Origin: Amphibalanus amphitrite
Taxonomy: Eukaryota > Arthropoda > Thecostraca > Balanomorpha > Balanidae
Direction: 5' to 3'
Assembly: GCF_019059575.1 (NCBI RefSeq)
Contig: NW_024881840.1
Span: 558,001 to 622,000 of the forward strand
Length of the DNA stretch: 64,000 nt
Shown here one piece after another: positions 1-64,000 of the stretch. Both the position numbers and the translations under genes were made by a program. A model generated the notes under the pieces. That model searched no databases, was not told where the DNA came from, and was given only the letters and a program-made list of their open reading frames with translations. Position 1 is the stretch's first letter, and each line of letters opens with the position of its first letter.

Positions 1-1824
1 ATGTGTGCACTTTTACTTGCTGAACCTCTGTCCAAACTCTTTAACAAATCACTTCAACTAGGAAGGTTCCCCTCACTTTGGAAAAAAGCCTGTGTCACTC
101 CAATCTTCAAGCAAAAGGGATCTAGCTCAGATCCAACAAACTATCGTCCTATTAGTCTTCTTCCCAATCTCTCTAAAATTCTCGAAAAAATCGTTTTTTC
201 CAAGATATATTCTCATTTGAATGGAAACAACTTACTTTCAGAAAAACAAAGTGGATATCGTCCGGGCCATAGCACACAAATTCAGCTCTTGTATCTAACT
301 CACCAGCTATACTCTGCTCTAAACAAAAGTCAAAACTTTACAGCTATCTATCTTGACATCTCGAAATATTTTGATAAAATTTGGCATGATGGACTCCTTT
401 TAAAATGCAAAATCGAGTGCAACATTTCCGGTTCTCTGCTAGCCTGGCTTAACTCTTACCTTACAGATCGCGAACAGGTTGTTCGTGTTGGAAACAGTCT
501 ATCATCATCCCAAAAAATACTATCCGGTTGCCCCCAGGGCTCGGTGCTTGGACCTCTTCTGGCCTTAATTTACCTCAACGATCTATCAAACAAGACCAAA
601 AATGACGCTCTCTTTTACGCTGACGACACTTCACTTTACTCTTCCCATCCCCATGACAGTCAGGATCATAGACGCTCCTTGCAGAACGACCTGGACGAGA
701 TTAAACGATATGGGACTGACTGGGCCATCACCTTCAACGCTAAAAAGACACTACAACAGACATTTACAAACCGACGAGACAGCTGTCCTCCAGCACTCAC
801 ATTTGACGGGCAGGACATACCGACCGTGACAAGTCATAAACATCTCGGACTGACACTCTCGACGGACCTTCACTTTCGCGCACACATCAATAACGTCATT
901 CGGACAATTAACATTCTCCTAGGACCGATATATCCCGTGGCTAAGCTTCTTCCTAGACCAGTCTTGAACAACATTTACTCTACCTATATAACACCTCATT
1001 TCGACTATTGTGATATTGTTTACGACGGACATTTGACATCAACTGACGCCATCCGACTCCAGACGCTTCAGAACCGCTGTGCCAGACTTGTAACAGGGAC
1101 GCTTTATCGAACACCAACTACCGCATTACTTACCGAACTAGGATGGGAACGACTTGAGACAAGACGATTAATTCATAAGCTTCTATTCTTTCACAGACTT
1201 TACTTCAATCATCCTCCTCTCCCTTCATACATTAAAGACATATTGACAGAAACCAGACAAGACGCCACGGGACTTAGACTTCGCAATGCTCAATCTCTTA
1301 CTTTCCCCCCTACCAATCTCACTTCTTTCTATAGAGCCTTTTTTCCTTCGACAATAAGACTCTGGAATACTCTCCCAGACACATTGCGTAACACCTCATC
1401 CCGCTCCGCTTTTGCTCGTCAAGTCTGGCAGCGATTTGGGGCACCAGAGCCACCCACTTTCTTTTCTTTCGGCAACAAAACGCGTAACACACTACACACA
1501 CGATTGAGAGTGGGCATGACGACTCTCAAGGCACACCTGTTCAATATACAACACCCCAACACACCCAGCCCAGTATGTGCTTGCGGTTATCACGATGAGA
1601 ACACAACTCACTTCATACTCTGGTGCCCACTTTACCATACACAAAGAGTAAAACTTATAAATGCAGTTCGAATCATCACTCCAAATTTTGACAATTTTTC
1701 AGCAAAATTAAAACTTGATACCCTTCTCTTTGCAAAAGACTTAAACAAGCATCAAGGCACACAAATCACCCATCACCTTCAGACATTTATTGCAGAGACA
1801 AATCGGTTTACCAATACAACATAA
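1..1824 (+). CDS. LINE ORF2, C-terminal part: reverse transcriptase
   Basis: This 607-residue open frame is already open at the window edge, so its N-terminus, including any endonuclease, lies outside. It encodes a non-LTR retrotransposon reverse transcriptase that copies its own RNA at a nicked chromosomal site. Visible RT blocks in order are NYRPISLLP (about residue 48), LSEKQSGYRPGHST (about 79), the first catalytic aspartate in YLDISKYFDKIWHDGLL (about 118), SGCPQGSVLGPLL (about 173) and the FYADD catalytic pair (about 207). Near residue 530 a Cys/His cluster with CACG and THF..WC is typical of the C-terminus of Jockey/CR1-type LINEs. The frame is intact, so this copy is either young or was active recently. 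The superfamily assignment (CR1/Jockey group) rests on motif style only. Confidence 0.9.
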   Translation: MCALLLAEPLSKLFNKSLQLGRFPSLWKKACVTPIFKQKGSSSDPTNYRPISLLPNLSKILEKIVFSKIYSHLNGNNLLSEKQSGYRPGHSTQIQLLYLTHQLYSALNKSQNFTAIYLDISKYFDKIWHDGLLLKCKIECNISGSLLAWLNSYLTDREQVVRVGNSLSSSQKILSGCPQGSVLGPLLALIYLNDLSNKTKNDALFYADDTSLYSSHPHDSQDHRRSLQNDLDEIKRYGTDWAITFNAKKTLQQTFTNRRDSCPPALTFDGQDIPTVTSHKHLGLTLSTDLHFRAHINNVIRTINILLGPIYPVAKLLPRPVLNNIYSTYITPHFDYCDIVYDGHLTSTDAIRLQTLQNRCARLVTGTLYRTPTTALLTELGWERLETRRLIHKLLFFHRLYFNHPPLPSYIKDILTETRQDATGLRLRNAQSLTFPPTNLTSFYRAFFPSTIRLWNTLPDTLRNTSSRSAFARQVWQRFGAPEPPTFFSFGNKTRNTLHTRLRVGMTTLKAHLFNIQHPNTPSPVCACGYHDENTTHFILWCPLYHTQRVKLINAVRIITPNFDNFSAKLKLDTLLFAKDLNKHQGTQITHHLQTFIAETNRFTNTT

Positions 1825-2148
1825 CTGTTTAGTTAGTGCATTTAAGTACCATTGATATTAATGCAACACACTGCTTACATAACACTACACTACATTACAA
1901 AACACAAAACATGACACTATGACGCAAGCTGGCCCGATTGGAGTCGTCCGTCGCCTGGGGCCGGGTACTGTCTGCTTTTTTGGCTCGGCGGGTTTCGGGC
2001 GGGGTCGACGCTTTCTGATACTTTGGTTTGGTCATGTGTTCTTTGTTTAACTTAATTGGAGAGGCGCCTTTGATTTAAGCTTTTTGCTTTTGCGCCAATC
2101 CTCTATTGTTTTGTTCGTTGTTCTTGTTTACATATGGAAAAAATACAA

Positions 2149-2173
2149 TGAACTGAACTGAACTGAACTGAAC
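2149..2173 (+). repeat. (TGAAC)5 LINE tail
   Basis: Five perfect pentamers end the LINE 3'UTR exactly where LTR homology begins. Confidence 0.9.
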
Positions 2174-2285
2174 GGGTCGGGTCTGTTGCTGCAGTGTGAA
2201 TGCAGTGGGTCGGATTCTGTTACTGTTACTCCAAATACGGCAGTGTGAATACAAGCCTAAAGAAGACACGGTCTCTGACCTAACA
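2174..2285 (+). repeat. 5' LTR remnant
   Basis: This matches the last 112 bp of the 3' LTR without gaps and with one mismatch. It ends ...TAACA, followed after two bases by the primer-binding site. The rest of the LTR is displaced by the LINE. Confidence 0.88.
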
Positions 2286-2287
2286 TT

Positions 2288-2301
2288 TGGCGCGGTCAAG
2301 G
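2288..2301 (+). other. Candidate tRNA primer-binding site
   Basis: TGGCGCGGTCAAGG starts two bases after the LTR end. TGG complements the CCA end of a tRNA, as in most LTR elements. I could not assign the tRNA. Confidence 0.6.
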
Positions 2302-2803
2302 TAAGCAGAACTTACTTGCTCTTATGACATGTGATTATTATTATTATGCGTAATTCTATTAGCTAGGTATCCATAGGTGAAAGGCCATGTTCGTTTAACG
2401 ACGTGGAAACAGGTTTAGATAGCAGATATTAGAATTGGAGGCTTACAGTTTCGCAAGGGCTTACGGTTCCGACACTCTTACATTGGGTGTTAACCAAACG
2501 CTGCGGGGGTTATAGGTAGGTTTTGGCTTGAAACGTGAGTGACAATTGGGATTCGTGTTTTTTTTTGCATTCGGTTTCCGATGCAAGCCTAGATTCTTAT
2601 TAGTATTATGTAAGTGGTGAGACGGGAGTCTGTAATCGTGCTACCACATCGTAAAATAATTTTAGCCAGTTCCAAACTTAGGGGTGTTAAATACTTGTGG
2701 TTTTGAGGCCTTTTCGTTCATCGAAGCTTCTTGACCACGACTATTGACATCAGTCATACAGAAATTACAAGTTCAAACAATATCTGTAACAACTTTGGCA
2801 ACA

Positions 2804-4979
2804 ATGGATCCCAAACGGCTGGCTATGCGGGTAGCAAGCAGCCCAAAGTTCACGGGTAGTGGCCACGAAAACTGGGAAAAGTGGCTCTCACATTTTAACC
2901 CGCGCCCCACTGGGGGGGGCTATTTATAGCCCCCCTCCCGTTTTTCTGCAATAACTTCCAAACCGCTTGACGGATCGACGCCAAACTTTCAGTACCTTCG
3001 GCTGCATCAATTTGACACCTTGTGTCAAAATTTGAACTTCGTAGCTACCATAGGTCGGCCGGGAATTACGTCAGAGTGACGTCATGTTCGTCCGATTTCG
3101 ACGCAAAACATTGAACCACAGCAATCGCTCCCAAGAGCTCAGTTTTTAAGCTAGATCCAATTTCTTTGCATGAAAGAACTCAGAATTGACCGCGCTATCA
3201 AACTGCTATCTCGGATTTTCAAAATTTTGAAAATTTCGAAAATTTTATATAATAATATTCAAAATTTATATTTTTCTATTTTTTTCAAAAAGTTTTTGAT
3301 TTTTCGAAAAAACCGGAATATATGTGACAGAACGCATGATTATGACTAACTCTAGCAAGTTTTATCTAAATATCTTCAAAAATGGCCAAGTTATACGCAT
3401 TATTGCAAAAAATTCACAATTATTAATTTTTCAAATCAATTTTTCAGTACGTATTTGGCATCGTACACCAATATAAATGGCACCATCGTGTTCCTGAGCT
3501 CAAACTGCATCCAATAGACACCTTTTTTGTTGAAAAATTTCAACTTCAAAATTTGACCTTTTTTGACCTGAAAGTGACCTGACCTAAGCTAAATTCGACT
3601 CAAAATGACCTCGAATGACATAGACGACATCAAATTTGAAATCTATGGCCTAAATGGATCATAAAACATGTGTCACGTGACCGACGCATGATATAATATT
3701 TTCGTGACCTGTGATGACCTGACCCTGACCTGAAAATCAAAGTACAAGTTTGGTACCCTCAAGGTATCTAGAGCATCTGTTCACGAGTGTGGAAACCAAA
3801 AATGAGCCTGATCTGACTTGTAAGACGGCGGCCAGAGCCCAAAATGTGAACAAGCCAAAGTGCTAATAATTTTTACTTTGACCTGACCTGTGACGTCATC
3901 GGTGACCTCGAGGTCAATGAAATTAGGTTTCGCTCGACAGTTTTTCCGGGGCTATCAGACGCCGTTTGAATTTTGACGATCGGCCCAGTAGTTTCGGAGT
4001 TAGGAGGGGGGCTATGAATAGCCCCCCCCCCCCAGTAGGGCGTGTTATACACAGACCCCAGTGGGGCGCGGGTTAAGCTACGATTCCGCGATGTCGCGGA
4101 AGACGAACTCGCTACGGTTCTAGTAGACCTATTGGATGGTACAGCCCTCGATGTGTGTGCGAGGCTGGACAAAAAGGATCTGGCACACTACGACAGCATC
4201 ATAAAGGCTTTGCAGAGTAGGTTCGGGGAGGAGACAATCGCACTGCAGGCATACGCTGAGCTGAGCCAGGCGACTCAGAAGCCGGGGGAAAACGTTGAGG
4301 AATTTGGAGACAGAATTCTGGAGCTGGCGGGAAAGGCGTACCCAGGGACTACGATAAAACAAAAACAGGACAGCAGTTTAAAACAATTTATATGCGGTCT
4401 CGCTGACGGCAAACTACAGGAAAAGCTTGTCGCGAGGGATGATGTGAAGTCGCTTGAGGACGCAATCAAAGCAGTAAAAGCTATCGGACAAAGGCCGGCA
4501 TACTGGAGGCCATGCGGAATAAGACTGAGAGCGGAGTGGCCATGGCGGCACAGGGAACGCAAAGGCACTACCCCACACCCGAGGCTGCTCTTAATAAAGA
4601 GGCAGCTGCATCGATTGCCGAAATGAAAACCCAACTGGAGGGCATTCAAAAAGCAATCACGCAGCTGGAGTCCCGAGTTAACCAAGGTGCTACAAGGGAG
4701 CGTGACACCAGAGTTCAAAGAGGCTGTTTCCACTGCGGAGAGACCTCCCATTTCAAAAGACAATGTCCCCAACTCAGAAACAGGACACAGAGCAAGCAAC
4801 AGAGTGGTGATGGAGGCTTTGCGGCGGGGCAAGCACCAAGAGCACCGTTCTGTGTCGGCTGTGGGAGACATGGCCACTGGATGGCAGAGTGTTGGAGAGT
4901 TCCCTCGACTCCAGCCCAGCCGGGATTCCAGGCAGGAATCCAGGGAGGAAGGGGGGCTGAGAGACCGGGAAACGAGTAG
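2804..4979 (+). pseudogene. Retrotransposon gag, interrupted by a TTAA element
   Basis: Gag forms the particle and packages the element RNA. The first ATG is at 2804. The frame runs to 2898, is split by the element at 2895-4076, and resumes at 4077 in the same reading frame if one TTAA is counted. The middle part (LDGTALDVCARLDKKD..., GLADGKLQEKL) looks like a retrotransposon capsid. Near 4480-4505 the frame moves by one base. The final part (from about 4512) contains a predicted helical stretch and two CX2CX4HX4C zinc knuckles, starting CFHC and CVGC, before a TAG at 4977. The stop lies just after a -1 slippery heptamer, so Gag-Pol would be made by frameshifting. The copy cannot make an intact Gag as it stands. 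Confidence 0.85.
2895..4076. mobile_element. TTAA element, family A, inside gag
   Basis: TTAA is found on both sides (2895-2898 and 4073-4076). The ends are perfect 17-bp inverted repeats, CCCGCGCCCCACTGGGG. The left end carries the terminal word once and the right end twice, separated by a spacer with GTATAACACG. Subterminal G-tract/C-tract hairpins lie at about 2911-2939 and 4006-4033. The body has TGACCT/AGGTCA repeats and TGACGTCA and no credible ORF. Sister copies: 14777-15950 (inverted) and 50135-52205. Confidence 0.93.
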
Positions 4980-5008
4980 AGGCTGGTGCCAGGGGGCAGG
5001 CACCAGCC
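4967..5008 (+). promoter_or_regulatory. -1 ribosomal frameshift signal, gag to pol
   Basis: The heptamer GGGAAAC (4967-4973) is in the right phase for the gag frame (G GGA AAC). After a 7-nt spacer that holds the gag stop codon there is a perfect 10-bp stem: GGCTGGTGCC at 4981-4990 pairs with GGCACCAGCC at 4999-5008, with an 8-nt loop. Slipping back one base at 4973 enters the pol frame, which is open from there through the protease. Heptamer, spacer length and stem all match the standard -1 frameshift design. Confidence 0.88.
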
Positions 5009-6898
5009 AAAGAGACAGAACGGGTCCCACAACTGAGAGCAGCAGTCATCGAGCTGGAGATAAATGGACATGTCGCGCACGCCCTGGTGGATTCAGGCGC
5101 TGACGGATCCATGATCAATGAGGAGTTCGCCCTAAAGGCGTTGGAAGGGAAAGCTTTCAGGTCTAAAGCACCTGCACGCATGACTGGGGCGGGAGGAGAG
5201 CCTCTGGCAGTAACGGGCGAGGCAGAGGTGGCGTTCCGAGTGCAGACAATGCATTTTGTACAGCCGATGGCAACTGTTCAGGGACTCGTGTACCAGGTCG
5301 TCTTGGGAAGAGACTTTTGCTGTAGGCACGGGACGGTTCTCGATGACGAAGCCGGCGTGCTCAGACTGAGAAACCAGGAAATACGGTTGCCAACATATGC
5401 AGAGATCAGCCCGAGGCGTTCCCGGGTGATGACATGTCGAACACTGGTGCTGCCAGCAAGGTCAGAGGCGATCGTACACGTGGCAGTAAAACCTTTGGAC
5501 GGCAGTCGACCAGACAAGGGAAGGACATGGCAGGGAGTCTTGGAGCCAGCCAGGGGCACTGGTTCTCAGGAATGGCTAGTGCCAAGGGTGGTGGCAGCGG
5601 TGGCAGAAGACGAGACAATGCCGGTGAAAGTCCTTAATGTGGGGTCAGATGAAGTCACGATCCCCGCACAGACAGATCTGGGCACTTTTTACACGATTCA
5701 GGAGGACGGTGAAGGGCTGTATGAGGTATTCGATCAGGACGATGCCGAACATCAAACTCAGCCAACACCTCAGACTGAAGAAATGATTGCAAAGCTCAAT
5801 ATCGAGCAGGCGGCTGTGTCAGAGGCTGGAAAAAGAGCTCTCAAGAGGTTGGTCACGGAATACATGGACGTCTTCAGCCAGAACGACAGTGACCTTGGAA
5901 GAACATCGCTACTAAAACATCGAATCCCCACCGGCGACGCGCAGCCAATCCGACAGCGTCCGAGACGTATTCCACTCAAGTTGAGGGACGAGGTAGAGGA
6001 ACAGAAAAACAAAATGCTCCGGGACGGCATCATCGAGGAGAGCTCGAGTCCCTGGTGCTCGCCTATCGTTCTGGCGAAGAAGAAGGACGGCAAGTACAGA
6101 TTTTGTGTGGACCTCAGAGCGGTGAACTCGGTGACACAGAGCCTGCCACACCCTCTACCACGAGTCGATGACGCCCTCGACAGCCTGGCAGGAGCTCGTT
6201 ATTTCACGACCCTGGACATGGCGTCGGGATATTGGCAAGTGGAGTTGGAGGAGGAAGACCGAGAGAAGACCGCCTTCAGCAAAGGAAAGGGGCTCCACCA
6301 CTTCAAAACGATGGCATTCGGCTTGAAGAACGCGGGACCTACTTTCCAGCGACTGATGGAGCTGGTGCTGGCTGGCATTGACTCAAAGAGTTGCTTGGTA
6401 TACATAGACGATATCATTGTCTTCGGGAAAACCGAGCAGTCGCATCTGAAAACTCTGGAGGAAGTCCTGGGAAAGATCCGAAAGGCAGGCATGAAGCTAA
6501 AACCGGCTAAATGTTCTCTCGCGAGAGACAAAGTGCTCTTCCTCGGGCACACAGTCGGGAGAGAGGGCATCCAACCAGACCCAGCCAACGTGGCGAGGGT
6601 GAGAGAGTGGCCAGCTACCTCAAGACCTGGGGATCTCAAAAGCTTCCTGGGCCTGAGCGGCTATTACGCAAGATTTGTCCCAGGATACTCCGATCTGGTG
6701 AAGCCGCTGCGGGAAGCCGCAGACAAGAAAGAACCACTGGTCTGGACGGAGGAGATGAGGGAAAGCTTCGGGGAGCTGAAGCGCAGGCTGACGTCGCCAC
6801 CGATCTTGTCCCTGCCGACCTTCCAGGGAACCTTCACCTTGGCCACAGACGCATCAAACACGGCGGTGGGAGCCGTGCTCACAGAAACGGTGCAGGGG
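4973..6898 (+). CDS. Pol part 1: protease, reverse transcriptase, start of RNase H
   Basis: This is read after the -1 frameshift. The aspartic protease active site is VDSGADGS near 5087. The RT includes SPWCSPIVLAKKKDGKYRFCVDLRAVN, LDMASGYWQVE, FGLKNAGPTFQRLM and the catalytic YIDD at 6401-6412, then FLGHTVGREGIQPDP and LGLSGYYARFVPGYS, all typical of Ty3/Gypsy. RNase H opens with LATDASNTAVGAVL. At the G-run 6895-6898 the frame breaks: one frame continues to a stop at 6934, while the conserved RNase H sequence continues in the next frame. This looks like a single lost G. Confidence 0.92.
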
Positions 6899-8853
6899 AG
6901 GAAAAGGTCATCGCATATGCTAGCAGGGTTTTAAGCAAAACTGAGCGGAGATGGCCGACCTATGATAAAGAGCTCTGGGCCGTGGTGTGGTCGATAAGGC
7001 ACTTCAGGCAGTACCTGGTGGCGACTCCCTTCTCGATTCTGACTGATCACAAACATCTGCAGAATTTGCCACAGTCAATCGTCGTTGAGAACGACGCAAC
7101 AGGACGGAGGGGGAGATGGGCTGTAGAGCTCAGTTCATACGACTTTAAGGCCAGTTACAGGAAGGGCAGCAACAACGGGAATGCAGACGCCATGTCCAGA
7201 CCGGCAGCCGGGCCGCCGCCAGAAGAACAGACGAGCGAAGGAGAGAGACCGGCCCCAGAAGTCTGTCTCGTGAAGCAGGCTGAGGACGAAGACCTGGGGC
7301 TGGAGAGACTTGCTGAAGAGCAAGAGCATGACGTGATCCTCAGTGAAGTGAAGAGTTGGGTGTTGAAGGGTCAGCCTCCAGCCAAGAAGCAACTCAAGAA
7401 GCTGAACCGGCAGCTTCGCCTGCTGGCTCGATGTTTCGACCAGCTGGTCATCAAGGACGGGGTATTGGGCATCAACCGACGTCACGACGGAAACGAAGGA
7501 CTTCGAATCCTTCTGCCCAGGGTGTATCGCAACAGTATCCTGAAAATGCTTCATGACGACCCGACGGCGGGGCATTTGTGGCACACAAGGACCAGGGATA
7601 AGGTGCTGGAAAGGTTTTATTGGCCAAACGCCGATAAGGACATACAGGAGTATTGTATCAGCTGTATAGAGTGCCAACGACGACGACGTCCGACGCCGCA
7701 CATGCAGGCACCCATGAAAACTGAAGTGCAGAGTCGTCCCTATGAAAGAATCGCGATCGACATCACGGAGATGCCACTCTCTTCAAAGGGAAACAGGTAT
7801 GCACTAGTAGCCATGGACTACTTTTCAAAGTACGTACATGTCTACGCAATGCCGGATCAAACCACAGAAACGGTGGCCGATTGTCTCATGAAACTGGTCT
7901 TAGAGAAGGGGGTCCCGGAACGGCTACACTCAGACCAGGGGAGACAGTTTGAATCTGCTGTGTTCCAAGAATTATGCAAGAGGCTGGGCATTCAGAAGAC
8001 GCGAACGACTCCGTATCACCCGCAAAGCGATGGAATGGTGGAACGCTTCAACAGGACGCTTAAGGACATGCTGGCAAAATACATCCAAGCCAATGGCTCT
8101 GACTGGGATGAAAGGGTGGGAGCAGTAACTTTTGCATACAACACCTCCAAGCACTCCTCCACAGGGTACACGCCATTCTTCCTGGTCCACGGGCGTGAAG
8201 CCAGGTTGCCCGTGGACTCTCTGATGGAACGGACATCAGAGGTGGTAAGTGTGAAGAGCTACGTGGAGAACAACCTACTATATCTCTACACAGCCTTTGA
8301 AAAGGCCAGGGAAAATCAGCGGGCAGCAGCTGAGGAGATGGTGGAAAGAAGCACCGAAACACAGCGGGAACTGGTCTATCGGCCGGGACAAGAAGTTTGG
8401 ATAAGTGACCCAGCAGCCAGTGCCGGAGGTAAGAGAAAGCTGGGGATGCCCTACAAGGGACCCGGTGTTGTGATGAAGGCGATTGGTGATCAAGGACAAG
8501 AGGTGGTGTACAAGGTCCGAATGCCGGACGGAAAAGAAAGCAACGTGCACCATAACCGACTAAAACTATACGTACCACGAAAGGAGCCTGAAAATCCAAA
8601 TAGGGAGGGAAGAGTGAAGAGTGACGCAGAAAAGGTTTCGCCGAATCAGGGGTTAAGTGACCAGCCAGAAGAATTACCTAAGCAGACTAGCAAGGGAGCG
8701 CTGAGAGACGGTGCCCGGGAGAATTTCAAAGACCTATTGCTTTGGTGGGAAAGCGATGGAAAAGACAGGGAGGGACAACACGAGTTGTACAGAACACGAT
8801 CTGGGAGGCAGGTGATACCAGTTAAAAGATTTCAGGCGGGAACGCAGAAGTAG
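6896..8853 (+). CDS. Pol part 2: RNase H and integrase
   Basis: Continues Pol in a shifted frame. RNase H residues include YASRVLSKTERRWPTYDKELWAVV and LTDHKHLQ. The integrase zinc-binding HHCC region is HDDPTAGHLWHTR ... CISCIEC, near 7550-7680. The catalytic core has D (IAIDITEMP), D (HSDQGRQFES) and E (DGMVERFNRTLKDML), with normal spacing. The C-terminus has a GPY/F-like stretch (PYKGPGVV) and ends RTRSGRQVIPVKRF; no chromodomain is visible. The protein ends at TAG 8851-8853, 51 bases before the next ORF. The same open frame extends upstream of 6896 only as a shadow of the RT. Confidence 0.92.
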
Positions 8854-8904
8854 GTTGGTTCTAAGGGGACTTTATTATTAAGGACACATCTGTGATTCCC
8901 AGAT

Positions 8905-9258
8905 ATGGCGACCTCAGAGAGGATCGATGGGTTGGAGGCGAGGTGCCAGACGCTGGAGGCTCTGGTGAATCATCTCAGCGCTCGCATCGCCAGCCTGGAA
9001 CAACATCAACCATCGGTAGTGCCCCTGGATCCGGTAAGTATAAACGTCACTCCTATCGATTTGCCGAAGGAGGAGGCGACGTTTGGATCTCCGGCGGCGC
9101 CTGAAGGCCAGATGGAAGCCTCTATCGACGACCTACTCCTAGAGGCACAGCAGGTGGGGCAAGGAATCTACGACGAAGATATCCAGGATGTAATTAATTT
9201 ATACATACCAGAGACTGAGCAGCTTGAGGAGGTGTATCCTTTTTTTCAGCGAGAATAA
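8905..9258 (+). CDS. Retrotransposon ORF3 N-terminal part, coiled coil
   Basis: 117 residues from ATG 8905. The first 35 residues (ERIDGLEARCQTLEALVNHL) have heptad-like spacing of Leu/Ile/Val and probably form a coiled coil. The remainder is acidic and disordered-looking. It ends at TAA 9256, just after a T7 run (about 9230-9236) where the overlapping downstream frame takes over. The arrangement suggests one protein, coiled coil plus SGNH domain, split by a one-base shift or joined by slippage at T7. A coiled coil followed by an esterase-like domain is reminiscent of ORF1 proteins of some CR1 LINEs. Confidence 0.6.
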   Translation: MATSERIDGLEARCQTLEALVNHLSARIASLEQHQPSVVPLDPVSINVTPIDLPKEEATFGSPAAPEGQMEASIDDLLLEAQQVGQGIYDEDIQDVINLYIPETEQLEEVYPFFQRE

Positions 9259-9976
9259 CGTTCTCGTAGGGCAGGGGAGCGACGTGACGGCTACGGCAAC
9301 GGCGACTTCTCCTCCGGTGACGCCGTCGCCGAAAACTTTCCCCGTACCTGTCGCCAACGACGAGTATATGCCCCCGGAGAGCGTGAGATCCTGTCATGGT
9401 AAGATGCTGCACGTAGTAATTGGCGACAGTATCGCAGTGTATATAACCCTCCCGGTACCCCAGGGGCACGAGGTTTTGAACCTGGCGGTGAGAGGCAACA
9501 CCTGGAGAAAGGAAAGAACGATGATCGACCAGCACCTGGACGAATGGAAACACGAAGCAGCCAAGGAGGGTTACCGGCTGGGGAAGGTTTTCGTTTGGCT
9601 GGGGGGAAATGATGTGTATGGGAGGCCGGGGGAGGCACGAAAGGAAAACTGGATTGACGCGATGATCACCGTACTGAATAAACTGCGTGACCAACGTGTC
9701 GTGCTGGCAGGTCCAACGCCCAGACTCTGGGCCGACGCTGAGAAAAGGTATGAAGAGACGGCTGCCTTCCATGCCGACGGGACACTGAAGAACGCGGCAG
9801 AAGAGGCCGGCTACCAGTTCGTCCCATACGTCGGTCGAGCGCTTTCCTGCATGCGCAAGAAACAGCACGTGCTAAAATCAGATGTGGCCCGTCGCTGGTT
9901 CGGCAGGGACGGCACCCATTTGAGCAGGGAAGGATATACAAAGGTAGAGAGGAAGCTGAAGGATGTGTTGATGTAA
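9224..9976 (+). CDS. SGNH/GDSL-hydrolase-like domain protein in a Ty3-type element
   Basis: The frame is open from 9224 without an ATG; the first in-frame ATG is 9368. Three SGNH signatures appear in order: block I VIGDSI (GDS codons 9422-9430) with the nucleophile serine, block III VWLGGNDV with the Gly/Asn pair near 9600, and block V DGTHLSREGY near 9910 with the Asp-x-x-His pair. SGNH proteins are esterases or lipases; the substrate here is unknown. It lies between integrase and the 3' LTR, where env sits in retroviruses. Esterase domains are known in ORF1 of CR1-type LINEs, but I know of no standard Ty3/Gypsy lineage with one. The frame is intact to the stop, which fits recent function. 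Confidence 0.78.
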   Translation: MRRCILFFSENNVLVGQGSDVTATATATSPPVTPSPKTFPVPVANDEYMPPESVRSCHGKMLHVVIGDSIAVYITLPVPQGHEVLNLAVRGNTWRKERTMIDQHLDEWKHEAAKEGYRLGKVFVWLGGNDVYGRPGEARKENWIDAMITVLNKLRDQRVVLAGPTPRLWADAEKRYEETAAFHADGTLKNAAEEAGYQFVPYVGRALSCMRKKQHVLKSDVARRWFGRDGTHLSREGYTKVERKLKDVLM

Positions 9977-10027
9977 GCGTGAACAGGTGAACATGTCTTG
10001 TGGGAGGTGTGTCGTCTGGATTTGGGA

Positions 10028-10094
10028 TTTCTCGAGGTAACCGTTCGATGCACTCGATCTCCGAGGCGCTCGATTAAGCGGTTACCTCGAGAAA
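10028..10094. repeat. 16-bp perfect inverted repeat in LTR U3
   Basis: TTTCTCGAGGTAACCG (10028-10043) has its exact reverse complement at 10079-10094, with a 35-base loop. Confidence 0.85.
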
Positions 10095-10280
10095 CACATG
10101 TTGGCTGTGGGCATGACCGTTTTGTTTTGTAGTAGGCTAAGAACTTTGCCAACTTTGTATTAGAAGATGAGGCTTTGGTGTCGAATAGTAGATTTTCGTC
10201 GCGATATTTATGTAGGGGGGAGGTGTGTGGTGTGGGTGAATGTTCACCACCCCATATTTGGCATGAGCGCGCCACTGGCG

Positions 10281-10320
10281 GCCTGCAGCCCGCTGGGCGC
10301 GCCTGCAGCCCGCTGGGCGC
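10281..10320 (+). repeat. 20-bp tandem duplication in LTR
   Basis: GCCTGCAGCCCGCTGGGCGC occurs twice head to tail in a very GC-rich part of the LTR. Confidence 0.85.
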
Positions 10321-10509
10321 GCCTCTGTCGCGCGGCGCCGCGACCCAGGGCGGGTCGGCGCCGGCCGGAGGAGGCAGTCGGGTGAGGGGCGCGACACGGG
10401 TCGGATCTGTTGCTGCAGTGTGAATGCAGTGGGTCGGATTCTGTTACTGTTACTCCAAATACGGCAGTGTGAATACAAGCCTAAAGAAGACACGGTCTCT
10501 GACCTAACA

Positions 10510-11244
10510 AAGGGAACAACCTCCGGCCAGATTTACACTAAATTGGAGATTGCTTCACATTGGTATAAATGCCGACTGACCTGACACACTGATGGATTGT
10601 TTTAGAATCATAACTGGCTGATTTGACATTGGCACAATGTCCGTTGACCTTTTCAAGGTTACTCAAGGTCAAGGTCAGGTCAGTGACCTCGGTTGACCTG
10701 TAATGACTTCTTGCACTTGTATGCCTTTTCGGGGTATTTTGATGCCCTGAAACCGAATTTGCTATCCATTTCAGGCATCGTCGGTTGTTTCTTGTAGTCC
10801 ATTTTGGGTCAGGGTCAGGTCAGTGACGTCACACGCCTGACGTGACCCAATGCACAAATGACCTTGCAGACTTCCGATGCTCCCAACGCATCATTTTTAG
10901 AGTTATGACATCGAAATACACACCGAACGATAGAGAAGTGATCAAGGATCACGATAGTGAAGGTTTCAAGTCGATATCTCTTACCGTTTTGCCGCAATTG
11001 GCGCGGAAATCTGAAAAAGTTAAATATTTCCGAAAATTTGACCTTTGACCGGTCATAAGTAGGTCAAATGTTGACCTAGGACCAAAAAATATACCACCAA
11101 TCGCGAGATCTCGTTGAGAGCAATCCGTTGGTCTTTTCCGCTAAGCTCTACGACGCTCCGTTTTCAAACGCCAGGGGGGGGGTCGCACCCCCCCCCCCCT
11201 GCATGGGCGAAGGTGGCAAAACACCGTTTACGGGCGAGGGTTAA
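10510..11244. mobile_element. TTAA element, family B1, left part missing
   Basis: The right end ...GGGCGAGGG-TTAA (TTAA 11241-11244) and its flanking hairpin match, inverted, the start of the copy at 21022. The body shares sequence with 42441-43391 as far left as about 10860. The left terminus is absent; the retrotransposon LTR ends at 10509, so the Ty3-type element probably inserted into this element. Confidence 0.75.
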
Positions 11245-14200
11245 GCGTTAAAACTTTTTGACATCGATGTTGTTGCGGAAAAGGCATAGGTGTCCCGATC
11301 GGCGAACATTGAACTAACTTCGCTAGTGGCATATCATTTATTCTGCGTTTTCTTTCGGAGCTTCTATAGCAATGAAGGCTGCAAAGCATTGAGCAGCTGA
11401 CAATGTGTTGCCGTGACCTGTCCTGTCAGCCCGGTGGCCGTTTTGACCAATACCCCGCGGCGCGGTGGTCCGTGCACCCGTGTCGTGAATCACCATGTGA
11501 CCCGGGCATTACTCAGGCCCAGCGCCAGCTGTCATGGCTCTGAATCGCCGATGAGACTGACCATTATGTTTTCAGTAGGGCGACCCACGCGGACCGACCC
11601 GGTCATCCTTGACCTGGTTACTGCCTGAGGCCATCCTTCAACACAAGCCGCGCTAGCGCCACACACATATACACAGCTGCCGCCGGTGGGAGCCGACCTG
11701 CACGGCTCAGTTGCGCGGGTCGGCCTGCAGATCCAGCCCGGTCGATCACTGTTCAATTCAGGACACGCGCCGCACGCTACAGCTGTCAGCTCTGTGGCAA
11801 CCTGTCGACGACATGGCGGCCTGTAAATGGCCAGGAGGGTGACAGGAGGCGCCTCAGTCACTGTTCTAGGGGACTGAACTTATTTGTGTGTTGCGTCGCC
11901 TGCCAAACTGGCCTGCTGCTCTCGTTCATCTTTAGTGTCGTTCACTCGCGGCACATGCCGTCATCGAATTAGTTCTTACAGGCGTAAAAGTTGCAGATTA
12001 CGATGAGTTGTATCAAAATGGCTATTGCAACTCTTTTAAAACGGGCTATTTGGTGCTACGATAAATAATGTTCAGATACTGTTAACGATGATTCAAATTT
12101 AAATGTATTCATCGCAAAACGCCATTCAGCCATGAGGCCATTTCTAAAGCGGCGAAAAAAGCACAAACTGACAGCTGCACTGTATATTTCCAGTCAACAT
12201 AAATATAGCCTTGGCACAGATCTTCCTGCACACACACCCGGACCTGGCAATGCATGCATCACATGATCCCATGACCCAAATACTTGAGACAATTTCGAAG
12301 GGGTGGTAAAAATGGCATGTCACGTACGAGGCGTGTTGTGCTGTTAAGGCAGATACCTATTTCTGATAACGGCTAACATAAAGCGGCCTTTACCAGGATG
12401 GTGGGCCGCGGCCCGCACACCAAACGCCGCGCAACAGGGACACAATAACGGTTGAAGGCTTCAGGACTACACAATACCACATAGATAATCTATGTGGTTA
12501 ACACTGATCAATACCGACTTTGGGAAAATGAATTTGAAAGCATGTCTTGTAAGAACACAATGCTAATCGAGCAGTTGAAACCAACCAACCGTGAAATTTT
12601 CCCAGAGGCCTGACCTTGCATCGGAGCGCATTTTTATGTGAAGAAGCAGCCGTTTTGCAGCCACCACAGATGCATACCTATCTTTTTATTATTCTCATTG
12701 CCTGTCAATTTTGTACTGAGCGAGACTTATCCATATAGGATTACAACGCACGTAGATTTTTCGACATTGGTATCAGTGACAGAAAGCTCCTTCTAAGTTT
12801 GCAGGCACCGAATCAGAAATTTAAATTTTGGACGCGTGGCCGTGAGCATCCGTTCAGCCCAAGGCCATCTCGGTTAGGATTACGTAGGAACAGAAGGCTC
12901 CGGCAGTTTGGCCATGACGGAACTTATTTGGTGTGCTTAGTATATCAAGGCAACCGAAGACAGCTCGAGGAATTTTCCTGCCGCCTTCCGCGGCTGATGT
13001 GTATGCTGGTCTGATCCGTCTGTGCAGACATGCACCACCCGGAACTACGCCGCCGCCGGACGGTCGCCGAGGTAAGCCGAGCTAAAAAATCGCTCGCGCT
13101 GCACTCGCGGGGGGCCAGCGCTCTCCTGACGGCGCGTGGCAGCTGAGGTGACCGTGTGTAGCCGACCGCTCGAGTCGGGGCGTTCACACAGGCGCGCCGC
13201 CGCCGCGACCAAGGCTACCGGTCGGCTGCGTGAACGGTCACCGGCCGGGGTGAGTGCTCTCATTACTGCACCCTGGCGGAGACAGGCAGAACTATAAGAG
13301 GATGGTTCCTACCGACTCCGGTAGGTGGCAGGAGGGACGGCTCAGGTGAGGTCCAGCAAGATCGCTGTACTCGGACCAGCACATTTCTGATCAGGTGCAC
13401 ACAATCGAAATAAATTTTGACGTAAAGGTCTCAACAGCAAAATGGGTCACAGACACACAAACACATGAGCGTCATAAGACTTGACTGAAACCCGGAAGAG
13501 ACGCTCGGTGTGCAATGCAAAGAAAGCATCCTCATGGATTGGTGCGGAAACAAAGCTACGACCGTCACAACCTTTTCACCGAGGTCTGGGCTAAGCAGTG
13601 ATAGCTTACAGATCATAAGCCGAAATTATTTTCATAAAATTGTTATCGCCAAAAGTATATTTCAGTCATCTACGCATATATCGAAATTTCAGTCTTTGGC
13701 TCTTTACCATATGTAGAGGTCATCGGCGGTCCAGGATCTAGGTATCCATCAAGGTTTTAGAGAAGAAGTGTTGTGAGGATTGTATTGAAAATGATATACC
13801 TACACACTGCATTCTCATTAGCATCCAATAGGGCTGTTAAAAAATATATTGTGGGACCACCTAGCCGAAAACGCCACTCCACTAGCCCGCGTCAATGAGG
13901 CTCAGGCGGTGGCTGCCGGCACTATGCTGCCATCTTACGGCGCTCAGGCTTTACGGTTTTGAGCGCAGGGCAGGAGCTATGCTATAAGAATGGTACGTAG
14001 AGGGCAGCACTGTACAGCCCTCTGCACACTGCGTGGTAGGTTTTCTTTTTTTCGACACTGGTCTGAGAATAACTCGAATACTATGTTGTCACTCGACATT
14101 CGTAACAGCAAGATGCGTGAGACTCCGCACCTTAGATTGGTATCATTGTACCTATACATTTTCCATCCAGTTTGGCAACAACACACAAAAATTTATATTT

Positions 14201-14286
14201 GTCTCCAAAACACACTTTTGCATTTTGCTGCCACACTAGCCGTATACTTTGTTCAGTGGTGCACCCAATCGAAGGATTGGAGCATG
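11245..14286. other. No gene recognised
   Basis: Short, patchy open frames with no recognisable protein. A GC-rich patch lies at 12960-13270. It contains an exon-like piece at 13028-13071, bounded by GTGCAG and GTAAGC, but no partner exon could be found. Confidence 0.5.
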
Positions 14287-14294
14287 GCGCGACT

Positions 14295-14575
14295 CAGGGG
14301 CGGAGCTTCCTATACAGTTGATGGGGCGGCTGCCCCACCAACTTGGTATTTTGACCCACCAATAAGCGTTTTGCCCCACCAACTTTAGCTGATTTCTAAG
14401 ACTTTGTTGCTTTTTTTCGCATTGAATAGCTTTGGAATGTCTGGTTGATGCAAAATAATATGTCTGTAATGATAGGAATTGATTCAATGTGGCATTTTAT
14501 TCAACTTTATAATCGGACGTTGTGGGTTTGACGACTTTTTGCCCCACCAACTTCCCTGGAAAAGCTCCACCCATG
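14295..14575. mobile_element. hAT-type MITE
   Basis: 281 bp with ends CAGGGGCGGAGCTTCC and, inverted, CATGGGTGGAGCTTTTCC. It is flanked by a perfect 8-bp target duplication GCGCGACT (14287-14294 and 14576-14583). hAT transposases make 8-bp duplications and favour CAGGG ends. It is non-coding. Confidence 0.88.
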
Positions 14576-14616
14576 GCGCGACTATGTGCGATGAGTTCTG
14601 ACCGACTGATAGCATA

Positions 14617-16757
14617 GGGTAAGGGCGGGTAAGAGTACGCGGGCGATAAGAGTTACGCATCAGCTGTTTCGGTTGCTTAGCAACGCGGGTTTGTCGAGTT
14701 CATGAAGTGACATGAAGCCGCCAGTACGTGCATGTCACCAACGGAACGTGGGCGTTGAGCGGCGACGCTGTTGAGTTTAACCCGCGCCCCACTGGGGTCT
14801 GTGTATAACACGCCCTACTGGGGGGGGGGGGGGGCTCCCCCCTCCTAACTCCGAAACTACTGGGCCGATCGTCAAAATTCAAACGGCGTCTGATAGCCCC
14901 GGAAAAACTGTCGAACGAAACCTAATTTCATTGACCTCGAGGTCACCGATGACGTCACAGGTCAGGTCAAAGTAAAAATTATTAGCACTTTGGCTTGTTC
15001 ACATTTTGGGCTCTGGCCGCCGTCTTACAAGTCAGATCAGGCTCATTTTTGGTTTCCACACTCGTGAACAGATGCTCTAGATACCTTGAGGGTACCGAAT
15101 TTGTACTTTGATTTTCAGGTCAGGGTCAGGTCATCACAGGTCACGAAAATATTATATCATGCGTTGGTCACGTGACACATGTTTTATGGTCCATTTAGGC
15201 CATATATTTCGAATTTGATGTCGTCTATGTCATTCGAGGTCATTTTGAGTCGAATTTAGCTTAGGTCAGGTCACTTTCAGGTCAAAAAAGGTCAAATTTT
15301 GAAGTTGAAATTTTTCAACAAAAAAGGTGTCTATTGGATGCAGTTTGAGCTCAGGAACACGATGGTGCCATTTATATTGGCGTACGATGCCAAATACGTA
15401 CTGAAAAATTGATTTGAAAAATTAATAATTGTGAATTTTTTGCAATAATGCGTATAACTTGGCCATTTTTGAAGATATTTAGCTAAAACTTGCTAGACTT
15501 AGTCATAATCATGCGTTCTGTCACATATATTCCGTTTTTTTCGAAAAATCAAAAACTTTTTGAAAAAATATAAAAATATAAATTTTGAATATTATTATGT
15601 AAAATTTTCGAAATTTTCAACATTTTGAAAATCCGAGATAGCAGTTTGATAGCGCGGTCAATTCTGAGTTCTTTCATGCAAAGAAATTGGATCTAGCTTA
15701 AAAACTGAGCTCTTGGGAGCGATTGCCGTGGTTCAATGTTTTGCGTCGAAATCGGACGAACATGACGTCACTCTGACGTCATTTCCGGCCGACCTATAGT
15801 AGCTACGAAGTTCAAATTTTGACACAAGGTGTCAAATTGATGCAGCCGAAGGTACTGAAAGTTTGGCGTCGATCCGTCAAGCGGTTTGGAAGTTATTGCA
15901 GAAAAACGGGAGGGGGGCTATAAATAGCCCCCCAGTGGGGCGCGGGTTAAGGCGATGAATATTATTTTCGAGCGTTATGATATTATTATGATATGGTACA
16001 ATAATTTTGATACTTGGCAGTTGAGATAACGTACATTTCCGTGATTGTTGTGGGAAACTTGTGAGGTTATCTGGGGAAATACTGTACAGTGCAATATTCT
16101 GTTTGCGAAGTTTTGCACAACGTTTCGGGGTTGTTTTGTGCGCGAATTGCATGTACGGTAAGAGGACGCACTGTTCAGGAGGGTAAGAGTACGCAGAATT
16201 ATACATTAAATCGAATATACAGAAATATAGAATTATTAATCTTTCGCTCAATGACGTTTGTTTTGTAGGTATATCATCAATGGAGCACTGTGATGCAGAT
16301 GCGTACCCGAAATTCTTCCAAATACGAGTTATTCTCCTTTTTGATCGTGCATTTTTTTAAGAAACACACGACATGATCATTTCCTGATTTATAGACTTGA
16401 AATATTTATTTTATGTTTTTCTTTTTGGATACTAGAATTAACTTAAACGCCTTCTGAGTTTGAAGTTAAGCATTTGGACAGTGCAAGCTGCATAGGTGTG
16501 TGTTCATATGCTTGCGTACTCCACCCGCCTGGCGTGCGTACTCTTACACACCCCATATGGTAAGAGTACGCAAGTGCAACGGTTCAGAAAATGTCAGTTT
16601 TAGACCACTTCCATTTACACTGAAGGATCGTTGCCCCATGGGTTGATGGCTAATTCAATGAACTTTAATATTCCCTATTTGCGATTTCTTTCCTTCAAAT
16701 ATTAAACAAATGAGAGCAAGAAATCCACTAAGTGCGTACTCTTATACGACTTCACCC
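14617..16757. mobile_element. TA-flanked element with GTAAGAGTACGC repeats
   Basis: Flanking TA is seen on both sides (14615-14616 and 16758-16759). The ends are imperfect inverted repeats, GGGTAAGGGCGGGTAAGAG and GGGTGAAGTCGTATAAGAG, both followed by TACGC. The word GTAAGAGTACGC or its complement recurs inside (about 16158-16190 and 16504-16575). The family A element 14777-15950 is nested in it. It is non-coding and the superfamily is unknown. Confidence 0.65.
14777..15950. mobile_element. TTAA element, family A, inverted copy
   Basis: TTAA at 14777-14780 and 15947-15950. Near identical by eye to the reverse complement of 2895-4076 over the whole length, including the CCCGCGCCCCACTGGGG ends. 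The double-word end is on the left here. Confidence 0.93.
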
Positions 16758-17207
16758 TAGCCCTTGGTGACCTAAGGTCAGGTCAATTTTGCGGCCTCTC
16801 CATTATAAGTCAATGGGAGACAATTGAAAAGCGTCTCTTTTACACGAACGCTATCCTAGACACTCTCAAACATCGAGATGTAGGTAAGATTGACACACTG
16901 AGCCGGAAAATGGCAACTGTGACCCCTCGTTATGTCCCCAAGGTCATCTCAGGTCACGAACAGAATCTAACAGTTTTTTCGCTAATAACTTCTGATAGAG
17001 GCGTGCTAGAGCGCTGAAAACGCCTTAGATGTGTTCGGCTCGACGTTGCGGATCGACTGATATGCAACATGACCTTTTCCGGTCAGGTCATGACCTTGAC
17101 CTGAGGTCAGATTTTCAAGTTGACCTTTCAAGGTCAAATGATAGTTTTTATTCGACGCGTCTCGACGAGAGGAACACGATGCTGGCAAAAGTAATGTCAT
17201 GGCTCTT

Positions 17208-19094
17208 TTAACCCTATTAGTGGCAGGGGGGGGGGTTGTTTTCATCCACCCCTCAGGTTTTTCGGGAATATCTCCGAAACCGCTGAAGCTACGATGCTGA
17301 AATTTTCTGACTTTTCTTAAAACTAAATTGGGCACATTCCCTGAAAATTTCAAGTTCATAACTTTACCAGCGGCGGCTCCAGAGCACTGGGAATTGGGGG
17401 GTCCTATTCGTGAAGCGAGTCATTTGGGCGAAGATCACGATGCTGACTGTATGCACCAGTTTTACGAACAGTGAATGAGAGGTATCATGTGATAACATAT
17501 ACAAAGTTATTGTGCATCCTCTTTTGACAGGTTTTTGCTATAATAGGCGGATCCAGGCGTCCAAAAAGGGGGTTATGTTTTACCTCCCAACATAGGTGCC
17601 CTGACACCGCCTATGCATGACCAATACAATTGTAGTCGTTCTCTCATAAGAAAATTGTAACATAACAAGACCATTACCATCCTTTTTAGAAACAGTACCA
17701 ACAAAAACCTTATTTACTATACTTTTTGTGTACCCCCAATCTCAATGATCTGTATCCGCCTATGATTTTTGAAAATGCATATTTTTAGGATCCATGTGAA
17801 TTCCTGGTTCATTCTCTATCGATCGGCAAAAGTTGCGTTAACCCTATTCCTGGCGGGCTCCGCCGGGACAAGAAACTGGCGGGGGGGGGGCCGATTCGGC
17901 CCCCCCCCTGAGATCTCGAGAACGAAGCAAGATAGCGACAAGCGGTAAACGGCATCGGATACGCATGGACAAGGTCTACAATTTTTACTAAGGTCATTTT
18001 CAGGTCAGGTCAAAGATGACGTCACAGGGGTCGAAAAAGTCAAAATGGCGGCGCTAGATATGGAGAGAGTTTTTCTCGAATAACTTTCGAATTAGTCAAG
18101 ATAGGAACAAACTAAGGGCATCATCGTGATCCTCTCGTCAATCCGCATCGAATGATATATATGTTGACCTCGAAAGGTCAAGGTCAAAGGTTGACCTCAG
18201 GTCACGTGACCTCGAGGTCATCATGTATATCATTCGATGCGTCTTGACGAGCTGAACACAATGAGACCATCCACGCGTCTGTATCTTGTTCCTGTACGGA
18301 GTTATTGGCCAAAAACCTTTAGTGACCTTTGATGACGTCACATGACCTCACAGCTGCCCAACAGCAAAACAGACCTCAAGGTAGTGAAGGTTGATCGTAT
18401 ATGAAGTCATGTATGGTATATGGGGCCATTCCGACCCGTTTTAGTGGTAAAAACAGGGAGTTGATTTTTCCCCCATAGACTTATAATGGGGAGGTCGCGA
18501 AACTGACCTGACCTTAGGTCACCGATATCAAAATTCCGAGATATACAAATTGCACATACTGGTACCCTAACTAAGGCCTGAAGAGAAGAAATTGATCGGT
18601 CAAAAACTCTAGCTCTGGCGTGATTGCAAACTTTTCTGAGGTAGGGTCACCAAACCGCCTCTGGTGACCTGACCTGAGGTCAGATCAACTCAAAATTTTC
18701 AGACATGTTGCGTAGAAGCCTTTTAGGAAAAGTCAGAAAATTTGAGCTTCCTAGCTCAACGCGTTTGGGAGAAATAACCAAAAAACCTCAGGGGGGGGGG
18801 CTCCTGAGGCCCCCCCCCCGCCAGGAATAGGGTTAAGATTGGTTCAGAAACCTGGCCGTGATAAACAGTCTAAAATGTATCTGCAATTTGACCGTTTTTA
18901 CCCCCCTCTACCCCCCTATTGACATTTTTTAATGTTTATTTTTTAGAAATGTAGATCACGTTGAGCGAAATCGAATGCCGTTTGAAATTTGAAAATCGGC
19001 CCGTTAGATCTCGAGATATCAAGGGGGGGTCGTAAACAGCCCCCCCCCCTGCCACTAATAGGGGTAGCCAGGAGCCTGCCACTAATAGGGTTAA
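17208..19094. mobile_element. TTAA element, family C, with nested family D
   Basis: Starts TTAA-CCCTATTAGTGGCAGG, and ends with the inverted word twice (TGCCACTAATAGGG) before TTAA 19091-19094. Without the nested element it would be about 892 bp, matching the sister copy 51214-52101. It includes a hAT-like stretch. Confidence 0.92.
17838..18836. mobile_element. TTAA element, family D, nested in family C
   Basis: 999 bp between TTAA 17838-17841 and 18833-18836. Ends are CCCTATTCCTGGCGGG, with the word doubled on the left. The body matches the element at 57317-58324 inverted, although the termini there are different. The sister family C copy at 51831-51834 has a single TTAA and no insert. A 39-bp inverted repeat (18134-18172 and 18213-18251, about 35 of 39 paired) encloses AGGTCA repeats. 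Confidence 0.95.
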
Positions 19095-20862
19095 GTCAAA
19101 AGTTATTGCCAAAAAAAATGTTTTTCATAAAAACGGCTATTTTGGAGTTTTTGCCCTCTGGAGGCTAAGCCGTTGACCTGAGGTCAAATCTGAGAACATC
19201 ACTCAGAAAGGTCTGTAAAAGGGCTATCAAATGCGCTTTTCCGCGGCGCTGTAGCTCTATCGGTTCCCGAGATAGCCGTCGGCAGTTTCCAAAGTGTTGA
19301 AATAGTCAATATTTTTCCTTTGGTGATCTCTGGTGACCTGACCCAAAAAATGACCCGAGTGTTTTCGTCCTTATTTTGGACGTTCTTTCGATTGCCGCTT
19401 ACCGCGTGTCGCTACGTGACCCAGGAGCCGAGTTAGAAGATGGGGTGTTCAGACACCCCCCCCCCCCGACCCGGCGCGGAATCTCAGAGCACCGGCCCGG
19501 CGCAGGTTAAAATTTCAGACCCAGGTTTATCAAGCTCAGGTTACCAGGTCACGCCAAATGACTTCACCTCAGAAAAAAAATAGAACACTCGTCATAGCTA
19601 CACCGACTGAACGATTGCCTTGAAACTTTCAGCGATTGATTAGAGTAACAGTCTCTATATAAAACGTCTATCTCGGAATTTTGATATCGGTGACCTTAGG
19701 TCAGGTCAATTTTGCGGCCTCTCCATTATAAGTCAATGAAAGAAAATTGAAAAGCGTCTCTTCTGCACGAACGCCATTCTGGACTCTCTCAAACATCGGG
19801 ATGCAGGTAAGATTGACACAATGAACCGGAAAATGGCACCTGTGAACCCTCGTTTATCGTTATGTCCCCGAGGTCATCTCAAGTCACGAATAGTATCTAA
19901 CAGTTTTTCGCTAATAACTTCTGATAGAGGCACGCTACAGCGATGAAAACACCTTAGATGTGTTCGGCTCGACGATGCGGATCGACTGATATGCAGCATG
20001 ACCTTTTCCGGTCAGGTCATAACCTTGGCCTGAGGTCAAATTTTTTAGCTGACCTTTTAATTAACCCTCGCCCGCACATGCCATTTTCCCATCCTAGAAC
20101 GCAAAGGGGGGGGGGGTGCCACCCCCGCGCCATTTCGTTCCTGTTGGAGATAGAGCTTCGCGGTAAAGACCAAAAAGATTCTTTGGGAAGAGACGAATCC
20201 AATGATACCCAGTTTTACCTTCTCAGGTCAGTCATTGACCTTCCAGGTCAGGTCAAACTAAAAAATGTTGCTGTTTTGGGTCACCGTTTGATATCAAGTG
20301 CGCTGCTTATCATATACCGATGACGATGCCGTTTTCTGGTGCCAAGCCAGCTAGAACCTCTTTCTCACACTACCCGACCAGGTTTTTGCTGCTGAGGTCA
20401 TTTCAGGTCAAGTTAGGTCAAGGTCAATTATATGTGTTTGTATGTCTGTGTGTGTCTGTGTGTATACTGATGTGTGCATCGATTGTTTATGCGTCCTTAT
20501 TACATGAAACCATGATCTGAGAAGCTTTTACCAAAAATGCAGTCAAAAAAGTTCACGAAAAGTTAATTCAGCTTGCTTAAAACGCAATTATTTTCGATGA
20601 CCTAGGTTGACCTTGACCCTGACCTTGACATCTGTATATCGTCGAACAACATGTTCCATGATAGGTGGGAGGTAAGACTGGCAAAAAAGGCCGAAATCTA
20701 GGTGTCAAAAGCTCACAAGGCCCATAGCCAACGCAAGATGTTGAGAATTGGTCATTTGGGTCATGACATGACCTGAAAAACAAGGTCATATCTCCGAAAC
20801 CAAAAACCACAGAAACTTGAAGTTTTCAGTGGACATCAAGAAAGGATAGAGGAGCAGCTATA

Positions 20863-22871
20863 GGGGAAGCCGGGGGAAGCCCGGGCGCGGGGGAAGCCCG
20901 GCCACCCCGTTTCCGGCTAAATTATTCACAATAAAATGTTCAACTGTTTGTCCTTTCAGCGTGGCAGCAGGTAACGCCAGCAAAAAAGTTAACGTTAAGG
21001 CTAACAAAAATTGCATATTGTTAACCCTCGCCCGTAAACGGCGATCTGCCACCTTCGCCCATGCAGGGGGGGGGGGGGGGTTGGTGCGACCCCCCCCTTG
21101 GCGTTTGAAAACGGAGCGTCGTAGAGCTTAGCGGAAAAGACCAACGGATTGCTCTCGCCGAGATCTCGCGATTGGTGGTATATTTTTTGGTCCTAGGTCA
21201 ACATTTGACCTACTTTTGACCGGTCAAAGGTCAAATTTTCGGAAAAAATAGACTTTTTCAACTTTCCGCGGCGATTGCGGCAAAACGGTCGGAGATATCG
21301 ACTTGAAACCTTCACTATCGTGTTCCTTGATCAATTCTCTATCGTTTGGTATGTATTTCGTTTCCCTAGCTCTAAAAATGGCGGGTTGGGAGCGCCGGAA
21401 GTCGGCAAGGTCACAGTCGGCGGCAGAAATTCGAAAAATCAAAATTTAAATTTTTGAAATCTGATTGTATTTTTGGATTTGAGAGGTCCATTTGCTCCCT
21501 ATGGAAGCTAATATTGCTGCATATTCCCATTGAGGTGACAAGAATTAGCAAAATAGTGGTTCGGGCGCTTTTCAAAAATAGTACCGGACGCTGTTCCTCT
21601 TGTGACGTCATAGCTCCGTGACCTGACCTGACCCGGTCAGGTTTCTTATACCATATAATAGCCAATACTTGCCCCAACATGCATGGGAAGTTTCATCACG
21701 ATCCATCAACCGATGTCCGTACCACCGGCAGGAAACCTCGGGCGTTGGCACTCAGTTTGTGAAAATCCGGCCGGAGGCTGTTCCCTTTGTGACGTCATAA
21801 CTCCGTGACCTGACATGACCCGGTCAATTTTTTTTTATCAAAAGATGCGCAAGGTTTGCCCCATAAGGTAGCCAAAATTTGGCGGCGCTGCGCGCCGCCG
21901 TTTTCGTTTCTTACTCATTATGCTACCGTTTGTCTGGCCAATTCGGTCAAGTAATCTTCAGCATGTCTTTGCATAAGTGTGCTGCCTATTTGAAATTTAT
22001 ACGGCACGTTGAAAAGTTATGGGCCTGCAAATGAAAGTATGGCAGGCTGGGGTAATGCCGAAAACGTGCGATTACGCACGTGTTAAAAGCACGCTACGTG
22101 GACTTTACTGCTGTAGAATAGCAACGCGTATTTTTAGTCACACAAATTACACTTTCAACCGACACAACGGCCTGTTACCTATAAGGAATGATTTACCTGG
22201 CATGTTCTTATTATATCACACAATTATAACTTCCAGTGTGCACCGCGTCCTCAAGCTCTTAAAACGCGTGTCAGCTTTGATCAATTCTGGATAAAGTTTG
22301 AGATAAAATGGCAAAACATCAATGTCGGCATTCCCCGTAGATCATTTCTCCCATTTTCGGCTTTCCCCGCAGTCCGGGGCAACGCCGAAAAAGTCACTTC
22401 TTTGATATTTTTAGTTTGTGCGCTTAACGGTATGCGAATTCATCAAATGCGCCTGGTATGTTTGAAAGGCAAAAGACTGGCCTCTCGAATGACGCCAACA
22501 AGAATAGCTTATGTTGTCTACCTTGCGTGCTACGGACGTCAGAAAAAAAGTATTCGGCGTTCCCCCAACTTCCCCTAATATTTCACTTTCCGTTAATATT
22601 TGGAAGACACATAATGGTTTCATCAACTCGTTGTAAAGCGCTGGGGAGGTGGCCGGCGTTTCCCCTATGCCGGGCTTACCCCCAAAAAATCAACACTTTT
22701 TTAAAACTCGATTTTCTCAACCTTATACTCATTCCACGAAACCGAATTTTTTGGGAAAACACAACCAATGAACTTAGCTAGCTAACAGGATATCAACATT
22801 TTATACAGCACGTATGGTATGTAATAAAAATGAAAAAGAGCTTACTATGCCGGGCTTCCCCCGGCTTCCCC
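20863..22871. mobile_element. TA-flanked transposon with GGGGAAGCCGGG ends
   Basis: A perfect 22-bp terminal inverted repeat starts GGGGAAGCCGGGGG. The host dinucleotide TA is on both sides (20861-20862 and 22872-22873). The uninterrupted site is present once as TA at 45451-45452 in the sister B2 copy, proving the insertion and the duplication. No transposase is visible. A truncated B1 element lies inside. Confidence 0.92.
21022..21890. mobile_element. TTAA element, family B1, right end missing
   Basis: Starts TTAA-CCCTCGCCCGTAAACGG with the G-tract hairpin. The body is nearly identical to 42441-43391 until about 21880, after which the TA-flanked host element resumes. The right terminus is lost, so the end is approximate. 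Confidence 0.78.
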
Positions 22872-23315
22872 TACGAAAAATCAGGCTTCTAGCTCTAAAA
22901 ATGTTGAGTGCAGAGCAGAAAGACTACCTGGGGGATGGCAGCCCCCCCCCCTCCCAAGTCCGGGCGAGGGTTAACATCAAATTATAGTTCATTTGAAGCG
23001 TCTTGACGAGATGAACACGATGCTGACAAAAATAATGTCGTGTCTTATTTGAGTCAAACGTTGGTTCCCGAGTTAGCCGTTGGCAGTTACCAAAATGTTG
23101 AACTAGCCAACATTTTACCTTTGGTGAACTCTGGTGACCTAACCTTTGAACTGACCCAAACATATGACCGAAGTGTTATCGTCCTTACTTTGGACGTTCT
23201 TTCGATTGCCGCTTACCGAGTATCGCTATGTGACCCAGGAGCCGAGTTAGAAGGGGTGTTCAGACTCCCTCCCCCCCGGCCCGGCGCGGAAGTCTAAGTA
23301 TCGGCCCGGCGCGGG

Positions 23316-25534
23316 TTAACCCTTGCCCTGGCAGGGCATTTTTCATAACACGGTCTGGCAGGGGGGTGGGTCGATGGGACCCCCCCTCGCGATTGGCTCC
23401 TATGGCACCTAGAAACACCAAATTTAGTAGGTCGGTGGGCCCTCTGGATTTCTCGCCCCTGTGCAAATTTGGCTGCTCGAGGTCAATATTAAGGGGGCTT
23501 TGGTGGTATAAATTTAAAAATTTCGCTAAAAACATGTCATAAGTTTTTCGCTGATAACTTTTGATCTAAATACGATAGAGCAAAACGTAAAGCACCCGTG
23601 AACTCAGCACGTCAAGGCGCGTCGAATGATATACTTTTTGCTTGCTTAAGTGTACTTGAAAAGTTAAGCACATCTTAAGTTGAACTTAAGTCTTAAGAAT
23701 GGTCGAAATGCTTAATGTTGCATATCGTTCGACTCGGCTCTTCAAGAGGAACAGAATGATACCATTTTGAAAGCTGTATCTTTATTATGTGACAAGTTCT
23801 TGGCACAAACGTCATTTGACCTGAGTTGACCTCATTTGACCTGACCCACGGATAAGTACACCAAACAAAGAAGCACGAAGTGACATCATGTTAAGTACTG
23901 ATGTTTCAAAGCACAAAAGTGATAGAATCAAGCGGATATCTCCAGTATTTTCCGAATTGAATATTTTCCCGTAGGCTAAGCCTTCGCCCCAGTGGGGGGG
24001 GGGGGGGGGAGCATATGTTATCACCCTACGCGTTTTTTTTCGTATAAATAAAAAACCGCGGCGCATAGCGCCGCGCCGTTTGGGGTAGCTTTTGGTACAT
24101 CAATTTTAGACAATGTGTGAAATTTTTGACCCCAGGTCATGTCAGGTCAGGTCACCAGGTCAAGTTAACTGACCAACCCTAAAAAAGTTTGCAATCATGT
24201 CCAGCCTGAGAGGTTTTAAACTTGGTGGATTACATGATAATATGGGTGCTTACAATTTGTATATCTCGGATTTTTTATATGCGTGACCTAAGGTCAGGTC
24301 AGTGGCGTGACCTTTCCATTATAAGTCAATGGAGAAAAACGAAAATGCCTCGAGATCCTTGTGCACGCATAGGAACAGTCCAAATATTTCAGGATAACAA
24401 TGATTTGGACCAGCCGTGACGACCAAGGTGTCTTTTTTGCTGATAGCCTCTTGAAAGGTCATCCGAGGTCATTTGAGGCTACAAACAGTTTTTTTGCCAA
24501 TAACTCTCCATTGGAAAAAGATAGAACGCTGGGGTTAGCCTCATTGTGTTTGTCTTGCCGAGAAGCATCGACTGATATGCAACATGACCTTTTCCGGTCA
24601 GGTCATGACCTTGACCTGAGGTCAACTTTTCAAGTTGACCTTTCAAGGTCAAATTATAGTTCATTCGACGCGTCTCGGCGAGAGGAACACTATTCTGGCA
24701 TTAGAAATGACCTAGCTTTTTTAGTCAAAATTTATTGTCGAAAAACACTTTTCTTAAAAACAGCTATTTTTGGAGTTTTTGCCCTCTGGAGGCTAAACCG
24801 TTGACCTGAGGTCATTTTTGATGATGACGTTATCAAAAGAAGAGTTCAAAAGCTATCGATTGCTTTTCCCAGAAATATTCTAGCTATCATAGTTCCTGAG
24901 ATAATGGCATGTTTTCTGAAAAATATAATGACAATTCGCAAATTTTGACCTTTGATGACCTCTGGTGACCCTAATATTGCTCTAAGATGAAAAATGACCG
25001 AAATACTTTCAAGCGTACGCATCAAGAGCTATCGACTGTTTTTACCGCGTCTTTCTAGCCCTCTTAGTTTATGATTTAGAGGTGGGTGGTAACATACATA
25101 TGCCCCTCCCCCCACTAGCATAGGGCGAAGTTGGCTGAGACCGTCACTGGGGCGCGGGTTAACATTACGACGTAATGACCTCTAACTTAAGTAACCTCAG
25201 GTCAGTGGCATAAAAAAAAAAAACAGAACTATATGTTATACAACTCGGTGAACCTAGCACATCCTGAAAGTTTGAAGGAAATCAGTCTAAAACTGTGAGT
25301 TGCACAGGTGCATAAAGAAAATTCAAATTTGACCATGACCTTGTACCGGTTTTTCTGACCTGGTGACCTTACCCAAGGTCACCCAGACCTGAAATTTTAG
25401 GTCATATGTAAAAAGGCTGCCCCAAAGGCTGTGCAAAGTTGGCGGCGCTGCGCGCCGCCGATTTTACGCTATCTTCGAAAAACCTTAGGGGGGGGGGGGT
25501 CGCATCCGGACCCCCTGCCAGGGCGAGGGTTTAA
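23316..25534. mobile_element. TTAA element, family F, with nested family G
   Basis: Shares its left TTAA with the preceding element. Left word CCCTGGCAGG, second copy TCTGGCAGG; right end TGCCAGGGCGAGGG, then TTTAA. About 1.03 kb without the insert at 23976-25162. Confidence 0.8.
23976..25162. mobile_element. TTAA element, family G
   Basis: The right end is TTAA 25159-25162 after GGGGCGCGGG. The left end is decayed (CTAAGCCTTCGCCCCAGTGG). The body matches 58339-59553 in inverse orientation. Confidence 0.8.
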
Positions 25535-26099
25535 TGTTCTGAAAAAAATTAAGTGAATTAAGCCTCGCCGGGCCAGGGAGTTTGATGCAACCCCCTAAGG
25601 TTTTTCACAAATAACGTAAAAACGGCGGCGTGTAACGCCACCAAATTTGGCACACCCTCTGGAGCAGCCTTTTGGCACCTTCCCTAAAAATTTCAGGTCT
25701 CTGCCAATTCAGGTCAGGTCACCAGGTCACCAAAACCGGTACAATGCCAGGGTAAATTGAACTATATTAGCGGCAACGGAATCGCTAAGTTTACCTATCG
25801 TTAATTGCGTAAGAACCGTGAGACTTGGGAGCACTTAATTTCAGACACAACTTGGGGCAGCCATTTGACACGTGTCCTAGGAGTTTTGTATTCCAGTGAC
25901 CTCAGGTCAGGTCACAAGGTCACAAAAACCGGTACATGGTCAAAATGGCATTGAAAATGTGCTCTTTTGTCAATTAAATCTAGAGTTGTTCATCGATTTG
26001 ATTAAAACTAGCAGGATATTCTATGCTCACCGAGCTGTATAACATTCATTCAGGTTTTTAAATTTCGGATGACCTGAGGTCATCTAGAGGTCACGACGA

Positions 26100-27392
26100 A
26101 AAAGTTGGGTTCATGTGCTGAGCCTTGGTGACCTGACATGTGACCTGACCTGGTATTATCAGTGACCTCTAATAGCAACTTATGTACTAGGCAGCTTACG
26201 CCCTATCGCTGATTTTCGAGAAAATGCGTTTTACTCGATATTATAGCGCATTCCCTAGAAGACCCGTAAACGGTTAAACATTTTATCTTTGACCTGACCT
26301 GTGACGTCATTGGTGACCCCGAGGTCAATAAAATTTGATTTCTCTCAACAAATTTGGCAGGACTATCGAACGCCGCTCGAATTTTAACCCTCGCCGGCAC
26401 AGGCCATTTTGAGTCCTTCGACGGCACAAGGGGGGGGGGGGTTGGTACGACCCCCCCTTGCGTTTGGCCCCTGATCGAGCTAGAGCTTCGCGGAAAAACG
26501 AGCGTGTTGCCCGTCACGAGAGGAAGCCGATGATACCCAATTTTAAGGTCCTAGGTCATTGGGTGACCTTCCAGGTCAGGTCAATGACCCGAAAACCGGG
26601 AAAATCGGGACCTGTTAGAAAGTCGTAAAGTGTGGCTGCTATGTGGTTTTCCGGGGTGCTGATCACGAATATCGTGTTAGTTTTGATCATAGATGATGTC
26701 TTTAAGCATTTAGACCAGGTCGGGTCAGGTCAGGTCAGGTCAACCGGTAGGGGTTGTGACGGGTATTCGTAATACGTGTCAACCGCCTCGGACAGCTTCG
26801 TAACATGTTACGAAGGCACCAAAACTACTTCGTAAATGTTCAAATGGTTGCTAAAATCGAATTCAGCTCCAAAAACTAGCCTAGAAACATGTAAAACTCG
26901 AAAAAGTGAACCGAGGTCACCCGAGGTCACCAAAGGTCAATGACCTGACCTGACCTTCAGGTGACCTTGACACCCACCCTAATGCATGGGAGCAACATCA
27001 AATCACATGTTTGAACGTTTGAAACCACGAAAAGCTTGCAAACGCGCGGCTAATGCGAGCCGGCATGCGCCGAACCGCGATTTCGGCCAAACATGGTCAC
27101 ATAAAAGAGGTCACAGGTCAAAGGTCATTGGGGTCAGGGTCATGAAATTTTCATGGTAGGTGTAAAATTGATCAATACGAGGGTACTGAAAGTTTCGTCG
27201 CGATCGGCCGCTTTTTACGCGAGTTATTTGCGAAAAACCTTGGGGGGGGTTGCATCAACCCCCCCCCCCTGTGCCGGCGAGGGTTAAGGATCCGTCCAGT
27301 AGTTTCGGAGATACGGGGGGCAAAAAGTGCCCCCCCCCCTCCCTCCCCACCGCGCGGAAGGAAGCCGGGAGGCCCACCGCCTGCCGGGTTAA
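26100..27392. mobile_element. TTAA element fragment with nested family B3
   Basis: The right end is TTAA 27389-27392 after CGCCTGCCGGG. The left part matches 60620-60910 closely, and the start is approximate. The homologous stretch near 60905-60915 lacks the nested element 26394-27287. Confidence 0.68.
26394..27287. mobile_element. TTAA element, family B3, word CGGCACA
   Basis: TTAA at 26394-26397 and 27284-27287. Left end CCCTCGCCGGCACAGG with a second ACGGCACAAGG before the G-tract; right end single and inverted. The body is nearly identical by eye to 54780-55676 inverted, yet the termini are unrelated in the word. It holds the palindrome AGGTCAATGACCT at 26934-26946. Confidence 0.93.
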
Positions 27393-28214
27393 GTACCTAA
27401 GTAATTAAGTTCAAGTTAATCAAAGTGCATAATATCGCATATCATTCGAATCGGCTCATCACCAGAACTATAATGACACTATTAGTGAAGCTCTAGCCTC
27501 ATTGTGTGCCAAGTTATTAGCAAAAAAGTAGTTTGACCGTATATGACCTAAGTTGACCCGACACTAGCGTTCTTGTAGCTTGCAAACACCAAATAGATGT
27601 AAATCAAGGTAATAAAACACAAAAACTTTGAAATGGAGCACAAATATGTCATCTTTACATGTTTAAACCCATTCGCGCAAGTTTTCTTAACATTTGTCAT
27701 GGCCTTTAGATGAACTCAGGTCAACCAAATTTGAAAAAAAAACTGTGATGCAGATGATGGCACTCGATGAGCTAAGTATAATCTGCAAGCTTGAATCAAA
27801 TCGATGAAGACCTGTAGTTTTCATGAACTGAATAATGCGTTTTAAGTGCCATTTTGACAAGGCACCGGTTTTGTAACCTTGTGACCTGACCTAAAGTCAC
27901 TGGAACTTAAAACTGGCAGGTCATGGGACACATAGATGCCCCAAGCCGCGTCTGAAATTTGGTAGGGCTACGTGCCATTGCACTCACGCTATCGACGAAA
28001 TACTCTGTCACACCGTTGCCGATAAACTACATATGTAGTCCAATTTCCCCCTGACCTTGTTCCGGTATTTGTGACCTGGTGACCTGACCTGTAAGTCTGA
28101 GACCTGAAATTTTCAGGATAAATGCCAAAAGGCTGCCCAAGAGGGTATGCCAAATTTGGCGGCCTGCGAAAAACCTTAGGGGGTCTCATCAACCCCCCTC
28201 GCCGGGCGAGGGTA

Positions 28215-28742
28215 AATACTAAATACGTCATCATTGACCACAGCTAATAATCATTCAACCGATTAATCCGATAATCATTATCAAGCTTATAATTAGAAAT
28301 CAGAACCGCAAAAAAAAAACAATAACATGGAGCAACGTCACATTGCCCGGCAAAGTTATGTGAAAGAGTGCGCTCTGCTTGCAATGTGTTTGCATCATTA
28401 CATTATCACTCATACCTGCATCGAACTGATTAGACGCCCTGGTGCAGGGCAGCTAATGCTCCCAAAAGTGCGCCTGACACCGTTAGCAGGCATTGCGCCA
28501 TACACAGGTATGTATCTCGCACAATATCGTCCAATTCGCTGGGAAGTTCACACAGACAAGTGGCGGACAGAGCAAACTCCCGCCGGTAATGTGCCACAAT
28601 GAGACATTTGTAGGCGCGCCGATAGCTGAGCCCCAAACCGCTTGATCCATAAACCAGTCTCACTCACGGCCGTCCCGGTGCACTTCGCCGACGCCCGGCG
28701 GCTGCTCCGGTGCACGCTGCTGACGGCGGATACCGAGGTTTC
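28215..28742. other. Upstream region of the cuticle gene
   Basis: Between the last transposon remnant and the gene. It becomes GC-rich from about 28600. No other feature is recognised. Confidence 0.5.
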
Positions 28743-28781
28743 ATATACGGCGCGTCGGCCCGCCGCCCCGCCGAGTGTTCA
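28743..28781 (+). promoter_or_regulatory. Weak core promoter candidate of the cuticle gene
   Basis: A TATA-like ATATAC at 28743-28748 lies about 35 bases before an initiator-like TTCAGG (A at 28781), 34 bases upstream of the ATG. Both matches are loose. Confidence 0.3.
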
Positions 28782-28814
28782 GGTGCCTAGTGTCGGAGAC
28801 ACTTGAGCTCAAAC

Positions 28815-28836
28815 ATGAGGAGGATACTGCTCGTCG
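28815..28836 (+). CDS. Cuticle gene exon 1
   Basis: Encodes MRRILLV plus the first base of a split codon; donor GTGAGT at 28837. Exon 2 completes a classical signal peptide, which is why this ATG was chosen. Confidence 0.8.
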
Positions 28837-31800
28837 GTGAGTACGACTCAGGCATTGCCTGGTGTGGGCTATCTGGGGTAACATGAGATCGATTATGCAA
28901 GAACAAAGTTCAAAGATAGTGAAAATAAAGTATTCATTTTCCGTTATTTATTAATCACCAAGTTTACGAATACTTGAAGGCATTTAGTCCGCATTTCGGA
29001 TAACATCTATCATATGTATATGACTCGCCGGTTCACGATGCGCTTTAGGTATAATTTACGGTTAATAGTTATCGACAGATCTTGGTTTAGGGAATTCGCG
29101 CGAGCAAAATCAGAACGGTGAATGCCTCTTTATGTAAATCGATCGATGAAAGAACCCGAAATTCATATGATTGGTTGCAATGCATTCGTCAGTTTTTGGA
29201 ATAGCGAGTTTTGATAAACCGTAACACTTGATAAACCCCCGAAATCTTCGACTCCCATAACAATTATGATACTTAATTGGATAACACTAATGTTTACATT
29301 AGTGCGATGCACGTAAGATTGGACTATGTATATCGTATGCATTTATGCTCATCATATGTCCGACAAAACGGATGTGCATAAGGCACCAGTGGTTTTTGAA
29401 TGGAGCATCAGCTGCAACTGTCATATTGATGTGTATTTTCTTTGCCATACGCTTGCCAGCGCTGTGAGAACGATTGCACCGTTGTTTGACGAGAATTCGT
29501 GAAAAAGTCGAATCTACGCGTAATCGTCGAACATTACGCGAATTTCGCGTATTGCAATAATGCTATAAGCTGTATATTATGCCCTTTTTCCTGTCAAAAT
29601 GTACACTGTACAGTATATACATTGATATGAAAATGAAATAAACGTAAAATATTCGAAAAATCGTCAAAATTACACGTATGCAATAAACCTATGCTGAATA
29701 AATTGCGGCTTTCTCCCAGTCGATATGAAGAAACTGATTTCAGGCAGGTTCTGCAAAATTATCCGGAAGCATAGTTTTTTTTTTAAATAGACAAACACAA
29801 TTCTAATGAAAAGTGTTTTAAACCATAAGAGACAAACCTTCGGTTAAAGCTGGCGTCTGAGCTTAAAACAGTTTAACTGTTATGGTTCAGTTGTAACATT
29901 AGGAACATCTTTAACTGATTTCTGATTTGGTGACGCTTAGATTCAGTGATCCTGATTTAACCACAGGTTGTTTGAAAAGACAAACACTATTCGTTAGAAT
30001 TGTGTTTTCACTATTGGAAAACAACCGGAGCAGTTTGTCACCGGGATATATTGTTGCAAGAACTTGACAGTTTACGGTAACAATTCGCATAAGATATGTA
30101 TGTACATATTTCAAATATGCCAATGCATGCATGCACTCACCTGAATGTGAGTTTGGCGGTTTGATTCACTTGCCTACCACAATTATGTAAGTAAACAAAA
30201 TTAGAAAAAAAAACATTGAAAGATGGAACCAAAAGTAACTCACGCGTTATCACTTTCCCGGTGCGGCTGTCTCAAACCATGCCTGAAACGTCTCTTCTCG
30301 GATGGAGGGAGCGGTGGCTTTACCGGGCACTTTATTGGTGTGAGACGCGGTGGAGCGGGAACAAGTCTCGGTTTGACGCCGGCGTCTCATATATCGCTAA
30401 GCAGAATCGACTTAACTACGAATTTAGTTTCGCATCAGCAATTTCTTTAATGGGTCAAAATGCACTTCACTGCCACTGGCACGAAAGTTTAAAAATTAAC
30501 AACCTTACGAACCTGTCGTGACCGGATTCTGCTTGCGTGCTTACATCCGTAGCTTCTTAATTAACCCTCGCGGGCCCGGGGGGCGTTTTTCGCCCCCCCC
30601 CCCCTGGCGAATATTTGCGATAGCTCCCGAACGCTTAGGAATAGGAAAGCGAAACTTTCAGTACCTTTTCTCCCATCAATTTGACATCTTCTGAAGCAAA
30701 AATTTTTGACCTAGCCCCCTTGATGACGTCACAAGGTTGATTTTTCTAGACCCCTGCAAGGCAAACTTCGGCGTCACAGACGCGAACTTCAAATAGCTAC
30801 TAAAAATAGAGTTTTAGAGATAAAGACAAATTACGAGCACGGTTGTGTAGCGTTTGACCTAGAGAAAAACAGAAAAATAGTTTTGGTGACCTGAGGTCAG
30901 AGGTCAGGTCAACGACCCCGAAATGTGGTTTTAGTTTTTCGCAAATAACTTCGACAAAAATGGTCCTAGAGCTACGGCAGTGGTACCATCGCATTCGCCG
31001 TGTCAAGCCGCGTCGAATGATATATATTTTGTTTGGAAAAGGTCAAATTTTATGTTGACCTCATGTGACCTCGAATGACCTTTGGTTGACCTTGACACAT
31101 GAAAGGTCGTTTATGATGGATTTGTACCCGCTGATCACGAATCTGGCATCCATTTTCCTCTAAGCCTTCATTTAGAGCTTCCGGATGGCAAAATTGTCTT
31201 ATTTATTATTACTAACTTGAATTAGTGAAATAGCCTCTAGCAAGGATACTCTTCTGTGACCTTGACCTTTGAGCAGCCTTGTATCATAAGATGAACCACA
31301 AATAGGGAACTGATAAGCCTCCAAACATTTCAAAACGTCTTGGAAGTTAGCACGCAAGATGTACGAAAAAGTGCAAAGTTTGAGGTCAATTGTGAGCGTG
31401 ACCTTGACATTGACCTTTGATTTTGAGCACATATTCGGAATCCTCAGATTCTCTTCTTTCGTTTGATACCCAATTTTGCCGGTTTGATGCATCCTGTCAT
31501 CCTCTAGAAGGCTTACTTTGAGATCACTACACATGTGCCGGTTTTTGCCTTTGACCTTGACCTCTGACCTTGAAAATTGACCTGAGGTCAAAAATTTTAG
31601 GTGCTTTAGAATCGTCTCGTAAGGACCTTTCGTTTGGTATCGCTTTTGTTTCCGTAGCTCCCTTATTTACGGAGTTAGACGGGGGGGCGAAAAACGCCCC
31701 CCCGGGCTGCGGTGGTTGGGATTACCCCCCGGGCCCGGCCGGGTTAATGAACCTGTAGCTGAGAGCTGTAAGGTGTCGGTAGAGTTCGTTCACATATGCG

Positions 31801-34800
31801 CTGTTTCCGCATGTGACCCACGCATAACCTTAAAAATATTCGGTGTAGAAGAAAGTTGCCTATCTGCTCGCTTTTTTATGCAATGAGGCGATGGCTTCGC
31901 AGCACCACTTCAAGTCAGTTCCCCCGCTAAGCCGATTTTCATAATGAGTTCTCAACCTTTGTTAGCCGATTGGGGACTTAAACAGAAGAAACTAGGAATG
32001 TTGGGGTGAACGCACTACTTATTCTAAGAACATGAACGAGCACCACTAGCCAAAAGTATGTTGTTATCACTTTAGGGTCAAAGCAGTCCGTTGACTTCAA
32101 ATTTAGAACTTATAATAAAAATGCGTGAATTATAGACACTGTACAAGTATATAGGGCAGACAAAGCCTTTGATTTGCTTGCTGGTATTGCTTCCTATCAT
32201 GACAACTAGGCACCTAATGCCTATGCACGCGATCTGACAATTGTGTCGCCTGTGTTTCAGTCCTCTGCGCTCTGGCCGTGGCGCACGGCCAGAACCGCGG
32301 CTCGCGCCGCTTCACACCATCCCCATTCCTGGAGGGTCAGGACTGGGGGTTCGTACCGTCCAGCCGTACGACGCCTCAGCCGTGGTCCGGCCAGCCGGCC
32401 GCCTGGCCGCTCTCTGCTGGCCGACGTGGCACCAGCCGGCGACGCACCACGCCGCAGCCGCGACTCGGAGAGAATGACATCGACGACGGCTTCGGCGCCG
32501 TCTCGGCTGCCAAGGAGGAACAGGCACAGACTCCGAAGGCACCGGCGGCACCTAGACGCCAGCCTCAGAGGACACGCACCTCTGTCCGGCGACGCAGGCC
32601 CACTCGCGTCCAGGCGGCGGAGGTCACGGTGCCCGACGTGGAGAAGGTCCCCGAGGTGGCCGAGGCTGGTACTTCCACCACGGCCAGGCCGGCCAGGCGT
32701 CGCACTACGTCGAAGGCGACCGAAACGACCACCCTGTCACTGCTGCGACAGCAGGTGGAGGAGCTGAAGAAACAGGCACAACAGCCGAAGAGGCGCTTTA
32801 GAGGCCGTCGTGTTAAGAAGATCAGAAGGATTATCCACCCCGGTGACGATGAAGATAAAGACGAGGATGAGGATGAGGAGGATGAAGCGGCAAATGAGCT
32901 GCAGAAGTCCGAAGCAGTGACCGAAAAGCCATCTGAGTCTACTGAAGCCTCACCTGCAGCGACAAGCACCACCACACTGAGTCCTATCATTCTGAGGCGG
33001 CAGAAGAAGATCTTCCGCCAGGGTAGTCCCCGCCGAGGCAGCGGCTCCAGGCGTCAGTTCGCCAGCAGGCGCCGTGTTGTAACCCCGGCCGCTCGAACCC
33101 CGACTGAGGCGACCACCCCCGACCCGACCACTGTCCCCACCGTGATCATCCAGACCAGCAGTCCGTTTGAGCCCTTCCCGCTGGATGACAATGAGGTGGA
33201 CGATACCAAGACAGCAGACGACAAGGAGGTTAACAGTGAAGCAAGTCCCGGGACTGCGTTTACCAGAATTACCTCCACAGCGGGAGGAAAGTTATCTAAC
33301 ACTTCTTCGTCGTCATCTTCTTCTGCTTCAGTTTCGACGTCCGAGTCCGAAAATGCAGTCGCATCAAGCTCTCAGTCGTCTTCTGGCTCTAGCCTAAATG
33401 GTGACAGCTCTACAAACGAAGTAGAGTCATCATCAACAGAGAACGAAGTGCGTTCTGAAGGAGCGGTTGTGACCAAGACTGTTCGCAGGCCGATATCTCG
33501 CGGATCGGTCCGCGCCAGTTCCGCCTTCTCCCGGACCCGCGGCAGCCAGGGCGTCTCGCGAGGATCTGGCCGAGGACGCGCACGAGGCTCTGGGCGTCAG
33601 AGAGTGTCTAGCAGCAGTGCCACGAGTAGCAGCAGCAGCACGTCTAGGCGCCAGTTCGCCCGACGCCGGCGTCCATCCGCCAGTGCGGCTGCCAACGTCA
33701 TCACTACGAGCACTGCAGCTACTACCACGACCACTGCCGCTGCCACAACCATCACCAACAACGACGCCACCACAACAGGCATCGATAGTCCGACTACCCA
33801 GCTAACGTATGGAAAAGATGGTCTAGCGTTCCCCAACAGTTTGGAAAGCTCTCCACCAGGACCAGGCCAGGTTGCGTTTAATTCTGGGTCTGTGACTGGC
33901 ACGCCATTCCCGACGGTGTCGCCGGTGACCTCATTCGGTAGATTCCAGCCCGTAACGTCCTCTAGCAGCTTCCGGTTCGGGTCAGGAGAGGCTACACGGT
34001 TCGGCGTCACCCCGCGGCCGGTATCGTCAACCACGTTTGCACCTGCATTCGGTCCAACGACCCCGGCTGTTCCCGCCCAGTTCTTCGATGGCAGTTTCGG
34101 AAGCAGGAACTTTGGTCAGACTACACCTGTGACCACTACTGTGTTTGGCAACACCATCAGTGAGAACGACTTCCGTCCCACGCCCGCGTCAGAGCCGGTG
34201 ACATTCTTCTCCTCAGCGAACTCGCAGGGCGCAGGTTCGGGACGACCTGGCTTTGGAAGCTTCTCCTTTGGAGCCAACTCAGTCAGCAGTAGCAGCTTCG
34301 GCCGTACTCCTTCCTTCAACAGCGTCCCTGTCACTGCACGACCCACGTTCCGGACTACAACGGCGGAGCCTGATACTACCACATTCGGCTTCTCTAATGA
34401 AGGAAGATTCGGCTCTCAGTCAAGTGTCACCACAGGTGGCTTCAGACCCATTTCTTTCACCACACGCCACCCTGCACCGGCTTTCAACACCGACACCAAC
34501 GTGCGCATCTCTTCCAACGGCGCCTTCAGTTTCGGTACTGGAGTGGCTAACCCTTCAGTCCCCGGCTCCGACTTCAGTCAACGGGTCACCACACCGCGAC
34601 CCGAGCTACCGACGGGCAGGCCGTTCACAAGCTCCTTCGGAGTTACACGCCCATCTTCTCAGGCGCGGGTGCCAGCTGTCCTCACTGAGGCGGCACGCTT
34701 CTTTGGATCGCAGCCGGGTCCGACAGTCCAGACCAACTTCGGGCCGGCCAGCTCGTCCGGAGGCTCGGTATCGACGTTCAGTCAGACTGTAGATCACCCG

Positions 34801-37800
34801 GCTCCCGCCTCGAGCTCCGGCAGCTTCTCGTTCGGCAGGGCAGTGACGGGCGCGAGTACGCTGGTCCAGTCTGTGGCCACCAGTCCGGCCCCGCCGGCCA
34901 CCACCACCACCAGCCGGCCGGAGACGCTGCCGCCGGCCACCGAGTGGCCGCAGAGCTTCCCCTCTGTCACAGAGTGGCCGAAGAGCTTCGCCTCTGTCAC
35001 CGAGTGGCCGCAGACCAGTCCTGCTGCCGAGCCACCAACCAGCCACACATCTCTGAGCGGCGGACAAACCTTCTCCCACAGCCAACAGCAGGGCTCCGTC
35101 GGTAACAGCATTCAGGAAACATCCCGGGTCACGCAAAAGCAGCCTTCTTCTAAGAAGTCCTCATCCTCCTCGACTTTCTCGTCATCCTCCTCCCAGAACA
35201 GTTTGGACTCGGGCCGTTCGGCAGGTTCTGGCCGCAGCTTCGGCTCCTCCTCGGGCACCAACACCTTCTTCCGCACCGGCGGTGTGAGAGGCTTCGAGTT
35301 CCAGCAGGAGGGCGGCGTCATCACACGCTCGTCACACCTGCGTGGCTTCGACACCCGGCTGCCGGCGTTCCACGAGAACGTGGTCATCAGCGACCCGGTG
35401 TTCAGCAGCAAGGACATCAAGCCTGGATTCACGTGAGTACACATCGATCATGGACGCACCAGTCCGTGTCCCGGCTGTCGTTATTGTTGACCTTTGGTGA
35501 TGGCTAGCTGGGGCCTTTGGTGATGGGCGGCTGATCATTTATCAAACTGGCTTGATTTAGTTATTCATTACTAGTGTTAATTTATTGTTTAACGGTTATT
35601 TTCGTCACCATGTTAGTTAGGTAATTATCATCGTAGACGTGGCTGTGCTCGTCTACTGCTGCTGAAAGTGACCGAATCTTGAGCCGCCACTAAGATACCA
35701 CCTATGTCCGTTTAGATTGTTCCATGGGTTTATCGTAGATAGGTATTTGTAGGATTGGGTAAATGCTTAATTGTTTAGTCTCGTTGTGAAATCCCCATTC
35801 CTCAATATTACCTGTGTAATTGTGTATGTTTCTGGAAACTATACATAGGTACTAAACAATGATTGGAATATGCAAGTCTCGTTCCGAATATTGACAAGAA
35901 TGATGCACAACGCTCACGTTGGTCCTAGCCCTGGCGGTTTTGGTAATCAAGTGGGATGTCAATTAACCCGGCCGGGCCCGGGGGGTAATCCCAACCACCG
36001 CAGCCCGGGGGGGGCGTTTTTCGCCCCCCCCTGTCTAACTCCGTAAATAAGGGAGCTATGGAAATAAAAGCGGTACCAAACGAAAGGTCCTTACGAGACG
36101 ATTCTAAAGCACCTAAAATTTTTGACCTCAGGTCAATTTTCAAGGTCAGAGGTCAAGGTCAAAGGCAAAAACCGGCACATGTGTAGTGATCTCAAAGTAA
36201 GCCTTCTAGAGGACGGCAGGCTGCTTCAAACCGGCAAAATTAGGTGTCAAACAAAAGACGAGAATCTGAGAATTCCGAAAATGTGCTTAAAATTAAAGGT
36301 CAAGGTCAAGGTCACGCTCAAAATTGACCTCAAACTTGGCACTTTTTTGCACATGTTGCGTGCTAGCTTCCAAGATGTTTTGAAGTGTTTTGAGGCTTAT
36401 CAGTTCCCTATTTGTGGTTCATCTTACGATACAAGGCTGCTCAAAGGTCAAGGTCACAGAAGAGTATCCCTGCTAGAGGCTATTTCACTGATTCAAGCTA
36501 GTAATAATAAATAAGACAATTTCGCCGTCCAGAAGCTCTAAATGAAGACTTAGAGGAAACTAGATGCCAGATTCGTGATCAGCGGGTACAAATCCGTCAT
36601 AAATGACCTCTCATGTGTCAAGGTCAACCAGAGGTCATTCGAGGTCACATGAGGTCAACATAAAACTTGACCTTTTCCGAACAAAATATATATCATTCGA
36701 CGCGGCTTGACAAGGCGAATGCGATGGTACCATTGCCGTAGCTCTAGGACCTTTTTTGTCGAAGTTATTTGCGAAAAACTAAAATCACATTTCGGGGTCG
36801 TTGACCTGACCTCTGACCTCAGGTCACCAAAACCATTTTTCTATTTTTTTCTAGGTCAAACGCTACACAACCGTGCTCGTAATTTGTCTTTATCTCTAAA
36901 ACTCTATTTTTAGCAGCTATTTGAAGTTTGCGCCTGTGACGCCGAAGTTTGCCGTGCAGGGGTCTACAAAAATGGACCTTGTGACGTCATCAATGGGGCT
37001 AGGTCCAAATTTTTTACTTCAGAAGATGTCAAATTGATGGGGGAAAAGGTACTGAAAGTTTCGCTTTCCTATCCCTAAGCGTTCGGGAGTTATCGCAAAT
37101 ATTCGCCAGGGGGGGCGAAAAACGCCCCCCCCCCGGGCCCGCGAGGGTTAAATCATTTATCATTAGCTTTATCGTCGTTCCGCTATCGAAACATTGTTTC
37201 TTACATTCAATGGATTCCTCCCTCCATATCAGCACTCAGCAGCCCATTACGTTCGCCACATTAGTCTTCAGCACTCGGCACTGCGCGACCCTGTGCTTCC
37301 GATGCGAGGACGGCATCCCAATTACCCCCGCCGCAGGATTCATCGGTATTGTCATCGAGGCCTTCCAATCGGAACGGCTGGCTGAGGTCCAATGGAGCAT
37401 ACCCTGGGAGCGAGCTGCGGAACAGATGAACAGATATAATGGCAAAATGAAAACATATCAAATCTCTGTTGCTTTTCTAGGTCAGGAAGGATACAGTATG
37501 TTATTTTCACTAGAATTTTCTTTTAAGAATTGATATATGCTAGTTTTGTTTTATTTTTCACATTCGAGCACATGTTAAACATATTGTTTTATAGACGGTC
37601 CCGACGTTCGAGTGAGTCGTGGTCTGGCTGACCTCCCCTCTCGGCGGAAGCGCATGCACATGAGCTGCGCTGGTGGTCTGCCGGAGGGTCCCGCTGCGGT
37701 CCCTCTCGGCCGGCGCCGTTCGAGGCCGCCTGTGATACCGGTCCTCGCGGAACAGTCCGAGGGAGGCTCCGGATGGTACGGCGGCCTTCAGAGTACCACC

Positions 37801-40800
37801 CCCGTCCCAGACGGGCCTGGGGAGCGGCGGAAGCTGCCGAGAGGCCGCGTCTGACCGTCTGCCGTTTATCTCCGCCGCTCATGGAGCCGGCATCTCTGCC
37901 CGCTGGCGGACGCCAGGTGCGCGCTGGGGAGGGTACCGGCGGCCCGACCTTGGTCTGACGGACCCGGTCGAGGAGGTCGGCTCGGTCTCACCATGAGTGC
38001 TGTGGTCAGAAGGGAAGGAGGTGGACTGGCGCGGTGGAAGCCGAGGGCAGTTTTTACCTACCCTGTCAGACGGTCGGGACGGTCCATATGAGTCAGATCC
38101 GGTAAGGGCCCGGCCCGGTGACTGGCGAGCCCAGTTGGGAGCTGTCGGTACCGGGGGGCAGGGGGAGTAACTCAGACTCAGACCTGGTCGGACCGACACT
38201 AGCTCACCATTTGGTGAAGGTCGCTGGGTCACAGGTCAGCCTGGACACAAAAGCGCCGGGGCCCGCGGCCCATCCGGTTCCGACTGGTGACGTCACCTTC
38301 CATATGACGTCACCAGAGGTGTGTCACGGCGTTCCTGGCGCCGCCCTTCTCTCTCCTCGTGGGCGAAAAGGCCACGTCAGCAGCCCTGCGTCGTTTCCGC
38401 CCCTTCCACTTGCTAACACGGGGTGCTGACAGTCGCGAAGGGCTGCTTTCTTTCGCGCTGCGTTGTTCCTATTGCGTGCGTCGTCTCGGTTCTGACCACT
38501 AACATACATAATCCAAGTGGGATGCATGGTTGCTGTCACCTCTTAGCGTCGCAGACAATACCATCTGCAATGCATTTCACACGGGCCCTCGTGGAGAGCT
38601 TTGCATCAGACCTCTTAATTACGAGCGAAACCGGCGACGAAAGAGAAACAAACAAGTCAGCTGTTGCGGCATCGTCCTCGGCACAGTGCACACTGCCCTG
38701 TCGCTCTCTGTTCCTCTCGCTGTCACCCGTTGACATGTCTTTCTCGAGCGTCGGACGGCGGCACGCGGCACGCGCGGTGCAGCTGCGGGGCCGCTCTGTG
38801 ACGGCTGGGGACGGTTTCGCCGGCAGTTCGGTCCCGCTCGGGCGACGAACACTTTGTGGCCGAGTCCGTGTCACCACAGTGTGGTTAGGCGAGTTTCGCA
38901 CACCTTCATCTCCGACCGCCGGCCACGGGGTGTGAGCTGGTAACGACACACTGGGTGCCGACCGCCAAATGCCGCGGCCGCGCCGTTTGCCCGCGGCGCG
39001 GTCTGCAAATCACCCGGAACGACGGGGGGGCTGGTGGGAGTCGGTGTCATCGCGGGTTTCTACCTCGCAGTGAAATGAGCCAGAAGTTGTCAACGCCTCA
39101 GGTGATTTAAACAAGAAGATTTTAGCAGATGCCGAACTTTTCTGCTTCTGTATTTCTTTCTAATAATTTGTCTTTGTCAACTTTTGACCAATGATGAAGT
39201 GAAAATATTGGCTATTATTTATTATTATTGCGTAATTAATGTCAACATTCATAAAACAGTACGTAGAAGTCGTAGGCGCACACCGCATACACTTGAAATC
39301 CACGATGGCTGCACAGCATTCGCGGTTAACCCTCTGTGGAAGTTAAAGGCCTTTTATGCTCGCTGGCTGAAATGCGTAGGCGATCGAGTACGCAACATTT
39401 ACCGAGGTTGGCAAATAATGGCATTCGTTTCATCACTTGAAAAATTCCTTGCTGACCTAGAACGGACTTTGTCTTTTCTGCCATACGTTATGTCTTGTGC
39501 AGGATTTTAAGTGGGTAATGTTTAGTCTTGTAGAGGTAAATAATACGTTTCCAAAGAAACAGGCACTCGTGTGCACTCTAAGAGAACCGTTTCGGTATTT
39601 CATAACGCACCTCTACTCGACTGTTTATTTTCCCTAACACCATTAGCCCGTAAATGGCTGGCTGTCTGCGGGTACCCATTTATTAATGCCGGCGCTCCTT
39701 GAGGCCAGTAATTCACCGCTGATTATACTTCTTTGATCGGGAAGCCGGCGAGCAGAGTCCATAGGTTGATTATGGAGGCGGTACAGACAGGTTGTCCTTT
39801 GTCAGATGTCGTAACATGACAGACGAAGGTCCCCAGGTGCGCGTCTTTGCCACTCTCCAAACGCGGCTCCATTCAACTTCAATTCCTCAACAAGCAATTT
39901 CATTAGTCTCACACAATGCATTAAGCTCTGTTTTATTGGTGCCTGTAACATAGCGTCACATCCAGCGCAAGAACCCCTACAAAAATACTTGCCGCATAAT
40001 GCACCTATCTGCATATGACGAGGGTGATTAAACGCGCTGGCGTCCGCGCTGCCCTGATCATTAGCCATGGCAGGCTGGCCACACTGCAGGGCCCGAGGGC
40101 AGGTTTCGTCACTGGCGTGTCACACCGGCACCTGCACTGTGACACGCGGCAGACGTGGGAGCGTCACTACCCGTGACGGCCGGCCCATAACGGGCTGTGA
40201 CGGCTGACCTGACCTAACCCAGTGCCCAGGTCGGCCGCAGCTTGAGCATCTATAGGTATGATAATTTGATCTAATTTTGTTGTTTATGGCATTTTCAAAT
40301 AATAATGTGTTCAATCTTATATAGTGTTGGTTGCAAACACTAAAAAATATGCAAAAAAAGGAAAGAATAATGACTTTATCAGTTTGAAAGCCATGTTTTC
40401 AAAATGTATTTAAGGTTAGGCACCTGTTTCACATCCAAATTCCAATTATTCCGTTATAATTCGTTTTTTTTTATTTGAACCGTGAACGTATGATTTTTGC
40501 ACAAAATACCGGAAGTTCTGCATTTTATCATATAACTACCTGCGCACTGCGCAGTAACCCCGCCATTGCCAAACTGGCCACCTCGACACTGCGATGTCCG
40601 TGTGGGTGGACGGCTGCCAGGGGGCGAGGGTTGACACCGAGCCATGCCCACTGCCGACCTCTTCTTGCAGACAGCACTTTCACTGGCTCGCGCCGCTCCT
40701 ATAGTCGCGAGACAACGGCCTGTATGTATATCAGAACAGCGCTGAGCTATGACGGCGGCTCAGGAATTGGTGACGTGTGTCTGGGTGTGATCCTGTCTCC

Positions 40801-43800
40801 TAATTAAGAACGTGTGAGGACCCTTGGCGGCGTTATTTATCGATTGGTCAACCTGGGCTGAATCTATCATTCGTGACCGTTAATTATCGTGACATATGTA
40901 GTGCTTTCTTCTAACAATCGGTCACGACTCAGGGCGGGGGTGATCGGTTGTCCGTCCGTCTCCGGTCTCGTGAGAAGGCTCCCATCAGCCCTGAGAGGGG
41001 GCCTTAAATGGTAATCGGCATTGTTGAGGACAGAACAAACGGTGCATCGATCAGTTATTGGTGTTCCGACTTTCCGAAGGTCCATGCTTATCTATGAAAA
41101 CTGGTTCGAACAGTCCGCTCCAACAGTGGCCTCTCGAATATTTTATTGTCAAAGTAGCGGGTTGAAGTTATCTGCGTTATCTAAAAAGGTGTGCCTCAAT
41201 GCCCTCGGATGTTTGGTTCTCACTTCTCTGGGCTCTGTCAAAGGCTGAGTCATCTTCACCACTCTCAGATGAATCAATTCACCGCCTTTAGCCCTTTGAG
41301 CGAATATGTGCGTTCACGAGCCTGTGTGATGAAGAGAGCCACTCGACAGCGCACGCCGCACTCCTTACATATTTCACTGAGTAAAACCGCGGCACGCTAT
41401 TCACATATCTCATCAGATAAATCCAGCGTCGTTGCTTGTCCTGCAGCTCCAGTCACTCGGCAGTAGCTGAATGCCGACACATTGTTCGTGAGGTCCCGCT
41501 CTTAGAGAGGGCTTGTCGCTGGAAGGCCCCTGCCGTGCGGTGGGGACTCTTCACGGCTGGATTTGACGGCACGAGCCCGTAGGTGGACACGCGGCCGCTC
41601 ATCTTACAGATGATGTGTAACCACAGAGTGGTGTCGAAACACAGTCGCTCACGTGCGTCAGTTTCCGTTTTGCGTTCGTCGGTATGACGGCGGGGGCAGT
41701 CGATTACCATGAGACTGGCATGCACATCGAACCACGCGGCACACTGGTTGCGTAACGCAGCCGGCGGAAACTGTAGAATTATACAAATCATGCTCCAAGA
41801 TGAAATCACAGGTCAGATAAGACTTATTGCGTCTGGCCACACGCTATGACGGCCTCTCTTCGCTCTTGCGTGCGGTAATTTAACACATTTGTCGGTTCCT
41901 GTTAGCCTAATTTGTCATGAAAGCAGGTCAGAGCACAGCTATCGTTAAAGAGAATGAAAATCATGCAATCTTTACTATAATTACTGATTTTACCATCTAG
42001 GACAGTCCCATTGTGAATATTCGTGCTCGCCTCTAGGCTAAAGACAAGCTGCTGCCCTTGGCTCTCTCACAGAACCCAGCCGAGCAGTGGCCTTCAGCCG
42101 AACCCTCCGTTCCATTGCCTGTTCCTTTATGGGACACGATCTCCCTCAGTGCGGTACCGTGATGCCGGTCATGGATACTGTGGATCAAGACGTCATAAGA
42201 TCAAGATCTGACTGAGAAAGGAGGCGACTAATTGGTTTTAGGTACGGGTGAGCTGTGCTCTCAGTTAATGGCCAAATCCTGAATTCTTATGAGCTGATCA
42301 ATCTCTAATTTGGTGGTTGAAGTCATCGACTTAAGCATGTGTGCCAATTTAGAATCTTGAAGATACCATTTGCCATCCCAAACATCATGTTTTTTCACGC
42401 CTTGCATGATGCATGTTTTATAGAATAACTGTTTTGAGCCTTAACCCTCGCACGACCAGGCCATTTCTCATAACACGAACGACCAGGGGGGGGGGGTTGT
42501 TACGACCCCCCCTGGCGTTTCGAAACGGAAGGTCGTAGAGCTTAGCGGAAAAAACCAACGGATTGCTCTCAAAGAGATCTCGCGATTGGTGGTATATTTT
42601 TTGGTCCTAGGTCAACATTTGACCTACTTTTGACCGGTCAAAGGTCAAATTTTCGGAAAAATAGACTTTTTTCAACTTTCGGCGGCGATTGCGGCAAAAT
42701 GGTGGGAAATATCGACTTGAAACCTTCACTATCGTGTTCCTTGATCAATTCTCTATCGTTTGGTATGTATTTCGTTTCTCTAGCTCTAAAAATGGCGCGT
42801 TGGGAGCGCCGGAAGTCGGCAAGGTCACAGTCGGCGGCAGAAATTCGAAAAATCAAAATTTAAATTTTTGAAATCTGATTGTATTTTTGGATTTGGGAGG
42901 TCCATTTGCTCCCTATAGAAGCTAATATTGCTGCATATTCCCATTGAGGTGACAAGAATTAGCAATATAGTGGTTCGGGCGCTTTTCAAAAATAGTGCCG
43001 GACGCTGTTCCTCTTGTGACGTCATAGCTCCGTGACCTGACCTGACCCGGTCAAATTTCTTATACCATATGATAGCCAATACTTGCCCCAACATGCATGG
43101 GAAGTTTCATCACGATCCATCAACCGATGTCCGTACCACCGGCAGGAAACCTCGGGCGTTGGCACTCAGTTTGTGAAAATCCGGCCGGAGGCTGTACCTC
43201 TTATGGCGTCATAACTCCGTGACCTGACATGACCCGATCAATTTTTTTCGGCAAAAGATGCGCAAAGGTTGCCCCAGAGGGTATGGAAAATTTCAGCCCG
43301 CTACGACAAGCCGTTTAGCGTGCACTTCGAAAAAACCTCAGGGGGGGGGGGGTTGATACAACCCCCCCCCCCCTAGGCGTTCTAGGGTTAAAGTGAAGTT
43401 TAATTGAAATGAGAAATATCGTCAAGGAATGTGCCTGACTTTATATAAGAATACGATTTGAGCGAATATGGGATAAAATGCAATAACTCTTTTGACATTC
43501 CCACTTCTATAAATGCCATTTTCTGCACCTGTTTGGTGCGTTTTTTTCTACCTATAAAGTGGGGGATCAAATACTTGTTCAATTTACTTCGTCTCGCCAA
43601 CGAACAATAAATTCATGCTTGAGTACCAGACAAGTTTCGTCACAATCCTATTCCCAAATTTGACTACCAAATTGAGTTACAAAACACCTTCACACATATT
43701 GCAAGAGTGGCCCTTCCATTCAGCAGCCATCAGATTTGGTGCGTTCCATGCAAATCAGAGATGAGGTTGGCTTTGCAGTGCAGCAGATGTATAAGGCATG

Positions 43801-46800
43801 GCACAGGATCTGTCCGTCTGCCGGTGGATCGACGCGTTGTATCAGATAGCCCACACCATTCCACTGGCAGGGACAAGTCAAGAGGGACGAGACGGGATGG
43901 GACAAAGTGCGACAGAGCCAGAGGGGACGGGGGGACGGGCAGGGACGGGAGTAGACAGACGGGGAGGAGACTGCGATGTCGCATCACCGTCTATCCCTGA
44001 CAGCGTTGCTGGGGGTCGCCCATTGCGACAGACACGTTATAGCATAGGGCTTGGCCGCCCGGGCCGGTTCCTGCTGTTGCTCAAGCCGGCTTTATACGAG
44101 TAGGGAAAGGGAAATGAATACAAATTGATGGTCAGTGAGTGTAAAGTGTCAAGATGCCCACGCCGAGTCAGTGTTCCGCTGGGTAGTTGATGATGCCCAC
44201 CGTCAGGCAGAGTTGCTAATCACTAGGCTCGAGAGCATCATCAGCCGCGGGCTATGAACGTTCGAACGCCGTAAAACGTGGTCTGTATACATACAGGACG
44301 CGTGTCCTAGCGGACAGTGATGGTCATGAATGTAAGCTTTATAAGCGGGCGTTGACAGGTACTGACGTCCATTCCAAAGAATATACCCGGAGCATCCGTC
44401 TTCGTTTCATCGTTCATTTGCCATCGCAGAGCGTGAATGGCTGCTCATTATGATAATAGCAGAGGTGTGCAATGTGCATCATCAACGTGAGATGTAAGGC
44501 CAGTGATGTGCCTCTTGCGCCATGATTCGGCTCGGGTACGGCGTCCATACACTGCCGTGCGGCAGTCCTCGGAATACCAATGGACCGGTCTAATTATGAT
44601 GAGACTTTAGCCATACGGGAGTGCACGAATTGCGTGTTTTATTAACCCTCGCCCGCACATGCCATTTTCCCATCCTAGAACGCACATGGGGGGGGGGGGG
44701 TGGTTGCCACCCCCCCGCGCCATTTCGTTCCTGTTGGAGATAGAGCTTAGCAGTAAAGACAAAAAAGATTCTTTGGGAAGAGACGAATCCAATGATACCC
44801 AGTTTTACCTTCTCAGGTCAGTCATTGACCTTCCAGGTCAGGTCAAACTAAAAAATGTTGCTGTTTTGGGTCACCGTTGGATATCAAGTGCGCTGCTTAT
44901 CAAATACCGATGACGATGCTGTTTTCTGGTGCCAAGCCAGCTAGAACCTCTTTGTCACACTATCCGACCAGAATTTTGCTGCTGAGGTCATTTCAGGTCA
45001 AGTTAGGTCAAGGTCAATTATATGTGTTTGTATGTCTGTGTGTGTCTGTGTGTATACTGATGTGTGCACCGATTGTTTTTGGGTCCATATCACATGAAAT
45101 CATGATCTGAGAAGCTTTTACCAAAAATGCAGTCAAAAAACTTCACAAAAAGTAAATTCAGCTTGCCTAAAACGCAATTATCTTAGATGACCTAGGTTGA
45201 CCTTGACCCTGACCTTGACCCCTGTACATCGTCGAACAACATGTTCCATGATAGGTGGGAGGTAAGACTGGCAAAAAAGGCCGAAATCAGGGTGTCAAAA
45301 GCTCACAAGGCCCATGGCAAACGCAAGATGTTGAGAATTGGCCATTTGGGTCATGACATGACCTGAAAAACAAGGTCATATCTCCGAAACCAAAAATCAC
45401 AGAAACTTGAAATTTTCAGTGGACATCAAGAATGGATAGACGAGCAGCTATACGAAAAATCAGCCTTCTAGCTCTAAAAATGTTGAGTGCAGAGCAGAAA
45501 GACTGCCTGGGGGGGGGGGGGTGGCAACCACCCCCCCCCCCCATGTGCGGGCGAGGGTTAACTGACGTAGATCAACACCCTGCCCAAAACTCATCACCGG
45601 CTTTGGAACTTTCTTCCCTTCTCCTTTCACTATATCTGTTGCCTAGCCCCCGCGTTATATATTAAATGTCCAACAAAAGTTTAGCCTTGACATAAACAAG
45701 ATCTGTCCTCTAACTTAATTTCCACCCGACCGATAAGTTCAGCTCGTGTGGCACCCCATCACCGCACGGTCAACAATACCCCGTAATCCCGTGCGCGCTC
45801 CTCACGCAGCTCCCAGAACCTGTACCTGCTGCCGGCATCTGGCTGACCCCGCCGCCCGTCTCCGTACTGCAGGTGCGAGGGAAGGCCGTACGGCTACTAC
45901 GCCGACGAGGCCAACGACTGCAGCATCTTCCACATCTGCCAGCCCGTGGACGTCTCCAGCGTCAGCAAGTTCTACACTCGTTACAGGTTTGTCAATGTGG
46001 GCAAAACGCTCACAAGATTCAGGCAAACCGCAAAATTAATAATAAATTAATGATAGGAAGCCCTACCGGGTAGGTATTGCAATGTGTCCATGGCCGGTAC
46101 CTGACCGAGACAGAAATACGGACCAAAATATGGAAAAGAATCCAGTTGTGCACCTGACAAAGGAATGTCTATCTGAACCGCAACATTCTGGAATTCCTAT
46201 TAGCCATGGCCCATATTTTTCCGATGCTCTGATATGTATATTCTGTGGAGGAGAAGCGATTGATGTCAAAGTTTCCAAGCCCAAGACCAGCAAACCAGCA
46301 AAGAAGCTAGTGGTTTTATTGTAATTCAATTGAAATGCCTGATGACTAGACCTTCCAGCAGATTTTGCATCCATCATGTCATCTCCCAGCATTACCATGT
46401 GCGATGTGCAAGTAGGTAAATCATGCTGCAAGGACAGTAATGGCGTGGTGCGTCTGCCCAGCGGCGATTCCCACGCATAGGCCTGCTCACGGTCACGTGT
46501 ATAATTATGCGGTGCGCTATTGAGTACGCATCGAGCAAACGTCCAATTATCTCCCTTGCGCCGCCGGACTTTTCCTTTCACGTCGTACCGTCACAGCAAG
46601 ATGATTTGTTTCACATGGAGTTGGCTCCTCACCTGCCGTTTTCACTCTTCATGGAGCATAGCCGTGGCGGCAGCATGAAAAACCCACTTGCGGTGGATAT
46701 TCTTTCCCAGGGCTGACGGTCTTCCCTGCCGCTGCTCGCTGGCAGAGAGCGCTATTCTGCAGCGCTGTTGTCTGGCCAAACCACGACCCACCGAGCCGGC

Positions 46801-48866
46801 ACAGATTCCAACGGAGGCAGCCACGCCCGGCTAAACTGTGTCGATTTGTGTTGCCTCACCGCGGCCACTGGGCCGACACGTCCGGTGCAGACTGAGTGGC
46901 GGTCAGCGGCCGGTCAGGGCTGACCGCTGAGACTGACCCGCCCCGGGGCGGCGGTCAGCGGCCGACCGCACTCTGACCGGCTCCCGCGGCCTGACCTGAC
47001 CCAGAGACAGCCCGGGTTCTCTGGGGAGACCGACCCAGTGGCCGCCCGAGGCCCAGTCACGGCCACGGTCGTCCGGCCCTGGGGGCTGACACGACACCAC
47101 CTCGGCTCACGGTCAGGGTCACGCCGTGGGTCTCAGGGGCGGTCGGCCCGCCGCGCTGCGCACACACCCAAGCGGACGTCTGTGTTACGCCACTCGGCCG
47201 TCGTCGGCAGCGGCCCAGCCGGTGATTTTACGGCTCTGCAGTCGGACTAATACGCACGGCTCGGATCGGTGCGTTTGGTGGCTGACGCGGGCCGGCTGTC
47301 CCACCCAACTGGGTCAGAGTGGGAGCCGCCCCACTCCGGCCGCCGCCGGCAGCTACCGCAGCCATGGACCCGGCGGCTGAGGGTTCTGCAGATACGCTCT
47401 GGGTGGGCCATTGTTGCGTGTCCGGTACGCAGTACGCACCTATGATACTGAGTGAGATTCCGGGGGAGCGGCTCACTGCTCTCTCCACTCCCCAACAGTG
47501 CCTGACGCAATTCACTGAATGGGCGAGACTTTTAATCGAGATGGACATTGGGCGTTGACTGTGTCGGCAGCAGTGTGGCTGAATCAGCGAAGAATGTTCC
47601 AGAGAGTCTGTCCGTCTGACATCCCTGTCAGCAGTCCGCAATGGATCACCATCGTAGGAGCCCGCCCGCGGCGTCTGGGCCAGTCTCGGCGGCTGTCTCC
47701 CGCTCCCCGGTCACCACAGTGCATACGGAGCTGCCGTGTGGCTTGCGACAGAAGTGAGGGGTCTGTCGGGATGCTAACTCGGAGCCAACGTGCAACGGAG
47801 CTGATCACGATACCGGCTGGGGGCGCGGGTCGCCGCGGCGCCGGGCCGCTCACTCGCGTGATGGTCTGTCCCTGCGGAACCGGTCTGCGCAGCCCGCCGA
47901 GATCCCTCCCCATCCCCAGAGCCGTGCCCATAACAGGATGATCTCACGGCTGCGCAGAGGAACGTCAATCCGTCAGAGCGCGCGGCGCGGCGGGAAGCCC
48001 GCGGCCTCCGTTCGGGCTGTGTTACAGGCCATTGCTGTTCGGCAGCTGCTCGCGGAGAACTGAAATGGGAGGGACCTGCCAATTACCTCATTTGTCCCCA
48101 GACTGTAAATTGTTTTCCGGATGTTTATACCAGGTGCTTGACCTTTTTACGCCCAGGGTGGCACCGGGAGCTGACACCCACACCATCACATCGCAACCTT
48201 CGGAACGCCCCATGAATAGGTTTTGTTCGTCTTGAAACCGGATTTGTTATTGCGCTGATAGGTGTGGGCGAATCCAACAGAGGTTCAATTGTCAGTAGGC
48301 GAAAAACCAGCATTGTCTTTGTTTGTGAAGGTGTTTCCGACCGCAAACAAGAAACAACGTAGCACGTCTCAATGCATTCTGGAAATACTATCGCACTGTG
48401 CCTGCATATTTGCTTCGACAAAAAAAAAATCAAGTCACATCACTAACGCCAAGCTAACATCTACATTCTACATAGACAGTATATGTGATCTGTGGGTACG
48501 GTCGGTAGTTTTACACAGGTTCGACTTTATTCTGTTATTCTCCTGAGAGTGTCAGCATTGCAATTGTTTTGGCAGGTACTCGTCCACTGCAGCGCATCCT
48601 ACGCGGTGTCGGACATCTAGCAGCCATTTCCCCCCTAAAACACTGTGTGTGTGTAACGCTCTTTCTGTGTGTCCCGCAGCTTCTTCTGCGGCGCGGAGAC
48701 CCGGTTCGACCAGTCCAAGCTCTCGTGTCTGCACAAGGACGACGCCATGCCGTGCTCAGAGTCAGCTAGCTGGCTCTTCCGTAACGACGAGTTCGGAATT
48801 CAGGAGAAGCGCTCGAACGAGCAGAGGTTCGAGGAGGAGGTGCAGGGCGCGCCGGCCGTCGTCTGA
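28815..48866 (+). CDS. CPAP1-like secreted cuticle protein, four exons (whole gene)
   Basis: Joining 28815-28836, 32261-35432, 45873-45986 and 48680-48866 gives one frame of about 1164 residues, with GT-AG at every junction. Residues 1-17 form a signal peptide (MRRILLVVLCALAVAHG). Then come an Arg-rich region, a short coiled-coil-like segment (about 167-190), an acidic run (about 205-215), and long Ser/Thr-rich and FG-containing disordered sequence. Residues 1066-1128 form a six-cysteine chitin-binding type 2 (CBM14/peritrophin-A) domain: C1066, C1081, C1087, C1106, C1119, C1128. The motif CEGRPYGYYAD resembles insect and crustacean CPAP1 proteins, which bind chitin in cuticle. The protein would be secreted into cuticle matrix. 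The orthologue within the family is not identifiable here. Confidence 0.85.
28837..30560 (+). other. Intron 1, 5' part
   Basis: AT-rich intron sequence. No ORF or element recognised. Confidence 0.6.
30561..31747. mobile_element. TTAA element, family H, in intron 1
   Basis: TTAA at 30561-30564 and 31744-31747. The left hairpin is GGGGGGCG-TTTTT-CGCCCCCC. The GGGCCCGGGG word is single on the left and doubled on the right. Near-identical, inverted, to 35963-37151. Confidence 0.93.
31748..32260 (+). other. Intron 1, 3' end
   Basis: No element or ORF recognised. It ends in the exon 2 acceptor. Confidence 0.6.
32261..35432 (+). CDS. Cuticle gene exon 2, low-complexity region
   Basis: The acceptor TGTGTTTCAG ends at 32260 and the donor GTGAGT starts at 35433. 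A 3.2-kb uninterrupted frame in biased sequence is strong evidence for coding. It contains Arg-rich blocks, a Gln/Lys-rich helix, DE-rich and Ser-rich runs, many FG dipeptides after 33950 and three TEWP(Q/K) repeats at about 34940-35010. The region is flanked on both sides by inverted copies of one transposon family (30561-31747 and 35963-37151). Confidence 0.9.
35963..37151. mobile_element. TTAA element, family H, in intron 2
   Basis: TTAA at 35963-35966 and 37148-37151. It is inverted relative to 30561-31747 and of the same length within two bases. The double-word end is on the left. Confidence 0.93.
37595..37854 (+). other. Possible terminal exon of an unknown transcript
   Basis: After an acceptor-like TTTTATAG (ends 37594) an open frame of about 86 codons runs to TGA 37852-37854. 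The predicted peptide (VSRGLADLPSRRKRMHM...) has basic clusters including SRRKR and GRRRSR. A possible 15-base exon lies before it at about 37482-37496 (between TTTTCTAG and GTATGT). No homology is recognised, and a chance ORF in GC-rich intron DNA is at least as likely. Confidence 0.2.
37855..42440 (+). other. Intron 2, middle part
   Basis: GC-rich at first, then mixed. Many short frames but none recognised. No TTAA element termini seen. Confidence 0.5.
42441..43391. mobile_element. TTAA element, family B1 body, word ACGACCAGG
   Basis: TTAA at 42441-42444 and 43388-43391. The left end CCCTCGCACGACCAGG has the word repeated as AACGACCAGG before the G-tract; the right end is AACGCCTAGG inverted. 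Same architecture as 62066-63008, inverted. The body is shared with 21022 and 10510-11244, which have other termini. Confidence 0.93.
43392..44641 (+). other. Intron 2, between two TTAA elements
   Basis: No gene recognised. Contains the purine-rich patch at 43868-43955. Confidence 0.5.
43868..43955 (+). repeat. GGGAC-rich simple repeat
   Basis: Irregular repeats of GGGAC/GGGACGG on one strand. Confidence 0.6.
44642..45561. mobile_element. TTAA element, family B2, intact copy
   Basis: TTAA at 44642-44645 and 45558-45561. Ends CCCTCGCCCGCACATG, with a second AACGCACATG before the left G-tract. It serves as the empty-site reference for 20061-22974. A TGTGTG-rich stretch lies at about 45020-45065. 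Confidence 0.94.
45562..45872 (+). other. Intron 2, 3' end
   Basis: About 310 bp with no recognised feature. It ends in the exon 3 acceptor. Confidence 0.6.
45873..45986 (+). CDS. Cuticle gene exon 3, first half of chitin-binding domain
   Basis: Acceptor ACTGCAG ends at 45872; donor GTTTGT at 45987. It encodes CEGRPYGYYADEANDC and HICQPV, with Cys 1 to 3 of the domain. Reading phase is compatible with exons 2 and 4. Confidence 0.87.
45987..48679 (+). other. Intron 3
   Basis: No TTAA element. The part 46870-47130 is GC-rich with repeated GGTCAG/CTGACC words. No gene recognised. Confidence 0.55.
48680..48866 (+). CDS. Cuticle gene exon 4, second half of chitin-binding domain
   Basis: Acceptor GTCCCGCAG ends at 48679. 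It encodes FFCGAETRFDQSKLSC and MPC (Cys 4 to 6), a charged tail and the stop TGA 48864-48866. Confidence 0.87.
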
Positions 48867-48877
48867 CGGCCTCACAG

Positions 48878-49000
48878 CGGTCACCTGAGGTCGCCAAGGG
48901 TCACAGGGATTCGCCCGAGATCGCCCGAGATCACCTGACGTCAACGGGGTCACCTCAGGTCACAGAGGTCACCGGAGGTGAACAGAGGTCACCGGGGGGT
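48878..49000 (+). repeat. GGTCAC-rich array in the 3'UTR region
   Basis: Starting 11 bases after the stop codon, GGTCAC, AGGTCG, AGGTCA and related words recur about every 10-17 bases. It is not bounded by TTAA element ends. Confidence 0.7.
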
Positions 49001-50134
49001 CGTCACGCTAAGCGACAGGACCATTAGGCGAACAGTGTGATGTGACTCACAGGCCCCGTGACCCGCGTGATGTGTGACGTGCCGGACTCATCACATATGT
49101 GACGTATGTGACGTATGGCTCACCGGTGCCGTCTCATATGTGTGACGTTTGACTCACCGTGGTGATAACACTGCCTGTCAGGGAGCGTGAACGGCAGAGG
49201 CAACACTGGCATACAGCGCGTCCGTAAGCAGAGGCAGACGGGCAATATGATCCGCGTGACTGTGTTGGACAGATTGTGTGGGGACGGAGAGCGTCCGGGC
49301 ACGAGCTCACACGGAATGGGACAGGTGACTGTGGTGCGCTTGGGTGCGCTACATGCAATGGACGCGAGTGGGATGTGATATTCGAGCGGTGTGCGTTGTA
49401 ATGTGTGTGCTATTGAATCATGCATCGAGGAGACAGATGAAACTATTATAGATGCAACGAGTGACGACTGTCGTGGAAGTCACAATTTTGGACCGGTTTT
49501 TCATTTTGTAATTGAATGGCTATAGTGAAGCTACATGAAGCTACACCTATAAATTTTGTTGACATATTGGGACGCTTCAAACCGTTGAAAATTAGACTTC
49601 CTGTAAAGTGACCTCGTACAGACATAGCGTGTCCAATTGATTCATGTCATGGATGTGTGCTTCACTTGTAAGATCAAATGTAATATAATTGAATGCTTGC
49701 CCCAGAGCCCACTCCGTTTTGCTGCAATGTGCGCGCTTCATGTGTGTGCTGTCCGTATTGCGTAAACGTATGGATATGGATGAGTGATCGCTCCGCATCA
49801 AGAGGCATGTTCAATAAATATAGCTACATGAACCGTGTGTTTGCATTTTGATGACTGGCTTTGTCTCCTGAGCCTGATGGAGCAATGCAGGACGTGCAGC
49901 TTCACATTGCTGGACCTCTGACTACCGATTACCGAGGCACACAATTCACATACAAACTAAGAAGTCTAGAGGTCATGAAACGTAAAGCATCAAAGATCTA
50001 TATAAAATATTGTTGTTGTTTGTTTAAAAACAATAATAGGTACAAAGATAGATGATAGAAGGAATAAGTACGAGCGGATCACAACAGACTGAATTCATAA
50101 AAATGTCGAAACCGGATGTTTGAGTAGAAAGATG
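49001..50134 (+). other. 3' flank of the cuticle gene
   Basis: The part 49020-49160 has loosely repeated TATGTGACG words. Nothing else is recognised. Confidence 0.5.
49813..49818 (+). terminator. Candidate poly(A) signal of the cuticle gene
   Basis: AATAAA, the first seen downstream of the stop codon on this strand, about 950 bases away. Confidence 0.35.
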
Positions 50135-51213
50135 TTAACCCGCGCCCCGCTGGGCTATTCAGCCATACGCGCCCTGATGGGGGGGGGCAGATTCTGCCCC
50201 CCCCCGTCTAACTTCCGAACCGATGGTCGTAGAAAGACGAGGAAAACGGCAATCGAATGCTGTCAACAAGACGGATCTTAAGAGCCCAAATTTGTTTGCT
50301 TAAGTAGGTCAGAGGTCAGGTCAAGGTCAGGTCAAGGGTACAATATGCAAGTTTCTACAGTACATACCTATCGGCCTTGCACCGTAGTTGCCGAGGAGTG
50401 GACTGAGAGTGATTGCCCAAAACGTGTTCTTAGACTACCAAGACAATATTCGTTGCATACAATGTCATTCAAAGGTCAAGGTCAAGGTCAGGTCAGGTCA
50501 GGTCACCAAAAACAATATAGAAAAGGGCATGTGCGACACATGTTTTATGGGTCATTTTACTCATAGAATTCATTAGGCACACTCAATAAGTGATATGGAC
50601 CACTTCTGGATGAATTTCAGGTCAAGGTCAGGTCAAGGTCAGGTCAAGTGAGGTCAAATTTTCAAGTTGATTGTTAAGGCCTAAAAAGGTGTCTATCTGA
50701 TGCAGTTTTTTACGGCGAATCGAATGGTGTTATTTTTGTTTCCGTACAAGGTCTAGAACTTCAAAAAAAAAACACATTAAAAAAATTGTGTGTCGTGACG
50801 TTATGAAATTTTGAATAACTCCCACATTTTTGAACCGATTCTTCTAAAAATTGGTATGTAGGTGCACATAGACCACTTCTCTGACATATATTCTGTTTTT
50901 TTTCGATACACTCAAAATTTTGGATTTTATAATTATTTTCCCAAAAAAGTCAGTTTTTTTGAAGAAAAAAAAATGGGCCAAAATCCAAGATTTTCAAAAA
51001 ACCGAGATAGCTATTTGATGGACAACGTAGAATCACGTATAACGGTTTTTGTTACGTCTTGATTCCTTTAAAAATGAAGATGTTGGCGGCGTTTGAAATT
51101 TTGCCGTTTTTTAGGCGAAAATGGCGAACATGACGTCACTAAAACGTCAATTTCTCAAAAAATTCCGACGGATTTCGCTCAAATTTTCAGGGAACGTGTC
51201 AAATTGATGTATA

Positions 51214-52101
51214 TTAACCCTATTAGTGGCAGGGGGGTTGTTTTTATCCACCCCTCAGGTTTTTCGGGAATATCTCCGAAACCACTGAAGCTACGATGCT
51301 GAAATTTTCTGACTTTTACTAAAACTAAATTGGGCACATTCCCTGAAAATTTCAAGTTCATAACTTAACCAGGGGCGGCTCCAGAGCACTGGGAATTGGG
51401 GGGTCCTATTCGTGAAGCGAGTCATTTGGGCGAAGATCACGATGCTGCACCAGTTTTACGGACAGTGAATGAAAGGTATTATGTGATAACATATACAGTT
51501 ATTGTGCATCCTCTTTTGACACGTTTTTGCTATAATAGGCGGATCCAGGCGTCCAAAAAGGGGGGTTATGTTTTACCTCCCAACATAGGTGCCCTGACAC
51601 CGCCTATGCATGACCAATACAATTATAGTCGTTCTCTCATAAGAAAATTGTAACATAACAAGACCATTACCACCCTTTTTAGAAACAGTACCAACAAAAA
51701 CCTTATTTACTATACTTTTTGTGTACCCCCAATCTCAATGATCTGTATCCGCCTATGATTTTTGAAAATGCATATTTTTAGGATCCATGTGAATTCCTGG
51801 TTCATTCTTTATCGATCGGCAAAAGTTGCGTTAAGATTGGTTCAGAAACCTGGCCGTGATAAACAGTCTAAAATGTATCTGCAATTTGCCCGTTTTTACC
51901 CCCCTCTACCCCCCCCCTATTGACATTTTTTAATTTTCATTTTTTAGAAATGTAGATCACGTTGAGCGAAATCGAATGCCGTTTGAATTTTGAAAATCGG
52001 CCCGTTAGATCTCGAGATATCAAGGGGGGGGGTCGTAAACAGCCCCCCCCCCCCCTGCCACTAATAGGGGGTAGCCAGGAGCCTGCCACTAATAGGGTTA
52101 A
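51214..52101. mobile_element. TTAA element, family C, without the nested D element
   Basis: TTAA at 51214-51217 and 52098-52101. The word TATTAGTGGCAGG is single on the left and doubled on the right. Nearly identical to 17208-19094, but with a single uninterrupted TTAA at 51831-51834. Confidence 0.94.
51370..51757. mobile_element. hAT-like stretch within family C
   Basis: CAGGGGCGGCTCC at the left and CCGCCTATG at the right resemble hAT termini. No 8-bp duplication is seen. The same stretch is in both family C copies, so it was part of the element before they spread. Confidence 0.35.
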
Positions 52102-52215
52102 GGTACTGAAAGTTTGACGTCACTGGCGTAACGCGTTTAGAAGTTATTGGCGAAAAACGGGAGGGGGCAGATTCTGCCCCCCCCCCCCAGCGGGGCGCGG
52201 GTTATAAGCCCTGGT

Positions 52216-53251
52216 TTAACCCTCGCCGGCCGAGGGGGGGGCGGGTGCCGCCCCCCCATAGGGTTTTTTCGCGATAGCTCCGAACACGCTGGCGATAGAG
52301 AGCTGAAACTTGGCATACCTGACCTTTGATCCAAGCCGCATCTTTTGACACCAACTGCATTTTTGGGTCAGGTCAGGTCACTGACCTATGACGTCATAAG
52401 TGAACCTCTGCACGGTCTTCAGATGTCGCAACTTCGCAACGCCCTCACTTCCAGATGAGATGTCACAGGGAAATGAAACTTGCAGGATCTAGTATCCATT
52501 ATGAGTCCCACAACTTGTATATCTCGGATTTTTCCTAAAGGTCATATGAGGTCAGGTCATTTTCGTGACCTCACCATTATAAGTCAACGGGGAAAAATGA
52601 AAACTGCTATTCTGGCGCCGGGAACGATCTCCAACTATCTCAAGCACACATAATCGTGATTTTATGCACTCCTTGCAAGGTTAGATGCGTCACTTTTGCA
52701 ATGTTGACCTTGCGTGACGTCATTTATGACGTCATCAAGGTCATATTAGTTTTTCGTCAATAACTCTTGATCAAATTGAGCTAGCGAGTCGGGAAAGCCA
52801 CCAATGGACTCAGGAAGACCTGCCGAATCGAATGATATGCGACATGACCTCTTTCGACCAGCTTCGTGACCTGGGGTGCTGACCTGACCTTGACCTGAGG
52901 TCAACACCCCAAGTTGACCTGACCCGGACAAAAAGTATATCATTCGACGCGCCTGAGCGAGACGAACACGATGCTGCCAAAATCGGCGCTCTGCGGCCGT
53001 TTTTTGCGAAGTTATTCGCCAAAAACTGAACCGTACCTTGGGGCACTTGACCTGACCTCAGAGGTCACCGGTTGACCTAGGACCTTAAAATCGGGTACCA
53101 ATCTCTGCGTCTCGTAACGGCGCACACGCTCGTTTTTTCCGCGACGCGCTAGCTCCACCAGGGGCGAAACGGCGAGGGGGGGTCGTACCCGCCCCCCCCC
53201 CCCCCTCGGCCGGCGCGTATGTAGAAAACCAATAGGTCCGGCGAGGGTTAA
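52216..53251. mobile_element. TTAA element, family I
   Basis: TTAA at 52216-52219 and 53248-53251. Left word CGCCGGCCGAGG single; right side doubled (CGCCGGCCGAGG and CGCCGGACC). It contains CCATTATAAGTCAACGG and the ATATCATTCGACGCG arm. No second copy in the window. Confidence 0.9.
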
Positions 53252-54779
53252 AGCACGTGGCAGCAGAGAGTAGGAATGAGAGTCAATGGGCCTCGGTGCC
53301 ACGAGTCGCGCAGAATAAAATTGATTGATTGCAAATATGGTGGAAATAGGTATTACTTATGATGGACTATGCTCCCTAACTGGTGAGCCTCTACTCCTTA
53401 TATTCAAATGTGCTTATTTAGGAAAAAAAAGTTTCATTTGTTTTCCTGATTGGCAGATGATATGTTATTTCAACTTTATGGGCTGCAGTGACCAAAAAAA
53501 TATGTCTAAGCTGTTAAGAATGCTATTATTATGGATGCCGAGCCGATATTACCTAAAATGGGCGCCGACCAAATTCGATTTCAGCTTCCTTGTGTTCGAG
53601 TACACCTGTGGGAAGCATCTGAAAGGTGCTAGAATGCCACGAGTTGAAAGCTCAGCCTTGAACTTTCTCTCTGCCGAAAGCACTGATGAGATTAGAGCAA
53701 TTGGGCGCTAATTCTCATCCTTACCATTCAAACCCACAAGACTGTAGGTAAAACTGTTCACTCGGCTGCTATTCCCACGGGACCAGCTCTCACACCTGGT
53801 CGGACCCGGTCCCGAATCACCCCTGACCCTCCAGTCCACCCATCACCGTCCTGGCAGACCCGGACGCCTCAGCCCTGCGCCCATCGACAGAGGCGCCCGG
53901 GCGTCCGTTGGCCGGCGCCCGCGCGTGAAAGTGTCGCGACCTTGCGCCGGGCCCAGCGGCGAGCGATCTGCATTGGTCACCGGACGATGGGCCGGCCGCA
54001 GTGGCCCCACGTGAGGCGAATGGCCACTCGGCCGGACACTGGTGTCCCAACGCAATTTATGGCGGCCTCTGCTCAGCGGCCTGAGAGCGGCGTCTGCCGC
54101 CCGGGGCTCGGCAGAGAGCCGAGAGCAGAGAGCCGATCCCGGCGGGAGGGGGAGGGAGAGGGCGGCACGCGAGCGTAATCGGCTGTGTGATATCGCGGAC
54201 GGGATTTCTCAGCTGGCTATAGACAGCTTATTGGAGCGAGGAGGAGGTTTTGTCATCAGCGGTGCATGAGCGAGCATTATGTCACAATGAGGGCGCCGCG
54301 CAGTGCGCATGAATGTTTGTGTGTGCAGTGTACATGTTTGAATGCACGTGGTGCCGAGTGCAGAGCAGACTGCGAGCTTTATTCATCCTCAGATGTTTAA
54401 TATGGATAACTTATTGGCAATTGCATGTTGCATTGCAGGCATCTTAAAAACGTGCAAGTATGTACGTTTACAAACATAAACGCACGCTTACGGCACATAA
54501 TTCCTCCTTGTAGACCTCAAATACCTACTTGTTCATTTACCTGTACCAAAAGAACAGGAACGAGCATATGTTATGCGTAAGCATATACTATACATACATA
54601 CCAATTAGGTACAGTCCACAGCAGAAGTAATGTAGGGTTTCAGTCATGGGTATGTTTTGCTTCTGAAGCTTAGGAACGATTAGCCAGACTACAATGAAAC
54701 TTTGAATGTAGCTTATATGTATCGTCACCCTTGCAGCTGCAACTTTAGCTATTGACATCTTCTTTTCGATCACTCCGCA
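53252..54779. other. No gene recognised
   Basis: One 128-codon frame at 53325-53711 shows no recognisable motif. The part 53800-54180 is GC-rich. Confidence 0.5.
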
Positions 54780-55676
54780 TTAACCCTCGCATGTGTAGGG
54801 GGGGGGGGTCGGATGGACCCCCCCCCCATGGTTTTTCGCGAATAACTCGCGTAAAAAGCGGCCGATCGCGACGAAACTTTCAGTACCCTCGTATTGATCA
54901 ATTTTACACCTACCCTGAAAATTTCATGACCCTGACCCAAATGACCTTTGACCTGTGACCTCTTTTCCGAGACCATGTTTGGCCGGAATCGCGATTTCGC
55001 GTATGTCGGCTCGCACTAGCCGCGTGTTTGCAAGCTTTTCGTGGTTTCAAACGTTCAAACATGTGATTTGATGTTACTCCCGTGTGTGTCAAGGTCACCT
55101 GAAGGTCAGGTCAGGTCATTGACCTTTGGTGACCTCGGGTGACCTCGGGTCACTTTTTCGAGTTTTACATGTTTCTAGGCTAGTTTTTGGAGCTGAATTC
55201 GAATTTAGCAACCATTTGAACATTTACGAAGTAGTTTTGGTGACTTCGTAACATGTTACGAAGCTGTCAGAGGCGGTTGACACGTACTACGAATACCCGT
55301 CACGACGCCTACTGGTTGACCTGACCTGACCTGACCCGACCTGGTCTAAATGCTTCAAGACATCATCTGTGATCAAAACTAACACGATATTCGTGATCAG
55401 CACCCCGAAAAACCCCTTAGCAGCCACACTTTACGACTTTCTAACAGGTCCCGATTTTCCCGACTTTGGGTCATTGACCTGACCTGGAAGGTCAACCAAT
55501 GACCTAGGACCTTAAAATTGGGTATCATCGGCTTCCTCTCGTCACGGGCAACACGCTCGTTTTTTCCGCGAAGCTCTAGCTCGATCAGGGGCCAAACGGC
55601 AAGGGGGGGTCCAACCGACCCCCCCCCCCCCCTACACATTAGAAGCTGGCAAACGCCGCACACATGCGAGGGTTAA
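54780..55676. mobile_element. TTAA element, B3 body, word ATGTGTAGG
   Basis: TTAA at 54780-54783 and 55673-55676. Left end CCCTCGCATGTGTAGG single; right end has GCATGTGTGC and AATGTGTAGG. The body is nearly identical, inverted, to 26394-27287, but the termini are different. Palindrome AGGTCATTGACCT at 55113-55125. Confidence 0.93.
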
Positions 55677-57316
55677 ACAATCGCCAGTCAAAGCCAACCG
55701 TTGAGATTGGTAAAACCCTACATTACTTTAGCGGTGGGCTGTACATGCCACATGGATATTGGATAAGCATTTAAGCATTTATTGAATGTGAATCGCATGT
55801 TGATTGACGAGTTCCTATAGGAATAAATCGTATAACATACCTAATAACATCTGTAAAATTTATCAATTTCTTTTGTTTCAGAAGTTTTCCAATGCTAATC
55901 CCTCCTTTGTTTTTTTTTATTACATTCCATCTGTCATATTTATGTTGAAATGCAATTCATTTTCGAACACCGTTCGGCGTCATAAGCATGGACATTGTAC
56001 ATTACACAGCGCACGCTATCGTATTTCAATTTGAATATCGTATTTCAATTTGTTTGGTGCGTTCCACCGCTCACTGATAGAAATTATGCATTGTTTTACA
56101 GCAGCATTGTAGTTACTACTTAGTAACAACACACAAGTGTAGCATTGTAGGCGCCTAAGTTTCAAGGCACATGTGTGCCGGATCAGTGCCGGATTCTGCA
56201 GATGCGCTATAGTAAAGTAATCTTTGCGGCTGGCCGCGTAGGTGCAACGACAGTGGAGTTCACATACATGAATGAGACTAAACAGGATTACAGAGGATTA
56301 AGTGGTTCTCTGGCTGGTTTTTACCACCACAAAGCATTCCACTCATATCGGAATACCGAGAAGCCGCATGTGCATTGTGCATAGTCTGCACGCGTAGTTT
56401 TGGTGCGTGGAGATTAGCGAAAATCGTCAGCTGCTTCCAGAATTATCCGGGAATGCATTCTTCTCGGTCTTCATTGCATGTGATTGTGTGCACACTGCAC
56501 AACACACATGGATAATGTGACCGAATGCGTGCGTCCATTATAGCTCGACTCTGTGAAGGTCGGTTATTTGAATTGGCGTTGAGTGGCAGACCCAGAGGCC
56601 TTCTCACGCCGAGGTGCGGTCGCGGGGAAAATTCAGGCCAGGCGCGCCATTGAGATGGGGTGGAGCTGACTATTGAATAACACCGGCTGTGCGCAGCCAT
56701 TATTTATGCGAGATTGCAGAGATATTTGTGAATTTATGGTCCGGGCGTCCACTTGGGAGGATGATTGATGTGTTGGTTTGCCGCGGTAGTGGTGATATGA
56801 GGCCGCAGTCTGACAATTACTGAAGGACGTTCGTCGACCCGTGACGACGGACATCGACCGAGTGACGGTGTGAACCACACTAATGGAAGGGGAACCAGAT
56901 CGCTGCATAAAATAACACGCCCATGAGAAATTCTGCAACCGGTCCAACTGTCAAAATTGAATAAGTGATGCATGCTAAACACGAATACCTCAGCCGACAA
57001 ATGACTTCCAACCAGAGCATAATAAAAAGTATCCAGGGAGCAGAACTAAGAAGTGATAGTTACATTGCAACGCAAAAATGAACTGTGTATTGTACTATTT
57101 CGATGTGGATTTTGATACCATTTTGATACGCCATTCCATTCCAGAGATGAAAGTGTTATATGAAAATAGCAATTGTTCAATATACAAAAAAAAAATTGTA
57201 AAAAAAGTTTATTTCTATCTTCTAAATAATTATTTCCTAAATCATTTTCTTTCCATACTTTAGGTCGCACAAATCCATCGTTCTATAAAAAGTTGCAGCT
57301 TGTTACGCACGTATAC
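55677..57316. other. No gene recognised
   Basis: AT-rich to mixed sequence with short frames only. No element ends seen. Confidence 0.5.
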
Positions 57317-58324
57317 TTAACCCGCGCACCGACGGGGGGGGGCGGATATCCGCCCCCCCCTGAGGTTTTTCGCGGATAGCGGGAAAACCGCGGCGCGTAG
57401 CGCCGCGAAATTTGGTATGACTATTCTCTCATCAATTTTACACATGGTGTGCAAGTTTGAACCTCCTAACTTTTAAGGTCAGGTCACCAGGTCACTTTGA
57501 ATGACCCAACCTCAAGTCACTTTTTTGCAACTTTGTCACCGTGCCAGAGCTACAGTAGATGTCGGAGGCCTTTGAAAGTCGCAGGATGTTATTAGGTCAT
57601 TAGTAGCTACAATTTGTATATCTCGGAATTTTGATGTCGGTGACCTAAGGTCAGGTCAATTTCGCGACCTCCCCATTATAAGTCAATGGGGGAAAAATCA
57701 ACTCCCTGTTTTTACCACTAAAACGGGTCGGAATGGCTCCATATACCATACATGACTTCACATACGATCAACCTTCACTACCTTGAGGTCTGTTTTGCTG
57801 TTGGCCAGCTGTAAGGTCATGTGACGTCATCAAAGGTCACCAAAGGTTTTTTGCCAATAACTCCTTACAGGAACAAGATACAGCCGTGCGGATGGTCTCA
57901 TTGTGTTCAGCTCGTCAAGACGCATCGAATGATATACATGATGACCTCGAGGTCACGTGACCTGAGGTCAACCTTTGACCTTGACCTTTCGAGGTCAACA
58001 TATATATCATTCGATGCGGATTGACGAGAGGATCACGATGATGCCCTTAGTTTGTTCCTATCTTGACTACTTCGAAAGTTATTCGAGAAAAACCCTCTCC
58101 ATATCTAGCGCCGCCATTTTGACTTTTTCGACCCCTGTGACGTCATCTTTGACCTGACCTGAAAATGACCTTAGTAAAAATTGTAGACCTTGTCCGTGCG
58201 TATCCGATGCCGTTTACCGCTTGTCGCTATCTTGCTTCGTTCTCGAGATCTCAGGGGGGGCGGTCATCCGCCCCCCCCCCGTCGGTACTAAGTTGGCGCA
58301 GACCCCCGTCGGTGCGCGGGTTAA
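57317..58324. mobile_element. TTAA element, D body, word ACCGACGGG
   Basis: TTAA at 57317-57320 and 58321-58324. Left word CACCGACGGGG single; right side doubled. The body matches 17838-18836 inverted, including the central inverted repeat, but the termini and loops differ. Confidence 0.93.
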
Positions 58325-58338
58325 GCTTAAATTGTACT

Positions 58339-59553
58339 TTAACCCGCGCCCCAGTGGCGGTCACGGCCAACTTCGCCCTAGTGGGGGGAGGGGGCATATG
58401 TTACACCACCCACCTCTAACTCAAAAACTAAGAGGGCTAGAAAGACGTGGTAAAAAGCAGTCGATAGCTCTCAATGCGTACGTTTGAATGTATATAGTCT
58501 TTTTTTATCTTAGAGCAATATTGAGGTCACTGGAGGTCATCTAAGGTCAAAAGTTGCCAAATGTCATTATATCTTTTTAGAATAGGTACATGCAGTTATC
58601 TCAGGAACTATGATAGCTAGAGAAGCGCATGGAAAAGCAATCGATAGCTTTTGAACTCTTCTTTTGATAAGGTCGACATTAAAATTGACCTCAGGTCAAC
58701 GGTTAAGCCTCCATAGGTCAAATATTGTGAAAATAGCTGTTTTTTGATAAAACATTTTTACGAATAACTTTTGAACCAGCAAAGACAAAGAACTGGCAAT
58801 GGCACTATCGTGTTTCTCTTCTTCAGCCGCTTCGAAACATATCTTTTTTACCTGGAAAGGTCAAGGTCAAATTTTGACCTCAGGTCAAGGTCACGTGGTG
58901 ACCCAAATAGGTCATGTTGCCTTTCATTCGATGCGTCTCGGCAAGACAAACACAATGAAGCCATCCCCAGCGTTTTATCTCTTTCCAATCGGGAGTCATT
59001 GGCAAAAATATGTTGGTAGCCTCAAATGACCTCGGATGACCTTTCTAGAGGCTATCAGCAAAAAAAGAAACCTTGGTCGTCACGGGTGGTCCAGCTCCAG
59101 ATCGTTGTGATTCGGAAAATTTTGGACTGTTCCTATGCGTACACACGGATCTAGAGGCATTTTCATTTTTCTCCATTGACTTATAATGGAAAGGTCACGC
59201 CAGTGTCCTGACCTTAGGTCACGAATATAAAAAATCCGAGATTTACAAATTATAGGTGCCCATACCATCATGGAACACAGTAAGTTTAAAACCTCTCTTA
59301 CAAGTTACAAACACTGCAGGCTGGACAATGGACATGATTGCAAACTTCTTTAGGCTTGGTCAGTTAATTTGATCTGGTGACCTGACCTAACATGACCTGG
59401 GGTCAACAATTTCACACATTGTCCAAAATTGATGCACAGAAAGATACTCCAGGCGGCGCGGCGCTACGCGCCGCGGTATTTTATTCACACGCAAAAAACT
59501 GGACAGGGTGGTAACATATGCCCCCCCCCCCCCCCACCTGGGGCAAAGGTTAA
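58339..59553. mobile_element. TTAA element, family G
   Basis: TTAA at 58339-58342 and 59550-59553. Left word CGCCCCAGTGG, repeated as CGCCCTAGTGG before the G-tract; right end single. The body matches 23976-25162 inverted. Confidence 0.92.
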
Positions 59554-59792
59554 AGTTGCATGCAATGGTTGGGTTATGTTTCTCCTTTGCACACGACTCT
59601 CCAACCAAAAGCTCTAGCAAACCAGTACTAATTGTAGACGGAAAAGGCACAAATCTGTTCGTCATAATTCATGAGCGGCACGATTTATCAAACACCGCAA
59701 AGACGTTCAGTACATAAGTGTGACAAATTATCAACGGCCGGTAATGCGTGTGGCTCATGTGTCGGATGTCAAATGACAACAAATGGCCTTTC

Positions 59793-61014
59793 ACTAACCC
59801 GCGACCTGGTGGGGGGTGGCTATTTTTTGCCCCCCCCCCCCCTCCAGACTTTTCGATATATCTCCAGAGTCCAGAACCGCTGCGCAGATCGTCACCAAAC
59901 TTTCAGTACCCTCCCGGACATCAATTTTACACATTGTGACCAAAATTTTTTTCCAAAGGCTATGATAGGTTGGCCGGAAATGACGTCAGAGTGACGTCAT
60001 GTTCTGCCGTTTTCGACCAAAAAAAGGGTTTCGCGAGAAGAGCTGTCAGGCCTATAGCTTTGCAAATACAGAAAAATGATAAAGACATAAAAGGTGTAGA
60101 ATCAACAGGGCTATAAAACTGCCATCTCGGATTTGTGAAATTGTTGGATTTTGACCCCCAAAAATCAAAAATAAATTTTTTGGATATAATAATCGAAAAA
60201 TCCAAAACGTTTCTTGAATTTCGCAAAAACCGGAATATATGTGATAGTACTTACCGCCTTCCATCCACATACCAAATTTGAGATTGATACCTCTTTTTTG
60301 GCGATGTTATAGCGAAAAAAACTGCTCAAAATTGATGACGTCAAATTTTCAAACTCAATTTTTAGCAATTCTAGACCCCGTAGCGCAAAACAAAGACCAC
60401 CATTAGACTCCCCGTGACGAGCTGCATCGAATCAATACCCATTTTATGCAAAACTATCAACTTTAAAATTTGACCTTTTTTGGCCTGACCTTGACCTGAA
60501 CTTGACCTGAACTTCACCAGAAGGTGGCCTAAGCCGTACCTGATAGTCTTATAACCAACACCATTGAGTTGGAAATGAAAAATTGGCCATAAAACATGCA
60601 TCACACAACCTTAGTAAAGTTGGGCTCATGTGACCTGACCTGTGACCCTTGGTGACCTGACCTGTGACCTGACCTGGTATTGTCAGTGACCTCTAATAGC
60701 AACATATCTACTAGGCAACTGACGCCCTATCGCTGATTCTCGACAAAATGCGTTTTCCTCGGTGTTATAGCGCATTCCCTAGAAGACCCGTGAACGGTGA
60801 AACATTTCATCTTTGACCTGACCTGTGACGTCATCGGTGACCCCGAGGTCAATGAAATTTGGTTCCCTTCGTCAAATTTGACAGGCCTTTCGAACGCCGT
60901 TTGAACTTTGCGGATCCGTCTAGTAGTTTCGGAGATACGAGGGGGAGGGAATAGCCCCCCCCCCCACCAGGTCGCGTTATAAACAGACCCCACGGCGCGG
61001 GCTATAAACCAAAA
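59793..61014. mobile_element. TTAA-type element, family A relative, eroded ends
   Basis: Left CTAA-CCCGCGACCTGGTGG and right ...CGCGGGC-TATAA, so target sequences are eroded or atypical. It has G-tract hairpins at both ends. The left body resembles family A; the right body matches the fragment at 26100-27392. Confidence 0.8.
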
Positions 61015-62065
61015 TGAGGCAAAGCATGCAATACCTGTGCACTGTGCAGCGTGCAGCTCTCTGCCGTCTTCATCATACATCTTTGAAAGAATGTGACATG
61101 TTGGCACGATGTTCCAGTCCATTAAATGCACTCCTGTACCAATATCTCGTGTAGAGATGGGTAACCATGGGTAGAAACTCTACCCATGGGTCAACAAAGC
61201 GTACCAGTGGAGGTTATCATCACTACCTACCTTTATTTTATTGTTTTGGTGCTTTTATTGATAAATGTGCATTTGCATGTTGAGATGTTATACCTGAAGA
61301 TGGAACAACAAATAGCACAAAGGGAAGTAGGTCTCCGAAATCTCTATTTGAAATTAAACTTTCACTGGCATGTCTATCATGCATCGCTGAAGCATCTAGA
61401 AGTAATAAAATGCGCCTCAGGCTCTCTCACTCAGAAAAATATGCGCCGTGTCTAAGATACCCAATATTCAACATCCCGCGTTTGCAGCGCATGTCAAGAT
61501 TCGCAGCTGCCGCGCCAGGCACCAGCTGGTACGAAGTCGTCTGAGTGACGCGTGACGCAGCTTCTGACGTGGCCCGGAGAGGCCTGCTCTCCTTAGGGAT
61601 CAGTGGCCCGGAGAGGCCGCTCTTGGAGGGATCAGTCCAAACCAGCTCGTAGTAGAGCCGCCCACACACTCCACAGCCCAGCTCCCACCCCATCCCAGCG
61701 GTTACCGCCTCACCTCACCGACCGCTGGGAGTTTTACAGGCCATTGCAGTCAAAGGACGATTTAAATCGGTGTGGTTGCTTTTTCTGGTCTAAACTTCCC
61801 ACTGGCTTATGGCTGGCGCACCACAGCCACCCTATTGCCACTGGGTCAGTAGGTTTGGCCGCGGGCTGCTCCAACCCGTCGTGTGAAATAACGGTAGCTC
61901 GCGTAATTTTGTCGGCCGATATCCCACTGGACCGGGCGCGGCTCGGGGACGCGATGTTGAAACGTCACCTCCTGTCGGCGGGTCACATTGAAGACAAGGT
62001 CGGGGGCGGCAGGTGTGACGTGGTGACGTGGTGACGCACTATAACTAGCCACTCAGCACTGGGTG
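61015..62065. other. No gene recognised
   Basis: Contains a perfect small hairpin at 61165-61189 (CCATGGGTAGA, loop AAC, TCTACCCATGG). Short frames without recognisable motifs. Confidence 0.5.
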
Positions 62066-63008
62066 TTAGCCCTAGAACGCCTAGGGGGGGGGGTGTATCA
62101 ACCCCCCCCCCCCCTGAGGTTTTTTCGAAGTGCACGCTAAACGGCTTGTCGTAGCGGGCTGAAATTTTCAATACCCTCTGGGGCAGCCTTTGCGCATCTT
62201 TTGCCGAAAAAAAAATTGATCGGGTCATGTCAGGTCACGGAGTTATGACGTCATAAGAGGTACAGCCTCCGGCCGACAGTTACCAAACGTGTGCGCCGAA
62301 TCCCTAGGTTTTCTGCCGGTGATACCCACATTGTTTGATGGATCATGATGAAACTTCCCATGCATGTTGGGGCAAGCATTGGCTATCGTGTGGTGCAAGA
62401 AAATTGACCGGGTCAGGTCAGGTCACGGAGTTATGACGTCATAAGAGGTACAGCCTCCGGCCGGATTTTCACGAAGTGTGTACCGAGTCCCGAGGTTTTC
62501 GTTTGCTGTGAATTGATTGTTGGAAGTTGGAAATACACTTTTCTGAGTCGTTACCTACAGTATTTATAGCGGAGCAGTGGTCAACAGCCGACGAATCGGG
62601 ACAAACACCGGAGGGTGATGTGACACCATATCACTCATCAGCAATAGGCCTCTTACTTTTATAGGGTAAATACACCAAAAACACCATATATGATGCAGAA
62701 TTGAGTGGGGAATACGTTGTTGAAGGTTTGAAGTTAATATCTCTCACCGTTTTGCCGCAATCGTTGCGCAAAGTTGAAAAAGTTTGATTTTTTCGGAAAA
62801 TTTGACCTTTGACCGGTCATAAGTAGGTCAAATGTTGACCTAGGACCAAAAAATATACCACCAATCGCGAGATCTCGTTGAGAGCAATCCGTTGGTTTTT
62901 TCCGCTAAGCTCTACGACCTTCCGTTTCGAAACGCCAGGGGGGGTCGTAACAACCCCCCCCCCTGGTCGTTCGTGTTATGAGAAATGGCCTGGTCGTGCG
63001 AGGGTTAG
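62066..63008. mobile_element. TTAA-type element flanked by TTAG, B1 body
   Basis: TTAG, not TTAA, is found on both sides (62066-62069 and 63005-63008). Left CCCTAGAACGCCTAGG; right end with the word ACGACCAGG twice, inverted. Same family and termini as 42441-43391, inverted. Confidence 0.9.
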
Positions 63009-63198
63009 TGGACCGGACCCACCACTCCCGCAAACAGTGGAAAGGACTGAGGAAAGACGATGACTTTCCAATGACAGTTCACCGTTTCTGAGAAAGTATG
63101 CTACAGTTTTTTCACCTCGGAATTTTGATATCGATGACCTAAGGTCAGGCCAATTTCTTGACCTCCCCATTTAAGCCAATCGGGGAAAAATCAGGTGC

Positions 63199-63204
63199 TT
63201 TATT
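63199..63204 (-). terminator. Poly(A) signal of the USP-like fragment
   Basis: AATAAA on the minus strand, about 125 bases after the stop codon. The foreign insert ends about five bases further on. Confidence 0.6.
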
Positions 63205-63327
63205 TTCTTGAAATATATTTTCATAACACAATCATTGCAGTCACGTTACAAACTCACAAGTCACAGTGTCCTCAAGAATGGAGGACGAACTGAACGTTCG
63301 CTCGGCCACGGGCGGAAGTGGCAGAGC

Positions 63328-63874
63328 CTACAGCCGCTGGTCGATGGCCGAGTAAAACAGCAAGTATCCGGCTGAGCTTCGCACGCTCCCCCCCGCTCAG
63401 TTCGTGCACCTGATGGTCGTCGTATTTGTGCCATCTGTCCGTATTGGGTGCGCGGCAGAAGGCTGTGTAGTGGCCACTGTCCATGGAACCGTAATGGTTC
63501 ACCACACCGTACAGGTGATACCTGTGGTGCTGTTGGTGCGCATCCTCGGTAGCCAAATGCGGTGACATGTCCAGGTTTTTTAGCGGAAACAGGACGCTGG
63601 ACTGATTCTTCTTCCACGCGCCGTCGTTGTAGAAGCGCTGTATGTGGATGATCAGTACTGGTGGAAGACGCCAGATGTCAAGCCGCTTGGTGGCCCCGTC
63701 GCTGCTTTGACACTCCGGGCAAGTCCAGCCGCTGATTGTGTCGCCCTCCACAAAAAGCTGGATGCACTCGTGGAGCGAGCACTGACTGGCCCTGGCAGGC
63801 ATCGGCACGGAGAGGCGTGAAAATGCCTCAAACTTCGCCGACTGGTTCCCGCAGCTGACGCAGCGCAGCGTGGA
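63328..63874 (-). pseudogene. USP8-like deubiquitinase, terminal exon fragment
   Basis: The minus strand encodes the C-terminal catalytic part of a ubiquitin-specific protease: STLRCVSCGNQSAKFEAFS, LHECIQLF, a zinc-finger CPEC, LPPVLIIHIQRF, then the His box HYGSMDSGHYTAFCR and KYDDHQVHEL. This is closest in style to USP8/USP2-type enzymes that remove ubiquitin. The frame shifts by one base at a run of seven G (plus strand 63388-63394). The expected ending (SAGYLLFYSAID) continues in the other frame to a stop at 63328-63330. The fragment starts right after an AG, as at a splice acceptor, with stops just upstream, so it looks like one last exon. The Cys box is absent. Confidence 0.85.
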
Positions 63875-64000
63875 CTATTATTATTTCCACTAAAACGCGT
63901 TGGTAGCTTAATATACCGTGAATGACTTCATACACGACAAGCCTTCACTACCTTGAGGCCTGTTTTGCTGTTGGGCAGCTGTAAGATCATGTGACGTCTG

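Follow-up and report, generated by a model that had tools for sequence, protein, structure and literature searches.

The closest described system is the T. ni piggyBac transposon, whose end anatomy is already known. Its transposase core holds bp 7 to 16 of the end, where the dimerization and DNA-binding domain (DDBD) makes the contacts, and a dimer of its CRD binds a palindrome at bp 17 to 33 (PMC7351741). Bp 34 to 63 of the right end (RE) are nearly identical to bp 7 to 35 of the left end (LE), so that the motif is duplicated at one end only, which the same paper terms a puzzling arrangement. The role of the duplicated motif has been tested in T. ni piggyBac and its mutants: transposition fell by about half when the second motif was randomized or when 5 bp were added, and integration in vitro was better with a shortened RE than with RE63 (PMC7351741). 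In piggyBat, for which a tetramer is described (PMC11707139, PMC13405395), an inner site restricts activity (PMC11707139). We treat the asymmetric T. ni type of ends as a feature of T. ni piggyBac and not of the whole superfamily.

The window, a 64,000-nucleotide stretch of DNA from Amphibalanus amphitrite, looks eukaryotic. Pfam identifies in it a GDSL esterase open reading frame (ORF), a ubiquitin hydrolase domain, a reverse transcriptase of the LINE type, and a Gypsy-like element represented by a protease of retroviral type, a reverse transcriptase and an integrase domain. An Rfam scan of the window at gathering scores gave no matches.

We collected transposon ends in the window by reading inward from each exact TTAACC and GGTTAA. 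Two kinds of end were found, which we call S and D. An S end reads, in order, TTAA, a CCC tip, a 9-nt word, a G tract, a loop and a C tract. A D end reads TTAA, a CCC tip, the word, a spacer of about 18 nt, the word again, and then the G tract, loop and C tract. The word lies at bp 8 to 16 from the tip and is present once at an S end and twice at a D end, and the G tract and C tract form a palindrome that stands behind the S word and behind the inner D word. Self-BLAST, inspection of the sequence and an inexact-match search for ends allowed us to pair these ends into 20 elements, several of them nested, leaving five further D ends and two S-like ends (near 25562 and 28216) without a partner. 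The elements and single D ends are as follows.

E1, 2895..4076, plus strand: S end at 2895 and D end at 4076; word CCCACTGGG; sits in the Gypsy gag region
E2, 14777..15950, minus strand: member of the E1 family (98.5%)
E3, 17208..19094, plus strand: word AGTGGCAGG; E4 nested within it
E4, 17838..18836, minus strand: word CCTGGCGGG; its unoccupied site is seen in E5
E5, 51214..52101, plus strand: member of the E3 family; nested within E20
E6, 20061..22974, minus strand: decayed copy of the E14 family; interruption of about 2 kb that includes the D end at 21021
E7, 23316..25533, minus strand: word CCTGGCAGG; E8 nested within it
E8, 23977..25162, plus strand: member of the E17 family; degenerate S tip, first base uncertain
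E9, 26384..27287, minus strand: word CGGCACAGG; interior 93 to 96% identical to that of E10
E10, 54780..55676, plus strand: word ATGTGTAGG; interior as in E9, words and loops different
E11, 30561..31747, plus strand: word GGGCCCGGG
E12, 35963..37151, minus strand: member of the E11 family (94.8%)
E13, 42441..43391, minus strand: D words ACGACCAGG, S word ACGCCTAGG
E14, 44642..45561, minus strand: word CCGCACATG
E15, 52216..53251, plus strand: word CGGCCGAGG; outer D copy diverged
E16, 57317..58324, plus strand: word ACCGACGGG; D-side interior 98% identical to that of E4
E17, 58339..59553, minus strand: S word CCCAGGTGG, outer D word CCCAGTGGC
E18, 62066..63008, plus strand: member of the E13 family; both flanks read TTAG instead of TTAA
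E19, 59794..61005, plus strand: old element with diverged words; offset 23
E20, 50135..52205, minus strand: word CCCGCTGGG; E5 nested within it
D end alone, 11135..11244, minus strand: outer word CCGTAAACG and inner word CCATGCAGG, discordant
D end alone, 21021..21130, plus strand: 11244 family, with the same discordance; D-side interior 95% identical to that of E13
D end alone, 19401..19510, minus strand: outer word CGGGCCGGT
D end alone, 23210..23319, minus strand: 19510 family; shares a TTAA with E7
D end alone, 27283..27392, minus strand: outer word GGCGGTGGG

Apart from E6, and without their nested inserts, the elements are 0.89 to 1.2 kb long. Among the paired elements the tip was CCC at all 20 D ends and at 18 of the 20 S ends, the other two S ends reading CCT. 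Intact TTAA was present on both sides of 15 elements; in the remaining five it was altered at one flank or at both. The site of E4, which lies inside E3, could be read unoccupied in the sister element E5, where 83 of 84 letters were identical and a single TTAA was present. E1 lies in the gag region of the Gypsy-like element, and one of the three frames was open across its single-TTAA join, with its only stop upstream of an ATG. Insertion of these elements is TTAA-specific.

Agreement among the three words was assessed in 14 nonredundant families (the redundant copies E2, E5, E6, E8, E12 and E18 were dropped) by permuting the families 20,000 times, with the inner word taken as the best-matching place further in. 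The S word matched the outer D word of its own element at a mean of 7.86 of 9 letters (4.30 after permutation) and the inner D word at 8.07 (5.94 after permutation), and the two D words matched each other at 7.57 (5.80 after permutation); none of the 20,000 permutations reached any of these values. When we restricted the comparison to the seven families with a CCCTCGC tip at one or both ends, six permutations reached the observed value for the outer word and four for the inner word, which is close to the floor, seven families allowing only 5,040 orders. Besides the words, to which the original prediction had drawn attention, the palindrome loops covary: the S and D loops of one element matched in a way that no permutation of the 14 families equaled (0/20,000), and an element's own D loop ranked first in eight families, second in four, third in E7 and fifth in E19.

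The distance between the D words was nearly constant, with a start-to-start offset of 26 to 28 bp in 13 of the 14 families (23 in E19), against 56 of 182 cross-family best matches. Four of the dropped copies (E2, E5, E12 and E18) fell within this range as well; the offset was 31 in E8, and the inner D word of E6 had five tied places. The spacer is therefore shorter than the 20 to 30 bp that had been claimed for it. The prediction of a family-specific word, with a single copy at one end and two at the opposite end, held beyond permutation, and all of the ends that it quoted are present in the sequence. Exact agreement at three sites was found in five of the nine elements quoted with a word (17208, 51214, 26384, 44642 and 57317). 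Three others were near-exact, the inner copy being one letter off in those at 2895 and 14777 and the outer D copy reading ATGTGTGCG in that at 54780. The element at 42441 carries its word twice at the D end, but its S end reads ACGCCTAGG, which matches at seven of nine letters. The end at 50135, whose word had been called diverged, has a partner end at 52205.

Departures from agreement were also seen. In E13 and E18 the S word agreed with the D word at only seven of nine letters, the outer D copy had diverged in E10 and E15, and the outer and inner words were discordant in both copies of the D-only family at 11244 and 21021. Given this family, E13/E18 and the offset of 31 in E8, perfect word agreement is not strictly required. 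Most pairs of elements of the same family had identical or nearly identical words. Across eight such pairs the words were no better conserved than the spacers (14 of 198 versus 10 of 144 sites changed), and these changes may represent decay after insertion.

Both ends of T. ni piggyBac are printed in PMC3078864, with which the parts given in PMC2533014 and PMC1939997 agree. When we scored the printed ends in the same way, the two tip words matched at 8 of 9 letters, at bp 8 to 16 of both ends, and the inner copy matched at 8 of 9 at an offset of 27, before the palindrome; the palindromes lay at bp 17 to 33 (LE) and 45 to 61. A second motif of the T. ni type is thus present here, at 26 to 28 bp in 13 of 14 families versus 27 in piggyBac, and the layout of the window ends is identical to that of the published ones. 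The suggestion in the original prediction that the word is recognized is supported by this comparison, since its position at bp 8 to 16, its copy numbers, the 27-bp offset and the palindrome coincide with the motifs bound by the piggyBac transposase. Covariation of the sites is a known property of the terminal inverted repeats (TIRs) of cut-and-paste transposons, combined with the known piggyBac duplication.

We consider it probable, at roughly 85%, that the elements are nonautonomous piggyBac-type cut-and-paste transposons in which the word is the core site, the palindrome is the CRD site and the matching is kept by selection. The word would be gripped by the transposase core, and the palindrome behind it would bind a dimer of the C-terminal zinc domain (CRD). 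An S end would then present one word-plus-palindrome unit at the tip, and a D end a tip site with another such unit lying 27 bp inward of it, where a second, noncatalytic dimer may assist in pairing the ends, as in the published piggyBac model (PMC7351741). Each family would carry the word recognized by its own transposase, and copies would tend to match because an element with mismatched ends would spread poorly; several piggyBac-like transposases with different specificities would have served the elements of the window. The CRD assignment is looser than that of the word, since the center of the S-end palindrome varied from bp 24 to 34 among the 14 families, moving with the length of the G tract. 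None of the 10 ORFs scanned with Pfam (of 135 listed) held a transposase, and we therefore infer the enzyme; those scanned within elements were 31202-31666, 24373-24801 and 36068-36511, with 37003-37530 overlapping the end of E12.

Relatives were also sought by pattern. The pattern TTAACCCTCGC-gap-G9 gave no matches in viral contigs, and its K variant gave a single match in genome contigs, in Hymenobacter, which we took as chance. An internal GGTCA motif had no matches in viral contigs, and the T. ni piggyBac tip pattern had four there. Among the matches listed for literature on piggyBac ends and miniature inverted-repeat transposable elements (MITEs), no title or opening of an abstract mentioned covariation of a duplicated motif across families.

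In several cases the ends and the interiors of these elements come apart. We compared the 200 bp just inside the palindromes and relied only on pairs with at least 83% identity; identities of about 70% were discarded, since the 99th percentile for random 200-mers is 0.73. The interiors of E9 and E10 were 93% identical on the S side and 96% on the D side (828 of 885 aligned letters overall), and the identity picked up directly behind the palindromes. Their words had only four of nine letters in common at the S end and two of nine at the outer D position, and their loops and D spacers differed, while the S tip CCCTCGC and the G tract were unchanged. Between E4 and E16, identity was 98% for the D-side interior and 83% for the S-side interior, but the tip and spacer differed and six of nine word letters were shared. 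The D-side interiors of E13/E18 and the 11244/21021 family were 90 to 95% identical, with four of nine word letters in common. The coordinated change of sites that had been proposed is supported for the close relatives E9 and E10 and, less cleanly, for E4 and E16. Close relatives with such different words suggest an exchange of paired ends: an interior would have come to carry another end pair in E9/E10 at least, and probably elsewhere too.

How a new end pair would arise on an old interior can be read in more than one way. We tentatively suggest that paired end cassettes may be exchangeable modules and that, through template switching in the G and C tracts during gap repair after excision, an interior no longer moved by one transposase may gain the full matched S and D set of another, to be relaunched by successive transposases with new word specificities. 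Ectopic conversion between elements, or fast change in place, would be other routes. The last of these could dispense with exchange altogether: selection favoring a new transposase specificity would have acted on point mutations and small indels at the ends, altering words and loops quickly against a slowly drifting interior. We regard that account as doubtful; it draws on the S tip and G tract that E9 and E10 have kept while word and loop differ, and on the failure of the D spacers to sort cleanly into donor types. The spacers grouped as E7/E13/E14 and E8/E16/E17/11244/21021, with E10 more weakly joined to 11244 and 21021, and the scores of E13 with E7 (13) and E14 (8) and of 11244 with E8 (8) speak against change in place, as does the finding that neither E9 and E10 nor E13 and 11244 had D spacers resembling each other above the 99% null. 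E9 scored 5 with 11244, as high as with members of its supposed own type (4 with E14 and 2 with E13). The first two of these scores led us to drop a four-combination proof of recombination from two donor types of D spacer, and the spacers alone do not prove recombination. Ordinary descent of the TIRs, each family having inherited one end set with neither coordinated change nor end exchange, seems unlikely as a general account. A TIR is by definition common to both ends, and the identity or near-identity of words in most same-family pairs is in its favor, but E9/E10, E4/E16 and E13/E18 versus 11244/21021 combine closely related interiors with the different words given above. Those three sets speak against it for the link between end and interior; for the remaining families, descent of this kind may be the right account.

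Templated copying, which had been offered as an alternative to recognition, would be conversion between the inverted ends of an element, with one site serving as template for the word at the remaining two. It would yield three agreeing words and matching loops, but we think it very improbable, and it is not needed. With E14 as the reference, the S word and the inner D word of the decayed copy E6 had changed differently and the outer D word was unchanged, so that differing changes had gone uncorrected and no homogenization in place was seen. The outer D copies of E10 and E15 were likewise uncorrected, and E13/E18 and 11244/21021, with two copies each, remain discordant. The flanks on the inner side of the outer D copy differ from those of the other copies, so copying would also need to stop short of anything beyond the tip and word. 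Copying between sites in place is unlikely because decayed copies change site by site. An origin as Kolobok-type elements, which also target TTAA, can be set aside almost entirely: the termini reported for Kolobok are 5'-RR...YY-3' (PMC9587614) and the tips of Xenopus Kolobok are AG (PMC6004289), unlike the CCC and CCT tips of the window.

With the piggyBac-type reading preferred, the inner D copy, mostly matched and at a constant distance, is consistent with the inner dimer proposed for piggyBac (PMC7351741) and with the piggyBat tetramer (PMC11707139, PMC13405395). The role of that copy has another reading, given the better performance of the shortened RE in vitro (PMC7351741) and the restrictive inner site of piggyBat (PMC11707139). 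The 14 natural families, with a second copy mostly matched at the 27-bp offset, support a functional inner site on evolutionary grounds, and their word specificities form a set to be matched to transposases. If ends and interiors have indeed been exchanged, this would bear on the origin of MITE families.

Among other known systems, the CMITEs of Acropora corals are piggyBac-type MITEs that target TTAA and whose interiors are more conserved between families than their TIRs (PMC2872659), a trait shared here by E9/E10 and, on the D side, by E4/E16 and E13 versus 21021. They differ in being about 100 bp long, against 0.89 to 1.2 kb in the window, and no three-site word layout was seen in the text of PMC2872659. 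Of the terminal motif CC[C/T]T given there for the piggyBac superfamily, the first three bases agree with the CCC and CCT tips of the window, and the fourth base is G in several families. The piggyBat element of Myotis lucifugus resembles the window elements in having asymmetric ends with a short core-bound motif at bp 11 to 16 followed by a palindrome, repeated at one end. Unlike them, it is described with three motif-palindrome units in 44-bp steps at its LE and with only truncated motifs, lacking a palindrome, at its RE. T. ni piggyBac itself differs in being autonomous, with a 594-amino-acid transposase, in the letters of its word, and in its palindrome, which is AT centered (TGCGT...ACGCA) rather than a G-tract/C-tract hairpin and has its center at bp 25 rather than at bp 24 to 34 as at the window S ends. 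With the LE35 and RE63 ends of piggyBac the elements nonetheless share the TTAA target, the CCC tip, the word at bp 8 to 16 of both ends, the second word at an offset of 27 at one end only, and the palindrome behind the innermost word.

In the family formed by E3 (17208-19094) and E5 (51214-52101), two of the paired piggyBac-type non-autonomous transposons, the inner copy at the D end, which is the end carrying the word twice, repeats both the tip and the word (CCCTATTAGTGGCAG). This D end looks as if it were the product of a whole second end being added. S-like ends, resembling the single-word end, lie near 25562 (+) and 28216 (−), and no D partner was recognized for either; the interiors adjoining them are about 70% similar to each other.

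The ORF at 9194-9976 (+), which encodes a GDSL esterase domain, sits between the Gypsy pol ORF and a putative 3′ LTR and is possibly an accessory gene of this retrotransposon. Judged by eye, the putative LTR, near 10400-10508, is similar to 2166-2275. A (TGAAC)5 run at 2149-2173, 3′ of the LINE-type ORF, is perhaps the 3′ tail of the latter. The open frame at 32218-35436 (+; 1,072 codons) appeared Ser/Thr-rich by eye, and a Pfam search found no match to it.

TGACCT/AGGTCA half-sites are numerous within several element interiors (e.g., 24606-24700, 57606-57696, and 50600-50768), in both direct and palindromic arrangements. These half-sites resemble nuclear-receptor elements.
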